From Burkholderiales bacterium PBB1 (lineage in GTDB: Bacteria; Pseudomonadota; Gammaproteobacteria; Burkholderiales; Burkholderiaceae_C): DNA of 64,000 bases. Position 1 is the first letter of the stretch, and each line of letters starts with the position of its first letter. The stretch covers positions 248,001-312,000 of the forward strand of contig NKIN01000001.1 in the NCBI GenBank assembly GCA_002255905.1, written 5' to 3'. Position numbers and translations under genes: made by a program. The notes below the pieces were generated by a model. That model ran no database searches, was not told where the DNA came from, and saw only the letters and a program-made list of their open reading frames with translations. Shown here in pieces: positions 1 through 64,000 of the stretch.

Positions 1-3000
1 AGCACCAGCTCGAACGCCTGCCCGGCGACGAGGCTGGCGGGTGCGCTCACGTTCAGCGAGGGCGCCACATTGCGCACCGGCACGACGAAGGACAGCGGCG
101 CAGAGCTGTTGCCCAGGGCATCGACGGCGCGCACGGTGAAGCTGGCGTTGGCCGGGCCGTCGGCGGCCGTCCAGGTGATCAGCCCGGTGGCGCTGACCTG
201 TGCGCCCGACGGGGCGGTGTCGAGCACATAGCTCACGGCCTCGCCCTGCGGATCGGTGGCGGCGAGCTGCAGGCTCCAGGCACTGCCTTCGTCGACCGGC
301 GCAGGCGCAGGCACCGGCGCGAACACCGGGGCAAGGTCGCCAGCGGGCGGCGTCGAAACGAACGACACGTCGTCGACCTGCACCACCGAGCCCGGTGGGC
401 CGAAGCTGAGCAGGTCGAGGAACAACACGGCGGTGCGGCCAGCAGCATCGGCCTTCAGCGGCACGACGTAGCGGACCGAGCCATCGGGCAGTACCGTGGC
501 CGTGGTGCCGGTGGCCAGGTTGGCGTTCGCGCCCAGCTGCAGGTTCACGGCCGCGTCCGACGCAGTGAGCGCAGCCAGCGGCAGCAGCGACTGGCCGGTC
601 GGGCCATTCAGCAGCGAGACCTCGAACGCATCGGGCGGCTGGTCCGTGGCCTGCGGGCCGGCGGTCACTTGCACCGTGAAGCTCAGGCCCGTGGCGCCCT
701 CGGGCACCACCGCCCACTGCATCAGGCGCGAGAGGTAGGCGTCGCCTTCGGCCAGCACACCCTTGCCACCGGTCACGCTGGCCTGGCCGTCGGCGGTCCA
801 GGCGCTGGTGGCATCGAAGCCGCTGTCGGTGATGCCGGTGGCCACGCCGGAGGTGGGCACGGTCCACACCGGCACCGCGGTGGGGGTCGTGGTGGTGAAC
901 GCGGTCGTGGTGGTGGATGGTTGCGACACGGGCGTGCCAGCGGCGTCGTACACGGCAGGCGCGTCGCCCCCTTCCTGGCGCGGCGTGTTGCCGGGGTAGT
1001 GGTACAGGTCCAGCAGCTGCAGGCCGCGCAGCCACGTGATCAGGTCGTCGGCCGACAGGCTGATGTGGCCTGCCGCGGCGCTGCCGTCGGCCACCGCCAG
1101 GCTGGGTTCGTCGAGCGCCATCGACAAGGCCACCAGTTGCTTCTGGGTCACCTGCAGGTTCAGCAGGTTGCCCATGAAGTTCAGGTTGGAGGCCTGGGCA
1201 CTGTCCTGGAAGAAGCCCGACTGGTAGAACGCGGGCAGGCTGGACGCCGGGCCGTACTCGTCGAACAGGCCGAGCTGGTGGCCGAATTCGTGCGCGATGG
1301 TCTTGCCGATGCGCGTGCCGAAACCGAACAGATCGACCACCGAGGTTTCGGTACCCGCCGAGCGCAGCAGGTTGTCGAGCAGGATGTTGATGCTGCTGGA
1401 CTGATCGGCGTTCAGTGCATTGACCAGTCGGTACTTCTTGCCAGCGGCCGTCTCGTCGACGCGCAGTTTCCATTCGGTGTCGATCTGCTCGGGCGCGGGC
1501 TGCGCGGCTCCGGGCTGGATCACACCGTTGGCACCGAGGAAGAACAGCGAGCGGAAGTCCTGCGACGATGATCCCAGCAGGCTGCTGCTGCCGCTGAAGT
1601 CACCGCTGCTGCGGGACTGGCTGTCACCGGTGGTGCGCACCGACACGTCACCGGTCAGGCCGCTGTCGATCAATTCGAGCGCCGGCACCAGGCTGCCTGG
1701 GACATCTTTCAGGAACGTGCGGTAGACCTGCTGGATCGCCTCCAGCATGCCCTCGATGATGGTGTCGATGCGCGAATTCAGCACATCGCGGTCGATGACC
1801 ACGTCGGGGAACGAGCTGCCCGTCATGAAGTCGAGGAACTTGGCGTACTCCGGAACCGTGTTGAACTGGGTGCTGGCGCCGGGCACGGCGGTGTAGTACT
1901 GGTCCAGCGGGTTCACGTCGACCGTGCCGGACTTGCGTGCCGACCACAGCTCGTCGTACAGGCGCAGCAGCGTGTCGCGGATCAGCTGCACCGGCACCTT
2001 CAGCTGCTGGATCGGGCGCACGTCGCTGCGCATCAGGGTCGTGGACCAGACATCGCTGCCCTTGCGGACCTCGAACGAGTCGAGCCACTTGGTGGCGATG
2101 TCCGATTCCTGCGCGGTGAAGGTCAATGTGCTGACGCCGCCCTTGGTCTTCCAGGGAATGCCATCGACGCCATAGATGGCCAGCGGGGTGTCGTTCTTGA
2201 TGTGCACCGTGCGCGTGCCGCCGACACGGGTGTCGGCCAGGTTCATCGTGCCGTCGTAGGCATTGAGATCGGACAGCTCGGCCAGGTGATAGGCCATCAG
2301 CGTGGTGCGCGTCAGCACATGGGTGCCCGACAGCGTGTCGATGGTCACAGGCGCCTGCATCAGCCAGGCCTCGTTGTTGTCGAACTTGGGCAAGGCCGCA
2401 TCGCTGACGCGGGCGCGCAGGTACAGCGTCTTCGATGCGCCGGCTGCCAGCGTGAACGCGGCGAGCGTGTGGTCTGCCCCGTCGTTGACGACCGTCGAAG
2501 CCAGGCCATCGTCCAGTTCGACGAAGTAGTTGGCGCCCACGGTGATGCGCATCACCCGGGCCACGCTGCTGGTGTTGCTGACGGTGAAGGCGATGCGGTT
2601 GGTGCCGTCGACCGATTCGAAGTTGCCTGCCACCTCCGGTCCCTGCGGACCCAGCGGGTGCAGCGCGTTGCTGAGGTAGATGGCCTGGTCGTTCTGGTCG
2701 CCGTAGTTGTCGGTGACCACGATGCCCGAATCCATGTGGATGTTGTCGAGCTGGATGACGTCGAGCGGGTTGGCGGCCACCCACTTGAACGACAGCGTGA
2801 CCTGATGACCACGGGCATCTGGCGGAATGTTCAGGCGCACCGTCTGCATCGCCGGCTTTTCCAGCGTCGTCAGGTCGGTGCCGGGCTGCCCCAGCATCGA
2901 CACGCTGCCGAACTGCCACACCTGCTGGCTGACGTCGTCGGTGGCGAAGATCTCGAGCTTCGAGTTCGCGTCGACGCCGGCGGCCACGGCGAAGTCCAGC

Positions 3001-6000
3001 GCCAGCCGGCTGGCATCGGGCCCGATGTACATCCGGTTGTGGGTGAGCGTGTCGTTGACGACGCTGAGCTGGAACGAGTAGTCGAGCAGCTTCTCCTGCA
3101 GGTACGACTCCAGCGCGGGAATCGCGTCGCCGATGGCCCCCTTGATCGCGCCGCCCGCTGCGCTGGCAAGACCTTTCACCGAAGCTTTCTTCTTCAGCGT
3201 GGCGAAGAAGTCGCCGATCAGCTCGCCCGACACCTCGGCCAGCACGTCGCCCTTGACCGCCAGCCACGCGGCGTTGATCGTGTTGCGCACTTCGGTGAAG
3301 GCCGCCACCGGGTCGTTCCAGATCGAGCTCTTGACGGTTTCCACCTGCTTGGAAATCTGTTTGCCGAGCAGCGCGCCGAAGAAGTCGTACAGCGGATAAC
3401 CCTGGCCCTGCACCTGCTGGCCGGCCGCACCGACCAGCTTGGTGACCAGCGATTGCACCTCCTCCGACTTGTGCAGGCTGGAATTGACCAGGTCGGTGGC
3501 GGCCGCAATGATGTCGTTCTGTACCGTTTCGAACCAGCCCGCCTGCAGGTGCGGGGCGAGCGCCAGGCCTTGCAGCTTGCCGCCGCTGCCACCCTGCAGC
3601 GACCAGCCCGGGATTTCCAGCCAGGTGTTCGAGCCGGCGATCAGCGGGAAGCGCCCGAAGAACGGCCGGATGCTGGCCTGGAAGTCGCCGTTGAACACCG
3701 ATGGGATCGGTGCATCGGTGACGCCGAACTGGGTGTTGTTGGTGGTGAGGTCGGTGGGCGTGGCGGCGCTCTGCGGCCGCAGCGCCACGCCGCCGCCCAG
3801 CACCGAATAGAACGCACCCGCGCCGATGCCTTCCCACGAGCGGGTGTCGGTCCTGGCGAAGCTTTCGGTCTTGGGCACGAGGTAGGCGCCGTTCTGCACT
3901 TCCTGCGCGCGATACCACGGGAAACCGTTGCCCAGGAAGCCGGTACGCAGGATGCGCTCGTTGGTGGCCGAGGGCACGTACAGCCGATCGGCCACCTGCC
4001 GCCAGATGCGGTCGTTGGGCGTGGTGGCCAGATCGGCATTGCCCGGGAACAGTTGGATCTGCAGGTCGGCCGTGCCGGCATACCAGGCCACCGTGCGCGC
4101 ATCGGGCGATCCCAGGCCGACGTAGGGGTCGTCGTACTGGAAGCCGGGGCGGCCGTTGAGGTTCAGGTTGACATCGGCCCCGGTGATCGCGCGGCCGTTC
4201 GAGGTGAAGCCTTGCAGCAGCGAGCTGAAGCTGATGCGCTTGAAGACGTCGTCGATCAGGAAGCTGGTGAACGACGAGTTCGGTGGCGTGTCGCCACCCA
4301 CGTCCTGGTAGTAGTTGTCGAGGAAGCTGATGTTGCTCCAGTTCTCGACGGTGGGGTCCTTGAAGTCGTTGTAGGCCAGCGTGTCCAGTGCCAGCAGGTG
4401 CACCGCCTTCGCGAGTGCGTCGATGAACTTGGACAGGTACTTGCCGACGTAGGGCACCAGGTTCGACGCGGCGCTGACGATGGACAGCGCGTCCTTCAGC
4501 GGGAAGGCCAGCGAGTCCTGCGTGAAGTCGTGCGGGTCGAGTGTGGTGACCTGCAGGTCGGGGATGCCGCCGGCGGCGCCGGTGGGCAGGTAAGCGCCGA
4601 AGCGCTGCACGATCTCGCTGGTCACCGAGGCCCCGCGGCCGAAGCCGATCATGTGCCAGGCCGAGGTCTTGAGCGCGGTGCCGACCGCGTCTCCGGTGGA
4701 GATCATGCCCATGATGCTGGCGAAGAGGGCGTCGGCTGCGGCCTCGGCGAAGCCCGAATCGCTGATGGCGGCTTCGCGCGTCCAGTCGGAGACCAGCACC
4801 AGCGACTTGCCCAGCACCGAGGCCATCGAGACGCCGTCGGGCGAGGTCCAGCTGCCGTCTTCCGGGTGGTAGATGAACAGCGCGCCATCGCCCTGCCGCG
4901 CGATGGCCTGGCCCAGCTCGATCAGGTTGCTGATGTCGGTGGTTGCCCGGCCATCGCTCAGGTACGGCACCTGGAACCCGTGGGTGATCAAGGTCACGGC
5001 CGCGTAGGTGGTCGGCAGCGCGTTGCTCGCAGGGGTGGCGCCCGCCGCGGCGACCTTGAACTGCTGCGAGTCGCGGTAGACACGGCCGTCGGGTGTCGTC
5101 ACTTCGACGCCCCACCAGTACGACTGGCCTTTTGTCAGCATCGACAGGTCGGGCAGCGTGGTCGATTGCACGCCTGCACCCGTCTCGAGGTCGAAGCGCT
5201 CGCTGGTGTAGATGCGGTTGGCGTTGGCGTCGAGGCTGTACGAAGAACCTGTGAGGATGTACTGGCCGTAGGCGGTCGCGAGGTGATCCGGATTCGGGTA
5301 CGTGCTGGCCACCGGCTTGTCGCTCGGGAACAGCCCCTGCCCCGGTTGGAAGGCGCTGACGAACAGGCGCGCCGAGCCGGCACGTCCGCTGGTGGTCCAG
5401 GTGAAGGTGGGGGTGGTGTCGGTGACGTCGGTCGTGCTGGCTGGCGTCAGCAGCTTGAGGAAATCGTCCTGTACGGCGATGCCGCGAGGCGAGGCGCCAG
5501 GCGCCAACGGGGCCCGGTCCTGGTTGATGAAGTTGCCGAACTCCTGCAGCGAGCCGGTGCCGCGCAGCCGGTAGTCGGCGCGCAGATCGATCAGCGGGTT
5601 CGGGATCTTGACCAGGAAGGGATCGTCGTCCGGGCCCAGCAGGGCGCCGGTTTCGCTGTAAGGCCGCAGGAATTCGTTGATCGGCGTCCGGGCCAGGGCG
5701 TCCAGCCCGCCGCCCTGGTTGGCGGGCAGCGCCAGGATGCGCTCGACCTCGGCAATCATGGCGCTCACGCCGAACACCTGGACCTGGTTCGAGCCCGAGT
5801 AGGCAACGTACAGGTATTCCCCGTTCGGCGACAGCGCCAGGTTGTCCGGGAACGAATACGGCGTCATCCGCGTGGCCGCAATCAGGCCTTGCTTCGGATC
5901 GCCTTCTTCGGTGTACAGGTGGAACGGGTCGCGGATGATGCCGACGTTGCCGCCGGCCGGCTGCGCCAGCGAGATGTCGGGGTCGTGCGACGCGACGCCC

Positions 6001-9000
6001 TGGATGTACTGGTTGTAGCCGGTGACGAAGGCCCAGCGCAGGTCCTGCGTGACCACCACGGCCTGGGCGTTGTTGACGTCGAACTTGTCGGTGGCACTGC
6101 CCAGTGTCAGGTTCAGGTAGCGCGGCGTGCTCCAGATGCGGCCGCCGGCCTCGCGCTGCATGAAGCCCACGCCGCCGGGCCGATTCTGGCTGTTGGAGTC
6201 GGTGGCGTCGGTGTCACCATCGAACGCCCGGTTGGTGAAGATGACCCGACCGGCTTCGGAGGTGCCCGAAATGCCGTACGGCTCGGGGCCGACATCGATG
6301 ACCTGCTCGATCTTCGTGAGCGGCAGGCCGATGGCCAGGTTGCCACGCAGGCTGCGCACATCGAACACGATGATGCGGCCGGGCAGCGGGCGCGTGGTGT
6401 CGTTGTCACGGTCGTCGCCGAACAGCTTCTTCCCGCCGGGCGCCAGCGCCAGCAGCTGGCCCGCGGCCGAGTCCATCACCAGGCCTCGGAATCCAAACGG
6501 CGCGACCGGGCCATTGGCATCCTGGGCCGTGAGGGTCGCGATGAGCTGGTTGTAGGTGTCCGAACTCGGGTCGATGTCGAGCACATAGATGCGGCCACCG
6601 CCGCCCGTGGACGTGGCCTCGTCACCGACGAAGGCCAGGCCCTGCGCATCGTCGAGCACGATCCAGAAAGGCCGTGCGTCGTCAGGCAGGTTGATGGGCT
6701 GCACACCCAGCGTGGCGGCACGTGCCGGATCGTTCGGGTTGTTGGGGTCGAGCGGCAGATCGGCCACCGCATCGAGCTGGCGCAGCATCAGCGTGTCGAC
6801 CACGGCCACGCTGTGCGATGAGCGCAACGTGACGTAGGCGCGTGCGTTGTCGGCGGTGATGGCGACATCGCGCGGCGCATCGGGCTGGTTCGGCTTGGTG
6901 GTGTCGCCCACCGAGATGCGGCCCACCACCGTGTTGGCCGGCGTGGTGCCGTCGTTCGAGGTGGTGATGACGCCCACGGCATCCTGGCCACCCAGTGCGA
7001 CGAAGGCGTAGCGCCCCGGCGCCTCGATGCCGACCTGGTTGCTGAAGAAGACGTTCTTGGCCCAGGTCGGGACGCCGCCGGCGGTGCTCACCAGCACGCT
7101 GGAGGTGCGCCGCACCTCGATCTTCACGCCGCCGATGGCCACGTTGGTCGGCACGGCGACGTTGTAGCGGCCGTACAGGACCGGGTCTGCGGTCAGCGGG
7201 GCAGTGGCCACCACCACGCCGTTCGCGATGAAGGCGACCGTCAGGTCTTCCAGCCGCTGGCCGACCACGCCCGAGCCGGTGTCCGGCGCACCGGCCTGCG
7301 ACCAGAACGTCTGCGCCAGGTCCAGCGACAGCACCGGCGCCAGCACACCGCCGGTGCCAGGTTTCAGCTCGACGCTCGCACTCATGATGCGGGGATCGGT
7401 CACGGCAACCGCAGCGCTGTCGATCACCTGCGCCGAGAACTTGCCGACGCCACCGGGCAGCACCTCGACATTGCCCTGCGACTGCACGAAGCCACCCACC
7501 GGCGAGATGCCCCACACCACCAACGGGCTGCGGCCGAAGGGCAGTGTCATCAAGCCCGCCAGTGCGCCCATCGCCGTGACGGCGATGCCCAGCAAGGGGT
7601 TGATGACCATCGCGGTGGCCGCAGCGAACGCGATCCCACCCGCTGCGGCGCCTGCTGTGCTGCCTGCCAACGCACTCAGCACACCCGTTGTGGCTTCTGC
7701 CACGCGCACGGTCTGCAGTTTTTTCAGCGAGATGCCGGTGACGATGTAGTTGCCGCCACTCAGCACGCCGGGGTAGGGGGGCGACTGCGTGCGGGCGATG
7801 CCATCGGCGCCCACCACGCCGCTTTCCACCTCCAGCCACAGGTGGCGGATGGCGCCGCTCGGGTCGGGCAGATCGATCGCGCGGTAGAAGCGCACCTCGG
7901 TGCCCTCCGCGAGACCGGTGACCGGGATGGCCAGCTGCGCCGGCACCTGCATGCCGTTGGGGCCCACGTCGAGCGTGAACGCAGCGCCCAGCGTGTAGCC
8001 CTGGTCCGCCGGCAGCATCGGCGGGCCGAAGGTCGCGGGGTCGGCCGACTGGATCGACACGGTGGTGTCGGCCGCCAGCGCGCCGGGCGCCACGGCGACC
8101 CGCATGCCGCTCGCGTCGCTGACCAGCCCGCCATCGGCGCCCACGACGGTCGGCCCGACGCTGGGGGTCTGCACCCGCACGGCGATGCGCGATTCGGCGG
8201 AGCGGTAGATGACGGTGACCACCGACTCGCCGGATTGCAGGCCGGAAATGAGGCCATCGGCCGAGATCTGCACCACGCGCCCATCGCCTGCGAAATACAT
8301 CGCGCCGCTGGCAGCTGAGGCCACCTCCTCATCGAGCGAGGTCACCTTGATCTGGCGCTGGCCGCCCTGGGCTGCGAGCGTGACCGAGCCCGGGTAGGTG
8401 TCGATGCCGCCCAGCTGGATGGCGGCGTCGTCGAGCGTGGTGGGCGCACCCACGACGTAGGCGGTGGCAGCCGAGAGATCCCCGCGCGAGGCGACCAGGG
8501 CCCCGTAGCCGTTGTGCATCCCGCGCAGCACGCCGTTGCCGTTGATGGTGGCGGCATCGCCGCCCACGGTACGCAACTGCAGGTAGTCGGGCGCGAGTTC
8601 GACGCCGGTCTGGTCTTCGAAATCGCCAACGAAGCCCATCTGCACGGCCGAGCCGGTCTGGATCACGGGCCGACGGGTCAGGATATCGATGGCGATCAGC
8701 GCCGCGTTCGACACGTTGACCGTGTACGTGTGCACGGCCGAGCTCAGGTAACCATCGTCGGCGACCAGGCTGACCTGCGCGACGCCGGAGTACCCTGCCT
8801 CGGGGCGGAAGATGATGGAGCGCCCATCGCCCGACATGCGCGCCGAGCCGTGGCTCGCGCCGACCACGCGCAGCGTGACCGGATCGCCTTCGATGTCGTC
8901 GGCCGCCGCGGCCATCGACGCGGTCAGCTGCAGATCGACGTGGGTCAGCAGCGAGGTGTCTTTCAGCACCGGCGCGCGGTTCGGGGTGTAGCCGAAGTTG

Positions 9001-12000
9001 GCGTACAGCAGCTGCGTGTCGGTGGCGTCGACCGCGCCGTCGAGGTTCACGTCCATCTGCGGGTTCACGCTGCCGGCAGCCCGCGCGGCGCTCAGCAGCG
9101 AGGCGTCGCTGCCGTCCACCTGTCCGTCGAGGTTGACGTCGCCGACCGCGAACACCCGCAGGTGGAACCCCCCGTTGCCCGACGCTGCGGCCAGCCGCAG
9201 CGCCAGCAGACCGGCATCGGTGACCCGGAAGAGCGCATAGGCGCGCCCGGCCGTGGCGCCGGACGACAAGGCCGTGAGGCCCGCCAGCTCGGGAATGGCC
9301 GGAGCCAGCGTGCTGCCCGCGTCGGCTTCGACCACGATGCCGATCAGCGCGGCACCACCGGCCGAGGCACTGATCTCGCTGGCGCGCACCGTCAGCGCAT
9401 ACAGCGCAGCGCCCCCGGCACTCAGTGAGCCCGCCACCGGCTGGTCGAGGTACTGGCCGGCCACGCCGAGGTCGGCCGCCAGCGGGGCGCTGGTGCTGCC
9501 GGCGCCCGCAGGCGTCACGGTGACGCCCGAAGTGCCGTCGGTGGCGATCAGCAGGTGACCGTCAGCGTAGGCGTAGCGCATCGACGTGGCGCTTTCCAGC
9601 TGGCGCACGCCGATCAACCGTCCATCGGCGTTGTAGCTGTAGAGCACCTGGCCACCGTCCGGCCGCACCAGCGTCGAGACCTGCCCGCGGGCATTGCGCT
9701 CCAGGCGCAGGCCCTCGCCGCTGGGGGTCGCGATGCCGGCATCCCCCACCAGCAGTTCGACCCCGTCGGCGTACACGATGCGCGAGACACCGTCGCGCGC
9801 GCTGAACTCGTAGCGCGTGCCGTCGGCCCCTTGCAGCACGAAGGCGGCGCGGGCGGTGCTGGCCTGCGGCGTGTAGGCGGCACCGGTCAGCAGGTCGTAG
9901 TAGGTGCCCAGGCCCTTTTGCAGCAGACCACCGGCCGACGACAGGCTCCAGGTGGAACCGGCGTCCGCTGTCCAGCGGGCCTGCTCGAAGGTCTGGCCTG
10001 CTGCGGCGATCGACACCGGCGTGAAGGTGAACCCGATGCGTGAGCCGTCCGGTGCCGTGAGGTAGAGGCGGTCACCGGCGCGCAGGCCGCTCGTGTTGGC
10101 GGTGCCGTCGGAGGCAGTGCTGACATCGAGGTCGCGCAGCGCCCAGCGCCAGCCATCACCGAAGGCCCCCGGCACGTCCGGCTGCAGATCGTTGTAGGTG
10201 CGAACGATGGAGATCGGGTGCCCGGCCAGCGTGATGCTCGCATCGGTTTCGGTGCGCACGACGGCAGGCACCTTCGAGGCCGAGTGCACCTCGACCTTCA
10301 CGCTGATCTCGGACTGGCGCCCCGCCGTGTCGACGGCCTGCAGCCGCAGCACGTAGTAGCCGTCGACCAGCGTGGCCGGGTCGAGCGCGGCCAGCGTGGC
10401 GGGCGTGGCCAGCGCCTGCGAGCCCTGGCCCAGCGTGCGGAAGGTGCTGCTGCCCTGGCGCGCGATCGACAGCGTCCAGGATTCGAGCGCGCTGTCCTGC
10501 ACCGAGCCGACAACGGCCACTGGCGCCGATACCACCGATGGGTTGCCCGACAGCGACAGCGTCAGCGTGGGCGCCTGCAGATCGAGCGGATCGCGCACGC
10601 GGATCACGGTGTCGGTCTGGCTGGTGTAGCCGTCGGCATCGGTGGCCGTGGCCACCAGGCGCATCAGGCCGGGCGCGCCGGCAGCGATGCTGGCGCGGCC
10701 CCGCGCGTCGAGCACGACCGCCTGACCGTTGACTGTCAAGGTGCGCGCCACAATGGGCGCCAGGCTGTCGGCCAGCACGGTGGCGTTGACCAGTTGCCCT
10801 GGAACGGCCGGGAACGACGGTGTGGTGACGACGCTGACCGACGGACCCTGCGCCACCACGCCCACCCGCACCAGCACGCCGCGCGAGACGGTGGCCACGC
10901 CGTCGCTCACATGCAGCGCGATCAGGAAATCGCCCACCTGACCCGCCGACGGCGTCCAGTCGAAGAGGCCGGTCTGCGCGTTGACCGTGGCGCCTTCGGG
11001 CAGGCCGCTGGCCGAATAGCGCAGCGTCTGGTCGGTGTCGGCGTCGGTGGCGACCAACTGGAATTGCAGGCGCGAGCCGACCGTGGCGCGGTGATCGGAC
11101 ACCGTGAGCGCCGGTGCGCGGTTGGTGTCGGCCACATCGATCTCGATGGCCAGCACGTCGGCGGCACCGCTGCGATCGACTGTCCGCAGCTGCACGGTGT
11201 ACACACCGGCCTGGCCGTAGTCCGGCGTCCAGTCGAATCGGCCGGTGGTCGGGTCCAGGCGGGCGCCGGCGGGCAGGGCGCCGACCACGCTGTACAGCAG
11301 GGCGTCGCCATCCGGATCGGTGGCCACCGGTGTGAAGCTCAGCGGCGCGCCTTCGCGCCCACCCACCGGCGGCAGCACCGAGAACACCGGGGACTGGTTG
11401 GTCTGCAGCACCGTGATGCGCACCGTCTCGCTGCTGCTGGCCGCGCCGTCGCTGACCCTGAACACCACGCCGGGGTAGTCGCCCGCCTGCACCAGGGTCG
11501 GCGTCCAGCGGAAGATCCCGGTCAGCGGATCGAGCGTCGCGCCCGGTGGCGCGTTCAGCACCTCGTAGCTGAGGCGGTCGCCATCGGCATCGGTGGCCGA
11601 CAGTGCCAGCGTGTACGACTGCCCTTCCTGCACGACCTGGTCGCCGATCGGCTGCAGCACCGGCGCGGCATTGCTGGCTCTCGCAGTGAGCCGGAACTGC
11701 CGCGTGGCGCTGCCCACCGTGCCGGCACCGCCGTTGCCGTCGTCGCGAACCGTGAGCGACACGTCGTAGACGCCGGCATCGATGGCGGTGGGTGTCCAAC
11801 TCAACAACGCCGTGCCGTAGACCACGCCCGGGGTCGGCGACACGCCGGCGGGCAGGCCGGTGGCGCTGAAGGTCAGTGCGTCCTGATCGAGGTCGCTGGC
11901 GCGCACCAGCAGTGTCCACGGGCTGCCGATCACCGCCACCTGGTCGCCGATCGGGCGCAGCACGGGCGGCTCTGAAGCAGAAGTCACGCCGACCACGAAG

Positions 12001-15000
12001 GTGCGCGAGGTCGACAGCACGGCATGCGCGTCGCCACCATCGCCGTTGTCGCGCACCGTGACCGTGACCACATGGTTGCCGCGGTCCTGGTCGCCCGGCG
12101 CCCAGTCGAGCCGGTACTGACCGCCGCCCAGCGCGGTGAGCTGGCCGAAGCCGGGCAGACCGCTGACGCCGACCTCGAGCGGATCGCCGTCGGGGTCGCT
12201 CACGCTGAACAGCGTGGCCCCCGTCTCGCCCTTGGCCACCGTCACGTCGTTGATGGCGGAGACGACCGGCGGGCGGTTGACGTTGCGCACCTGCACCTGC
12301 ACCGTGACCTCGGTGCTCTGCGCCACACCGGTGCCGTTGCCGTCGTCGACCGCGCGGAAGCGCAGGGTTCGGGTGCCCGCCTGATCGAACGAGGGCGTCC
12401 AGGTGAGCATGCCGGTGTCGGTGTCGTAGCTTGCACCGTCGGGCAACTGCAGCGCCGAGACCGTGACCGAGGCGGGCGCGACCGTGTCGCCGGTGAGGCT
12501 GCCGTCGGGCAGGCGGTCGGGCACCTGGAAGCTCGGGTTGTCCGGGTCGGCGGGCCAGATGCGCAGACTGATCGGCTGCCCTTCGCTGACCGTGAGGCCG
12601 CTCAGGTTGCCGAAGTCGGGGGCGGCATTGACGTTGAGCACGTCGATGACGACACGCCGCTCGGCGTAGCCCTGGCCATCGCTTGCGCGCAGCACGAGTT
12701 CGTGGCGGCCGGCCTGCGCATAGCCCGGGGTCCAGGTGAGGACCCCGGTGTTCGGGTCGAGCAGCGCGCCACCGGGCAGCGACGGGCTGGTGTAGACCAG
12801 CGTGTTGTTGTCCGGATCGGAGCCGATCAGCCGCAGCCGCAGCGGATCGCCTTCGCGCACCTGCGTCGGGCCCAGCACCGTGAGGGTGGGCAGGCCGTTG
12901 GCCGGCAGCACCACCAGCGTCGTGGTGGCGGTCACCACGTTCACGCCATCGGACGCCGTGATGCGCACGCCCTCGTAGCGGCCCGCGCTGGCGTAACCCG
13001 GGGTCCAGTCCAGGTTGCCCGTCATCGGGTCGAACACCGCGCCGCCCGGCAAGCCATCGACCATCACCGACACGGCCTGGCCGTCGGCATCGAAAGGCGC
13101 CAGGGCCAGGCGCCAGGGCGCGCCTTCGGTCAGCGTGATCTCGGCCGGCAGCACGGACAGCTGGGGCGCCGCGTTGCCGCCGCGCAGCGTGACGGTGTAG
13201 GCCTGCGTCACGTAGGCGCCGCGGTTGTCGTAGGCGCGCAGGATCACCTGCGACAACGCCGGTTGTTGTGCGGTGGGGGTCCAGGTGACGAGGCCGGTGC
13301 CGGCATCGACCTGCATGCCCTCGGGTGCCTGCAGCAGCACGTAGCGCACGGTACCGCCATCTGGATCGGCCGCTTGTGCCTGGTAGGCATACGACTGGCC
13401 GACGATGGCCTGTGTGAGGGGCGTCGACGACAGTTCCGGGCGGCTGTTCGGGTAGGGGATGGCGTAGATGCCCTGGCCCAGGTCGATGCGCTGGCCCGTC
13501 ACCGATTCGAGTGTCTGCAGCGTGACGGTGCGCGCCGTGGTCGATTCACCGGGGCGCAGTCGCGCGCCTTGCAGCGCGGCACCGACATCGAGCAGCCAGA
13601 TCCCGCCGCCGAAGTCGGTGCCACCGTTGACGGTGCCGGCGAAGTAGCGCCCGGGGTCGATCGCCAGCAGCAGCGGCGCCAGCAGCGGCTCGGTGTCGAG
13701 GTTCGTCACGGTGACGTCCCACGACACGGAGCCATCCAGCCGCGACGAGCGCGTGCCGGTGAGGGTCAGCGAGACCTTGGTGCTGAAGTTGTCGACCGCC
13801 AGGAAGCGGCTGGTGTAGTCCGCTGCCAGTCGCAGCCCCGACTGCGCGGCCACGTTCTTCGACACCACCAGTTCGAAGTCGCCGGCCACCAGTGGCTCGA
13901 AGGTCAGCGTGACGGTGCGCGTGGCCGCGTCGTAGCGGGCGGTGAGCGGTCGCACGGTGGTGAGCAGCGCCGAGTCGGTCTTGACCAGCGCGTACTGCGA
14001 GACCAGCGTCACCGAGTTGGCCGAGCCGTCGGCCAGCATGTCCTGGTCGAACTGCACTTCGATCTGCGAGGTGGGCAGTGCCACCAGCGTGCCGTTGGGC
14101 GGGTTGACCCGCGTCACGGTGGGTGCGATCACCGGGGCCAGTACATCGACATGGCTGCCGTTGGCGATCAGCAGCCGGCCGTCGGCCGTGGCCAGCAGCT
14201 GCTCGGCGCTTTGCAGTCCGGTGGCCACCTGCAGGCTGCGCATCGTCGACAGATCGACCATGGTCAGGCTGACCGGGGCCGTGCTGCCCGATGGCCTGCG
14301 TGCCGAGAGGAACAGCAGTCCTTCGAGGCTGGAGCCTTGCACGCCGAAAGCGATCGAATCGAGGGCGGCATCGAGCCGAAGCTGGGCGCTGGGGCGGCCG
14401 TTGGCATCGAACGAAACCACCTCGCCGCGGCGCGGCCACGAGGTGCCCCACAGCTGGCCGTTGGGCGCCAGCGCCAGGTCATCGACCCGGAAGTCGCTGT
14501 AGTGACTGAAGGTGCGGCTCAGCAGGTCGAATTTCTCGATGCCGTTGCCCGACGACACGTACAGCACCTGGGCTGTCGCATCGAAGGCGAGCGACTGCGT
14601 GAGGCTGTCGCCGTAGCGGTCGAGCACGGCAAGCGACTGAGGGTCGAGTTCGAGCAGCTGACCACCGCCCGAGGTGGCCCACAGCCGGCCCTGGCTGTCC
14701 AGCGTCATGTCGTAGACGGGCACGCCGCTGTCGGCATCGGGGTTGAGCACGCTGCCGCCATCGGGTGCCACGCGGTACAGCGCACCCCGGTTGGCACCAC
14801 CGCTGACGACGAAGCCGCCGTCGGCCTGGCGCAGCAGCGCCAGCGCACCGATGTCGGCGCCGCTGGTGGCGATGCCGGTGACGAACGATTGCGCGACGAA
14901 CGGCGCCAGCACCGTGGTGTACAGCGAGGGGCGCGTGGTCGAGGTGCTGGCCGGTACGCCGGCTTCAGCCTGACGGAACAGCGCGTTGGTCGAGGTGGCG

Positions 15001-18000
15001 TTGCTCGGCACGGGCGGCGTGCCGGTGTCGACGGTGGTGCGGTCGACGCTCGGCGTCGTGCCCAGGTTGCTGCGCGTGCCGTCGTCCGGCAGGCTCAGCG
15101 AGGCGGGTGGCTGCTCGCGGTTGCCCGCGTTGTCGGTGGACAGCGCCGCGAACTCGTGGCGGTGGCCGGCCTCGCCCTGGTAAACCGCGCTGGTGTCGGT
15201 GGTCTGGCGCAGCCAGATCTCCCACCCACCGCCGTCGACCGACACATAGACCGAGGTGTGCAGCACGCCGGAGCCGCCGGCGTCGTCGACGGCGCTCCAA
15301 CGCACGTCGTAGGCATTGCCGGCCAATGCGCGGGTCGTGACGGTGGTGACCGGCGCCGCGCCGTCGAAGGTCTGCACCAGATCGGTGGTGTCGAACGCCA
15401 CGCGTCCATCGAACGTGACGCGTGCCGTGGCGTGCACCTGCTGCCCGGTGGTCACGCCGAAGCGCGGGTCGATGGTGTAGCTGACGTAGCCCTGGCCGCT
15501 GCCGTTGGCGTCGTCCGGCGGCAGCAGGCCCTTGGTGGCATCGGTCAGCACCTCGCCGGTGGCCGGGTCGATCGCCTGCAGCACCCACGAGGCGGTGGCC
15601 GTGTTGGGATCGATGCCGGCCGACACCCGCAGGATGTAGCCGCGCGAATTGCGCAGGTCGATGTCACCCTGGTAGGTGGCGCGGCCAGCAGGGATGTGCA
15701 CCGTGACGTCGCCCAGCTGCAGATCACCCAGGCGGAAGCTGTACACGCTGAAGGCCGGGTCGAGCTTCTGCACGATCCGCACTTCCTTGACGGTGCTGCT
15801 GGCCGTGCTCGCGTTCTGGAAATTGACGGTGTAGGGCAGCGACTGGTCGGCCGGCAGGAACTGCTGGTCGCCGTAGCCGGCTGGCCCGGTCAGCGAGGCC
15901 TGCGCGGTGCTGCTGGCCAGCAGATCGAACAGCGTCTGCAGGCCCAGCTGCGACAGGTCGCTGCTGGCCGTGGCCGACGCCGGGTTGCTGCTGCCCTTGG
16001 CGAACACGTTGAACGCGTTCAGGTAGGTCGCCTGCGCCAGGCCCAGGTTGTAGTCGGACAGCTGCGGCAGCGACGGCACCGGCACCTGGATCAGCTCCGG
16101 TCCGTCGTCGGTGCCGACGATCAGCGTGTCGTAACTCGCAATCGGGGCGAGCGTGCCCGGCTGGTCGCCATACCAGGTGGCGATCTGTCCGAAGAAGGCG
16201 ACCAGGTCGCCATCGCTTTGCACGCTGCGGCCGGCAGTGCCCAGTGTCACGCCGCTGGTCAGCACGGCCAGTACGCCGGCCACGCGTGGCTGCTGGCGGA
16301 TCGGCGGGGCCTCGTCGACCGGGCGCAACAGGCCGGCCTGCTCCAGCGCAGCCAGGTAGCTCTGCTTCCAGCCTTCTGCGTCGCTGGCCAGGCCGATCAA
16401 GGCCACGCTCGCCGAGCGATCGGCCAGCACCTTCAGCCGCAGCGCTTCGGCATCGGCGCTCTGCCGTTGCACGAACTCGTCGCGGGTCATCGCGGTGGCG
16501 CTGGCGAAGACATTGAATCGGAACGGCATGTAGCGCCGCACCTTGTCGAGCGCCTTCTGCCCGGCCACCGGGTTGTCGATCAGGGCCTGGATGAAGGCGT
16601 TCAGCGCCGTCAGGCGGGTTTCGAAGCTGCCGTCGGCGATCCACTCGGGACGGGCATCGGCCAGGATGGCGCGCAGCGCCACCGGGTCCTTGGCCACGAT
16701 GGCCTGGAAGCCGGGGTAGGTCTGTGCGGTGAAGTTCAGGCCTGCGCTGCCGCCGGCCTGCAGGTCGAGCACATAGCCCGGCGCCAGGTTGTAGCCGGTG
16801 GTGTTGACTTCGGAGTCCAGGCTGGCCCAGGCGGCATTCGGATCGTCGGCGGCCGCCGGACCGCCGCGCACATTGCTGGCGAAGCTGACGTACGGCAGGC
16901 CCAGCACCTTCGCGTTGTCGCCCATCTCGGGCACGCCGATCTGGAAGTAGACGTAGGGCGTGTCGACGTTGGTGCCGTTTTCCAGCGTGACGTGGTACAG
17001 GCCCGAGCTGCTGGGGGACAGCGCACGCGGTCCACCCAGGCCCAGCGTGACGTCGATCGGCATCGCGCGCTCGATCAGGTAGCGGTAGGGCAGCACGGCC
17101 ACCGCGCCATTCGGGTTGGTGACCTGCACGTCGTACAGGCCGTGCGGCTGGTTGCGCAGATCGAAGATGGCGACGATGGTGGTGGCATCGACCACCTGCA
17201 CCTGGCTGGGTTCGATCTCGCTCAGGCCCGGGCGCACCAGCTTGGCCACGGCGCCGGCCTTGAACTGCGCGCCGCTGATGGTGACGCTGACCCAGCGCCC
17301 ATCGCCGCCCTGGTCCGGTGTCACGTCGGTGATCTGGAACGGCAGGGCCTCGACCTTGAGCGTGGCCGCGAAGCTCGGTGTGCCCGCCGACAGCGAGCGC
17401 ACCATCACGTAGTAATCGCCCGCCTGGCTGGTGGGCACCACCGCGGTCTGGTCGGGTTGCAGCGGCGTGTTGAAACTGGCGTCGAACTTCGCGGCCGTGG
17501 GCACGTCGTTCCAGCGCACGTAGATCTCGTCGGCGGCATCGGGCTGGGCGGTGTCGAGGCTGAAGCGCAGCGTCTGGCCGGCATCGACATGCACCTTGTA
17601 GAGCTGGCCCACGCCGACCTTCAACATGGTGCCCTGCGCCACGCCCAGCTGCAGCTCGGGCACCGTCACGCTGACGGTGTTGGACGACGGGGTGATGTTG
17701 TTGCCTTCGTCACTGCCCTCGTACACCTGGTTGTAGATGTCTGGACGAACGATCACCCGGTACTGGCCGGCCTTCATCGGTGGCAGCGTGAAGGCCTTCG
17801 CCGGCGTGGTGTACGACGCGCCCGGCTCGATGGTGCCCGCGTGGTCGATCTGGCCCAGGCGGATGTCGTCCAGACTCCATTCACCATCGGCCGACAGGTA
17901 GACCGCGTCGCTCCAGCTGCCTTGCGCGGCGTACTGGCCCTGGTTCTTGACCGTCCAGCTGAGGGTGATGTCCTGGTTCACGGCGCCGCTCTGCGGCAGG

Positions 18001-21000
18001 TTGAAGCTGGTAACCACCAGGTCGGCGGGCGGCGGCTGCTCGATCAGCAGCGGCAGCACCGAGGCCGTGGCGTTGTTGCCTTCGTTGTTGCCTTCGTAGA
18101 CCCTGCCGCGCGGATTGCGGTCGGCCGGATCGGTGACCACGAACACGTAGTACGGCCCGACCAGATCGTTGCCCAGGCGGATGCTCTTGTTGACGCTGTA
18201 GCTGGCGCCGGCGGCCAGCCCACCCGTGTGCGTCACTTCGCCGATCTGGCGATCGGCGTTCAGGTCCAGCGAGCTGTCGGCCGACAGGTAGATGCGATCC
18301 GTCCACGACGATTGCGCAGGTGGTGTGCTGCCGGCGCCGGCGTTGACCACGGTGTAGCTGAGGTCGAGCACCTGCCCGGTGAGCACGCGCTCGGGGATGG
18401 TCACCGAGCCGGCCTGGACCCGCAGGTCGGCGCTGGCGCGCAGCGTGATGTCGATCGGCTTGACGGTGACGTTGTTGCCTTCACCGCGGAACTCCGGCAC
18501 CGCGTCGCCGGTGTAGCCGATGCGGCCCGTTTCGGTGGGCGACGGATCGCCGATGTTGAGCCCGACCAGGTCGGAGTCGGTGTAGGCGATCAGGTACCAG
18601 CGGCCATCGGTGCCTTCGGGCAACTGCAGCTGGAAGTTCTGGGTGTAGCTTGCGCCGGCGGCCAGGGCCCCGTAGCGCATGAAGCTGCCCACCTGCAGGT
18701 CGCTGCTGTCGAGGGATGGGTCGCGCGACAGGTAGATCCGGTCGAGCCAGCGGTCCTGGCGCGTGGCGCGGTTGCCCTGGTTGGTGACGGTGTAGCCGAC
18801 GTTGATCAGGTCACCCGAGCTCGCGGTGGGCGGTACGGTGAAGCCTTGGGTGGCAATCACCAGATCGGGCTCGCGGTACGTGACCGGCAGCGTGGTGCTG
18901 AGCCGGTTGTTGTCGAGGTTCACCGGCTCGTAGGCGCTGGCGCTGTATTTGCCGAGTGAGTAGTCGTTGCGGTTCGAGACGTCTTCGGGCACCGGCTGGC
19001 CGCCGGCGGCGTCGACGATCAGGTGCAGGTAGTAGGGGCCATCGATGCCGGCGGGCAGCGTGAAATCGGCGGTTTCGGTGTAGCTTTGTCCAGCGGCCAG
19101 CCCGCTGCCGTTGTCGTGCAGCACCGACCCCAGCTTGATGGCGCGCGAGCCGAACACCGGATCGGGCGAGATCCACACCTCGTCGATCCAGCGCTTGGTG
19201 CCGCTCCACACCGCCTGGCCCTGGTTCTGCACGGTCCAGCTGACGGTGGTTTTCTCGCCCGAGTAGTTCTGCGCCTGAGCGGTCAGCGACAACGGCACCA
19301 GGTCGGCCGGCCGCGGCACGATCTGCGTGACGGTCGAGGCGCTGTTGTTGTCTTCGCGACTTTCGACCACGAAGGGCATCACGGGGTTGGTGTCGGTGAT
19401 CACCGTCACGTAGCTGGCCTTGACGGCCGGCGACAGCATGAAGCTCTGCGTGTTGGTGTAGCTCTCGAGCCGGGCCAGCGACTTCACGCGGCTGAAGCTG
19501 CCGAGGAACCAGGTCTTGGCGCCAGGCGAGCCGTAGGGCAGATCGGACACGAACACGCTGTCGACCCAGTCGTTGGCGTTGCCGTCGTCGCGGTTCTGCA
19601 CCGTCCAGCTGACGGTGAACGGCGCGTCGGTCGAGCCGGTGGCGTCGGCCACCACGCTGGTGACCTGCAGATCAGGCAGTGGCGGCGTCGGGTTGCCGAT
19701 GATGTCGATCGACCGCGCCTTGTAGTTGTTGCTGTCGAACTCGTTCGGGTCGTCGGCATTGGGCACGAACGTGTCCTCGAGCACCGCGTCGTAGGCGTCG
19801 GTCCAGGGCGTGATGTAGTAGCTGCCCGAGGCGATCACCGAGGGGATGCGCACCTTGATGACGGCCTCGTAGCTCTCGCCCACGGCGAGCACGCCGGTGT
19901 GCACCGCACTGCCCAGGAAGATGCCGCCGTTGCCGATGACGTTGCCGTTCTCGTCTGTCAGGCCGGGCGTGGGACGCGTCTTGTCGCGGGCCAGCCAGAC
20001 GGAATCGACCCAGCTCGTCTTGTCGGTCAGGTTGACGCCGTTGTTGGTGACCTTGAAGCGCACCTCGATCTCGCTGCCGTAGACCGCCTGAGCCGGCGCG
20101 CTGACGTTGCTGGCGACCAGGTCGGCCGGCGGATACGGGTTGATCGTGATCGCTCGCGCGGTGACGTTGTTGGCGTCGTTCGGGTGCTCGTCGAGCGTGT
20201 TGTCGCCGTCGGCGACCACCAGGATGTAGGCCTGCCCCTGGTAGCGCGTGGGCACCGAGACGGTCTTGGTGGTGGCGCTGTAGGCCCCCACCAGCGCATC
20301 GAGTGCCTGCGGGTTGGGCACGCTGTCGAGCAGCAGGTCGTCGCCGCTGAACTTGTTGTCCAGCGACAGGTACACCTTGTCGTTCCAGCGGCCGGCCGTG
20401 CCCACCGTGCCGCGGTTCACGACCTGGTACGTCACGGCGAAGCCCGAGCCGGCGGTGACAGCGGCCGGCGCATCGATGGTGCTGACCTGCAGGTCCGGGC
20501 GCGGGTTGGCGCTGAGCAGCAGCAACTGGTCGTCGAGCGTGGTGTTGTTGTCGGCGCGTGTGCCCAGCTCGAACACCTGCGAGCCGACGTTGGTGGTGAC
20601 GCGCACCACCCAGCCGCCTTCGATGTGCGCCGGCAGCACGAAACGTTCGGTGCGGGTGTAGAACTTGCCCGCCTCGAGGCCTGCGGCATAGGTGAAGCTG
20701 CCCAGCGTCAGCGGCAGCACCGTGGCATCCCCGGGCTTGATCAGCTGCACCAGGTCGCTGATGTTGCCGGTGGCAGCCGCTGCACCCTGGTTTAGCACGG
20801 TCCAGCTGATCTGGATGGCGCTGCCTTCGTTGGCTGCCGCGGGAGCGGTGATGCTCTGCACGACCAGATCGGCGCTGGGTGCGACCGTGACCGTAACCTG
20901 GCCTGCCAGCCGGCGGTTGTTGTCGCCGTAGATGAATTCGTAGGGCGTGCCGGTGTCGACGAAGACGTAGTACGTGCCTGACAGCCCCTGGGGCAACGTC

Positions 21001-24000
21001 AGGGTGCCGGTGCGGTCGTAGCCGGTGCCGGCCGACAGCGTGCCGAGGTGATCGAAGCTGCCCGATGCCACCACGCCGCTGCCATCGGCGTTCGTGGCAA
21101 GCGTGATGCGGTCGGACCAGCTGCTCAGGTCGGTGCGACCGATGCCGCGGTTCTCGACGCGCCAGGTCACTGTCACCGTGCCACCGGACTGCGCACTGGC
21201 CGCTGTGCCGGCCGACACCACCTGCAGATCGGCGTACGCGATCGGCATGATGTCCACCGGCGCGGTGCTGGCGGCATTGTTCGATTCGAGCCCGTTCTCG
21301 AACACCTGGCCAGCGCTGTCGGCCTGCACGAACAGCGTGAAGCGACCGGACAGGCTCGGTGGCGCCAGCACGGTCTCAGAGCGCGTGTACGAGTCTCCCA
21401 CCGCAAGGGCGCCGCTGCGGCTGTAGGTGCCCAGCACGATGTCGTCGCCATTGCCCAGCACGCCGTCGCGCGAGGCGATGACGCTGTCCACCCAGTTGGT
21501 GCTGGCGCCCGTGCCGGTCCCTGCGTTGCTGACGGTCCAGCTCACCGTCAGTCGCGCCGGATCGCCGATGGTCTGGGCGGGTGCCGTGACGGCGCTGGTC
21601 TGCAGGTCGGCGTAGGGGGCCAGCGCCACCGTGATCGGTGCGCTGGTGGTGTTGTTGGTCTCGGCCCCGACTTCGTTGACGCGGTTGCCGGCATCGGCCT
21701 GGCCGATCAGGTACCACGGTCCGTCGGCGTCGATCGGCAGCGTGACGGTGAAGCTGCTGCGGTAGGTGTCGCCCGGGTTCAGCGTCGCGGTGACGTCGCG
21801 GATGCCGAGCAGCCGGTCGTTGGCGTCGAGCACGGTGTCGCGCGACAGGTACAGGCGGTCGGTCCAGTTGCCGGTGAGCGCGGCCGAGCCGGCCTGCGTG
21901 ACGTCGAAGGCGACCTGGATCGTGTCGCCCGAGGTGGCGTTGGACACCGCCACCAGCCGGTCGGCGCGCAGGTCGACGTGGCGCAGTGCCAGCGGCGTGC
22001 TGGCGAGGTTGTCGGCCTCGCGCTGCGACTCGTACACCTGGTTGCCAGCATCGGTGACGACGAGCAGGCGTGCGGTGTCGGTGTCGGCCCATGCCGGCAG
22101 GTTGACCAGCAGGCTGGCGCTGTAGCTCTCGCCTGCAGCCAGCGCATCGGTGCGCGTGCGGCTGCCCAGCAGCGTGGCCCCGGTCAGCTGGCCGTCGGGG
22201 CTGATATAGACGTAATCGATCCAGGGGCCGGGGGCCGCCGCCTCGCCGGTGTTGGCGACGTTCCAGCCCACGGTGACCGCGGCGCCTGCCAGTGCCACGC
22301 CCGAGGCGGTGCCGACCACCGAGCTGGCCACCAGGTTCGCCGCCGGCGCGGGGTTGATCTGCAGCGGGGTGGCGGCGGTGCCGAGGTTGTTGCCCACCCG
22401 GCCGCCTTCGAACACCAGTGCGTTGACATCGCTCTTGACCAGCACCTGCCACGAGCCGGTGAGCTCGAACGGCAGAGTGAACGTCTGGCGCACGGTGTAG
22501 GCGTCGCCCGCGGCCACCGGGCCGCTGCGGTTGACGGTGCCGAGCACCACATCGTCGGCGTTGCCGAACACGCCGTCCTGCGACAGCACGACGCGGTCCT
22601 GCCAGCTGCCGGCGGCGGTGCTGTCTCCGACGTTGCGCACCCGCCAGGCGAGCTCGATGGCGGTGCCCGACAACGCCGTGGCCGGCGCACTGACGGCCTC
22701 GACGGTGAAATCGGCATACGGCGCGGCCACGGTGATCGGTTGGGGCGGGCTGGTGTTGTTGGCGCGGGTGTCCGGTTCGAGCACCGCCGAGGTGGCGTCG
22801 CTGCGCACGATGACGTTCAACGAGCCGTCGAAATTCAACGGCAGCGTGAGCTCGGCCTGGGCGGTGTACGAGGCGCCTGCGGCCAGCGGGCCTGCGTGGC
22901 CGACATCAACGGCTGCGCGGTCGTCGGCGTTGCCGAACAGTGTGTCGGCCGACAGCACGACACGGTCGATCCAGTTGCCCAAGGCCGGCGCAGCGCCCTG
23001 GTTGGTGACGGTCCACGTCACGGTGACGGTGCTGCCGCCGCGTGCGGTGGCTGGCACCGTCACGTTCGACACCACCAGATCGGCATAGGCCGCGGCGCTC
23101 GAGGTGGCGGTGATGGTGGTGCTGTTGTTGCCCTCGGCGGTGCCGCTCGCGTTGGCCTCGGCGATGCTGGTGTTGCCGGCGCTGTCGGAGTCGGTCACCA
23201 CCGTGATCGACAGTGCGCCCACGCCGGCCGCGCCATCGGGCAGTTGGAAACTGAACTCACGGGCCCGCACGCCGCCGGCGGCGATCGGGCCGAGCACGGC
23301 GGCGTCATAGAGCAGCGTGGCATTCAGCAGCGTCTGCTGGGTGGTGGTGTTGACGACCACGATGCGATCGGCGTACCCGCTGCGCACCGCGGCGTTGCCG
23401 GTGTTGATGTCGTTCCAGCGCAGCGTCTGCGTGCTGCCAGCCAGCAGCGGGGCCGGGTCCAGGGCCAGCCCGCTGACCTGCAGGTCGGGTGCCGAGGCGA
23501 TGGTGAGGCTGCTGGCGTTGTTGCTTTCGCCGGTGCCACCGACATTGGCTTCGAACACCGCATCGCTGGTGTCCAGCGCCACGGTGTAGGTGTACACGCC
23601 GGTGCCCAGCGTGCCGCCCGGCCAGGTGAAGCTGACGCTGCGATCGACGAAGGCGCCACCGGCCGCCAGCGTGCTGCCGTCGTGCGTGACGGTGATGGCC
23701 TGCACCGTCTGGTTGGTCGTGAGGTTGCGCACCAGCAGGGTTTCCTGCCAGGCACCCGACGCATCGCGGGTGCCGGTGTTGCTGCTGCGCCAGCTCACCG
23801 TGACGGTGTCACCGGCCTGCCAGCCGCTGGCCGGCTGCACCGTCAATCCGCTGGGCTGCAGGTCGGCGTAGGTGGGCAGCACCGAGGTGACGACGGTGGC
23901 GATGGCGTTGTTGGTCTCGGCGTCGCCGGTCGCGTTCTGCTCGGCCAGCGCGTTGTCGATGTCGGTGGTGACGGTGAAGCGCAACGCACCCGCGCCACGT

Positions 24001-27000
24001 GCGCCGTCGGGCAGCTGGATCTGCAACGAGCGGGCTACCTGTGCGCCTGCAGCCAGTGCGCCAGTGGCGCCATCGATCGCCAGCACCGCGCTGCCGAGCA
24101 CCTCGCCGGTGTCGACCCGGGTGACCACGACCCGGTCGCGCCAGTTGCCTGCGGTGGGCAGCACGCCGTCGTTGCGGTCGTTCCACGACACCGTCACGGT
24201 GCTGCCGGCTTCGATGGCAGTGGCTGCGGTGACCTGCAGATCGGCCGGGCGCACGTCGGGGGCGGGCGTCACTTCCAGCGCGGTGATGCGCACCGGTGCG
24301 GTGTCGGCCAGCGGCTGCACCATGAACCGGTAGTCGTTGCTGGCCGTCTGGTAACGGCGGCCTTCGATGGCCAGTGTGTAGGTGCCGGCCTCGGGCAGCG
24401 CCATCACGTCCTGGTCGCCGTAGCCGTAGTTCGCGAACAGCACATTGCCGTTCGGGCCGAACAGGCGCCACTGGCCATCGGTCGTGGCCGAGAACAGCTG
24501 GGCATCGAAGTAGAACTTGTCGCCTGCGGCCGCGCTGAAGTTGTACAGGTCGGTCTCGTTGCCGGGGTTCAGCGAGCCGGTGGTGGCCACGCCCGGTGAG
24601 AGCGGCGTGGCGGCAGCCAGATCGAGCAGACGGAAGGCGTAGCTGCCGGTGGCGTCGGCCGGGGCGTCGATCGTCAGCGTGTAGCGGCCGGCGATCAGGT
24701 CGAGCAGCGGGTTGCCGCCAATGTCGATCGAATCCGAGTAGCGGATCGTGCGGCTGTCGCCGAGGAAGCCGACGCGGCCTGCGGCATCACGGCCGATCAC
24801 CACGCCGCGCGGACCGCTCAGCGACCAGGTGTATGGCGAGTCCGACAGTGCATCGAACAGCAGGCGCGAGCGTTGTGCCAGATCGAAGGTGTAGCTGGCC
24901 TGCTGCCCGGTGGCGTCAAGGGTGCCATCGACGCGCTGGCCCAGCGTCAGCGCGCCGGCTTTGTCCGTGACTGGCTGCACGTTGAAGCGGAAGGCATTCG
25001 TGGTGGCAGCCTGATAGCGCCGACCCTCCAGCACCAGGACCCAGCGGCCAGCCTGGTCCAGCGTGGTCACATCGACGTCGCTGCCCAGTCCGGTGAGCCA
25101 ACGCTGGTCACCGCTCGGGCTGATCAGCCGCCACGTCGAGTCGCCGTTGCTGACCGATTGGATGTCGAAGTAGACCTTGTCGCCCGCCGCGGCATCGAAG
25201 GCGTAGAGCGCTGTCGAATTACCGGGTGCGAGCGAGCCCGATTGCGGCGTGGCCGGCGTGAACACGGTGGCGGTGGCCAGATCGAGCAGGCGGAAGCCGT
25301 ATGCGCCGGTGGTGTTGCCGTCGATGCGCAGGGTGTAGGTGCCTGCCTGCAGCGCCATCACCGGGTTGCTGCCGATGTCCCAGCTGCGCTGCTGGAAATT
25401 GAGCGAGCCCATCACGCCGCGATCGCCTGTGAGCGTCCACACCAGCGCGCCGTTGTCCACGCGCGTGTCCATCACGACCTGCGTGTCCTGCGCGAGCGTG
25501 AAGGTGTACAGGTCGCGCTGGTTGTTGGTGGCGCGGTTGCCGTTGACCAGCGTGCCCAGCGCCAGCGGTGCAGCCGCGGCGGGGGTGCTGCTCAGGCGCG
25601 CCCAGTCGATGGCCACATCGGTCTGGGTGGCAGCCCCCCCACTGATGGCGTTCGACTGGTACAGGGCCGCACGCGCGCCGCTGGCAAAGGCATCGGCCGT
25701 GGCGGTGCCGAAGGACAGCGTGGCCAGATCGACCCCGGCATCGCTGGCCAGCACGGCGAAGAAACCACCGTTGGGTGTGGCCTCCAGCCGCAGCCGGTAC
25801 CAGGTGTTGTCGGCGAAGGCGAAGCTGGTCGACTGGAAGTAGCTGTTGCCACCGACACCGCGCGCATCCACGCGCAACTGGCGTGATGCGCCGGCGGTGT
25901 CGCTGCCCAGCGCGGTGGCGATCCAGACGTTCGGGTCGGCCGCATCGCGCAGCATCAGGCCCAGCAGCTCGTTGTTCGCACCGCCAGCGGCTTGCGTGAG
26001 CGTGTTGAAGCGCACTTCGTAGCGGATGCCCGCGCCGGCCACGTTGCCGCTGCTGAGCAGACCGTATCCAGCATTGCCAGAGGTGAACGTGTTTTGAACG
26101 CGCAACACCGATGCGCCGTCCAGTGTCTCGAAGCGGGTGTTCAGGCCGCCGCGGTCGACGAGCGTCGGAGGCACCCCGCCGCTGGTCCACAGCGCGTCGA
26201 GCGTGGGCCCGTCGAACTCTTGATTGAAGCCCGGGACGCGCTCGGTGAGCGAGTTGCCGCGCGGGATCACATTGAAGCTGTAGGCGTTCGCCACGGTGTT
26301 GTAGCGACGGCCCTCGACCAAGAGCGTGTAGACGCCGGCCTGCAGGTAGGTGCGCTCGGCGACATCGGCGCCGAAATAGCTGCTCCAGAGCTGCTCGCCG
26401 GTGGGCGACACCAGGCGCCACTGCACGTCCGCGTTGGCTGCGCTCAGCTGGTCGAAGTAGTAGCGGTCACCGGCGGCAACGTTGATCCGATAGGCCTGTG
26501 TCGCATTGCCTGGTACCAAGGTGCCGTTCACCACCGTGCCGGGCGTGATGGCGATGGCGGAAGCCAGATCGATCAGGCGGAAGGCGAAGTCGCCGACGGC
26601 GTCGCCCGGCGCGTCGACGCTGAGGGTGTAGCGGCCTGGAGCGAGCGTGTAGACCGCACGATCGCTGCGTGTGAGGTCAGGGCTATAGCCGTTAAAGCCG
26701 CTGAAGTCGCGCGAGTCACTGGACTGGAAGCTGCGGTTGTTGACCAGTTTGCCGGTTGCGGCAGCGAGGCTCCAGGTGAAGTTGACGTCGCTGAGCGCAT
26801 CGAAGACCACGGTGCGCTGCTGAGTGACATCGAGCGTGTAGACCACCTGCTGTCCGGGCAGGGCGATGCGACCCTGCACGGTGTCCGGCAGACCGCCTCC
26901 GTAGCCCGCGACGACGCCGGTGCGGCCAGCCAGTCCGGCATCGGCCACGGCGATCGTGTCACCGCTGCCATCGAGCCGGTAGTTCAGCACCAGCCCGGCC

Positions 27001-30000
27001 TCGCCACCGGTGAGGGCTGTGTTGCGGGCCGCGGCGATGTCGGCGGTGCTGCGCGCGACGTTCCAGACCCGGACATCGTCGATGCGTCCGGCGAAAGGCT
27101 GTGCAAAGGTCTCGACCGATGCACCGATCAGCAGCGGGGAGGCTGCGGCGCTGGCGTTGGTGTTGCGCACCGTCGCCGTGCCTTGCGCCAGCGGCACGGC
27201 CACGCCGTCGATCACGATGCGCATCGTGCCGGCGTCGCGGTCGATCACACCGGCGACATGCTGCCAGGTGCCCGGTGTGATCAGGCCCGGCGCTGTCAGG
27301 AAATACTGCTCGGAGCCGTCGCCAGTGGACAGCAGCACCGACCCGTTGGCATTGAGCCAGAGCGAGTAGCTGCGCTGCTGGGCGTTGCCGTCGCCCTTGT
27401 AGAACACCGGTGTCCAGGTCTGGCGGAAGGCGTCGGGGCGGATCCATGCCTCGAGCGTGACCTGCCGTGTCAGATCGAGTGCGGGCGTGCTCGGCGCCTG
27501 GATCCAGCGCGCGCCGTTCAATGCCAATGCGCCGCCGATCTGTCCACCTGCCGGCTGCCAGCCAGGGTCCACCGACTGCGGCTGGCCGATGACCAACGGG
27601 CGCTGCACGTCGGTCACTGGCTGCAGGTTCAGGCTGTAGGCGTTGGGAACATCGGTGTTGTAGCGGCGGCCTTCGACCAGCAGTGTGTAGGTACCGCTGT
27701 AGGGCAACGCGAAGGTGTCGATGTCGCTGCCAAGCGCGGTGTTCCAGACCTCGTCGCCAAAAGGCGAGATCAGCCGCACCCGGCCATCACTGTTGGAGGC
27801 GGCCTGCTGGTCGAGGTAATAGCGGGCCCCGGCGGTGCCGGTGAAGCGGTAGCCGTCGGTGCGGCTGCCCGGGTCGAGCACACCGCTCAAGGCCGTGCCC
27901 GGCGACAGCGAGGGCAGTGTCGACAGGTCGATCAGACGCAGGCCATAAGGCGCAGTGCTGTCGCCGTTGGCCGAGATGCTGATCGTGTAAGTGCCCGAAG
28001 CGAGATCGAGAACGGTCGACCCATCGGACGAATCGGTGCCGACGATCGATTTGTTGATGTCCAGACCGCCGGGGCCGGTCAGGCGCCAATTCACCGTCCC
28101 GTAGCTGTTGCTGAGGTTGTCGAAGGCCACCAGCCTGCGGTCGGTGAGGGTGAAGCGGTACCGGTCCACCTGGCCGGCACTGCCCAGGTTGCCCGCCAGC
28201 GTGCCCGAGACCTGCCCGAAGCTGTGAACCACCGTGCCGGCCGCACCACCGGAGATGCCGCTTGCGACCGATGTGCCCGCCACCGAATCGAGTGGCTGGT
28301 AGACGGCAAGGCCGGCCTGGGTGCCTGTGAGTGGCGCATCCTTTCCGGCAGCGATCTGCCCGGCGCTGCGCGCGACGGACCAGATGCGCACGTCGTCGAT
28401 CGCGCCATCGAAAGGCGAATACGCCGAGCTGGGGTCGCCCGTCCCGCCGATGCGCAGTGGCCCGCCCGTGCCCACCGCACCGGCAGGATTGGGCGGCCCT
28501 CCGTTGTTCGACGCGGTGGCATCCACCCCGTTGATCAGGATCCGCACCTGTGGCGTGCCGCTGCTGCGGTCGATCACCAGCGCGACGTGCGTCCAGGCCC
28601 CGGTGGCGACCACGCCTGCGGCCGTGCTGGCGCCGTGCAGGCCTGACGCATCGCCTGAATCGCCGTAGAGCGATCCGTTCGAGTTCAGCCACAGCGAGTA
28701 GGTGCGCTGCGCACCCGATGCGTCCTTGGTGACGATCGGCATCCAGGTGTTGGAAAAGCGGGCCGGGTTGATCCACGCTTCCACCGTCACGCTGCCACGC
28801 AGGTCGGTGGCGGCGCTGTCCGCGACCTCGATGCGTCTGATCGCGTCGAGCGAGATGGCGTTGCCGATCTTCCCGGCCACGACGCGCGGCGCCAGACCGA
28901 CCGACTGGCCGAGGCTGAAGTCGGTGGTGGTGTCGACCACCGGGCGCAGGTTGAAGCGGTAGGCGTTGGGGGTCAGCTGGCTGTAGCGCCGACCCTCGAC
29001 AAGCAGCGTGTACACGCCGCTCAAGGGCACGGCAAAGGTGCCCACATCGCTGGTGAGGCCGGTCGACCAGACTTCGGTGCCCAGCGGCGAGATCAGGCGG
29101 AATCGTCCGTCGCCGTTGTTCGCTGTCAGCAGATCGAAGAAGAACTGTTGCCCGGCCGTCGCGGTGAACTGGTAGGCGTCGGTTTCGCTGCCGGGGGCCA
29201 GCGTGCCGGAGACGTCGGTGCCGGGTGTGAGTGGCGTGGCCGTCGACAGGTCGAGCAGCCGCAGCGCGTAGTTGCCGGTTTGATCGCCCTGCGCATCGAT
29301 GGTCAGCGTGTAGGTGCCAGCCTTCAGGTCGTAGACAGGAAAGCCGTCTGACGAGTCGGTGCTGGCGAGGTTGCGGACCGCCACCACACCCTGCGGGCCG
29401 GACAGTGTCCAGTTGAAGGTGCCTGAGGGGTTGAGCAGCGAATCAAACGCGATGCGGCGATCGCTGGCCAGCGTGAAGCGGTAGGTGTCTGTCTGCCCGG
29501 GCAAGGTCAGCACGCCGGCGATCGCGCCGGCTGTGCTGTTGTACAGGTGGCCGATGCTGCCGTTGGCGCCGTTGCCACTGCTGTCGGCTGCGATGTTTCC
29601 GGTGCCTTCATCGAATCCCAGGCGCAACACCAAGCCAGCGGTTGGCGTCGTGATGGCGAGGTTGCGGTTGGCGGCAATCTGGGCGCCGCTGCGCGCCACG
29701 TTCCAGAGCCGAACTTCGTCGATGACGCCGTCGAAGCGGTCATAGCTGCCGTTACCCATGCCGACATAGCTGGAAGAGCCGATGCGCAAAGGGTCAGGCA
29801 CATCCACGGCAGGGGTCGAACGGATGCTGCGCGAGGCGGCCAGCACGCCGTCGAGATAGATCAGCATCTGGGGCGTACCGCTGCTGCGGTCGATGACACC
29901 CGCCACATGGGTCCAGCGGCCCAGTTGGATCGAGCCCGCAGCTGTGGGCACACTCTGGCTGCCGCCGGCATCGGCCGTGTAGAACTGGATGTAGCCTGAA

Positions 30001-33000
30001 CTGTTGAGCCACATCGCGTAGGTGCCGCTACCCTGCGGGCCCTCCTTGTAGGCGATCGGTGTCCAGGTGGCAGGGTAGCGATCGGGCCGTATCCAGGCCT
30101 CGAATGTCATGTTGGTGAGCGGATTCACGGCCGCGCTGCCGGGCACGCTGACTTCGCGCATCGCATCGAACGCGATGGCGCTGCCGCTGCCGAGCGCCGG
30201 CGCACCCGCCACCCAGCGCGGTGTGACGCCGATCTGCTGGCCCAGCACGATGTCGGTGGTTGTCGCAACCACCGGTTGGACGTTGAAGCGGTAGGCATTG
30301 GTCGACGCCGCCTGGTAACGGCGGCCTTCGATCACCAGCACCCAGCGGCCCGTTTGATCGAGCGTGCTGACATCGACGTCGGAGCCCAGGCCGTTGATCC
30401 AGCGCTGGTCACCGCTCGGGCTGATCAGCCGCCACGACGAATCGCCGTTCGCCACGGACTGGATGTCGAAGTAGACCTTGTCGCCCGCTGTGGCGTCGAA
30501 GGCGTACAGCGCGGTGGCGTTGCCGGGCACCAGCGAACCCGACTGCGACGTGCCGGGCGTGAACACGGTGGCGCTGGCCAGATCGAGCAGCCGGAAACCG
30601 TAGGCGCCCGTGGTGTTGCCATCGATGCGCAGCGTGTAGGTGCCCGCCTTCAACGCGACCACCGGGTTGCTGCCCCAATCCCAGCTGCGCTGCTGGAAAT
30701 TGAGCGAGCCGATGACGCCGCGGTCGTCGGTGATCGTCCAGCGCAAGGCGCCGTTGTCGTTGCGCGGGTCCATCACCACTTGCGTGTCCTGCGCCACGGT
30801 GAAGGTGTACACGTCGCGCTGGGTGGGCACGGCGCGGTTGCCATTGGTCAGCTGGCCCAGCACCAGCGGCTGGGGTGCCGCCGGCGTTGTCGTCAGTCGG
30901 GCCCAGTCGATGGCGACATCGCGCGGGGTGGTGCCACCCATCGTGTTGTTCTGGAATATTCCGAAGCGCGCTCCCCTCGCGAACGCATCGGTGGTGAACC
31001 CCAGATCGCGGCTGAAGAGCTCGACGCCGCCGTCGCTCAGCAGCACCGCGCGCAGATTCCCGTCCGCGGCCGCTTCGAGCTTGAGCCGATACCAGGTGTT
31101 GTCGGTGAAGGCGAATCCCTGTTGTGTAGCGAAAGCGCCGCCGCCGATGCCACCGGTCCCGGTCCGGACGACTCGCCCCCCACCGTTGCTGTCGCTGAAC
31201 AGGTCGATGTACGCGTAGCGGCCCGGATCATCGACATCAACGATGTTCAGTCCGATCAGTTCATCGACACCCGTTGCCGCCGACTGCACCAGGGTGTTGA
31301 AGCGGACTTCGTAACTCAAGCCCTGCGCGACGACGTTGGTGGCCTGTGTGAACCCCGCTGCGCGACCGGAGTTGTAGGGCATGCTGCCCTGAAGACGAAG
31401 CACCGAGGCGCCATCGAGCGTTTCGAAACGGTACGGGACGGGGTTGTCCAGACCCGGATTGCCGTTAGGCCCGACGAGCCACATCGGATCCAACGCCGGG
31501 CCGTTGAATTCCTGATTGAACGAGGTGGTTCGCGCGGCCAGCGTGTTGCCGCGGGGCAGCACGTTGAAGCTGAACGCATTCGCCGCGGTGTTGTAGCGGC
31601 GCCCTTCGATCAGCAGCGTGTAGATGCCGGCTTGCAGATAGGTCGCTTCGGCCACGTCCGAGCCGAAACCGCTGCTCCACAACTGCTCGCCGGTCGGCGA
31701 AATCAGCCGCCAGAGAGCGTCGGTGTTGGCCGCGCTCAGCCGATCGAAGAAGAACCGATCGCCGGCATTGACGTTGAAGCGATAGGCCTGCGTCGAATTG
31801 CCTGGCACCAAGACGCCGTTCACCGCTGTTCCCGGTGTGATGGCGGTGGCTGTCGCCAGATCGATCAGGCGGAAGGCGAAATCGCCGACGGTATCGCCAG
31901 GCGCATCGACGCTGAGCGTGTAGCGCCCGGGGGCCAGCGTGTAGACCGCGCGATCGCCACGCGCGATGTCGCCGCTGTAGCCATTGAAGCCGCCGAAGTC
32001 CTGCGAGTCGCTGCCCTGAAAGCTGCGGTTCGCGACCAGGTCGCCGCGCGGGCCCGTGAGGCTCCAAGCGAAGTTGGTATCGGCGAGCGAGTCGAAGACC
32101 ACCGTGCGCGTCTGGGCGACATCAAGCGTGTAGAGCACCCGCTGACCTGGCGTGGCAATGCGCCCTTCGATCGCATCGGGCAGGTTGTCGTTGCGGCCGA
32201 CCACCCGACCGGTGTTGCCGTTCGCACTGCTGTCGATCGCCGAGGTGCCGGCGCCGTCGTCGAGCTTGTAGTAAAGCGCCAGACCCGCTTCGCTGCCGTT
32301 CAAGACCGATGACCGTGCGGCCGCGATTTCTGCCGCGCTGCGCACCAGATTCCAGATTCGGACTTCATCGACCGTGCCCACCAAGGGGCCGAAGCCGCCG
32401 TAAGGCTCGTTGGTGTGACCGATGAACAGCGGCTTGGCGCTCGAGGTGGCACTCAGGTTGGTGCGTACCGAACCGCTGGAAACGAGCACGCCGTCGACAA
32501 AGAGGCTCATCACGCCGGCATTGCGGTCGATGGTCGCGGCAACGTGGGTGGGCGTGCCCAGCTTGATCGGGCCGCCACTGGTGAACAGCGCTTGCTCGCC
32601 ATTGGCGTCGCCGGTGCTCAGCAGCAGGTCGCCGCCGCTGGTCACGAACAGGCCGTAGGTGCGCCCGGCGCCCAGAGACGCGTCGTCGGCGCCCTTGTAG
32701 ATCACCGGCATGTAGCTGTTGGTGAACCGGGACACATTGATCCACGCCTCGATGGTCACGGTGCGGGTGGCATCGAGGGCCGGGGTGCTGGTCGCTTCGA
32801 TCCAGCGCGACGCCTCGATGCTCAGGCCGCCTGCGGTCCAGTCAGGCGCCAGCCGCTGAGGCTGGCCGATCGTCAGCGTGCGCTGGGTGTCGACGACCGG
32901 TTGCAGATTGAACGAATAGTTGGCTGTCGCGACAGCGGACGTGACCCGCCCCTCAAGCAGCAGCGTGTAAGTGCCTGACTGCGTCGTGGTGAAGTTCTCT

Positions 33001-33695
33001 ACGTCGGTATTGGCCGGGCTCGGGCCCCAGGCGGTCTTGCCGTCGGGTGCGATCAGGCGCCACCAGGTGTCGCCCTGGGACAGCTTGCTGTCGAGGAAGT
33101 AGCGATCACCCGCGTTCGCGGTGAAGCTGTAGGCGTCGGTCTCGTTGGCCGGGCTGAGCTGGCCGGTGACCGTGGTGCCCGGCGTCAGGCTTTGCGCCTT
33201 GCTGAGGTCGACCAGGCGGAAGCTGTAGTCGCCCGTCTTGTCGGCAACGCCGTCGACCGACAAGGTGTAGTCGCCGGCCTTCAAGTCAAGCGCCGTGTTG
33301 CCGCCCAGATCGGCGCCGTCGGCCGAGCGCAGCGAGGTGGGCGGTACCACCGTGCCGTTGGGGCCGTTGAGCGACCACTGCAGCTGGCTGTCTGGCGTCA
33401 GGGAGTCGAAGACGATGCGGACATCGTTCTTCAGCGAGAAACTGTACTTGTCGACTTCGCCAGGGACGTCGATGCGGCCATCCACCCGTGGCACCACGGT
33501 GTCGCCCGACAGCAGCACCCGGGGTTCCAGCGCTTCGACCAGCGGTGCGGTGCGCACGGTGGGCGCGGCCGGCACGATGGCTTCCAGCGCACGCCGCACC
33601 AGACGGCCGAGCAGGGTGCGTTCCACCGGAGCCAGCACCGGGCCGTTCTTCTTCCGCTTGCGGCGAGAACTGGAACTTCTGACTTCGGTATCCAA
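1..33695 (-). CDS. Giant multidomain extracellular protein, LEPR-XLL family (3' end outside window)
   Basis: One uninterrupted minus-strand frame of at least 11,231 codons. I checked the codon phase at the start, near 5.1 kb and at the left edge, and it is the same throughout; the encoded text reads as continuous secreted-protein sequence. Approximate order by residue: basic N-terminus; LEPRVLLS near 56-63; PPC/LamG/beta-sandwich array 60-3145; about 17 CARDB-like repeats 3145-5347; PPC- and TIG-like domains to 5550; helical and DUF11/Ig-like parts to 6200; propeller-like 6250-6510; Big5-like 6520-6650; nine He_PIG/cadherin-like 6750-7610; RHS-like 7820-8060; dockerin-like 8180-8235; Big2 and ZU5-like to 8650; YVTN-like propeller 8890-9320; hydrolase-like 9550-9750; metallopeptidase-like 10,700-10,900. 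Probably a secreted or cell-surface adhesin; the export route (perhaps type I) and the C-terminal signal are outside the window. There is no in-frame ATG before about 32.7 kb, so the start is non-ATG. I chose TTG 33,695 because of a GGAG 6 nt upstream; GTG 33,818 is the alternative. Confidence 0.93.
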   Translation of the reverse strand, partial: MDTEVRSSSSRRKRKKNGPVLAPVERTLLGRLVRRALEAIVPAAPTVRTAPLVEALEPRVLLSGDTVVPRVDGRIDVPGEVDKYSFSLKNDVRIVFDSLTPDSQLQWSLNGPNGTVVPPTSLRSADGADLGGNTALDLKAGDYTLSVDGVADKTGDYSFRLVDLSKAQSLTPGTTVTGQLSPANETDAYSFTANAGDRYFLDSKLSQGDTWWRLIAPDGKTAWGPSPANTDVENFTTTQSGTYTLLLEGRVTSAVATANYSFNLQPVVDTQRTLTIGQPQRLAPDWTAGGLSIEASRWIEATSTPALDATRTVTIEAWINVSRFTNSYMPVIYKGADDASLGAGRTYGLFVTSGGDLLLSTGDANGEQALFTSGGPIKLGTPTHVAATIDRNAGVMSLFVDGVLVSSGSVRTNLSATSSAKPLFIGHTNEPYGGFGPLVGTVDEVRIWNLVRSAAEIAAARSSVLNGSEAGLALYYKLDDGAGTSAIDSSANGNTGRVVGRNDNLPDAIEGRIATPGQRVLYTLDVAQTRTVVFDSLADTNFAWSLTGPRGDLVANRSFQGSDSQDFGGFNGYSGDIARGDRAVYTLAPGRYTLSVDAPGDTVGDFAFRLIDLATATAITPGTAVNGVLVPGNSTQAYRFNVNAGDRFFFDRLSAANTDALWRLISPTGEQLWSSGFGSDVAEATYLQAGIYTLLIEGRRYNTAANAFSFNVLPRGNTLAARTTSFNQEFNGPALDPMWLVGPNGNPGLDNPVPYRFETLDGASVLRLQGSMPYNSGRAAGFTQATNVVAQGLSYEVRFNTLVQSAATGVDELIGLNIVDVDDPGRYAYIDLFSDSNGGGRVVRTGTGGIGGGAFATQQGFAFTDNTWYRLKLEAAADGNLRAVLLSDGGVELFSRDLGFTTDAFARGARFGIFQNNTMGGTTPRDVAIDWARLTTTPAAPQPLVLGQLTNGNRAVPTQRDVYTFTVAQDTQVVMDPRNDNGALRWTITDDRGVIGSLNFQQRSWDWGSNPVVALKAGTYTLRIDGNTTGAYGFRLLDLASATVFTPGTSQSGSLVPGNATALYAFDATAGDKVYFDIQSVANGDSSWRLISPSGDQRWINGLGSDVDVSTLDQTGRWVLVIEGRRYQAASTNAYRFNVQPVVATTTDIVLGQQIGVTPRWVAGAPALGSGSAIAFDAMREVSVPGSAAVNPLTNMTFEAWIRPDRYPATWTPIAYKEGPQGSGTYAMWLNSSGYIQFYTADAGGSQSVPTAAGSIQLGRWTHVAGVIDRSSGTPQMLIYLDGVLAASRSIRSTPAVDVPDPLRIGSSSYVGMGNGSYDRFDGVIDEVRLWNVARSGAQIAANRNLAITTPTAGLVLRLGFDEGTGNIAADSSGNGANGSIGHLYNSTAGAIAGVLTLPGQTDTYRFTLASDRRIAFDSLLNPSGTFNWTLSGPQGVVAVRNLASTDSSDGFPVYDLKAGTYTLTIDAQGDQTGNYALRLLDLSTATPLTPGTDVSGTLAPGSETDAYQFTATAGQQFFFDLLTANNGDGRFRLISPLGTEVWSTGLTSDVGTFAVPLSGVYTLLVEGRRYSQLTPNAYRFNLRPVVDTTTDFSLGQSVGLAPRVVAGKIGNAISLDAIRRIEVADSAATDLRGSVTVEAWINPARFSNTWMPIVTKDASGAQRTYSLWLNSNGSLYGDSGDASGLHGASTAAGVVATGAWTHVALVIDRSSGTPQVRILINGVDATASNNGGPPNPAGAVGTGGPLRIGGTGDPSSAYSPFDGAIDDVRIWSVARSAGQIAAGKDAPLTGTQAGLAVYQPLDSVAGTSVASGISGGAAGTVVHSFGQVSGTLAGNLGSAGQVDRYRFTLTDRRLVAFDNLSNSYGTVNWRLTGPGGLDINKSIVGTDSSDGSTVLDLASGTYTISISANGDSTAPYGLRLIDLSTLPSLSPGTALSGVLDPGSRTDGYRFTGTAGARYYLDQQAASNSDGRVRLISPFGDEVWNTALGSDIDTFALPYSGTYTLLVEGRRYNTDVPNAYSLNLQPVTDVQRPLVIGQPQSVDPGWQPAGGQIGGALALNGARWIQAPSTPALDLTRQVTLEAWIRPDAFRQTWTPVFYKGDGNAQQRSYSLWLNANGSVLLSTGDGSEQYFLTAPGLITPGTWQHVAGVIDRDAGTMRIVIDGVAVPLAQGTATVRNTNASAAASPLLIGASVETFAQPFAGRIDDVRVWNVARSTADIAAARNTALTGGEAGLVLNYRLDGSGDTIAVADAGLAGRTGVVAGYGGGLPDTVQGRIALPGQQVVYTLDVTQQRTVVFDALSDVNFTWSLAAATGKLVNNRSFQSSDSRDFSGFNGYSPDLTRSDRAVYTLAPGRYTLSVDAPGDAVGDFAFRLIDLASAIAITPGTVVNGTLVPGNATQAYRINVAAGDRYYFDQLSAANADVQWRLVSPTGEQLWSSYFGADVAERTYLQAGVYTLLVEGRRYNTVANAYSFNVIPRGNSLTERVPGFNQEFDGPTLDALWTSGGVPPTLVDRGGLNTRFETLDGASVLRVQNTFTSGNAGYGLLSSGNVAGAGIRYEVRFNTLTQAAGGANNELLGLMLRDAADPNVWIATALGSDTAGASRQLRVDARGVGGNSYFQSTSFAFADNTWYRLRLEATPNGGFFAVLASDAGVDLATLSFGTATADAFASGARAALYQSNAISGGAATQTDVAIDWARLSSTPAAAAPLALGTLVNGNRATNNQRDLYTFTLAQDTQVVMDTRVDNGALVWTLTGDRGVMGSLNFQQRSWDIGSNPVMALQAGTYTLRIDGNTTGAYGFRLLDLATATVFTPATPQSGSLAPGNSTALYAFDAAAGDKVYFDIQSVSNGDSTWRLISPSGDQRWLTGLGSDVDVTTLDQAGRWVLVLEGRRYQAATTNAFRFNVQPVTDKAGALTLGQRVDGTLDATGQQASYTFDLAQRSRLLFDALSDSPYTWSLSGPRGVVIGRDAAGRVGFLGDSRTIRYSDSIDIGGNPLLDLIAGRYTLTIDAPADATGSYAFRLLDLAAATPLSPGVATTGSLNPGNETDLYNFSAAAGDKFYFDAQLFSATTDGQWRLFGPNGNVLFANYGYGDQDVMALPEAGTYTLAIEGRRYQTASNDYRFMVQPLADTAPVRITALEVTPAPDVRPADLQVTAATAIEAGSTVTVSWNDRNDGVLPTAGNWRDRVVVTRVDTGEVLGSAVLAIDGATGALAAGAQVARSLQIQLPDGARGAGALRFTVTTDIDNALAEQNATGDAETNNAIATVVTSVLPTYADLQPSGLTVQPASGWQAGDTVTVSWRSSNTGTRDASGAWQETLLVRNLTTNQTVQAITVTHDGSTLAAGGAFVDRSVSFTWPGGTLGTGVYTYTVALDTSDAVFEANVGGTGESNNASSLTIASAPDLQVSGLALDPAPLLAGSTQTLRWNDINTGNAAVRSGYADRIVVVNTTTQQTLLNATLLYDAAVLGPIAAGGVRAREFSFQLPDGAAGVGALSITVVTDSDSAGNTSIAEANASGTAEGNNSTTITATSSAAAYADLVVSNVTVPATARGGSTVTVTWTVTNQGAAPALGNWIDRVVLSADTLFGNADDRAAVDVGHAGPLAAGASYTAQAELTLPLNFDGSLNVIVRSDATSAVLEPDTRANNTSPPQPITVAAPYADFTVEAVSAPATALSGTAIELAWRVRNVGDSTAAGSWQDRVVLSQDGVFGNADDVVLGTVNRSGPVAAGDAYTVRQTFTLPFELTGSWQVLVKSDVNALVFEGGRVGNNLGTAATPLQINPAPAANLVASSVVGTASGVALAGAAVTVGWNVANTGEAAAPGPWIDYVYISPDGQLTGATLLGSRTRTDALAAGESYSASLLVNLPAWADTDTARLLVVTDAGNQVYESQREADNLASTPLALRHVDLRADRLVAVSNATSGDTIQVAFDVTQAGSAALTGNWTDRLYLSRDTVLDANDRLLGIRDVTATLNPGDTYRSSFTVTLPIDADGPWYLIGQADAGNRVNEVGAETNNTTSAPITVALAPYADLQTSAVTAPAQTIGDPARLTVSWTVSNAGTGTGASTNWVDSVIASRDGVLGNGDDIVLGTYSRSGALAVGDSYTRSETVLAPPSLSGRFTLFVQADSAGQVFENGLESNNAASTAPVDIMPIAYADLQVVSAGTAASAQSGGTVTVTWRVENRGIGRTDLSSWSDRITLATNADGSGVVASGSFDHLGTLSAGTGYDRTGTLTLPQGLSGTYYVFVDTGTPYEFIYGDNNRRLAGQVTVTVAPSADLVVQSITAPAAANEGSAIQISWTVLNQGAAAATGNISDLVQLIKPGDATVLPLTLGSFTYAAGLEAGKFYTRTERFVLPAHIEGGWVVRVTTNVGSQVFELGTRADNNTTLDDQLLLLSANPRPDLQVSTIDAPAAVTAGSGFAVTYQVVNRGTVGTAGRWNDKVYLSLDNKFSGDDLLLDSVPNPQALDALVGAYSATTKTVSVPTRYQGQAYILVVADGDNTLDEHPNDANNVTARAITINPYPPADLVASNVSAPAQAVYGSEIEVRFKVTNNGVNLTDKTSWVDSVWLARDKTRPTPGLTDENGNVIGNGGIFLGSAVHTGVLAVGESYEAVIKVRIPSVIASGSYYITPWTDAYDAVLEDTFVPNADDPNEFDSNNYKARSIDIIGNPTPPLPDLQVTSVVADATGSTDAPFTVSWTVQNRDDGNANDWVDSVFVSDLPYGSPGAKTWFLGSFSRVKSLARLESYTNTQSFMLSPAVKASYVTVITDTNPVMPFVVESREDNNSASTVTQIVPRPADLVPLSLTAQAQNYSGEKTTVSWTVQNQGQAVWSGTKRWIDEVWISPDPVFGSRAIKLGSVLHDNGSGLAAGQSYTETADFTLPAGIDGPYYLHLIVDAAGGQPVPEDVSNRNDYSLGKYSASAYEPVNLDNNRLSTTLPVTYREPDLVIATQGFTVPPTASSGDLINVGYTVTNQGNRATRQDRWLDRIYLSRDPSLDSSDLQVGSFMRYGALAAGASYTQNFQLQLPEGTDGRWYLIAYTDSDLVGLNIGDPSPTETGRIGYTGDAVPEFRGEGNNVTVKPIDITLRASADLRVQAGSVTIPERVLTGQVLDLSYTVVNAGAGSTPPAQSSWTDRIYLSADSSLDLNADRQIGEVTHTGGLAAGASYSVNKSIRLGNDLVGPYYVFVVTDPADRNPRGRVYEGNNEGNNATASVLPLLIEQPPPADLVVTSFNLPQSGAVNQDITLSWTVKNQGQYAAQGSWSDAVYLSADGEWSLDDIRLGQIDHAGTIEPGASYTTPAKAFTLPPMKAGQYRVIVRPDIYNQVYEGSDEGNNITPSSNTVSVTVPELQLGVAQGTMLKVGVGQLYKVHVDAGQTLRFSLDTAQPDAADEIYVRWNDVPTAAKFDASFNTPLQPDQTAVVPTSQAGDYYVMVRSLSAGTPSFAATLKVEALPFQITDVTPDQGGDGRWVSVTISGAQFKAGAVAKLVRPGLSEIEPSQVQVVDATTIVAIFDLRNQPHGLYDVQVTNPNGAVAVLPYRYLIERAMPIDVTLGLGGPRALSPSSSGLYHVTLENGTNVDTPYVYFQIGVPEMGDNAKVLGLPYVSFASNVRGGPAAADDPNAAWASLDSEVNTTGYNLAPGYVLDLQAGGSAGLNFTAQTYPGFQAIVAKDPVALRAILADARPEWIADGSFETRLTALNAFIQALIDNPVAGQKALDKVRRYMPFRFNVFASATAMTRDEFVQRQSADAEALRLKVLADRSASVALIGLASDAEGWKQSYLAALEQAGLLRPVDEAPPIRQQPRVAGVLAVLTSGVTLGTAGRSVQSDGDLVAFFGQIATWYGDQPGTLAPIASYDTLIVGTDDGPELIQVPVPSLPQLSDYNLGLAQATYLNAFNVFAKGSSNPASATASSDLSQLGLQTLFDLLASSTAQASLTGPAGYGDQQFLPADQSLPYTVNFQNASTASSTVKEVRIVQKLDPAFSVYSFRLGDLQLGDVTVHIPAGRATYQGDIDLRNSRGYILRVSAGIDPNTATASWVLQAIDPATGEVLTDATKGLLPPDDANGSGQGYVSYTIDPRFGVTTGQQVHATARVTFDGRVAFDTTDLVQTFDGAAPVTTVTTRALAGNAYDVRWSAVDDAGGSGVLHTSVYVSVDGGGWEIWLRQTTDTSAVYQGEAGHRHEFAALSTDNAGNREQPPASLSLPDDGTRSNLGTTPSVDRTTVDTGTPPVPSNATSTNALFRQAEAGVPASTSTTRPSLYTTVLAPFVAQSFVTGIATSGADIGALALLRQADGGFVVSGGANRGALYRVAPDGGSVLNPDADSGVPVYDMTLDSQGRLWATSGGGQLLELDPQSLAVLDRYGDSLTQSLAFDATAQVLYVSSGNGIEKFDLLSRTFSHYSDFRVDDLALAPNGQLWGTSWPRRGEVVSFDANGRPSAQLRLDAALDSIAFGVQGSSLEGLLFLSARRPSGSTAPVSLTMVDLSTMRSLQVATGLQSAEQLLATADGRLLIANGSHVDVLAPVIAPTVTRVNPPNGTLVALPTSQIEVQFDQDMLADGSANSVTLVSQYALVKTDSALLTTVRPLTARYDAATRTVTLTFEPLVAGDFELVVSKNVAAQSGLRLAADYTSRFLAVDNFSTKVSLTLTGTRSSRLDGSVSWDVTVTNLDTEPLLAPLLLAIDPGRYFAGTVNGGTDFGGGIWLLDVGAALQGARLRPGESTTARTVTLQTLESVTGQRIDLGQGIYAIPYPNSRPELSSTPLTQAIVGQSYAYQAQAADPDGGTVRYVLLQAPEGMQVDAGTGLVTWTPTAQQPALSQVILRAYDNRGAYVTQAYTVTLRGGNAAPQLSVLPAEITLTEGAPWRLALAPFDADGQAVSVMVDGLPGGAVFDPMTGNLDWTPGYASAGRYEGVRITASDGVNVVTATTTLVVLPANGLPTLTVLGPTQVREGDPLRLRLIGSDPDNNTLVYTSPSLPGGALLDPNTGVLTWTPGYAQAGRHELVLRASDGQGYAERRVVIDVLNVNAAPDFGNLSGLTVSEGQPISLRIWPADPDNPSFQVPDRLPDGSLTGDTVAPASVTVSALQLPDGASYDTDTGMLTWTPSFDQAGTRTLRFRAVDDGNGTGVAQSTEVTVQVQVRNVNRPPVVSAINDVTVAKGETGATLFSVSDPDGDPLEVGVSGLPGFGQLTALGGGQYRLDWAPGDQDRGNHVVTVTVRDNGDGGDAHAVLSTSRTFVVGVTSASEPPVLRPIGDQVAVIGSPWTLLVRASDLDQDALTFSATGLPAGVSPTPGVVYGTALLSWTPTAIDAGVYDVSLTVRDDGNGGAGTVGSATRQFRLTARASNAAPVLQPIGDQVVQEGQSYTLALSATDADGDRLSYEVLNAPPGATLDPLTGIFRWTPTLVQAGDYPGVVFRVSDGAASSSETVRITVLQTNQSPVFSVLPPVGGREGAPLSFTPVATDPDGDALLYSVVGALPAGARLDPTTGRFDWTPDYGQAGVYTVQLRTVDRSGAADVLAIEIDVADTNRAPALTVSDHRATVGSRLQFQLVATDADTDQTLRYSASGLPEGATVNAQTGLFDWTPSAGQVGDFLIALHVSDGVATVSRGVLVRVGVVAQGPSVSVVTTPSFPAVPGQLVNATVLADSLAPIVARTLTVNGQAVVLDARGRASIAAGAPGLMRLVATATDADGYTSQTDTVIRVRDPLDLQAPTLTLSLSGNPSVVSAPVAVVGSVQDSALESWTLSIARQGSSTFRTLGQGSQALATPATLAALDPATLVDGYYVLRLQAVDTAGRQSEISVKVEVHSASKVPAVVRTETDASITLAGHPISIVRTYNDLQPDVPGAFGDGWRWALRDLDVSTASDGTANTSGLRAGDRLYLTAPDGSRIGFTFTPVSIAAAGQTFEQARWTADAGSTWSLSSAGGLLQKGLGTYYDLLTGAAYTPQASTARAAFVLQGADGTRYEFSARDGVSRIVYADGVELLVGDAGIATPSGEGLRLERNARGQVSTLVRPDGGQVLYSYNADGRLIGVRQLESATSMRYAYADGHLLIATDGTSGVTVTPAGAGSTSAPLAADLGVAGQYLDQPVAGSLSAGGAALYALTVRASEISASAGGAALIGIVVEADAGSTLAPAIPELAGLTALSSGATAGRAYALFRVTDAGLLALRLAAASGNGGFHLRVFAVGDVNLDGQVDGSDASLLSAARAAGSVNPQMDVNLDGAVDATDTQLLYANFGYTPNRAPVLKDTSLLTHVDLQLTASMAAAADDIEGDPVTLRVVGASHGSARMSGDGRSIIFRPEAGYSGVAQVSLVADDGYLSSAVHTYTVNVSNAALIAIDILTRRPVIQTGSAVQMGFVGDFEDQTGVELAPDYLQLRTVGGDAATINGNGVLRGMHNGYGALVASRGDLSAATAYVVGAPTTLDDAAIQLGGIDTYPGSVTLAAQGGQRQIKVTSLDEEVASAASGAMYFAGDGRVVQISADGLISGLQSGESVVTVIYRSAESRIAVRVQTPSVGPTVVGADGGLVSDASGMRVAVAPGALAADTTVSIQSADPATFGPPMLPADQGYTLGAAFTLDVGPNGMQVPAQLAIPVTGLAEGTEVRFYRAIDLPDPSGAIRHLWLEVESGVVGADGIARTQSPPYPGVLSGGNYIVTGISLKKLQTVRVAEATTGVLSALAGSTAGAAAGGIAFAAATAMVINPLLGIAVTAMGALAGLMTLPFGRSPLVVWGISPVGGFVQSQGNVEVLPGGVGKFSAQVIDSAAVAVTDPRIMSASVELKPGTGGVLAPVLSLDLAQTFWSQAGAPDTGSGVVGQRLEDLTVAFIANGVVVATAPLTADPVLYGRYNVAVPTNVAIGGVKIEVRRTSSVLVSTAGGVPTWAKNVFFSNQVGIEAPGRYAFVALGGQDAVGVITTSNDGTTPANTVVGRISVGDTTKPNQPDAPRDVAITADNARAYVTLRSSHSVAVVDTLMLRQLDAVADLPLDPNNPNDPARAATLGVQPINLPDDARPFWIVLDDAQGLAFVGDEATSTGGGGRIYVLDIDPSSDTYNQLIATLTAQDANGPVAPFGFRGLVMDSAAGQLLALAPGGKKLFGDDRDNDTTRPLPGRIIVFDVRSLRGNLAIGLPLTKIEQVIDVGPEPYGISGTSEAGRVIFTNRAFDGDTDATDSNSQNRPGGVGFMQREAGGRIWSTPRYLNLTLGSATDKFDVNNAQAVVVTQDLRWAFVTGYNQYIQGVASHDPDISLAQPAGGNVGIIRDPFHLYTEEGDPKQGLIAATRMTPYSFPDNLALSPNGEYLYVAYSGSNQVQVFGVSAMIAEVERILALPANQGGGLDALARTPINEFLRPYSETGALLGPDDDPFLVKIPNPLIDLRADYRLRGTGSLQEFGNFINQDRAPLAPGASPRGIAVQDDFLKLLTPASTTDVTDTTPTFTWTTSGRAGSARLFVSAFQPGQGLFPSDKPVASTYPNPDHLATAYGQYILTGSSYSLDANANRIYTSERFDLETGAGVQSTTLPDLSMLTKGQSYWWGVEVTTPDGRVYRDSQQFKVAAAGATPASNALPTTYAAVTLITHGFQVPYLSDGRATTDISNLIELGQAIARQGDGALFIYHPEDGSWTSPDGVSMASVLGKSLVLVSDWTREAAISDSGFAEAAADALFASIMGMISTGDAVGTALKTSAWHMIGFGRGASVTSEIVQRFGAYLPTGAAGGIPDLQVTTLDPHDFTQDSLAFPLKDALSIVSAASNLVPYVGKYLSKFIDALAKAVHLLALDTLAYNDFKDPTVENWSNISFLDNYYQDVGGDTPPNSSFTSFLIDDVFKRISFSSLLQGFTSNGRAITGADVNLNLNGRPGFQYDDPYVGLGSPDARTVAWYAGTADLQIQLFPGNADLATTPNDRIWRQVADRLYVPSATNERILRTGFLGNGFPWYRAQEVQNGAYLVPKTESFARTDTRSWEGIGAGAFYSVLGGGVALRPQSAATPTDLTTNNTQFGVTDAPIPSVFNGDFQASIRPFFGRFPLIAGSNTWLEIPGWSLQGGSGGKLQGLALAPHLQAGWFETVQNDIIAAATDLVNSSLHKSEEVQSLVTKLVGAAGQQVQGQGYPLYDFFGALLGKQISKQVETVKSSIWNDPVAAFTEVRNTINAAWLAVKGDVLAEVSGELIGDFFATLKKKASVKGLASAAGGAIKGAIGDAIPALESYLQEKLLDYSFQLSVVNDTLTHNRMYIGPDASRLALDFAVAAGVDANSKLEIFATDDVSQQVWQFGSVSMLGQPGTDLTTLEKPAMQTVRLNIPPDARGHQVTLSFKWVAANPLDVIQLDNIHMDSGIVVTDNYGDQNDQAIYLSNALHPLGPQGPEVAGNFESVDGTNRIAFTVSNTSSVARVMRITVGANYFVELDDGLASTVVNDGADHTLAAFTLAAGASKTLYLRARVSDAALPKFDNNEAWLMQAPVTIDTLSGTHVLTRTTLMAYHLAELSDLNAYDGTMNLADTRVGGTRTVHIKNDTPLAIYGVDGIPWKTKGGVSTLTFTAQESDIATKWLDSFEVRKGSDVWSTTLMRSDVRPIQQLKVPVQLIRDTLLRLYDELWSARKSGTVDVNPLDQYYTAVPGASTQFNTVPEYAKFLDFMTGSSFPDVVIDRDVLNSRIDTIIEGMLEAIQQVYRTFLKDVPGSLVPALELIDSGLTGDVSVRTTGDSQSRSSGDFSGSSSLLGSSSQDFRSLFFLGANGVIQPGAAQPAPEQIDTEWKLRVDETAAGKKYRLVNALNADQSSSINILLDNLLRSAGTETSVVDLFGFGTRIGKTIAHEFGHQLGLFDEYGPASSLPAFYQSGFFQDSAQASNLNFMGNLLNLQVTQKQLVALSMALDEPSLAVADGSAAAGHISLSADDLITWLRGLQLLDLYHYPGNTPRQEGGDAPAVYDAAGTPVSQPSTTTTAFTTTTPTAVPVWTVPTSGVATGITDSGFDATSAWTADGQASVTGGKGVLAEGDAYLSRLMQWAVVPEGATGLSFTVQVTAGPQATDQPPDAFEVSLLNGPTGQSLLPLAALTASDAAVNLQLGANANLATGTTATVLPDGSVRYVVPLKADAAGRTAVLFLDLLSFGPPGSVVQVDDVSFVSTPPAGDLAPVFAPVPAPAPVDEGSAWSLQLAATDPQGEAVSYVLDTAPSGAQVSATGLITWTAADGPANASFTVRAVDALGNSSAPLSFVVPVRNVAPSLNVSAPASLVAGQAFELV
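1050..1560 (-). other. Metzincin-like metallopeptidase domain in the giant protein
   Basis: HEFGHQLGLFDE (1,257-1,292) fits HExxHxxGxxD/H, with two His and a third ligand Asp plus the catalytic Glu. A candidate Met-turn, NFMGN (Met codon 1,173-1,175), follows about 30-40 residues later, as in metzincins. It is preceded by TRIGKTIA, the usual helix lead-in. All visible zinc-binding and catalytic residues are present, so it may be active, for example in self-processing or substrate degradation. A lectin-like beta domain (0.4-0.85 kb) follows. Confidence 0.75.
4440..5040 (-). other. Alpha/beta-hydrolase-like domain with replaced nucleophile
   Basis: The segment begins with hydrophobic strand VTLITHGF, which resembles the oxyanion-hole HG motif of lipases. 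It continues with a helix and the strand-turn-helix WHMIGFGRGASV at about 4,630-4,655, where a lipase would have G-x-S-x-G. Here it is G-F-G-R-G (4,632-4,646), so the usual Ser nucleophile is Gly. The fold call is by pattern only; if right, the domain is likely a non-catalytic relic or binding module. Confidence 0.5.
5740..7030 (-). other. YVTN-like beta-propeller of the giant protein
   Basis: Blades carry the YVTN-type pattern: AFVALGGQDAVGVI, PRDVAITADNARAYVTLRSS, AVVDT, AFVGDEA, GRIYVLDID, GEYLYVAYSGSNQVQVF. Several are preceded by P-x-x-[VI]-A-[IL]-[TS]-x-[DN]. This is a common surface-layer propeller in bacteria and archaea. A Fn3-like domain (DTTPTFTW) follows at about 5.45-5.06 kb. Confidence 0.7.
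7500..8660 (-). other. Big2-like and ZU5-like domains with a hydrophobic Ala/Gly stretch
   Basis: Two Big2-like halves (8.66-8.17 kb; a GLISGLQSGESVVTV-type strand) are followed by a ZU5-like domain beginning GADGGLVSD, with VAPGALAADT at about 8.15-7.75 kb. After that comes a roughly 45-residue hydrophobic Ala/Gly/Leu-rich stretch at about 7.70-7.53 kb. This could be buried, membrane-inserting, or a glycine-zipper-like helix. It is unusual in an otherwise beta-rich, polar protein. Confidence 0.5.
8996..9150 (-). other. Dockerin-type-I-like duplicated calcium loop
   Basis: Two F-hand-like calcium loops, DVNLDGQVDGSD and DVNLDGAVDATD, are separated by about 20 residues, each followed by a short helix with LL. 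This is the duplicated dockerin type I pattern. Dockerins bind cohesins in cellulosomes, but in non-cellulosomal giant proteins the pair often sits alone. No cohesin domain was recognised in the window. A cadherin-like domain (PVLKD onward) follows directly. Confidence 0.75.
9530..10270 (-). other. RHS/YD-like region of the giant protein
   Basis: The segment starts with GHPISIVRTYNDL and GAFGDGWRW, which resembles the opening of RHS shells, and ends with the YD-like strand YSYNADGRLIGVRQL. Only a few YD-type strands are present, so a complete RHS cage is unlikely; it reads as a short RHS-derived domain inside the larger protein. Confidence 0.55.
10850..13450 (-). repeat. Nine He_PIG / cadherin-like Ig repeats
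   Basis: Nine tandem repeats of about 90-110 residues. Each starts with N-x-x-P-x-[LFV], then a [VE]-x-G or EGxP turn, a DPDGD/DADGD calcium-type loop, LPxGAxxDPxTGxxxWTP and an R-x-x-D-x-x-G strand. That is the usual pattern of He_PIG (putative Ig) and cadherin-like domains in bacterial surface proteins. Minus-strand starts lie near 13.44, 13.17, 12.90, 12.63, 12.28, 11.97, 11.67, 11.39 and 11.12 kb. The acidic DxDGD loops suggest calcium-stiffened rods. One more He_PIG-like unit lies far downstream at about 0.1-0.35 kb, followed by the start of another module at the window edge. Confidence 0.82.
14150..14960 (-). other. NHL/SMP-30-like beta-propeller region of the giant protein
   Basis: About 270 residues with repeated blade-like strands, such as GALYRVAPDGG, GRLWATSGG, QLLELDP, LYVSSGNGIEKFD and GQLWGTSW. 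They alternate between a 'reports on an object' strand and a G-x-L-W strand. Such patterns are typical of six- or seven-bladed propellers. A Big5-like Ig domain (PPNGTLV followed by QFDQDM) follows at about 14.14-13.85 kb. Blade count and ligand are not determinable by eye. Confidence 0.55.
17655..24262 (-). repeat. Array of about 17 CARDB-like repeats
   Basis: About 17 head-to-tail repeats, mean near 388 bp (about 129 residues). Each opens with [AP]DL-[VQ]-x-x, followed by a G-x-x-V-x-V-x-W-x-V-x-N-x-G strand pair, W-x-D-x-[VI]-[YV]-[LV]-S, Y-x-x-[TR] and a closing E-x-x-x-x-N-N. This is the pattern of CARDB (cell-adhesion-related, bacterial) Ig-like domains. Starts on the minus strand lie near 24.24, 23.86, 23.49, 23.09, 22.71, 22.35, 21.98, 21.62, 21.24, 20.88, 20.50, 20.13, 19.68, 19.31, 18.87, 18.43 and 18.03 kb. 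They probably form an extended stalk. The repeats differ enough from each other that slippage is unlikely to be recent. Confidence 0.85.
24960..27570 (-). repeat. Internal duplication in the giant gene, copy 2
   Basis: Second copy of the LamG / PPC pair / FNQEF / PPC pair block also found at 30,250-32,860. Its LamG domain (RWIQAPSTPALD) is closer to the LamG of copy 1 (RWIEATSTPALD) than to the two LamG domains lying between the copies. This points to segmental duplication of a whole multi-domain block rather than of single domains. Confidence 0.8.
30250..32860 (-). repeat. Internal duplication in the giant gene, copy 1
   Basis: A block of LamG, paired PPC-like module, FNQEF beta-sandwich and paired PPC-like module. 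It matches the block at 24,960-27,570 domain for domain with an offset of about 5.29 kb. Shared landmarks include VVFD[SA]L, NGYS, YTLAPGRYTLSVDAPGD, GDFAFRLIDLA, NFQQRSWD and GSDVDVSTLDQ/TTLDQ. Protein identity is high but clearly not complete, so the copies have diverged. Confidence 0.8.
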
Positions 33696-33701
33696 GCGTG
33701 G

Positions 33702-33705
33702 CTCC
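33702..33705 (-). promoter_or_regulatory. Putative ribosome binding site (GGAG) deciding a TTG start
   Basis: GGAG lies 6 nt before TTG 33,695 in the frame of the giant protein. The other in-frame candidates, GTG 33,818 and GTG 33,776, have no visible Shine-Dalgarno sequence. An ATG at 33,715 exists but is in another frame and only opens a 94-codon shadow. Confidence 0.45.
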
Positions 33706-33866
33706 GAGAACCCATCGGCCCGAGCCCGCTCTGGCGAATCAGGCGTTTTGGCCTGGCCAGGTGGACCGAGCCGCACCGGCGCCAGTGCGGCGTCTGTGAC
33801 GACAGTCTGGATTATCACGAGCGAACGCCGGATGGCGATGCGGGAAATGTCGCACTTGCCGTCCTG

Positions 33867-33885
33867 CCCCCCATAGGTGGGGGGG
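33867..33885. promoter_or_regulatory. GC hairpin between the kinase stop and the giant gene
   Basis: A run of six C, ATAGGT, then seven G lies directly after the stop codon of the upstream kinase gene. It can form a perfect six-pair G/C stem. No U-run follows on the minus strand, so it is not a typical intrinsic terminator. It could attenuate transcription, stabilise the upstream mRNA end, or be an inverted operator. Confidence 0.4.
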
Positions 33886-36180
33886 TTACTCCTTTGGCAC
33901 GCGGGTGGCCAGCGCGCTGCGAATCGCTGCCACCAGGCTTTCGGGTGAATGCTCCTTTTCAAGCACGGCAGACGCTCCGAGCTTTCTGGCTTCGGTGATC
34001 AGGTCTTCGGTGACATAGCCCGTGCTCAGCAGCATCGGCAGACCCGGACGCATGGTGCGGACCGCCTTGATGAGATCGAGGCCCGAGCGCGTGGGCATGT
34101 TGAAGTCCGTGACCAGGATGTCGAAGGCATCGGGATGCCTGCGCATGACGTCGATGGCCAAGTCGGCGTCGGTGAAGCTGGTCACCGTGTAGCCCGCGCT
34201 CTTGAGCAGGCTTTCCACCATCATCGCCATCATCACGTCGTCGTCGACGTAGATGACGCGTTCGCCGTCCGTGTGCGCCGGTGTGGCGCCGTCCATCGCT
34301 GGTGGTGGGCCTGGCGGCGTGCCAGACACGCGCGGCAGGTAGATGTCAAAGCGGCTCCCCGCGCCGAGTTCGGAGGTCAGCGTCACGGCACCCTGGTGGG
34401 TCTTGACGATGCTGTGCACCACAGACAGCCCGAGCCCGGTCCCGCTGCCCACCGGCTTGGTGGTGAAGAAGGGTTCGAAGGCGCGGCGTTGCGTGTCTTC
34501 GCTCATGCCGCTGCCGTTGTCGGCCACCCACAGGTTGGCGTGCGGTCCGGCGGCGAGCCCCAACTCCTGCGCACGGGCCAAGGTCAGTTCCACCGCGACG
34601 AGGCCAACGTCGATGCATCCGCCGAACGGGCCCATGGCCTGCGCGGCGTTGGTGCACAGATTCAGCACCACCTGCTGAATCTGTGTGGTGTCAACCAGCG
34701 CGCTGACCTCGTCGAGCTGGGCGCGCACGGTGATGCTTGCCGGCAGCGTCGCGTCGAGCAGGCCGATGCCCTCGGAGACGATGCTGCGCAGGGCGCGGAC
34801 CTCTCTCACAGGCACCTGTTGGCGGCTGAAGGAGAGGATCTGCTTGACCAGATCGCGTGCACGCACGCTGGCCTTGTGGATGTGTTGTACGCCGCGCATG
34901 GCGTCGGCGGTGGCGTCCTTCTTGATCGCATCCAGCACCAGGGATACGTTACCGATGATCGAGGCGAGGATGTTGTTGAAGTCGTGAGCGATGCCGCTGG
35001 CCAGGGTTCCGAGGGCCTCGAGCCGTTGTGACTCGTAACGTCCCGCCTCCATGCGGCGGCGCGACTCCTCGGCTTCCATGCGGCCCGTGACATCGGTGGC
35101 GATGCCGTCCCAGATCAAGCTGCCGTCGGCGAGCCGTCGGGGTGCCGAATGGAAGTGGATGTGCCGCGTGGTGCCGTCGTCGCGACCCAAGCGAACCGTC
35201 AGGTCGAAAATCGACACCTCACGATGGCTGCGCCGCTGTTCGGCTCGGAACTTCGCCCGGTCTTCCGGAACGATGCGCGCAAACAAGCGTGCCGGATCCT
35301 GCATGGCCGCTTCGGCGGGGATGCCGAAGATGCGTTCTGATGCCTCGCTGACATAGACGAAGCGCCGATCCTCGGCGTGATGGCCGATCACCTGGTACAT
35401 CACCGACAGTGGCAGGTTCTGGCTCAGGGTCTTGATCCGTGCCGCGTAGTCGGCGAGTTGGGCCTCGGATCGGCTCACGGCCTCGTACGGGGCTCGGATG
35501 CTGGCGATGAAGGTGGCCCGGTACAACAGCAGGTAGGCCAAGACCTTCAAGACATGCCCGAACACATGCTGCGTGTGGGCATTCTGTTCGGACAAGGCGA
35601 AGGACAGCCCGCCCGCGGCCATCACGACACAAGACAGGGCCAGCAGACGCTCCTGATCCCTGTCGCTGACACGTGAGCGGCGCACGAGCAGCGCCGCAAC
35701 GATCAAGTTGGCCGCGCACAGGCCGTATTCGAAGCGCGCCTGCAGCGGCTTCATCCTCAGTGCCTCGATGAAGATGAGCGGCCGGGATTCGACCTGGAAG
35801 ATGCCCACCGCGAGCAGCACGGCTGCGATCGAGGTCCCGATGGCGGTGGCCGCGGGTCGGTTGATCCGTGGCGTGGTCCGCAGCGCCATCAGCAGCAGCG
35901 TGGCAGCCTGGAAGGACCGCCCCATCAGCCAGAAGAAGCCGGCGACGTCGTCGCTCCCGTCCGCAAAAAGCGAGGGCATGCCTTCGGGCGTCAGTGCGTG
36001 CATCAGATCGCACACCACCACCACCAGGAAGCCGCACAGCAGCACATGGGCGGGCTCTCGGCGGTCGTGGTGGAACGTGTGCCAGGACATCACCACCACC
36101 AGTGAGGCGATGATGATCGCGGCGAGTTCGAGCAGCAGGTGCAACCCCAGCATGCGTCCGGTCATCAGGGTGTCCGCCAT
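33886..36180 (-). CDS. MASE3-PAS hybrid histidine kinase with receiver domain
   Basis: A 764-residue inner-membrane sensor. Residues 10-230 are a multi-helix MASE3 sensor (SWHTF, CDLMHAL, GMP, FFWLMGR). A PAS domain lies near 250-370. The HisKA-type helix has phosphoacceptor His399 in IAHDFNN; the ATPase has an N-box LNLCTNAAQAM (507-516), DNGSGM and GTGLGLS. A C-terminal receiver (641-760) has acidic DDD near 646-648, Asp692 in VTDFNMP and Lys742 in the LEKEH segment. It is expected to autophosphorylate at His399 and pass phosphate to Asp692. It is a paralogue of the kinase at 44,472-46,862 with the same domain order. It is the last gene before the giant ORF on the same strand (about 190 nt to the chosen start), so read-through into the giant gene is possible. 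No output domain is visible, so a partner protein is needed. Confidence 0.93.
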   Translation of the reverse strand: MADTLMTGRMLGLHLLLELAAIIIASLVVVMSWHTFHHDRREPAHVLLCGFLVVVVCDLMHALTPEGMPSLFADGSDDVAGFFWLMGRSFQAATLLLMALRTTPRINRPAATAIGTSIAAVLLAVGIFQVESRPLIFIEALRMKPLQARFEYGLCAANLIVAALLVRRSRVSDRDQERLLALSCVVMAAGGLSFALSEQNAHTQHVFGHVLKVLAYLLLYRATFIASIRAPYEAVSRSEAQLADYAARIKTLSQNLPLSVMYQVIGHHAEDRRFVYVSEASERIFGIPAEAAMQDPARLFARIVPEDRAKFRAEQRRSHREVSIFDLTVRLGRDDGTTRHIHFHSAPRRLADGSLIWDGIATDVTGRMEAEESRRRMEAGRYESQRLEALGTLASGIAHDFNNILASIIGNVSLVLDAIKKDATADAMRGVQHIHKASVRARDLVKQILSFSRQQVPVREVRALRSIVSEGIGLLDATLPASITVRAQLDEVSALVDTTQIQQVVLNLCTNAAQAMGPFGGCIDVGLVAVELTLARAQELGLAAGPHANLWVADNGSGMSEDTQRRAFEPFFTTKPVGSGTGLGLSVVHSIVKTHQGAVTLTSELGAGSRFDIYLPRVSGTPPGPPPAMDGATPAHTDGERVIYVDDDVMMAMMVESLLKSAGYTVTSFTDADLAIDVMRRHPDAFDILVTDFNMPTRSGLDLIKAVRTMRPGLPMLLSTGYVTEDLITEARKLGASAVLEKEHSPESLVAAIRSALATRVPKE

Positions 36181-36250
36181 ACCGGAGTCGATCGGCTGTC
36201 AAGGCTGCGCATCAACGCCGATCTCATTGCCCTGGTTGCGTTCGCCGCAC

Positions 36251-38995
36251 TTAACCCTCGCTGACGGTCTCACCCAGATGGTGGGCCACGTCATCCAGGA
36301 ACGTGCTCATGTCCACGGGCTTGGTCCAGTAGTCCGCTGCGCCCCAGGCCAGCATCCGATCGACATCGTCAGGTGCGGCGTTGGCCGACAGCGCGATGAC
36401 GCGCAGCTCGGCGGTGGTGGCCATGGCCCGCAGCCGTCGCAAGATCTCCGGGCCGTCGATGTCCGGCAGGTGCATGTCCAACAGGATCAGATCTGGCTGC
36501 AGCTGTGAGGCCTGTTCGATGCCGGTCTGGCCGTCCCGTGCGTGCAACAGCCGCACGCCGGGCCAGCCGCTCAGCATCTCCTCGATCAACATGACGTTGA
36601 TGTCGTTGTCTTCGATGTAGAGCACGGTGCCGTGGGGTTCGCCTGTGCGCAGCAACGCAGGTCGCGCGGCACTCGTTCCCGTGCTTGTGGCAGCGAGATG
36701 AGCCATGGGCAACGTGACTCGGGCGGTCGTTCCAACCCCCAGCCGGCTTTCGATGACGAGCCCACCGCCCATCAAGCCGACCAGCTGGCGGGACAGGGCC
36801 AGCCCGAGTCCGGTGCCCTCGATGCCGCCACGTTCGCGGCCCAGCCTGTTGAAGGGCTCGTAAAGCTGCAGCAGCTGGTCGTCGCTCATGCCCAGCCCGG
36901 TGTCTGCCACTTCGACCACCACCTGCTCGTCAGTGGTTCGTATCCGCACGCGCACCGAGCCACCGGGGCGGTTGTATTTGACCGCGTTGGACAGCAAATT
37001 GACGAAGACCTGCCGCAGGCGCAGCGCATCGGCGAACACACCCACTTGGCCATTGCTACCGTGCGCCACCGCCACGTCAATGCCGTTGGCTTGCGCGGCG
37101 GGCATGCACAGACGCACCGCCTCTTCGATCACGCCAGCCAGTGGCAGCGCATCGCGCTGAACCGAAACCTGACCCGATTCGATCCGCGACACGTCCATCA
37201 CGTCGTCGAGCAGGGACAGCAGATGCCATCCAGCCTGGCGGATGTGTTCGAGCCGCTCGACGTCTTGTGGCATCCGGCGTGACAGGCCGTCGCGCTGCAT
37301 CAGCTGGGTGAAGCCGAGCATGGCGTTCAGCGGCGTGCGCAGCTCGTGGCTCATGCGCGACAGGAAGGCCGTCTTCTCGCGGTTCGCTGCTTCGGCCGTC
37401 GCCTGCGCCTGCCTGGCCATCTCGGCGGCACGCAGCTCGGTGACGTCGAGCGCCATCGCCATCACGCAGGCTTGCCCGTCGTAGCTGATGGTCTCGGCGT
37501 TGATGATGAAGACCGCACGCTCGCCGCTGGCCATCCGTACGCGGGCCTCCATGTTGCAAACGCGGCCATCGCGGGCGATGTGTTCGCCGTAGACCCGCGC
37601 GTCTTCCTCGACCATGAAAGCCCCCAGGCGTTGCAGGCGCGTGCCGACAATCTCGTGTCGCACAAGCCCGTAGCGCTGGCACATCACGTCATTGATCTCC
37701 AGTACCTTCAGGTTGTCCAGCGATGTGATGAGACTGGCCACGGGCGCGGCCCGGAACAGACTCTGGAAGCGCGCCAGGTCGAGCTGCGTCTGGTTTTCGA
37801 GGCGCAGGCGCGCGGCTTCACGATCGAGGTTGTCCAGCGCGAAGGACACATCGGCGGCCATTTCGTCCAGCAGGTGAAGCAGGGCTTCGTCGAAGAAGTC
37901 GGCCTCGCCGGCATACAGCGACAGCGTGCCGCAGACCTTGCCGCCGCGGCGCAGTGGCAGCGCAGCGATGGACCGAATGCCGTGCGCCTGTGCCGTTTCA
38001 CGCCAGAGCGGCATGCCGTCGTGGCTGCGCGCCATCTTGCCAACGCCGCGGCGACCGGTCGTCAGCGCAATCGCTGTCACCGACTGCCGGTACTCTGGGG
38101 AGTGGATATCCCATGTCTCGGGGTGTGCGTCAAAGAAGTCCGCGGCCTGGCCCGCCACCGCGAGGCGTGTGGCCTGTTGACCGTTCAACCGAAACACCGC
38201 AGTGATGCGTGCATGGCCAGTCTCCGTGCAGATGCTGCACAGCCCGCGCAGAAGCGTCTCCTCATCTTGTGAACGAACGATGAGCTGGTTGGTTCGCGAC
38301 AGGGCCGTGTAGAAAGCGTTCATGCGCTGCAGCGCCTTCTCGCTTTTCACCGCGGCGGCCGTGTGCTGCACGACCATCCCCCAGGTGGCAGCGCCGCCTA
38401 CCCCGCAACTCACGACAATCAGCAGCAGCACTGCGCTGAGCACGTTGCGCTGTGCGCTCTGCGCGCGATGAAGGTCTTCTGCGGCCACGATCTGCTGAAT
38501 CGCAAACAACTGATCGATAACGCTGCCCAGCGGTTCGACGGTGCCCGTCGGGTTGATCCGCATCCAAGCCGCCAGGTCGGATGCATGGCCATCCGCAATC
38601 AGTCGGCCGGCGTCGGAGGCTGCCGCGTCGGCGCGCTGCAGCAAAGGCTCAGCCTGCGCGACCAGTCGTTTCTCTGCATCGACCAACGCAGTGCCACGGT
38701 AGTGCTGCCAGTTCAGTGCTGCGAGCTTCTGTGCCTCGGCGATTTGCGCCAGCGCCACCGGTGCATCGACCTGCGCGAACTCAAAGCGGCTGATGACATT
38801 GGGGATCTTGTGTCGAAAGACGTCAGCGACCTCACGTAACTGCACCTGACACAGCACCTGGTTCCGGTACACCGATTCGAGCGTGACCGTCGTCGCGCGC
38901 AGTTGCGTCACCGTCAACAGTCCCAGCAGACAAAGCAGAAGCGCCCAGAATGAGAACCAGACCAGCAGCCGTGACCGCAAACGTGAATACGTCAT
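36251..38995 (-). CDS. GAF-PAS hybrid histidine kinase with receiver domain
   Basis: 914 residues from the chosen start. A transmembrane helix (about 10-30), a periplasmic helical sensor (31-185) and a second membrane helix (186-209) are followed by a GAF domain (235-390), a PAS domain (405-520), HisKA with His550 in MSHELRTP, and an ATPase with NLLSNAVKYN (666-675), ADTGLGM and GTGLGLA. The C-terminal receiver has Asp840 in LLLDMHLPD and Lys892 in TKP. The frame extends upstream to 39,193, but that would overlap the next gene. ATG 38,995 is preceded by GAGAAG at good spacing; ATG 39,001 is possible. The receiver resembles those of RcsC/BarA-type kinases. It lies 70 nt upstream of the MASE3 kinase gene and 25 nt after a small unknown gene, so it is probably co-transcribed with them. 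Confidence 0.92.
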   Translation of the reverse strand: MTYSRLRSRLLVWFSFWALLLCLLGLLTVTQLRATTVTLESVYRNQVLCQVQLREVADVFRHKIPNVISRFEFAQVDAPVALAQIAEAQKLAALNWQHYRGTALVDAEKRLVAQAEPLLQRADAAASDAGRLIADGHASDLAAWMRINPTGTVEPLGSVIDQLFAIQQIVAAEDLHRAQSAQRNVLSAVLLLIVVSCGVGGAATWGMVVQHTAAAVKSEKALQRMNAFYTALSRTNQLIVRSQDEETLLRGLCSICTETGHARITAVFRLNGQQATRLAVAGQAADFFDAHPETWDIHSPEYRQSVTAIALTTGRRGVGKMARSHDGMPLWRETAQAHGIRSIAALPLRRGGKVCGTLSLYAGEADFFDEALLHLLDEMAADVSFALDNLDREAARLRLENQTQLDLARFQSLFRAAPVASLITSLDNLKVLEINDVMCQRYGLVRHEIVGTRLQRLGAFMVEEDARVYGEHIARDGRVCNMEARVRMASGERAVFIINAETISYDGQACVMAMALDVTELRAAEMARQAQATAEAANREKTAFLSRMSHELRTPLNAMLGFTQLMQRDGLSRRMPQDVERLEHIRQAGWHLLSLLDDVMDVSRIESGQVSVQRDALPLAGVIEEAVRLCMPAAQANGIDVAVAHGSNGQVGVFADALRLRQVFVNLLSNAVKYNRPGGSVRVRIRTTDEQVVVEVADTGLGMSDDQLLQLYEPFNRLGRERGGIEGTGLGLALSRQLVGLMGGGLVIESRLGVGTTARVTLPMAHLAATSTGTSAARPALLRTGEPHGTVLYIEDNDINVMLIEEMLSGWPGVRLLHARDGQTGIEQASQLQPDLILLDMHLPDIDGPEILRRLRAMATTAELRVIALSANAAPDDVDRMLAWGAADYWTKPVDMSTFLDDVAHHLGETVSEG

Positions 38996-39020
38996 TGCCA
39001 TCTTCTCGGTGTCGTCGAGT

Positions 39021-39479
39021 TCAGGTGAGACGGCGACCCCAGCCCGTTCCTTTCGACTTCGGAGGTGCAACGAACCACTCGTGATGGGTGAAGCGGCTGA
39101 TGGTTTCAAACTCGAAGAACAAGGCATTGAGCTCACGCTCAAGCGCTGGACCATTGGTGATCGTTCGCAGGGTTTGTCGGGTGTCGATGCCACAACCGCT
39201 GTAGCTGAACTGCAGATCGCCGGTGGAGCGCAGCGTCAACTCCAGCACGTAGTTGCGCGACGCCCTGAGGCTGACGGTTGCGTGGGGCCTTTCGGTGCTC
39301 GGCACCCAGCTCAGGCAGAGGCGCTGGCCCTTGGCGAGGGGGTCGGGATGGCTGCTGACGCTGCAATCGTGGCCTCGGGCGGCCATCAGCACTTTCTTTG
39401 TCTGCAGGAATGACCAGCAGGCATCGCCTGCATCCTGTTCTGGCAGGGCGATAGGGAGAGATGCCATCTTGGTGCTCAT
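39021..39479 (-). CDS. Hypothetical protein, 152 residues
   Basis: I do not recognise a family. The protein is soluble-looking with no signal peptide or membrane helix. It has two cysteines in the first third (DACWSF, HDCSV) and beta-type strands (ATVSLRASRNYVLELTLRS) in the middle, with an acidic/aromatic patch (NALFFEFETIS) and a basic C-terminus (PPKSKGTGWGRRLT). It lies between a GGDEF-EAL gene (36 nt) and a hybrid kinase gene (25 nt) on the same strand, so it is likely part of that signalling operon and may act on the kinase or on c-di-GMP output. The start is the first ATG; a second ATG lies four codons later. Confidence 0.7.
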   Translation of the reverse strand: MSTKMASLPIALPEQDAGDACWSFLQTKKVLMAARGHDCSVSSHPDPLAKGQRLCLSWVPSTERPHATVSLRASRNYVLELTLRSTGDLQFSYSGCGIDTRQTLRTITNGPALERELNALFFEFETISRFTHHEWFVAPPKSKGTGWGRRLT

Positions 39480-39515
39480 GTTGTGCAGGGAGGCGGTCGG
39501 TGGAACGTGCCGCGT

Positions 39516-41702
39516 TCAGGCAGAGACGCACCAGCCTTCACGGGCCTCGGCGCCAGCCACCATTCCGCGCTCGATCAGCGCCAGCGCCGGCATCGGCCGG
39601 CCGAACAGCCAGCCCTGGGCCAGCGGGCATCCAAGTAGCAGCAACTGGTCGGCCTGGGCTTTCGTCTCAACGCCTTCGGCCACCACTTCCAGGTGCAGGG
39701 CTTTGGCCATGCGCAGGGTCGCTTCGATCAGCGCGGCGTGGTACTCGCTGCCGGCCATCTTGCTGGTGAAGCTGCGGTCGATCTTGACCACGTCGAGCGG
39801 CAACTGGTCCAGCGACGACAGCGAGGAATATCCGGTGCCGAAGTCATCGAGTGCCAGGCTCACCCCCAGAGCCCGCAGGGCTTCGAGCGTGTAGATGAGG
39901 TCACTGTCCTGCATCGCGAAGGTCTCGGTGATCTCCAGACGCAGGGCATGCGCAGGCAACCCCGATTCGCGCAGTTGGTCTGCCACCTGTTGCGCCAGCG
40001 CCGACCTGACAATCTGCGCTCGGCTCAGGTTCACGGACACGGTGGCGGGCGCTCTGAGCCCGAGTGATGACCGCCAAGTCATCGCATCCCAGCAGGCGGT
40101 GCGCAGCACGAAATTCCCGAGTTCGACGATCAGGCCACTCTCTTCGGCCAGTGGAATGAAGTCGTTGGGTGCAATCTCGCCCCGGGTCGGGTGGGTCCAC
40201 CGAACCAGTGCTTCGACGCCGACCATCCGCTGCGTGTCCAGTTCCACGATAGGCTGGTACAGCACGTGCAGTTCCTGGCCGTTGTTCAGGGCTCGCCGCA
40301 GATCGGCTTCCAGCCGCACGGCGTCTCGCACTCGGTCGTGCATGTCTTCGCTGAAGACGACGTAGCGGCCGCGCCCGCGGCTTTTGGCTTCGTACATCGC
40401 GGTGTCAGCGTCGCGCAGCAGCGCATCCGGATCGCGGTCGGCACGGTCGCTCGTGACGATGCCGATGCTCGCGGTGCTGAGCACCTCCTGGCCAGCGATG
40501 TCATACGGCTGACGCAGCACATCGAGCAGGCGCTGGGCCACTCGTTCTGCATCGCTGGGCCGGCGCAGCCGATCGACGAGAACGACGAACTCGTCGCCAC
40601 CGATGCGCACGGCGGTGGGCTCGCCATCGACGAGTCGGGCGATCTCGTCGCCGGGGCGCAGCGCCGCCTGCATCCGTGTGGCGATCTGGCGCAGAAGCTC
40701 ATCGCCAGCGTCGTGTCCCAGGCTGTCGTTGACCAGCTTGAATCGGTCGAAGTCCATGAACAACACCGCGTAGCAGGAGCCCGCATGCGCGATCGATCGG
40801 TCACGGCAGCGTTGCAGCCGATCGCACAGTGCGTGGCGGTTGGGCAGTTGCGTCAGCGCGTCGGTCATGGCAGCGTCTGACAGCGCCTGTTCCAGTTGCT
40901 TGCGCTGCGTGATGTCCAGGTGCACACCAGCCATGCGGCGCGGCCGTCCATCGTTGTCCTGTTCGATCACCGCGCCAGCCGCCAGCACCCAGATCCAGCG
41001 GCCGTCACCGGCCTGCACGCGAAACTCGCAGCGATAGGGCTGCGAGCGGTCCTCAAAGTAGGACTCAAGCGCCTGCATCGCGACGGTCAGATCGGCAGGG
41101 TGGACCAGATCCCCCCAGGTCGAGGTGCGCGGCGTCAGCTCGCCGGGGGCGTAACCCAGCATGGCGTGCCAACGGTCGTTGAAGCGCAGCCCGCCCGACT
41201 CGATCTGCCATTCCCAGGTGCCCAGTCCGGCGGCATCCACCGTCAGTTCGAGCAGGCGGCGGTGCTCGCTGGCTTCGGTGGTATCGAGAAAGCACACCAG
41301 TGCCCCGGCGACCTCGCCCTCCTCGGACATCAGCGGCTCGGCATTGATCTGCAGCCAGCGTTGTCGGCCGTCGGGCAGCTTCAGTCCCATGACCGTGTCG
41401 CGCTGGCTTTGGCCCGTGGTCAGTGCCAGTGTGGACGGATAGTCCACGCTAAGAAAGTCTTCGCCGTCTTCATGGACGGTGCGCCAGTGCGATGCGGCTG
41501 ACGACATTCCAAGCAACTGCTCTCGCGACAATCCCAGGATGCGTTCGGCCTCCCGGTTCGCATCGACAATGCTGCCGTCGCTGCGATGTTCGATCACCCC
41601 TACCGGCAGGGCGAGTAGCAAGGCGGCCATGCGCTCTGCGGTCGACACCGAATGGGTCGCACTTGCAGTGATACCCAAGGAGAGATCGGTATTCATGGTC
41701 AT
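39516..41702 (-). CDS. PAS-PAS-GGDEF-EAL cyclic-di-GMP enzyme
   Basis: 728 residues, cytosolic. Two PAS domains (about 25-145 and 150-265; the second ends in the typical GVHLDITQRKQ linker) precede a GGDEF cyclase domain with intact GGDEF at 368-372 and an EAL phosphodiesterase domain. The EAL domain has EAL at 497-499, VNLS, EITET, DDFGTGYSS (619-627), KIDRSF and AEGVET. Both catalytic signatures are complete, so it could make and degrade c-di-GMP, with PAS ligands deciding the balance. The RPGD candidate inhibitory site is 15 residues before GGDEF instead of the usual 5, because of a short insertion. The frame opens at TTG 41,711; ATG 41,702 or 41,696 is more likely. It lies 25 nt after cheW on the same strand. 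Confidence 0.94.
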   Translation of the reverse strand: MTMNTDLSLGITASATHSVSTAERMAALLLALPVGVIEHRSDGSIVDANREAERILGLSREQLLGMSSAASHWRTVHEDGEDFLSVDYPSTLALTTGQSQRDTVMGLKLPDGRQRWLQINAEPLMSEEGEVAGALVCFLDTTEASEHRRLLELTVDAAGLGTWEWQIESGGLRFNDRWHAMLGYAPGELTPRTSTWGDLVHPADLTVAMQALESYFEDRSQPYRCEFRVQAGDGRWIWVLAAGAVIEQDNDGRPRRMAGVHLDITQRKQLEQALSDAAMTDALTQLPNRHALCDRLQRCRDRSIAHAGSCYAVLFMDFDRFKLVNDSLGHDAGDELLRQIATRMQAALRPGDEIARLVDGEPTAVRIGGDEFVVLVDRLRRPSDAERVAQRLLDVLRQPYDIAGQEVLSTASIGIVTSDRADRDPDALLRDADTAMYEAKSRGRGRYVVFSEDMHDRVRDAVRLEADLRRALNNGQELHVLYQPIVELDTQRMVGVEALVRWTHPTRGEIAPNDFIPLAEESGLIVELGNFVLRTACWDAMTWRSSLGLRAPATVSVNLSRAQIVRSALAQQVADQLRESGLPAHALRLEITETFAMQDSDLIYTLEALRALGVSLALDDFGTGYSSLSSLDQLPLDVVKIDRSFTSKMAGSEYHAALIEATLRMAKALHLEVVAEGVETKAQADQLLLLGCPLAQGWLFGRPMPALALIERGMVAGAEAREGWCVSA

Positions 41703-41727
41703 GGCCAGCAAGCTGTCTCAACGCCAT

Positions 41728-42267
41728 TCAGTGCTGCAGCCCCATGTCGGCGCTGCACATCAGCTTGACGATGTCGACCAGGATCAGCATCCGGTCGTCG
41801 ACCGAACCGATCGCATGGATGTGTTCGGCATCCACCGCTGAGCTGAATTCCGGTGCGGGTCGCTTCTGCTCCTTGCTCAGGGTGATCACGTCGGATACCC
41901 CATCGACCACCATGCCGACCACGTGCTTGCCCAGTGCCAGCACGATGGTGACGGTGGCATCGTCCGTTTCCACGCTGTCCAGGTTGAATCGCAGACGCAT
42001 GTCGATGATCGGCACGATCACGCCGCGCAGGTTGGTCACCCCCAGCACGAAGCGCGGTGCGTTGGCGATGCGCGTGGGCTGCTCGAACGAGCGTATCTCC
42101 TGCACGCGCAAGATGTCGATGCCGTACTCCTCGTTGCCGAGGCGAAACGTCAGGAATTCATTGACGCTGTTCATCGCGTCGGCGGTGTTGTAGGTCGCGG
42201 GCGCAGCGTTCGGTTCAGCGGTCGGCGCGGCAGCTTGGGCGGGCGCTTCCATCAGGTCTGTGGACAT
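41728..42267 (-). CDS. cheW: CheW-type chemotaxis coupling protein
   Basis: 179 residues. An Ala/Pro-rich N-terminal segment (about 35 residues) is followed by a CheW fold with [22 protein letters not shown], the conserved NLRG turn ([15 protein letters not shown]) and a final VDIVKL strand. CheW bridges chemoreceptors and the CheA kinase; no cheA is in the window, so it must work with one encoded elsewhere. The preceding gene is chemoreceptor 1 (62 nt), the following gene is the c-di-GMP enzyme. An AAGGA sits 6 nt before ATG 42,267 but touches ATG 42,273, so I chose the later start. Confidence 0.93.
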
Positions 42268-42329
42268 CGTCATTCCTTGGTGGGTGGTTGCGACACTCCG
42301 GCCTGCGGGCTGGAGCGCATCTCTTTGGC

Positions 42330-44060
42330 TCAGAAGCTGGTCCAGTCATCGCTGCTGGCAGCCAACGCAGCGGTTTGCTGGGGATGCGCCGCTGCAGCCG
42401 GCTTGGCCCCTGGGCGAACCAGGTTGGCCACGCGTGCGGGGATGCGGTTGGCAGCATTGGGCTTGCCTGCTGCCGGCGCGCTGTGCTGTACCGGTGCGAA
42501 CGCCTGCTGATTGCCGCTGAGCTTGAACACCGCGACGGTTTGAGCGAGGTTGGCGGCCTGGTGCTTCAGGCTCTCTGCGGCGGCAGCACTTTCTTCCACC
42601 AGCGCGGCGTTCTGCTGCGTCACCTGGTCAAGCTGGCTGACCGCATCGCCGATCTGGCCGATGCCCGTGCTCTGCTCGACGCTCGATGCGCTGATCTCGT
42701 TGATCAGGTCATTGACCCGCTTGACCTGGCTGACGATCTCGCCCATCGACTGGCCGGCCTCGTGCACCAGCTTCGAGCCGTTCTCGACCTTCTCGACGCT
42801 CGCGCCGATCAGCGTCTTGATCTCCTTGGCCGCACTGGCCGAGCGCTGCGCCAGGCTGCGCACTTCAGAGGCCACCACCGCGAAGCCGCGGCCCTGTTCA
42901 CCCGCGCGGGCGGCCTCCACCGCCGCGTTCAGTGCCAGGATGTTGGTCTGGAACGCGATGCCATCGATCACGCCGATGATGTCGGAGATCTTGCGGCTGC
43001 TCTCGCTGATCTCGCCCATGGTCGAGACCACCTGCGCCACCACCGTGCCGCCCTGTGCTGCGGCGTTGGAGGCGGAGCCTGCCAGTTGAGTGGCCTGGCG
43101 CGCCGTGTCGGCGTTTTGCTTGACCGTCTGCGTCAGCTGCTCCATCGAGGCGGCGGTCTGCTGCAGATTCGACGCCTGCTCTTCGGTGCGTTGGCTCAGG
43201 TCGGCGTTGCCGGTGGCGATCTGCGAAGAGCCTGTGGCGATCGAGTCCGAGCTGTTGCGCACCGAGCTGACGATGCCTACCAAGCTGTCGTTCATCGTCC
43301 GGAGTGCGGCCAGCAACTGGCCGGTCTCGTCCTTGGACTGGGACTCTATGCGCGAGCTCAGGTCGCCAGCGGCCACGGTCTCGGCCACCTGGACGGCCTG
43401 CCGGATCGGCGCCGTGATTGAGCGCGTGATGGCCCAGGCCAGCAGCACGCCGGTGATCCCCGTCACCACGGCGATGGTCAGCATCAGCGTGCCGGCCGAC
43501 GCTACGGTTTGGGTGACGCTTTCGTCGGATTGCGCCATCATCGACTTTTGCAGCGTGATGAGGTCGGTCAGCGCGCCCATGTAGCGCTTCTGCGCAGGTT
43601 GAAGCTCGCCGAGCAGCAATGCCGTGGCCTCGTCCTGCTTGTTGGCCAGGCCCAGTTCGGAGGCCCTCTCGATCAGCGGGTTGTAGGCGCTGCGTGCCTC
43701 GAAGGCGGTCCTCAGCGCCGCCTTGCCCTTCTCAGACTGGATGCTGTCCTCCAGCTTCTTGTACAGCTCGGCATTTCTTGCCTTCGCCTCCCTGATGTCG
43801 GCGAGCTCCGCCTGCATCTTCTGCGTGTCGCTCAGGAGCGCGATGTTGCGTACCGACGTGCCGATCTCGTTGACGTTGTCGATGATGCTGTTCACCTGCT
43901 CGACCTTGACGACACGATCGTCGGTCAGCACGTCGAGCTCTTCCTTGATGCCACCCAGCGTCAGACGCGCAAACAGGGCGACGAACAGCACGGCCGCAAT
44001 CAGCAGCGCGAAGCCGATCCCGAGGCGTATCCCGATGCGAAGGTTGTTGAAGGCGTTCAT
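42330..44060 (-). CDS. Methyl-accepting chemotaxis protein 1 (4HB type)
   Basis: 576 residues. Membrane helix 1 (about 14-31), a periplasmic four-helix-bundle ligand domain (32-190), membrane helix 2 (191-211), HAMP, then a long coiled-coil signalling domain with the hairpin tip [16 protein letters not shown]. The C-terminal tail of about 50 residues is Ala/Pro-rich and ends DDWTSF, which fits the xWxxF tether used by CheR/CheB in some receptors. The frame opens upstream at 44,216, but ATG 44,060 with GGAG about 10 nt before it and a charged-then-hydrophobic N-terminus is the expected start. The ligand is not predictable. HAMP and signalling domain are the same sequence as in chemoreceptor 2 (see the repeat entries). 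Followed by cheW. Confidence 0.95.
42484..43430 (-). repeat. 947-bp block shared by chemoreceptors 1 and 2 (copy 1)
   Basis: The block runs from just after the second membrane helix (RSITAPI) to the start of the C-terminal tail (AFAPVQH). It matches 47,303-48,249 with a constant offset of 4,819. Translations in three different frames and on both strands agree, so the DNA is nearly or fully identical, not only the protein. Identity stops abruptly at both ends. Confidence 0.9.
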
Positions 44061-44471
44061 GGGGCGTTGTCTCCGAAGCGGTTGAAAAGTGGCTGCCGAG
44101 CTGACCGGCGCCGTAGCAGTGGTGCGCCGATTGGGTGCGCCTCTGGTGTCTTGTTTCGGAGTGTGCAGACGCGACTTTAATATGATCAATAAATAAATAA
44201 CAAATAAAGTGAACATTTATACCGATTAGGGCCGGCCGTCGGGTGTCAGCGTGTCCAGGTGCCAGTCAGCAGATGGTCTTGACGGCGCTGCGGCGGGGTG
44301 GGGTGGCTCCGCTGTGCCGATGTGGGGCTGCGGCGATCTCGACTGTCGGCTCAGCAGCCCAGCCGTGCGTGGCACCAGTCCTCAGCCAGGGTCATGTGCG
44401 ACAGGTCGCCGGCTGGGTCCGCAGGGTCGGGTCGTCAGCAAGCCGAGCCGCCCGCAGCTGTAGATCTCTCC
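44061..44471. other. Noncoding stretch upstream of chemoreceptor 1
   Basis: 411 nt between the start of chemoreceptor 1 and the stop of the MASE3 kinase gene. It holds the GGAG ribosome site, the FliA-like promoter and an AT-rich tract (about 44,180-44,225) that also occurs upstream of chemoreceptor 2. The remaining 44,226-44,471 is GC-rich with no convincing gene, hairpin or repeat. Confidence 0.6.
44153..44179 (-). promoter_or_regulatory. Possible FliA (sigma-28) promoter of chemoreceptor 1
   Basis: TAAAGTCG, 11 nt, TCCGAAAC on the minus strand, compared with the FliA consensus TAAAGTTT-N11-GCCGATAA. It matches 6 of 8 positions in the -35 part and 5 or so in the -10 part at exact spacing, about 95 nt before the start codon. 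Chemoreceptor genes are often in the flagellar regulon. Confidence 0.45.
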
Positions 44472-46862
44472 CTACGCCACCACGCTTGCTGCCATTGCGC
44501 GCCTGATGGCCCCAGGCAGGGTCTCCGACGAGTGTTCCTTTTCCAGGATCTCGCTGACGCCCAGTGACTTGGCTTTCGCTGACATCTCTTCTGTCACGTA
44601 GCCCGTGCTCAGCAGCGTGGGCAAATCGGGCCTGATCTCGCGCATCGCCTGGATGACGTCCAGGCCTGAGTGGGTGGGCATGTTGTAGTCCGTGACCACG
44701 ATGTCGAAGGCATCCGGGTTCTCGCGCATGACGTCGATGGCCAGGCCGGCATCCGGGAAGCTGGTGACTTTGTACCCCTCCTCAGTGAGGAGGTCCTCGA
44801 TCATCATGGCCATCAGTTCGTCGTCGTCAACGTACATGACGCGCTCTCCCCCGGTGCGCGGCGCATTGATCGGCGCGGCTGCCTCTGGGAGAGTGGGTGC
44901 CGGCGCAGACTCCAAGGGCAGATAGATGTCGAAGCGGGTGCCCTTACCGGGCGCTGATGCCAGTGCGATCGCACCTTCGTGGGTTGCAACGATGCTGTGC
45001 ACCACGGACATCCCAAGGCCCGTTCCGGAGCCCACCGGTTTGGTGGTGAAGAAGGGCTCGAAGACGCGGCGCTGCGTCTCCTCATCCATCCCGCAGCCAT
45101 CATCGGCAACCCAGAGGTTGGCATACCGGCCCGGCGTCAGACCCAGTTCGCTCGCCCGCTCGTCAGACACGTCCACCGCCTTCAGTCCGACATCGATCCG
45201 TCCGCCATCGGGACCCATGGCCTGGGCTGCGTTCGTGCACAGGTTGAGAACGATCTGTTGTATCTGTGTGGCGTTGGCCCTCGCGTAGGCATCTTCGAGC
45301 TCGGTGTGCAAGCTCACGTTGGCCAAGCGGGCGGCGCCGATCAGTCCGAGGCTGTCCGTGACGACCTCCCGCAGCTCAACGACTTCCCGGCCAATGGCCT
45401 GCTTGCGGCTGAAGGTAAGGATCTGCTTGACCAGGTCGCGTGCGCGAACGCTGGCCTTGTGGATCTGCTGCACACCGCGCTGCGCATCCGCGGTAGCACC
45501 ACGCTTGATGGACTCGGTCAGCAACGACACATTGCCGATGATCGACCCCAGGATGTTGTTGAAGTCGTGAGCGATGCCGCTGGCGAGCGTTCCCAGCGCC
45601 TCGAGCCGCTGGGACTCGTTCATGCTGGACTCCACTCGGCGTCTGGCCTCCTCGGCCGCTATCCGCTCCGTCACGTCGGTGATGATGCCGTCCCACACCA
45701 TTAATCCACCGCCCGCCTGCCTTGGTGCCGAGTGCAGGTTGATGTGCCTCAAGGTGCCGTCGGGCCGCTGAAAGCGAACCGTGGTCTCGAACTCGGTCAC
45801 GTACTCCTGACTGCGTCGCTGTGCTTCCTTGAATCCTCGTTGGTCCTCGGGATGGATGCGCGAGTAAAACTCGCCCGCGTCGTTCACGATCTCCGCGCTG
45901 CTCGGGCCGAGCACACGTTCGGCAGCGTCGCTCACGTAGATGAAATTCCGCTCGTTGGGATTGCGGCCGGCCACCTGGAAGAGGACTGACTGCGGGAGAT
46001 TGTTTCCGATCGACTTCAGCTGAGCCGAGTACTCGACGACCTTTGCCTCAGATCGCCTGACGGCCTCAAAAGGCGCGCGGATGCTGCTGATGAAGGTGGC
46101 TCTGTAGAGCAAAGCGTAGGCGATCACCTTGTAGACGTGACCGAAGATGTTCTGAAAGTCGGAGGTGCTCACGTAGCTGGTGAAGGAAAGGCCGCCCACT
46201 GCCATCATGAAACACGACAGGGCCAGCATTCGGCACTGCTCGCTACCCTCCGCTTGGGCCTTGCGGGCCAACAGCGCTGCGATGGCCAGGTTCGCCGCGC
46301 ACAGCCCGTATTCGTAGTACGCCTTCAGTGGCGTGACGCCGACCCCCTCGATGAAGGTGTCGGGCAACTCGTGGATGTAGAAGTTGCCGACCACGCACAG
46401 TACGGCGGAGGTCGCAATTCCGGCACACAGGGCCGCCATCCGCCTGATTCGGGGGACCTTGCCCAGTGCGATCAAAAGCAGCGTTCCAGCTTCGAAGGTC
46501 CGCCCCATCAGCCAGAAGAAGATCGCAATCTCCTGATCTCCCTCTTGGATGAACTTGGGCATCCCCTTGTAGGACAGCGTGTGCAGCAGATCGCACACAG
46601 CCACCACCAGAAACCCGTAGAGGAGCACATTTGCCGGCTGCTCCTTGTCGAGATCAAAGGTGTGCCAGGAGATCATCACGACCAAAGATGCCACGATGAT
46701 CGCGACCAGCTCGAGCAAGGCGTGCACGCTGAGCATGCTGCCGTGAAGCAGGCCGGCCGCCGCGTCTGGGTCGACCTGTCTGATGATGAGCAGTGAAGCG
46801 ATGGCCGCAACGCAAGCTACGAGGTAGCCCGGGTTGGCTTTGGTCCGTACAGTCTGGTCCAT
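44472..46862 (-). CDS. MASE3-PAS hybrid histidine kinase with receiver domain (second paralogue)
   Basis: 796 residues from ATG 46,862. One N-terminal membrane helix (about 12-28) and a MASE3 sensor (44-262; SWHTF, CDLLHTLSYKGMP, FFWLMGRTFEAG) are followed by PAS (285-400), HisKA with His432 in IAHDFNN, ATPase (NLCTNAAQAM 540-549, DDGCGM, GTGLGMS) and a receiver with Asp725 in VVTDYNMP and Lys775 in LEKEH. The order and much of the sequence match the kinase at 33,886-36,180, which lacks the first helix. The frame is open to 47,066, but the upstream part is low-quality Arg/Gly-rich text, so the start is placed at the first sensible ATG. No strong ribosome site is visible. The ligand of MASE3 is unknown. 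Confidence 0.92.
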   Translation of the reverse strand: MDQTVRTKANPGYLVACVAAIASLLIIRQVDPDAAAGLLHGSMLSVHALLELVAIIVASLVVMISWHTFDLDKEQPANVLLYGFLVVAVCDLLHTLSYKGMPKFIQEGDQEIAIFFWLMGRTFEAGTLLLIALGKVPRIRRMAALCAGIATSAVLCVVGNFYIHELPDTFIEGVGVTPLKAYYEYGLCAANLAIAALLARKAQAEGSEQCRMLALSCFMMAVGGLSFTSYVSTSDFQNIFGHVYKVIAYALLYRATFISSIRAPFEAVRRSEAKVVEYSAQLKSIGNNLPQSVLFQVAGRNPNERNFIYVSDAAERVLGPSSAEIVNDAGEFYSRIHPEDQRGFKEAQRRSQEYVTEFETTVRFQRPDGTLRHINLHSAPRQAGGGLMVWDGIITDVTERIAAEEARRRVESSMNESQRLEALGTLASGIAHDFNNILGSIIGNVSLLTESIKRGATADAQRGVQQIHKASVRARDLVKQILTFSRKQAIGREVVELREVVTDSLGLIGAARLANVSLHTELEDAYARANATQIQQIVLNLCTNAAQAMGPDGGRIDVGLKAVDVSDERASELGLTPGRYANLWVADDGCGMDEETQRRVFEPFFTTKPVGSGTGLGMSVVHSIVATHEGAIALASAPGKGTRFDIYLPLESAPAPTLPEAAAPINAPRTGGERVMYVDDDELMAMMIEDLLTEEGYKVTSFPDAGLAIDVMRENPDAFDIVVTDYNMPTHSGLDVIQAMREIRPDLPTLLSTGYVTEEMSAKAKSLGVSEILEKEHSSETLPGAIRRAMAASVVA

Positions 46863-47277
46863 GATCTTTTGGGCTCGCTGTTCATGGGCTCGCGCAGGCG
46901 TTGTCAGCGGCCCCCCGTCTGCCAACTCGCCGCCACTGCGAATTGACCTGCGCTTTTTACCCGACAACCTGAGGAACTCGCTTCCAGACAATCTAGCAGC
47001 GGCGAGGGTCTTCCGTGCATCACCGTCGGCTGCTTGTGCGCCACGATGGCCTCCGCCCCGATGCACTGGACCCGATCAGCCTGATCGCAGGCCATCAGAT
47101 CAGCGTTGAACTGACCAGCCGCAGGTTCAATCCGAGGTGGCTCATGTGCTTCAGTCTCCGACCAAGGAGATATCGACAATCTGTCGACCTAGCCGTATCG
47201 ATTGGTGTCGCCACTCGGCTGGGCCCAGTCGGCCATATGGATGTGTCGCGGTTGTTCCATCACGGAGTTCCGCCTGA
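46863..47277. other. Noncoding stretch between chemoreceptor 2 and the MASE3 kinase
   Basis: 415 nt with no gene I can support. A 91-codon minus-strand frame (46,904-47,179) lacks protein-like features. The stretch is less GC-rich than the genes and probably contains the promoter of the kinase gene, but no clear -35/-10 pair or terminator was found. Confidence 0.5.
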
Positions 47278-48885
47278 TCATGGCGATGCATCGGAAGTGG
47301 CATGCTGTACCGGTGCGAACGCCTGCTGATTGCCGCTGAGCTTGAACACCGCGACGGTTTGAGCGAGGTTGGCGGCCTGGTGCTTCAGGCTCTCTGCGGC
47401 GGCAGCACTTTCTTCCACCAGCGCGGCGTTCTGCTGCGTCACCTGGTCAAGCTGGCTGACCGCATCGCCGATCTGGCCGATGCCCGTGCTCTGCTCGACG
47501 CTCGATGCGCTGATCTCGTTGATCAGGTCATTGACCCGCTTGACCTGGCTGACGATCTCGCCCATCGACTGGCCGGCCTCGTGCACCAGCTTCGAGCCGT
47601 TCTCGACCTTCTCGACGCTCGCGCCGATCAGCGTCTTGATCTCCTTGGCCGCACTGGCCGAGCGCTGCGCCAGGCTGCGCACTTCAGAGGCCACCACCGC
47701 GAAGCCGCGGCCCTGTTCACCCGCGCGGGCGGCCTCCACCGCCGCGTTCAGTGCCAGGATGTTGGTCTGGAACGCGATGCCATCGATCACGCCGATGATG
47801 TCGGAGATCTTGCGGCTGCTCTCGCTGATCTCGCCCATGGTCGAGACCACCTGCGCCACCACCGTGCCGCCCTGTGCTGCGGCGTTGGAGGCGGAGCCTG
47901 CCAGTTGAGTGGCCTGGCGCGCCGTGTCGGCGTTTTGCTTGACCGTCTGCGTCAGCTGCTCCATCGAGGCGGCGGTCTGCTGCAGATTCGACGCCTGCTC
48001 TTCGGTGCGTTGGCTCAGGTCGGCGTTGCCGGTGGCGATCTGCGAAGAGCCTGTGGCGATCGAGTCCGAGCTGTTGCGCACCGAGCTGACGATGCCTACC
48101 AAGCTGTCGTTCATCGTCCGGAGTGCGGCCAGCAACTGGCCGGTCTCGTCCTTGGACTGGGACTCTATGCGCGAGCTCAGGTCGCCAGCGGCCACGGTCT
48201 CGGCCACCTGGACGGCCTGCCGGATCGGCGCCGTGATTGAGCGCGTGATCAGCAGCGCCAGGGTGGCGCCGATGGCCACTGCGGCCACGATGAGGCCAAT
48301 GACTGCATTTCGGGTCGACTCATAGTTGGACTGTGACTCTTTGTAGGAAGCATCACCGCCTTGGCTCTGGAATTGGACGTCCTTGTTCACCGCGTCAATC
48401 AATGTGTTGAAGGCGACGCGGGTGGAGGTCTTGTACATGTCCTTGGCTTCATTCATGCGCGACTCGCCAGCGCGCGAGACGGGGATCAACCGGTCGACGG
48501 CGTCGTAGTAGTTTTTCTGGGCGTCTTGAACTGCATTGGCGATCTGGCGCTCAGCGTCGGACTCAATCGTGGCCTCGTACTTCTTCCAAAGCTCCTTCGC
48601 CTTGGCCTTGTATTCCTTCATGCGCAATTCTTCGGCGTCCAGCTCATCGGACTTGGCGGACATGACATGCAAAGCCTCGGCGCGGCGAATGGTCGCCTCG
48701 GCTGCGCTGTACTCTCCGAGCAGGCGGGTCGCCGCCAGCCAGTTCGTGGCCAAGTCGCCAGTGGCGTCGTTGACCATTCCGATGCGATTGATGGAGAAGA
48801 GTCCGACGACGAGCGTGAGGGCCAGCACGCTCGCGAATCCGAGCATCAGGCGCGGACCAATCTTCAGGTGGGTGAGGACGTTCAT
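47278..48885 (-). CDS. Methyl-accepting chemotaxis protein 2 (4HB type, short C-terminus)
   Basis: 535 residues. Membrane helix 1 (about 11-31), a periplasmic four-helix-bundle domain (32-192), helix 2 (194-213), HAMP and a signalling domain whose sequence equals that of chemoreceptor 1. After the shared AFAPVQH it ends within seven residues (ATSDASP) and so lacks the about 50-residue tail and the xWxxF tether of its twin. The ligand domain is unlike that of chemoreceptor 1, so it senses something else. GGAG lies 10 nt before ATG 48,885, in the same leader (GGAGACAACGCCCC) as for chemoreceptor 1. It may need assistance from tethered receptors for adaptation. Confidence 0.94.
47303..48249 (-). 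repeat. 947-bp block shared by chemoreceptors 1 and 2 (copy 2)
   Basis: Second copy of the HAMP and signalling-domain block described at 42,484-43,430. The downstream boundary lies just before the stop codon, so the copy carries only what is needed for signalling; the flanking tail is unrelated. Confidence 0.9.
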
Positions 48886-49188
48886 GGGGCGTTGTCTCCA
48901 AAACAGTTAGCAAGCGGCTGCCGAACAGACTGGCATCGCAAAAGGGCACATCTATTTGGTCTGTCTCTGGAGTGCTGTTTCGGAGTGTTGCAGGTCGCAC
49001 TTAAATATGATCAATAAATAAAAAATAAAAAAAGTGAACATTTGCGCCGCCGGAAGTCGTTTGCTGGATGTCTGCGTGTCGTGTTTGCCGGTCAACGGAT
49101 GACCTTGCGGCGTTGGTCGCGGGGCGCAGGGGCGTCGGGCGTGGCACTTGGCGGTGTCAGTGCGTGGCCGGAAAGCCCAGCCCGCTGT
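48886..49188. other. Leader and upstream region of chemoreceptor 2
   Basis: 303 nt. The part next to the gene (48,886-49,045) is homologous to the upstream region of chemoreceptor 1: the same GGAGACAACGCCCC leader, GTTTCGGAGTGT on the plus strand and the TATGATCAATAAATAA tract. The FliA-like -35 here (TAAGTGCG) is weaker. The distal part (49,046-49,188) holds nothing I recognise. Confidence 0.6.
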
Positions 49189-51894
49189 TCAAACGCGGCT
49201 CAGGTAGCCCTCGAGGTCTGCGCAGACCGTTTCATGCTGCGATGCGATCTGCCCAAGCAGGTCGACCGTGCGCGAGGTGTCGTCGGCCTCGATGGCGCGC
49301 TGCAGGTCTCGGGCCGTGGCCGACATGCCCATGGCGCCGATGATGCCGGCCGTCGAGATCAGCGAGTGCGCGATCCGGGCTGCGGTCGCTCGGTCGTTTG
49401 CCTGCAGGGCCGCCTGGATCTCCTTGGGCATCTGTACCCTGGTGGTCAGGTAACGGCGGACGATCTTTTCGTAGAGAGCGGCCTTGCCCAGGCAGCTCTT
49501 CAGGCCGGCTTCGACCGACACACCGTTGGTGGGCTCGCTTCCGGGTTCAGCTGTCTCGCCCGGAGGGGGTGAGACGCCTTGTAACCACTTGTGCAGCACC
49601 CCGAACAGTTCTTGCGGGTCGAACGGTTTGGGAACGAAGTCGTTCATCCCGGCGGCGGTGCATTTCTCGCGGTCTTTGGCCAGCGCATGCGCCGTCATTG
49701 CGATGATGGGCAACCCGGCATGGGCCGGGTCGCTGCGCACGCGCCGCGTGACGTCGTAGCCGTCCATGTCCGGCATCTGCACGTCCATCAGCACGATGTC
49801 GAAGGTCGTGCCTGCGAGCAGGGTCAGTGCCTGCGGGCCCGACGGCGCCACCGTGACCTGCATCCCGCAGGCGTCTCTGAGCAGTTCCGAGACCACGATC
49901 TGGTTCAACTCGTTGTCCTCGACCAGCAGCACATGCCGCCCACGAAGCGCAGCGAACAACGCGCTGTCATCCGCGTGAAGCGGCTCCACTCGTTCCTCGG
50001 CGGCCGATGCTTCGGCGATGCCGAAGGTGGCGGTGAAATGGAAGGTGCTGCCGCGACCGGGCTCGCTGGTGGCGCCGATCTGACCCCCCATCAGATCGAC
50101 CAGCCGCTTGCAAATCGCCAGGCCCAGCCCGGTGCCGCCGTACTTGCGCGTGGTTGACGAATCGAGCTGGTTGAAGGGCTGGAACAGGCCGGCCAGCTGT
50201 TCCGGCGTCATCCCGATGCCGCTGTCCTTCACCGAAAAACGCAGCACCGTCGAACTGGTGCCTGGCGGCGGGGTGACTGGCTCGACCGTCAGCCGCACGG
50301 CCCCTTGCTCAGTGAACTTGACCGCATTCGTGCACAGGTTGACCAGCACCTGCTCCAGCCGCAGCGGGTCGCCGACCAGCCGTGCCGGCGTCTGCGCATC
50401 GACGCTGAACTGCAAGCGCAGCCCCCGCTCCTGTGCGCGCAGACCCACGAGATTGACCACCTGCTGCAGCACGTCTTTCAGCGCGAAGGCTCGGTGCTCC
50501 ATGTCGAGCTTGCCCGCCTCGATCTTCGAGAAATCGAGGATGTCGTTGAGCACGCCCAGCAGCGACTCGGCCGCCGACTTGGCTTTGGTCAGGTAGTCGC
50601 GTTGCTTCGGGGCCAGGTCGCCGCGCAGCGCCAGCTCGGTCATGCCCATCACCGCGTTCATCGGTGTGCGGATTTCATGGCTCATGTTGGCCAGGAACTC
50701 GCTCTTGGCACGGGTGGCCGATTCAGCCTGGTCGCGCGCCCGCGAGACCTCATCGATGGCCGTCATCAGTTGCCCGGTGCGCTCCTCGACGCGTTGCTCG
50801 AGTTCGGCATTCAGCTGGCTGATCGCGCGTTCTGCCTTGCGCATTTCGGTGATGTCGAGGTTGGCACCCACCATGCGCACGGGCCGGCCGCTTGCGTCAC
50901 GGGTGACGGTGCCGCCGCAAGAGAGGATGCGCACGTCGCCGTCAGGGTGGAGAAACTCGAACTCGGTGTCGAACGGTTGGTCAGTGTCGAAGGTCTGCTG
51001 GACCTCCGCTCTGAGCTTCTGGGCCGCTTGCGGTTCGAGCAAATCGAACCACTCATCGACCCGGCCGCTGAAGTCGCCCGGACCCATGCCGTAGATGCGT
51101 TGCAGCTCGTCGTCCAGAGCCAGTTCCCCGGTCAAAACGTTCCAGTCCCACACGCCGATGGAAGCCGACTGGGTGGCGAGCTTGAGCCGCTCTTCACTGT
51201 CGCGCAGCGCCAGGTAGCGGCTGTTGAGCATCTCGATCATCTTGCGGATCGAATCGCGCAGCGCTTCCAGTTCGCCAAAGAACAGCACCCGATCGGGCGC
51301 AGCAGGGCTGCCACCGGCCTCAACCGCCGCGGCGTAGTGCTCGAGGGCCTTGAGCGGCCGTAGCATGAACCACCACAGCATGGCCGCCAGGCTGAGCACC
51401 AGTCCGATGTCCAGCGCCAGGATGAATAGCAGCGCGGAATTGCGCCAGTCTTCGAGGTCTTGCACGACGAATCGCGGAGACGCATACAGCCGCACCTGTC
51501 CGATGGTCTCGCCGTCGCGCTGCACCGTGCGCTCCTGAACCACCAGGTCTTCGGCAGCCGGTACGGCCTTGCCTTCGACGGCGCGCCACTGGGCGTCGCG
51601 CACCAGCAGGAAATGTTGATCATTCGCCGTGGCCTCGATGGCGTAAGTGTTCCGGTCACTCATGCCATTACCGACAATGCTGCGTAACTGATCGTTGTCG
51701 ATATTCCACATCGGCAAGGCGAGTGCGACGGCCATCTGATCGGCTGCCGAGGTCAGGTCACGCTGAAGTCGTTCGTAGTGCTCGCGGGCTTCGTGCCGGT
51801 ATGCCAGCGCCGCGAACGAGCCGAGAACTGCCGTCACTACCGCCACCAGGACCGCGATCAGAACGACCGCGACGGACAGACGGCGACGTGTCAT
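49189..51894 (-). CDS. BarA-type hybrid histidine kinase with receiver and HPt domains
   Basis: 901 residues. Membrane helix (8-30), small periplasmic sensor (31-152), second helix (153-178), HAMP-like linker, PAS (235-355), a coiled coil (357-398), HisKA with His406 in MSHEIRTP, ATPase with NLCTNAVKFTE (519-529), DSGIGM and GTGLGLA, receiver with Asp704 in LMDVQMPDMDG and Lys756 in PKP, and a C-terminal HPt with His843 in IAHSLISTAG. It is therefore a complete three-step phosphorelay (His406, Asp704, His843) that would hand phosphate to a separate regulator. The gene for a solute-binding protein ends 4 nt upstream and the regulator gene lies before that, so all three are very likely one operon and one pathway. 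Confidence 0.95.
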   Translation of the reverse strand: MTRRRLSVAVVLIAVLVAVVTAVLGSFAALAYRHEAREHYERLQRDLTSAADQMAVALALPMWNIDNDQLRSIVGNGMSDRNTYAIEATANDQHFLLVRDAQWRAVEGKAVPAAEDLVVQERTVQRDGETIGQVRLYASPRFVVQDLEDWRNSALLFILALDIGLVLSLAAMLWWFMLRPLKALEHYAAAVEAGGSPAAPDRVLFFGELEALRDSIRKMIEMLNSRYLALRDSEERLKLATQSASIGVWDWNVLTGELALDDELQRIYGMGPGDFSGRVDEWFDLLEPQAAQKLRAEVQQTFDTDQPFDTEFEFLHPDGDVRILSCGGTVTRDASGRPVRMVGANLDITEMRKAERAISQLNAELEQRVEERTGQLMTAIDEVSRARDQAESATRAKSEFLANMSHEIRTPMNAVMGMTELALRGDLAPKQRDYLTKAKSAAESLLGVLNDILDFSKIEAGKLDMEHRAFALKDVLQQVVNLVGLRAQERGLRLQFSVDAQTPARLVGDPLRLEQVLVNLCTNAVKFTEQGAVRLTVEPVTPPPGTSSTVLRFSVKDSGIGMTPEQLAGLFQPFNQLDSSTTRKYGGTGLGLAICKRLVDLMGGQIGATSEPGRGSTFHFTATFGIAEASAAEERVEPLHADDSALFAALRGRHVLLVEDNELNQIVVSELLRDACGMQVTVAPSGPQALTLLAGTTFDIVLMDVQMPDMDGYDVTRRVRSDPAHAGLPIIAMTAHALAKDREKCTAAGMNDFVPKPFDPQELFGVLHKWLQGVSPPPGETAEPGSEPTNGVSVEAGLKSCLGKAALYEKIVRRYLTTRVQMPKEIQAALQANDRATAARIAHSLISTAGIIGAMGMSATARDLQRAIEADDTSRTVDLLGQIASQHETVCADLEGYLSRV

Positions 51895-51898
51895 GGGT

Positions 51899-52699
51899 TC
51901 AGTGTGGCTTGGCCGCTAGCGTGTCCAGTGCACGTCCGCGCCACGTCAGTTGCAGCACCGCCACGGCACGCCGCTTGATCAGCCGCGCATGGCCCTCGTC
52001 GAAGGCCGCCCTCGCAGCAGCGCCTTGCACGTGCAGCCGACTGAACATCACATAGGCGGGCATCGTGCCCAGGTCGCACACCGTCTTGAAATCGATCGTC
52101 GTGTTGGCCAGGCGCGCCAGGTACTCGAGGCGCTTCACTTCGTCCACAGTGACCACAGCCGCATCGATGCGGCCGGCCTGGAGCTTGCGCAGATTGCTGA
52201 CTTCCGAGTCGGCGTAGTCGATCCGTACCTTGGCGTCGTGAGGCAATGCGTTGACCTTCTCCGTGTACTCATAGCCGCGGACCAGGCCGATCAGCGTCTG
52301 ATCGCCCCACGCAGCGACCTCGCAGCCGAGCCGTGTCGAGTTGGATGGCACGATCAGCACGTTCTGTGCCGCGAACACGGGTTCGCTCGAGTACAGCACA
52401 GCGCTTTCCAGCTCGGGGAGCTTGCTCGCCGAAAAGCAGCCGGCCAGCTTGCCTGCGATCGCCAGCGCCTTGCAGCGGGTGTAAGGCATGACCTTCCACT
52501 GCGCGTCCCAGCCGACTTCCTGGAACGCAGCTTTCACCAGGTCATTGACGTAGCCACTGCCATCGGCATACGACCACGGCGCCGCGTCATCTTCGGCGCC
52601 GAGAACGACCTGATCGCCGCGGCTGTGGGATGCGCTGGACGCCATCGCGATGCAGACGGTCGCGGCCAGAAAGCGCAGGCTCCGTGCTGCGGATCCCAT
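51899..52699 (-). CDS. Periplasmic solute-binding protein (family 3-like)
   Basis: 266 residues. A cleavable signal peptide (residues 1 to about 24; RSLRFLAATVCIAMASSASHS) is followed by the two-lobed SBP_bac_3 pattern: AAPWSYADGSGYVNDLVKAAF, a strand-helix with VMPYTRCKALAIAGKLAGC, and GRIDAAVV with DEV. No ABC permease or ATPase gene is near, and it lies 4 nt before a hybrid kinase gene. Binding proteins in such positions usually present a ligand to the kinase sensor domain instead of feeding a transporter. The ligand is unknown. The paired cysteines (positions near 76 and 88, and 125) could form a disulfide. Nine nt separate it from the regulator gene upstream. Confidence 0.88.
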   Translation of the reverse strand: MGSAARSLRFLAATVCIAMASSASHSRGDQVVLGAEDDAAPWSYADGSGYVNDLVKAAFQEVGWDAQWKVMPYTRCKALAIAGKLAGCFSASKLPELESAVLYSSEPVFAAQNVLIVPSNSTRLGCEVAAWGDQTLIGLVRGYEYTEKVNALPHDAKVRIDYADSEVSNLRKLQAGRIDAAVVTVDEVKRLEYLARLANTTIDFKTVCDLGTMPAYVMFSRLHVQGAAARAAFDEGHARLIKRRAVAVLQLTWRGRALDTLAAKPH

Positions 52700-52708
52700 C
52701 GACGGCGC

Positions 52709-53332
52709 TCAGTGCGGGAGCCGCGAGGCGTTGCTCACGGCCGCTTGCAAGGTGGCAACGAAGGACGGTGCATCGATCGGCTTGGGGATGAACCGCACGT
52801 CCGCGGGCAGGTCGCCGAGTTCGGTAAATTGCTGAGGCGTGCGGCTCGACACTGCGATGACCACCGCCGGCCGCTCCGCGTGCTGAGTGGCGATGTGGCG
52901 CAGCATCTCGAAGCCGTTCATGTGCGGCATCACGATGTCGGTGACGAGCACGTCTGGCGCCTTCTGTCCGACGATGAGCAGCCCCTCGAAGCCGTTCTCG
53001 GCCAGCGTGACGACCGCTCCGGGCAAGGCGGTTTCAATCAGGCTGGTCAACAGGTCGCGGTCATCGGGGTTGTCGTCGACGACCAGCACCGACAGACCGA
53101 TGGGCGCGCTCTGGGCCGCGATCCGTACGCCCTCCGGCAGGTCGCGGCTGAGAATAAAAGCCTCTACGCTGGCTGCATCGATGCGGCGATGGCCGCCCAC
53201 CGTTTTCCATGCCTTCAGGTACCCTTGGTCGACCCAGCGCTGAATCGTCGGGATGGACACTCCCAAGCGCCGAGCCACGGCAGCGGTCGAGTAGGAAGCG
53301 GCGGGCAGATCAGTGGGTGGGAGTGAAGACAT
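52709..53332 (-). CDS. Response regulator with N-terminal MerR-type HTH and C-terminal receiver
   Basis: 207 residues. The N-terminal 70 residues are an excisionase/MerR-type winged helix (SYSTAAVARRLGVSIPTIQRWVDQGYLKAWKTVGGHRRI). A receiver follows (about 85-200) with VVDDN, phosphoacceptor Asp in LVTDIVMPHMNG, a Ser switch residue in AVSS and Lys in PKP. This order is the reverse of ordinary OmpR/NarL regulators, which have the receiver first. It is the likely output of the HPt-bearing kinase encoded downstream in the same operon. The frame opens at 53,431 but the upstream part does not look coding, so I chose ATG 53,332 (weak GGA 8 nt before it). Confidence 0.93.
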   Translation of the reverse strand: MSSLPPTDLPAASYSTAAVARRLGVSIPTIQRWVDQGYLKAWKTVGGHRRIDAASVEAFILSRDLPEGVRIAAQSAPIGLSVLVVDDNPDDRDLLTSLIETALPGAVVTLAENGFEGLLIVGQKAPDVLVTDIVMPHMNGFEMLRHIATQHAERPAVVIAVSSRTPQQFTELGDLPADVRFIPKPIDAPSFVATLQAAVSNASRLPH

Positions 53333-53388
53333 CGGTTCATCCGAGAGTCCGTTCCTGCATCCCAGGGCACGGCAGCCCGAAGTATGCG

Positions 53389-54012
53389 TCAGCGCCGTGG
53401 TGCGCCCGACTCTTCGGGGTCTTGTCCCCAACGCGCCTGCCCCTGGCAGATCTCGCTGATGTGGCGCACGAAATCGCCAGCCAGCGCTTCGGCCACGCTG
53501 ATCGACATCTCGACGTCGTCACCGTGCACGATGGCTTGCAACGCGTGGCCACCGGTCTGGATTTCACGCCGCAGCAGCCCTTCCATCGAATAGGGAATGC
53601 TGCATTGCAGGGTCTTGCGCCGCACCAGAGGCACCTTCTCGGCGCCGATCAGCGCCTGGGCGACGGCGCTGTTGTAGGCGCGGACCAGGCCGCCCGCGCC
53701 CAGCTTGATTCCGCCGAAATAGCGGATCACGGTGGCCAGCACCCCTTCGAGTCCCTGGTGCCGCAGCACTTCCATCATCGGCCTGCCGGCGGTGCCGCCG
53801 GGCTCACCGTCGTCGACCGCGGCCGATTCGCCACCCGCCATCAGTGCCCAGCAGATGTGCGTGGCTTCCGGGTGCAAGGCCCACAGCTCGTTGACGAGCT
53901 CCACGGCCTCGGCACGGCCGGCGACCGGTTGCACGCAGGTGATGAACTGACTTTTCTTGATCCACAGTTCGCCGTGCACGGCTTCTTTCAGGGTGTAGGT
54001 GATCTGTGCCAT
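53389..54012 (-). CDS. yigZ: YigZ/IMPACT family protein
   Basis: 207 residues. The N-terminal IMPACT/UPF0029 domain shows KKSQFITCVQPV, HPEATHICWAL, the DDGEPGGTAGRPMMEVL signature and VIRYFGGIKLGAGGLVRAY; a C-terminal ferredoxin-like domain (CSIPYSMEGLL... EMSISV) follows. These features are standard for the YigZ family, linked in yeast (Yih1) to translation-stress signalling; the bacterial role is unclear. ATG 54,012 is chosen although the frame runs to 54,105. It lies 56 nt upstream of the MerR-receiver gene on the same strand but is probably unrelated in function. Confidence 0.93.
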   Translation of the reverse strand: MAQITYTLKEAVHGELWIKKSQFITCVQPVAGRAEAVELVNELWALHPEATHICWALMAGGESAAVDDGEPGGTAGRPMMEVLRHQGLEGVLATVIRYFGGIKLGAGGLVRAYNSAVAQALIGAEKVPLVRRKTLQCSIPYSMEGLLRREIQTGGHALQAIVHGDDVEMSISVAEALAGDFVRHISEICQGQARWGQDPEESGAPRR

Positions 54013-54150
54013 CGGGTGTCTACGTATTCGGGGATCGCAGCGCCCCGCAAGCGTGCCAGCGTCGGTGTCGAAGCGGCGACAATGCGGTTTGCGCGGCACG
54101 AGCATGTCGGATCAGACAGCGCCGCGCAGCGCCTCAATTGTCATGTGCCG

Positions 54151-54156
54151 GGAGGG
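54151..54156 (+). promoter_or_regulatory. Ribosome binding site GGAGGG for a TTG start
   Basis: A near-perfect anti-16S match 6 nt before TTG 54,163. The first ATG in the frame (54,172) would be 15 nt away, which is too far. Confidence 0.6.
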
Positions 54157-54162
54157 CCGATT

Positions 54163-54471
54163 TTGAATCTGATGGTGCCGATCACGTTGTTCGACGAGTT
54201 GACGGAGTCGATCATCAAGTCCACCGGAACGCTGGACCTGGCCAGCGGCGAGATCCGTTCGATCCAGTACGAAAACCACGACATCGATCTGCAGGGCCTG
54301 CCGGCCGACGATGAAGACTACGAGTTCACCTCGGGCACGCTGTCGCACCGAGGCAAGGAAATCGAGTTCCGGGTCGATGTGGATGTGCTGACCGGCAAGT
54401 ACTCGGTGACACCGAGCGAGTTGCTCGAACTCAAGGGCCGCGCCGCGAAGCTCTTCACCGCGCCGCCTTGA
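54163..54471 (+). CDS. Small acidic hypothetical protein
   Basis: 102 residues with a TTG start (MNLMVPITLFDELTESI...). It is acidic, with paired Asp/Glu (PADDEDYEF), no membrane helix and no signal peptide. Strands GEIRSIQYENHDIDLQG and IEFRVDVDVLTGKYSVT suggest a small beta fold. I do not recognise a family. The gene is divergent from yigZ (150 nt intergenic) and precedes an HPP-CBS gene by about 70 nt, so it may share its transcript. The frame is open far upstream, but only this end is protein-like. Confidence 0.7.
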   Translation: MNLMVPITLFDELTESIIKSTGTLDLASGEIRSIQYENHDIDLQGLPADDEDYEFTSGTLSHRGKEIEFRVDVDVLTGKYSVTPSELLELKGRAAKLFTAPP

Positions 54472-54542
54472 AGCGGGTCACCGGGTGACACGGGCACTCT
54501 GAGGATGGTGTCGGCGGTGTGTCCATTCCGTGCCATGCGCTG

Positions 54543-55673
54543 ATGTCCGAGTTTCGCTTCCTGTCGTTTCTTGCCAGTTTCTGGCCAGCGCGGGTGCGCG
54601 TCAACGCGCGCGAGCGCTGGCGCGCCGTGATCGGTGGAGGGCTGGGCATCCTCGCCACGGCCTGGCTCTGTCGCTGGGGCGCCGGCCCGCAGCCCCTGGG
54701 ACCGTGGCTGGTGGCCCCGCTCGGTGCCAGCGCGGTGCTGGTCTTTGCGGTGCCTTCCAGCCCGCTGGCCCAGCCCTGGTCGGTGATCGGTGGCAACACG
54801 TTGTCTGCCCTGGTCGGTGCGGCCTGCGCTCAGCTGATCCCCGACCCGGTCTGGGCAGGAGCGACCGCGGTGGGGCTGGCGATCGCGGTGATGTTTGCCT
54901 TGCGCTGTCTGCATCCGCCCGGCGGCGCCTCGGCACTGCTGGCGGCACTGGGAGCGAGCGGGTTCCACTTTGCGCTGTTCCCGGTCTTCGTGAACTCGGT
55001 GCTGCTGACAGCGGCGGGCTTGGCCTACAACGCACTGACCGGGCGGCGCTATCCGCATGCGCAGGCGCGACCGGTGGCGGCGACGGAATCGGCGCGCTTC
55101 AGCGCCGCCGACCTGGACGCCGCGCTGACCCACTACAACCAGGTGATCGACGTCAGCCGCGACGACCTCGAAGACCTGCTGCATTACGCCGAATCGGCCG
55201 CCTACCAGCGCACCCTCGGTGAGCTGCGCTGCGGCGAGATCATGTCGCGCCAGCCGCTGGCGGTGCAGTTCGGCACCCCGCTTGCCGAAGCCTGGTCGCT
55301 GATGCGCCAGCGCCGCATCAAGGCGTTGCCGGTGATCGACCGCGCTCAGCGCATCGTCGGCATCGTGACCGTTGCCGACTTCATGCGGCTGGCCGATCCG
55401 GCCCAGCACGATGGCATGGGCCAACGCCTGAAGACGCTGCTGCGCACCAGCGGCACACCATATGCCGACAAGCCCGAGGTGGTCGGCCAGATCATGACCC
55501 GCGAGGTGCGCGTGGCCAGCGAGCAGCGGCACGTGGTCGAACTGGTGCCGCTGTTCTCCGAGGGTGGCCACCACCACATCCCGATCATCGACGGCGACAA
55601 GCGCCTGGTCGGCATCATCACCGTGTCCGACCTGGTGCGTGCGCTCTATCGGATGGTTCGGCACGGCGAGTGA
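54543..55673 (+). CDS. HPP family membrane protein with paired CBS domains
   Basis: 376 residues. The N-terminal half is an HPP domain with four membrane helices and the hallmark LHPPGGASALLAAL; LVAPLGASAVLVF precedes it. After a linker with a DLDAALTHYNQVIDVSRDDLE segment, two CBS domains follow (about 225-290 and 310-372; IMSRQP...VTVADFM and IMTREV...VSDLV), which usually bind adenosyl ligands. HPP proteins have been linked to nitrite transport in plastids, but here the substrate is open. The frame begins at GTG 54,519; ATG 54,543 gives a more normal N-terminus. Confidence 0.93.
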   Translation: MSEFRFLSFLASFWPARVRVNARERWRAVIGGGLGILATAWLCRWGAGPQPLGPWLVAPLGASAVLVFAVPSSPLAQPWSVIGGNTLSALVGAACAQLIPDPVWAGATAVGLAIAVMFALRCLHPPGGASALLAALGASGFHFALFPVFVNSVLLTAAGLAYNALTGRRYPHAQARPVAATESARFSAADLDAALTHYNQVIDVSRDDLEDLLHYAESAAYQRTLGELRCGEIMSRQPLAVQFGTPLAEAWSLMRQRRIKALPVIDRAQRIVGIVTVADFMRLADPAQHDGMGQRLKTLLRTSGTPYADKPEVVGQIMTREVRVASEQRHVVELVPLFSEGGHHHIPIIDGDKRLVGIITVSDLVRALYRMVRHGE

Positions 55674-55915
55674 TGCGCTTGCGCATTTCACAGCACGCAG
55701 GCACCGTTGGCACGCGCAAACGCAATCAAACCCCAGAGCACCTCGTTGGTCGTCGGAGCGCTGCGGTGGGCCGCTGTGTGGAGTGAAGTAAAGGGGGAGG
55801 GCCGGCGGACTCGACCCGAAGCGATTGGCTGGTGAACCGGCCCGGAGGACATGAACGGAACACAGTGGTCTACCGCAGCGCGCCCGCGCCCGCGCCCATC
55901 TCCATCAACAACTTC

Positions 55916-58480
55916 TCACCAGTCTTCCTTGACCGCCAGCGCCATGTCGCGGCCGGCGGCACGCCGCGCGGCGAGGCCTGCGGTCAGGGTGCCTGCTGCG
56001 ATCACGGCGGCGCACAGCGTGGCCAGACGTGCGCCGGGCAGCATCAGGTCCATCGTCCAGTGGAAGCTCTGCGGGTTGACCACCTTCACCAACACCACGC
56101 TGACGGCGATGCCGAGCGCCAGGCCCCACAGCGCGCCGGCCGCCGTCCAGACCGCGCCCTCGGCGGTCACCACGGTCAGCACCTGGCGCCGTGTCAGGCC
56201 CAGGTGCGCGAGCAGGCCGAACTCCTTGCGACGTGCCAGCACCTGGGCTGAAAAACTGGCCGCGATGCCGAACAGCCCGATCGCGATCGCCACGCCCTGC
56301 AGCCAGTAGGTGACGGCGAAGCTGCGGTCGAAGATGCGCAGCGAGATGGCACGGATCTCGGCGGCCGAGGCGAACTCGATCAGTTCGCCGTCCATGCCGT
56401 GCCGTGGCGCCAGCGCGCGCAGTTGCCGTTGCACGGTGCTGGCATCGGTGCCCGGCTGCAGCCAGAGCGCGAGGTCGTTGATGCGGGTGTCGCCGGTGAG
56501 CCGAAGCCAGTCGGCGGCCGCGAGCACCACCGCACCGTGCTGGCGCGCGTAGTCGCGCCAGACGCCGCGCACGAAGACGCTGGCTTGCTGGCCATTCGGC
56601 AGCGGCAGCATCAGGCGCGTTCCGATCGCAGCGCCGTACAGCGTCACCATGGCCTCGCTCACGTAGGCGGCAGTCTCGCCCTGCGGCAGCGCGACCAGCT
56701 CGCCGACCAAGGGCAGCGCGCGAGCCGGGTCGGCGAGCGGCCGCGCGATCAGGGCCACGGCCGGTTGCGCCGGATCGATCTGCACCGACGACACACGCAG
56801 CGTCTCGGTGCGCGCCACACCGTCCACGCCCGCCGCATCGCGCACCCAGCCGGGTGCGAGCGTGATCAGGTCGCTGCCGCCGGCCGAGGCGCTGGCGCGC
56901 GCGTACAGATCGGCCGGCAGCACGGTGTCGAGCCAGCTGGTGATCGACTCGCGGAAGCTGGCCACCATCACCGTCAGCGCCACCGACAACGCCAGGCTCG
57001 CCACCACGCCCGCCACCGCCACGGTGGCGGTGTTCCTTTGATGCCGAGCCCGCTCGACCGCCAGCAGCGCAAGCGCATGCCGCGGCGGGGTGATCGCGCG
57101 CAGCAGCAGGCCCACGCCCCCGGGCACGCAGACGATGCCGCCGAGCAGCAACAACGCAACCGACACGTAGGCCGCCAGTGGCATGTCGAAGACGGGCGGC
57201 ACGGTCAGCAGCGCGAGCGATGCGGCGATCAACGCCGGTCCGGCCCACGGCGTTCGATCGCTGCCAGCGGTGGTTCCCAGGCCCTTGAGCGCCTGAGCCG
57301 GTGCCAGCCGCTGCGCCGCGCGGGCCGGCAGCCAGCCGCCCACCAGAGCTGCCGCCACGCCCAACGCGCCATAGGCCAGCGCGGCCGGTGCACTGAAGTG
57401 CAGCACCGGCGCGACGCCAGGGAAGTAGCCGCCGCCCAGGTCGCCCGCCAGCAGGCGCAAGGCAGCCGCAGCCAGGGCCGTGCCGAGCGCCAGCCCCAGC
57501 AGGCTGCCGGCCACCCCCAGCAGCGCCGACTCGGCCAGCACCAACCGCAGCCGCTGCGCGGCGCCCAGCCCCAGCACGCCCAGCAACGCGAACTGCGGCT
57601 GCCGCTGGGCGACCGACAGCGACAGGATCGAAAACACCAGGAACGCGCCGGTGAACAGCGCCACCAGCGCCAACACCGTCAGGTTCACGCGGTAGGCGCG
57701 CGACACGTTCGACACCCGCTGGGCGGCCTCGTCCGGTGTCGTGGCACGCACGCCCTGCGAGGCAAAGTCCTGCAGCTGCAGCGAGGCCACGACGCGGTCG
57801 CGGTCAGCGCCTGGCTTCAATCGCACGTCGATGCGGCTCAAGCGGCCCAACATACCGAACTGCGCCTGCGCGCCGGCGATGTCCATCACCGCGAGTGGCG
57901 GGCCGCCCGCGGCCACGCTGCCGTGCACCTGCAACGCGACGACGCCGTTCGGGGTCTGCAGGCGCAGGGCATCGACAGCGCCGAGTCGCTGCCGAGCCGC
58001 CGCGTTCAAGGCCACTGCGTCGGGGTCGAACAGCCCCAGTCGATCGGGCTCGGTCGACCCATCGGTGGCCGACAGCTTGGGCAGCAACGCCGGAGACAAC
58101 GGCGCGGCGACCAGCGCATCGATGCCGAGCACGCGCAGCGGCACCCGTTTTGCGTTGCCCTGATCGCCTTGTGCCAGCGTTGGCACCAGCGCCTGCGTCT
58201 CGACTTCGATCACGGGGCTCGCCAGCGCGATGTCCGGATGCCGCGCCACCCGTGCATACAGCGCCTCGTCGAACCCGCCGCGCTGGCCCCGCAATTCGAA
58301 GTCGGGTTCGCCGTTGATGGAACGCACCGCGGCGCTGAATTCACCCAGCGCCGACTGGTTGATCAACTGCACCGAGAACGCCAGCGCCACACCGAGCGTC
58401 ACGGCCAGCAGCGCTGCCGCTTGCCGCCACGGGTGGTGACGCCACTCTGGCCAGGTCAGGTGTGTCAGCAGCGAGAGCAT
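55916..58480 (-). CDS. ybbP: YbbP-like ABC transporter permease (FtsX type)
   Basis: 854 residues with a single N-terminal membrane helix (about 20-42), a large periplasmic domain (43-260), three helices (about 262-400), helices near 415-480 and 490-515, a second periplasmic domain (515-730) and three C-terminal helices (735-845). Two FtsX-type permease units in one chain, as in YbbP (about 800 residues), suggest it does not need a second permease. The C-terminal FtsX signature includes [17 protein letters not shown]. Such systems extrude or mobilise lipids or lipoproteins rather than import solutes. The start lies 4 nt from the end of the ATPase gene, so they are one operon. Substrate unknown. 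Confidence 0.93.
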
Positions 58481-58484
58481 GGGC

Positions 58485-59183
<699 letters not shown>

Positions 59184-59324
59184 GGCAGAAGAGGCGCGGC
59201 GCGATTGTCGGCGCAGCCACTGCTGGCGTCGCGGCGGGCTGCGCATGCCCTTCGAGTGCGCGTCGTTACGCCTTGTCGCCATCGCGAAATGGCACCTGGC
59301 GAACCGCGCGCTAGAGTGGCTGGC

Positions 59325-59849
59325 ATGCACCGAGATCCATTCCTGCGCTGGGCGGGCCGCATCGCCACGCTGGGCGCCGTGGCCCTGGTGACCGCGTGCG
59401 CCAGCCCGTCTCCCCGGTCGTCGGGCAGCGCCGCGGCACCACCACCCACCTTGGCACAGGAGCGGCAGCGCCTGGCCGATCTGTTCGATGGCACGCCGGT
59501 GGTGCTGGCGATCGACCGCGATGGCAGCCTGCGCGCCGAGGTGCCGCTGCGCTTTTGTTTCGAGCCGGCACGCGCTGTGGTCAAGCCACCGCTGGCGGCG
59601 TTGCTCGATCGGCTGGCGACCAGCCCCGCCACGCGCGGTGGCAACTGGCTCGTGGCCGCGCCGGGCGATCCGACCAGCAAGGACACGGCGCTGGCCACCC
59701 AACGTGCCCGCAGCGTGCGCGACCACCTTGTGGGCCGCGGGGCCATGGCCACCAAAGTGGCGATCGGATCGCTGGGCTGGTCGGGCGGGCCGAGCACCGT
59801 GGTGCGGGTGGTCGTTTCGGTGCCGAGCGGGAGTTATCCGTCGCGCTGA
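59325..59849 (+). CDS. Probable OmpA-like lipoprotein
   Basis: 174 residues. The signal peptide ends in a lipobox (LVTAC, Cys25), so it is likely an outer-membrane lipoprotein. The rest resembles an OmpA/MotB-type peptidoglycan-binding domain in outline: FCFEPARAVVKPPLAALLDRLA (like the F-x-x-x-x-x-x-L-x-P-x-A-x-x-x-L element), DTALATQRARSVRDHLVGRGA (like the LSxxRAxAVxxYL element). It is compact and partly divergent. ATG 59,325 lies 10 nt after a weak AGAG. Its gene is divergent from the ybbAP operon and convergent with miaA. Confidence 0.82.
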   Translation: MHRDPFLRWAGRIATLGAVALVTACASPSPRSSGSAAAPPPTLAQERQRLADLFDGTPVVLAIDRDGSLRAEVPLRFCFEPARAVVKPPLAALLDRLATSPATRGGNWLVAAPGDPTSKDTALATQRARSVRDHLVGRGAMATKVAIGSLGWSGGPSTVVRVVVSVPSGSYPSR

Positions 59850-59867
59850 GCCCCGGTTGCCGCGTCC

Positions 59868-60860
59868 TCAGGCAGGGCCTGGGACCAACGTGCTGGCTAA
59901 CCGCAAGGCCGTTTTCACCACCCGAGCCTGGGCGTCCGGGGCGTCGCAGGCCACCACCGTGCGCTGCGGCATGCTGCGCAGCCAGGTCAGCTGCCGCTTG
60001 GCCAACTGCCGCGTGGCCGCGATGCCGCGCTCGGGCAGATCGCTCAGGTCACCCGCTTCCAGCGCCTCCCAGGTCTGCCGGTAGCCCACACAGCGCATCG
60101 AGGGCAGGTCGGGGTGCAGATCTCGCCGCTGCATCAGCGCATGCACCTCATCCACCAGGCCCGCGTCCAGCATCTGCAGGAAGCGCGCTTCGATCCGCTG
60201 GTGCAACCAGGCGCGGTCGGTGGGCTCGAGCGAGATCAGCGGCGGCGTCTGGACGGCGGCCTTGGGCTGATGGAATGACGACAAGGGCAGGCCGCTCACC
60301 CGATGCACTTCCAGCGCGCGCTGGATGCGTTGTCGGTCCCCCGGCGGCAGGCGCGCTGCGGTCACCGGGTCCACGCGCTGAAGCTCGCGGTACAAGGCAT
60401 GCAGCCCTTGGCGCTCGCATTGCTCGTCGAGGGCGGCGCGCACCGCACGGTCGGCCGCGGGCATCGCGTCCAGGCCTTCGAACAGGGCCTTGAAATACAG
60501 CATCGTGCCGCCCACCAGCAACGGCAGATGGCCGCGGGCGCGTATCTCTCCGATCAGGCGCTGCGCATCACCCACGAAGCGGGCCGCCGAATACGCCTCG
60601 CTGGGATCGATGATGTCGATCAGGTGGTGCGGCACGGCGGTGCGCTCGGCGGCGGTGGGCTTGGCGGTGCCGATGTCCATGCCGCGGTAGACCAGCGCCG
60701 AGTCGACGCTGATGATCTCGACGGGCTGCGGTGGCTGTTGGTCGGCGAGTGCCTGCGCCATCGCCAGCGCCGCCGCGGTCTTGCCGCTGGCCGTGGCGCC
60801 CGCCAGGCACAGCACGCTGATCGGTGCGCTGTACGCCGATGGGGTTGTCGTGTCTTTCAC
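59868..60860 (-). CDS. miaA: tRNA dimethylallyltransferase
   Basis: 330 residues from GTG 60,860. It transfers dimethylallyl to A37 of tRNAs reading UNN codons. P-loop [52 protein letters not shown] and the C-terminal [11 protein letters not shown] and KRQLTWLR are all present and in order. ATG 60,932 and 60,929 would add about 24 residues of poor quality and reach within 30 nt of def, so I prefer GTG. The C-terminus is convergent with the lipoprotein gene (18 nt). Confidence 0.95.
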
Positions 60861-60959
60861 CCGTCGATTGTCGACCAGGGGTGGGGTGGTCACGTCCCCT
60901 CGTTGGCCAGCCAACGCAGACAGGTTCATCATGTCATCTGGAACACTGCGGAGAGAGCG

Positions 60960-61496
60960 ATGGCCGTGCGCGAAATTCTGAAAATGGGCGACCCGCGTCT
61001 GTGGCGCGTGGCGCAGCCGGTGACGGCCTTCAACACACGCGAACTCGACGCACTGGTCACTGACCTGTTCGACACCATGCACGCAGCCAACGGGGCCGGG
61101 CTGGCAGCGCCGCAGATCGGCGTCGATCTGGCGGTGGTGATCTTCGGCTTCGAGCAAAACACCCGCTACCCCGACGCGGAAGCGGTGCCTCAGACCGTTC
61201 TGATCAACCCCAAGATCGTGCACCTGGGCGATGCGGAAGAAGAGGGCTGGGAAGGTTGCCTGTCGGTGCCCGGTCTGCGGGGCGTGGTGTCGCGGCCGGC
61301 GCACATCCGCTACAGCGGGTTCGACCCGCGCGGCGAGCCCATCGAGCGCGAAGCCACCGGCTTTCACGCGCGCGTGGTCCAGCACGAATGCGACCACCTG
61401 CTGGGCGTGCTGTACCCGATGCGCATGCGCGACCACAGGCGCTTCGGCTACACCGACGTGCTGTTTCCCGATCTGGCCGACCAGGGTGACGATTGA
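60960..61496 (+). CDS. def: Peptide deformylase
   Basis: 178 residues. It removes formyl from N-terminal Met using a metal. Motif 1 [10 protein letters not shown] (45-54), motif 2 EGCLSVPG (98-105) and motif 3 QHECDHLLG (141-149) are complete, giving Cys100, His142 and His146 as metal ligands and Glu143 as catalytic residue. The strong ribosome site GGAGAG lies just before ATG 60,960. It is divergent from miaA. No fmt gene follows, so it is a stand-alone deformylase, possibly one of two. Confidence 0.97.
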
Positions 61497-61592
61497 GAGC
61501 CCGGTGATGAGCGCCCCGTATGCCACGTGTAAAGCTGTGTTGCAGGCGCCAGCCCGTGTCGGCGCGGCCTGCCGATCCTGCGTTGAGGGGTC

Positions 61593-63548
61593 ATGACGAT
61601 CCCATCCTCACCCCGTAAGCCAACGACGTTGTTGACCGTTCCTGCTTCGGTCGCCGCGTTGTGCGCCGCGTTGCTCGCAGCGTGCGCCCCCATCTCCGCG
61701 CAACCGGTCGGCAGCAGCCCCGGCTACGCCGTCTCCACGGCCGATGGCGCCCAGGGCACGGCACCCAGCCGCGCGGGGCGCCTGTCCGAAGTGGTGGGGC
61801 AGGTCTGGCTGTACAGCCCCGAGCAGCGCGAATGGGTGAGTGCCGAGCGCAACCGGCCCCTGACCACCGGCGACCGCCTGTCCACCGACCGGTCGGCGCG
61901 TGCCGAGGTGCGTGTCGGCTCGACCGTGGTGCGGCTGGATGGCGACACCGAACTCGAGGTGTTGAACCTCGATGACGACAGCTTGCAGCTGCAACTGCAT
62001 CGCGGTGCGGCGCAGATTCAGCTGCGCGACAGCGAGTGGGCGCAGCAGTTCGTGCTGACCACCGAAGAAGGTCGTTTCCGCACCGATCGGCCGGGTGTCT
62101 ACCGTTTCGACCGCATCGGCAGCCGAACCCAGGCCACCGCGCTGAGCGGCCAGCTTTTCTACGAAGGTCAGCAGCAGGCGCTGACCGTCGAGACCGGCCA
62201 GCGCGCCGAGTTCCTGTTCGATGGCAATGGCCGGGCGCAGTACGCCATCGTCGAGCCCAAGCGCGATGCCTTCGCGGCGTGGAACAACGAGCGCGACCGC
62301 ATCGATCGCCAGGCCTCGATCTCGCAGCGCTACGTGTCGCCCGAGATGACCGGTGCCGAAGAGCTCGACCGCTATGGCCGCTGGGAAGAAGACCCCGAGT
62401 ACGGGCCGCTGTGGATGCCGAGCGGCGTGGCCCCCGGCTGGGCACCCTACACGACCGGCCGCTGGGCCTGGGTGCAGCCCTGGGGCTGGACCTGGGTCGA
62501 TGTCGCCCCCTGGGGTTTCGCACCGTTCCACTATGGCCGCTGGGTACAGCGCGGGCCGTACTGGGCCTGGTCGCCCGGCCGCTACGTGGCGCGGCCCGTC
62601 TATTCCCCGGCGCTGGTCGGGTGGGTCGGTGGGCCGCCGGTGTATCGCCCGGGCGTCACCATCGACATCTCGATCGGTGTGGGCGGCCGGCGCAACTGGT
62701 ATCCACTCACCCCGCGCGACCGTTACGTGCCGACCTACCGAAGCAACCCGCGCTACGAGCGCGAGTGGAGTCGGCCGCAGCCTCGGGATCGTGACCGTGA
62801 TCATGGCCGCGACCGCGACGAGCGACCCCCGGTCTACGCACCGCCGCAGCCGCGCACCGATCGGGGCGGGTTCGATCGAGGGGGCAATCCACCGCCAAGG
62901 TTCGAGGGTCGACCCGGCGATGCGAGACCTGACCGCCGCGATCTCGGGCGTCCGGACGACCGCAATGACCGCAACGATCGCAATGACCGGAACGAGCGAG
63001 GCGATCGAGGTGACAGAGGTGATCGAGGCGGTCGGGACGACCCTCGTCGCGATGGTGCCACCGCACCGGCCCAGGCCGCGCCCGTCACAGCGCCGCCGCG
63101 CGAACAGCCTGGCCGCCCGGAGCCCATCGTCAGGCCTTCGACTCCGTTCCCTGCAGCACCTGCGATCGTGAACAACGGTGACGGTGGACAGGAGCGAGGC
63201 CGCCCGTCGCGCGACGATCCACGCCGCCCGGACCGCGACCGCGATGTCCGGCCGACGGCACCTGCGGCCCCGGTGGCACCGGCCGCTCCGGTGGCACCTG
63301 CCGCCCCACCGGTGCTCGCCCCACCCGCGCCTCGCCCCGCGCCGCGGGATGACGACAGGCGCAGCCGCGTGAACGAGGAGGTCCGTCAGCCGATGGACCG
63401 CTCAGGCGACGGGCGGTACGGCGGTGCTGCGCGCAATGACCGCGGCGACCGGCCGGATCGCCCCGATCGGGGCAATCGGGACAACAACCGAGACAACGGC
63501 CGCGACAACAACCGCGGCGATCGCCCCGATCCGCGCAACGGAAATTAG
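61593..63548 (+). CDS. FecR/DUF6600 protein with Arg/Asp/Asn/Gly-rich tail
   Basis: 651 residues. Signal peptide with a possible lipobox (LLAAC, about residue 31). Residues 60-200 resemble a FecR-type domain ([35 protein letters not shown]). Residues 260-345 are Trp/Tyr/Gly-rich with the DUF6600 pattern: [48 protein letters not shown]. After about 385 the chain is disordered: charged Arg/Asp/Asn/Gly repeats, then Ala/Pro, then charge again. Such proteins are envelope-located; function is unknown. Codon use follows its neighbours. Confidence 0.9.
62960..63037 (+). repeat. 9-bp tandem repeat encoding RND/RGD triplets
   Basis: About eight to nine copies of degenerate 9-nt units code for DRN, then DRG ([20 protein letters not shown]). 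The third bases vary, so selection has kept the protein repeat. A similar Arg/Asp/Asn/Gly run ends the protein at about 63,430-63,545. Confidence 0.75.
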
Positions 63549-63599
63549 AGTGGTGCGCTGATCTGTTCTGTCCTTTGAGAGGCTCTTTCGGAAGGGAGC

Positions 63600-64000
63600 T
63601 CAGTGGGCTGTGGCCGCCACAGAGAAACGCTGCACCACCGCGGTCAGGTCCGCTGCCTGTCGACGCAGGCTTTCCGCTGCTGCCGCGCTCTCTTCGACCA
63701 GGGCCGCGTTCTGCTGCGTCACCGTGTCCAGATGCGTCACCGCTTCGCCCACTTGCGTAATCCCCAGAGTCTGCTGCCCGGCGGCGCTCGCGATTTCACC
63801 GATCAGCTGATTGACGCGCTGCGCCCCGCTCACGATGTTGGCCATGCTGTCACCAGCGGAGCTCGCCTGCTGCGTGCCCAGACTCACCTTGGCCACGCTA
63901 TCGCTGATCAACGACTTGATTTCCTTGGCTGCCTGCGCAGAACGCTGAGCCAGCGAGCGCACTTCGGTGGCGACCACGGCAAAGCCGCGTCCTTGTTCGC
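63600..64000 (-). CDS. Methyl-accepting chemotaxis protein 3 (C-terminal part, cut by window edge)
   Basis: Only the last about 133 codons lie in the window; the gene continues to the right. The visible part is the second half of the signalling domain: the tip [19 protein letters not shown], then [23 protein letters not shown] and a short tail ending AATAH. It has no xWxxF tether. The sequence is related to, but clearly different from, the shared signalling domain of chemoreceptors 1 and 2. It is convergent with the FecR/DUF6600 gene (51 nt). Confidence 0.95.

Follow-up and report, generated by a model that had tools for sequence, protein, structure and literature searches.

Giant gene and adjoining operon

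The window, i.e., the whole 64-kb stretch of DNA that was analysed, corresponds to C16:248001-312000 of a 3.25-Mb host genome that is 99.6% complete and consists of 19 contigs. A minus-strand frame was found at positions 3 to 33962, with no stop up to the window edge and with 11,320 codons in the window when counted from the first possible TTG. When the contig was joined on the left, the frame stopped at a TGA at window -2589, i.e., 2,589 bases past the left edge. The first-pass annotation had described one frame of more than 11,200 codons, open at the edge, and had proposed leftward extension and translation to the stop as the check; the extension ran uninterrupted to the TGA and bore the frame out. 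From the possible TTG at 33962, the frame has 12,183 codons, free of stops and of N. The start was assigned to TTG 33695, the codon chosen in the first-pass annotation, because a GGAG is placed 6 nt before it and because the GGAG..TTGGATACCGAAGTC stretch is conserved in all four motif-bearing genomes of the genus, i.e., the host and three congeners. Therefore, the protein has 12,094 aa, with a computed mass of 1.26 MDa and pI of 4.5.

The giant protein contains no cysteine, against approximately 95 predicted from the neighbouring proteins (10,466 aa). Its GC3 is 0.83-0.92 in each block of 1,000 codons, tandem repeat arrays within it are short, and the chance of an open frame of this length is approximately 10^-115 if 68% GC is assumed. 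The giant was confirmed as a single intact gene. A plus-strand frame of 2,311 aa (12024-18959) within it was read as a codon-bias shadow and was rejected as a gene.

Five genes follow the giant on the same strand, in the order TolC-type channel, GAF-HlyD adaptor, RRE-M50-adaptor fusion (hereafter the M50 protein), SecA-like ATPase, and second HlyD adaptor; a pirin gene on the opposite strand comes next (Table 1). The giant stop and the TolC start overlap as TGATG, and the GAF-HlyD and M50 genes as ATGA. This export operon, located outside the window and hence beyond the view of the first-pass annotation, is more informative than the size of the giant. Upstream of the giant, a dense sensory cluster was seen at window 33886-54105, with MASE3 and 4HB/GAF hybrid kinases, GGDEF-EAL, CheW, two MCPs, an Hpt kinase, and an HTH response regulator. 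It is possible that this cluster controls the giant operon.

Table 1. Features of the giant gene and of the operon behind it (window positions unless marked L004; window = L004 - 20000)
Feature	Position	Strand	Basis or remark
Giant gene, LEPR-XLL protein	1..33695, continuing past left edge to window -2589 (L004:17411)	minus	12,094 codons in all
GGAG, likely ribosome-binding site	33702..33705	minus	6 nt upstream of TTG 33695
LEPR-XLL motif LEPRVLLSGD, starting at residue 56	33501..33530	minus	NF012209, 24.3 bits, cut-off 17
PPC-like, Laminin_G_3, SO2946-like_C modules	25562..33500	minus	Pfam
CARDB repeats, 10 stretches over threshold in the scanned piece	17162..24300, ends approximate	minus	Pfam
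He_PIG / Big_9 / cadherin-like repeats and other segments	9150..13450, ends approximate	minus	Pfam
Dockerin-like segment	9006..9143	minus	Pfam
Zincin-like motif HEFGHQLGLFDEYG	1251..1292	minus	by eye
TolC-type channel	L004 16005-17411	minus	TolC family model, 272.6 bits, cut-off 225.15
GAF-HlyD adaptor	L004 14100-15923	minus	
RRE (PqqD-like)-M50-MacA-like adaptor fusion	L004 11944-14103	minus	
SecA-like ATPase, truncated	L004 9942-11933	minus	
HlyD, second adaptor	L004 9092-9919	minus	

Domains of the giant protein

The N-terminal motif, which exceeded the family cut-off, places the giant in the LEPR-XLL family (NF012209). Near the C end, Big_9 and PKD domains were recognized by Pfam. No propeller or enzyme family passed at E <= 0.001 in Pfam and NCBIfam, and the NCBIfam M36-metallopeptidase models matched over the repeat domains alone, far under their cut-offs. 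Of the mixture of adhesive, propeller and enzyme-like domains described in the first-pass annotation, the adhesive type was therefore recovered, whereas the propeller and enzyme-like parts were text read by eye. The annotation is thus partly supported, being right on the extracellular-type giant frame and on the start codon. A PDB sequence search with the part of the giant at window 1-7661 gave no match at E <= 0.01. Judged from its domain types, the most likely role of the giant is adhesion or matrix contact.

By eye, RHS-like text was seen at approximately codons 7900-8170 and a propeller-like stretch at approximately codons 9000-9400. The pattern of a nucleophile elbow is GxSxG. In a hydrolase-like stretch (window 4632-4646), GFGRG was read at the expected elbow site, which possibly marks a dead enzyme domain.

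Predicted RRE, site-2 protease and adaptor domains in one protein

The M50 protein showed a PqqD match, and the daptide HExxH model matched over residues 18-403 (E 2.9e-44). The daptide peptidase equivalog NF041824 was not reached (151.7 bits, cut-off 300), and a RiPP cluster of daptide type was ruled out by this score. The AlphaFold model had a pLDDT of 84 and a pTM of 0.60; because of the latter, the domain arrangement is uncertain. In the model, residues 16-105 aligned with the TbiB1-leader peptide structure 5v1v_A (Z 10.0, 86/88 residues, rmsd 2.9), but GdmN entries (e.g., 7vzy, 8hkr) tied over the same residues (Z 10.2-10.3), so the fold alone is no proof of leader binding. The N-terminal domain is predicted to have the RRE winged-helix fold, and the RRE-M50 order and the daptide-protease match also point toward a leader-binding role.

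Residues 195-326 of the model aligned with the RseP orthologue 7w6y (Z 10.2), and HExxH and the distal Asp were invariant in 40 sequences. The M50 part is accordingly a predicted site-2 protease with an RseP-like fold. Residues of approximately 450-703 aligned with MacA/MexA/AcrA, with 9qgy as the best match (Z 15.2).

SecA-like ATPase

The Walker A and DE.D residues of the SecA-like protein were invariant in 35 sequences. Its model (pLDDT 87.5, pTM 0.87) showed the SecA fold, with 33-40% identity to solved SecAs and 3jv2 (38%) as the first match. Against the SecA-SecY complex 5eul, TMq was 0.79, and the preprotein-binding domain was present. The housekeeping SecA is encoded on contig C13 and is 48% identical over query residues 65-551, whereas the SecA-like protein is without the C-terminal third of it. 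In SecA, the two-helix finger that is inserted into SecY belongs to this third. Canonical SecA was ruled out by this absence and by the score against TIGR00963 (553.5 bits, cut-off 800). Accessory SecA2 was also ruled out, as the scores of the NCBIfam SecA2 models all fell below their cut-offs, i.e., 512.6/1085, 446.8/930, 418.3/725, and 393.8/1100 bits.

The SecA-like protein could still be an accessory Sec motor that hands the giant over to the housekeeping SecYEG, in which case the M50 and HlyD proteins would act only at a later step in the periplasm. The fold, the preprotein-binding domain, and the strong match to SecA-SecY complexes favor this explanation, but the C-terminal third is absent, the SecA2 cut-offs were missed, and the scan of genes at the locus showed none for SecY. 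The leader also speaks against it, since no Sec-type hydrophobic core was found in the first 80 residues of the giant, where the best 15-residue hydrophobic mean was 1.16 versus 2.33 in the TolC protein. This explanation is considered rather unlikely.

Co-occurrence of LEPR-XLL proteins and the module

Among 80 relatives, LEPR-XLL was found in exactly the nine genomes having M50 at E < 1e-100; seven further genomes had a weaker M50 alone, with LEPR absent. Twenty M50 loci of the relatives were fetched. The 13 with strong M50 had GAF-HlyD in 13/13 and a SecA-like gene in 12/13, and no SecA-like match of >=45 bits was seen at the seven weak-M50 loci.

A phylum sample of 249 genomes was then compared, with up to four candidates per genome scored for alignments and with thresholds chosen after the scores were seen, i.e., >=500 bits for M50 and >=590 bits for SecA-like (next match 566). 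LEPR was found in 35 genomes, M50 in 31, and SecA-like in 30; LEPR and M50 were shared by 26, M50 and SecA-like by 27, and LEPR and SecA-like by 24. The overlap of LEPR and M50 gave a Fisher value of 8e-23, and by genus (n = 132; LEPR 20, M50 19, both 14) of 1e-10, relatedness being ignored in both. The LEPR search was positive in 0/14 control genomes.

The association has exceptions on both sides. LEPR was absent from 5/31 strong-M50 genomes, strong M50 was absent from 9/35 LEPR genomes, and 11/35 LEPR genomes were without a SecA-like match at threshold, so not every LEPR protein requires a SecA-like motor. In two of those 11 (G089 and G148), the SecA-like gene is divergent or cut. Sub-threshold SecA-like genes adjoin M50 in G081, G089, and G148 (192, 55, and 233 bits), and that of G148 is cut by the contig end. 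G262 is the only one of the 31 strong-M50 genomes without a SecA-like gene seen. Its locus L162 (G262:C1:398000-417900) has strong M50, GAF-HlyD, HlyD, and a 2,850-aa frame, with SecA-like and LEPR matches absent, and is perhaps a motor-less variant of the module.

Named loci were chosen by M50 similarity, as the best 80 of at least 541. Their sources include Alpha-, Beta-, Gamma-, and Deltaproteobacteria, Nitrospiraceae, Rokubacteria, and Omnitrophota. Of these best 80, 78 had GAF-HlyD beside M50 and 73 had a SecA-like match, which in some cases was cut or weak; 8 had a TolC close to that encoded behind the giant, and 9 had LEPR within the fetched flank. Forty-eight named module genomes, from 50 of the 80 loci (L108 and L114 outside the count), were searched whole, and LEPR was found in 42 and absent from 6. 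In 30/48, no more than 12 kb separated a LEPR frame from the M50 gene, where approximately 2% per genome is expected, and the best LEPR-M50 pair was on one strand in 27 of the 30. In the marine Neptuniibacter caesariensis MED92 (L105), for example, a LEPR frame of 7,974 codons lies approximately 1.8 kb away from the gene for M50. Of 70 LEPR frames, 32 had no M50 gene within 12 kb, many being on other contigs. Frames of >=1,200 aa were found in 38/42 module loci of >=20 kb versus 3/20 arbitrary stretches from four genomes, with shadow frames possible throughout. That the LEPR-XLL giant is cargo of the module is well supported.

At the weak-M50 loci L048-L053, large frames without LEPR were found in 5/6, shadow frames again being possible (L047, on a 6.7-kb contig, was left out). 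L048 and L050-L053 have a weak, YydH-like M50 with large frames and no SecA-like match. Large proteins of other kinds may be handled by related M50 exporters.

Two forms of the motif

If the leader is read by the M50 protein, pairing of motif and M50 subtypes is expected. Of the 47 LEPR places of the phylum search, 37 were read, i.e., 36 fetched and the window's own, and 10 were left out; nine of the 36 fetched motifs were missed by the strict LEPR pattern and were read at the given places. In the nine LEPR genomes without strong M50, the motif is LEPR(I/L/V)(L/M)(L/F)D(A/G) in 11/12, with Asp after the LL-type pair; G287 holds the exception. In strong-M50 genomes, the motif is mostly LExR(x)(L/M)(L/M)S(A/G)(D/E), and Asp occupied the tested place in 0/23 (21 Ser, 1 Asn, 1 Ala), these 23 coming from genomes with strong M50 in which the contig is not always shared with M50. 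The difference gave a Fisher value of 3e-8 with relatedness ignored. The strong-M50 count becomes 1/25 once the window's own motif and G085b are included. G085b, an Asp form, was kept out of the 23, as it belongs to a strong-M50 genome but has a weak M50 approximately 4 kb away. The genome G085 has both forms, with LSG on a giant beside the strong M50 and the Asp form beside the weak one.

A second M50 subtype (approximately 240-290 bits) was found in 8/9 LEPR genomes without strong M50. In G161, G143, and G116 (C68), it is accompanied by a pair of HlyD-like genes, and a SecA-like gene was not seen there. Relatedness is a rival reason that might account for part of the pairing; family f59 supplies 7/12 motifs of the weak/no-M50 set (G131, G143, G167, G252, G287). 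However, G127 and G222, which also belong to this family, combine a strong M50 with motifs that lack the Asp.

It could also be considered that the module handles something else, e.g., a small peptide, and that LEPR-XLL giants just travel along with it. The relation of the M50 protein to RiPP leader proteases and the module genomes without LEPR would fit. Against this stand the overlapping genes, the adjacency in 30/48 named genomes, and the motif subtypes, which track the M50 subtypes, and such a cargo seems improbable.

Type I secretion

Giant adhesins of type I systems, e.g., SiiE, are in the parts of the literature covered similar in having a giant Ig-like adhesin, an adaptor, and a TolC-type channel, but they differ from the locus here, which has a SecA-like gene, lacks an ABC transporter in the operon, and has a signal proposed to be N-terminal rather than C-terminal. 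Canonical T1SS (HlyB-HlyD-TolC) was ruled out since, with adaptor and TolC present, no ABC gene was found in the five that follow the giant. An ordinary type I route whose ABC transporter is encoded elsewhere would agree with the adaptor and TolC genes, and C-terminal RTX was described for a LEPR-XLL giant of Vibrio by its authors, in the part of that paper covered (PMC10868602). It is nevertheless given little credence here, as the ABC gene is missing from those five, the RTX nonapeptide pattern GGxGxDxx had no match in the giant, and the SecA-like gene recurs in place.

Congener orthologue and size range

The separate genome of congener G008 has an open giant orthologue of 14,768 codons, with identity to the giant of 81% at the N end, 59% in the middle (approximately 7,100 residues), and 75% at the C end. 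The giant is therefore neither an artefact nor the largest of its genus; the first-pass annotation had suggested that it may be one of the largest. Its size alone is not exceptional for the family, since >=10,000 codons were counted in 16/70 LEPR-XLL frames of the 42 named genomes. The longest frame encountered had 19,427 codons (G140:C115:112865, motif L223; motif alone read). Although repeats are prone to mis-assembly and the frame was read from the assembled contig alone, an assembly artefact, fused-gene chain, or pseudogene is hardly credible given the 12,183 codons without a stop, the even GC3, the absence of Cys, the conservation of the start, the short tandem arrays, and the intact longer orthologue.

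Codons of approximately 9470-11040 (numbered from 33962) had no G008 counterpart among the alignments listed, while the ends are conserved, and the interior of the giant is therefore swapped in blocks. The segment at residues of approximately 9000-10500, largely without counterpart in G008, is present at L111, a module locus of a Hyphomicrobiales MAG, and by sequence comparison this is read as an exchange of blocks among distant giants. For the stretch at window 963-5165, a relative was found in 1/119 other genomes searched (G014, 38%). A second, divergent module was seen elsewhere in the G008 genome (L046, G008:C1:195724), with M50 approximately 35-37% identical.

Proposed export mechanism

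The giant is probably a secreted, modular, cysteine-free adhesin-type cargo of the adjoining exporter, with LEPR-XLL as leader, guided by the RRE and powered by the SecA-like protein. The M50 protein would bind the LEPR-XLL N-terminal segment as a leader through its RRE (PqqD-like) domain, which would lie at its cytosolic end, and its site-2 protease part would cleave the giant near the motif, at the membrane. The truncated SecA-like ATPase would drive the unfolded giant over the inner membrane, partnered by the M50 protein and not by SecY. In the topology that we infer, the conduit to the outside may be formed by GAF-HlyD, HlyD, and TolC together with the MacA-like adaptor region of the M50 protein.

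Precedents were found in RiPP maturation, in the sections covered of the two reports. The daptide leader is removed by the RRE-dependent intramembrane peptidase MpaP, and the residues tested for this processing were E-L-D-P-M-E-x-P, of which L and M were essential (PMC10036551); the M50 protein EpeP is thought to cleave and export its peptide (PMC10885120). The resemblance of daptide LDPM to LEPR is suggestive only. Like the RRE-fused site-2 proteases, i.e., daptide MpaP and epipeptide EpeP, the protein here has RRE followed by M50, but it adds a MacA-like adaptor domain, and the proposed cargo has thousands of residues.

More tentatively, and with slightly less than even confidence, a distinct and widespread envelope-spanning secretion system for giant proteins is proposed. 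The LEPR-XLL leader would be read and cut by one RRE/site-2 protease/adaptor protein, as in RiPP maturation, and a truncated SecA motor would pass the chain through that protein to TolC without SecY or ABC transporter. The dialects LLSAD and LLDAA would match exporter subtypes with and without the SecA-like motor.

Relation to known loci and significance

The locus corresponds to the secondary SecA_DEAD locus, related to T1SS, of Kamneva, Poudel and Ward (2015), whose role was given as "completely unknown" (PMC4452313). As described in the parts of that paper covered, such loci have SecA_DEAD, GAF-HlyD, M50-HlyD, HlyD, and sometimes OEP, and here a second SecA_DEAD protein likewise lies beside GAF-HlyD, M50-HlyD, and HlyD. 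In the same parts, the authors already proposed secretion, with SecA as ATPase and M50 as pore, and no cargo is named; 'LEPR', 'cadherin', and 'large protein' have no occurrence in the main text. The cargo link, the leader motif, and the RRE domain are added here.

LEPR-XLL giants (NF012209) share with the giant here the N-terminal motif over cut-off and a long extracellular-type repeat protein, but the giant here is tied to a specific export operon. In the literature found by that name, including PMC10868602, the export route is not given in the parts covered. SecA, M50, and LEPR do not occur in the main text of PMC11573180, on huge proteins. A link between the SecA/M50/HlyD module and a giant cargo was absent from the titles and abstract starts among the matches listed, which leave preprints and most subscription papers outside, so that an unseen report is possible.

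The module has been known since 2015 without cargo, and the LEPR-XLL giants without an export route in the literature found; once they are joined, each has a function that can be tested. The link also names a leader and its likely reader, and the giants would leave the cell by a SecA-driven route that dispenses with the type I ABC transporter.
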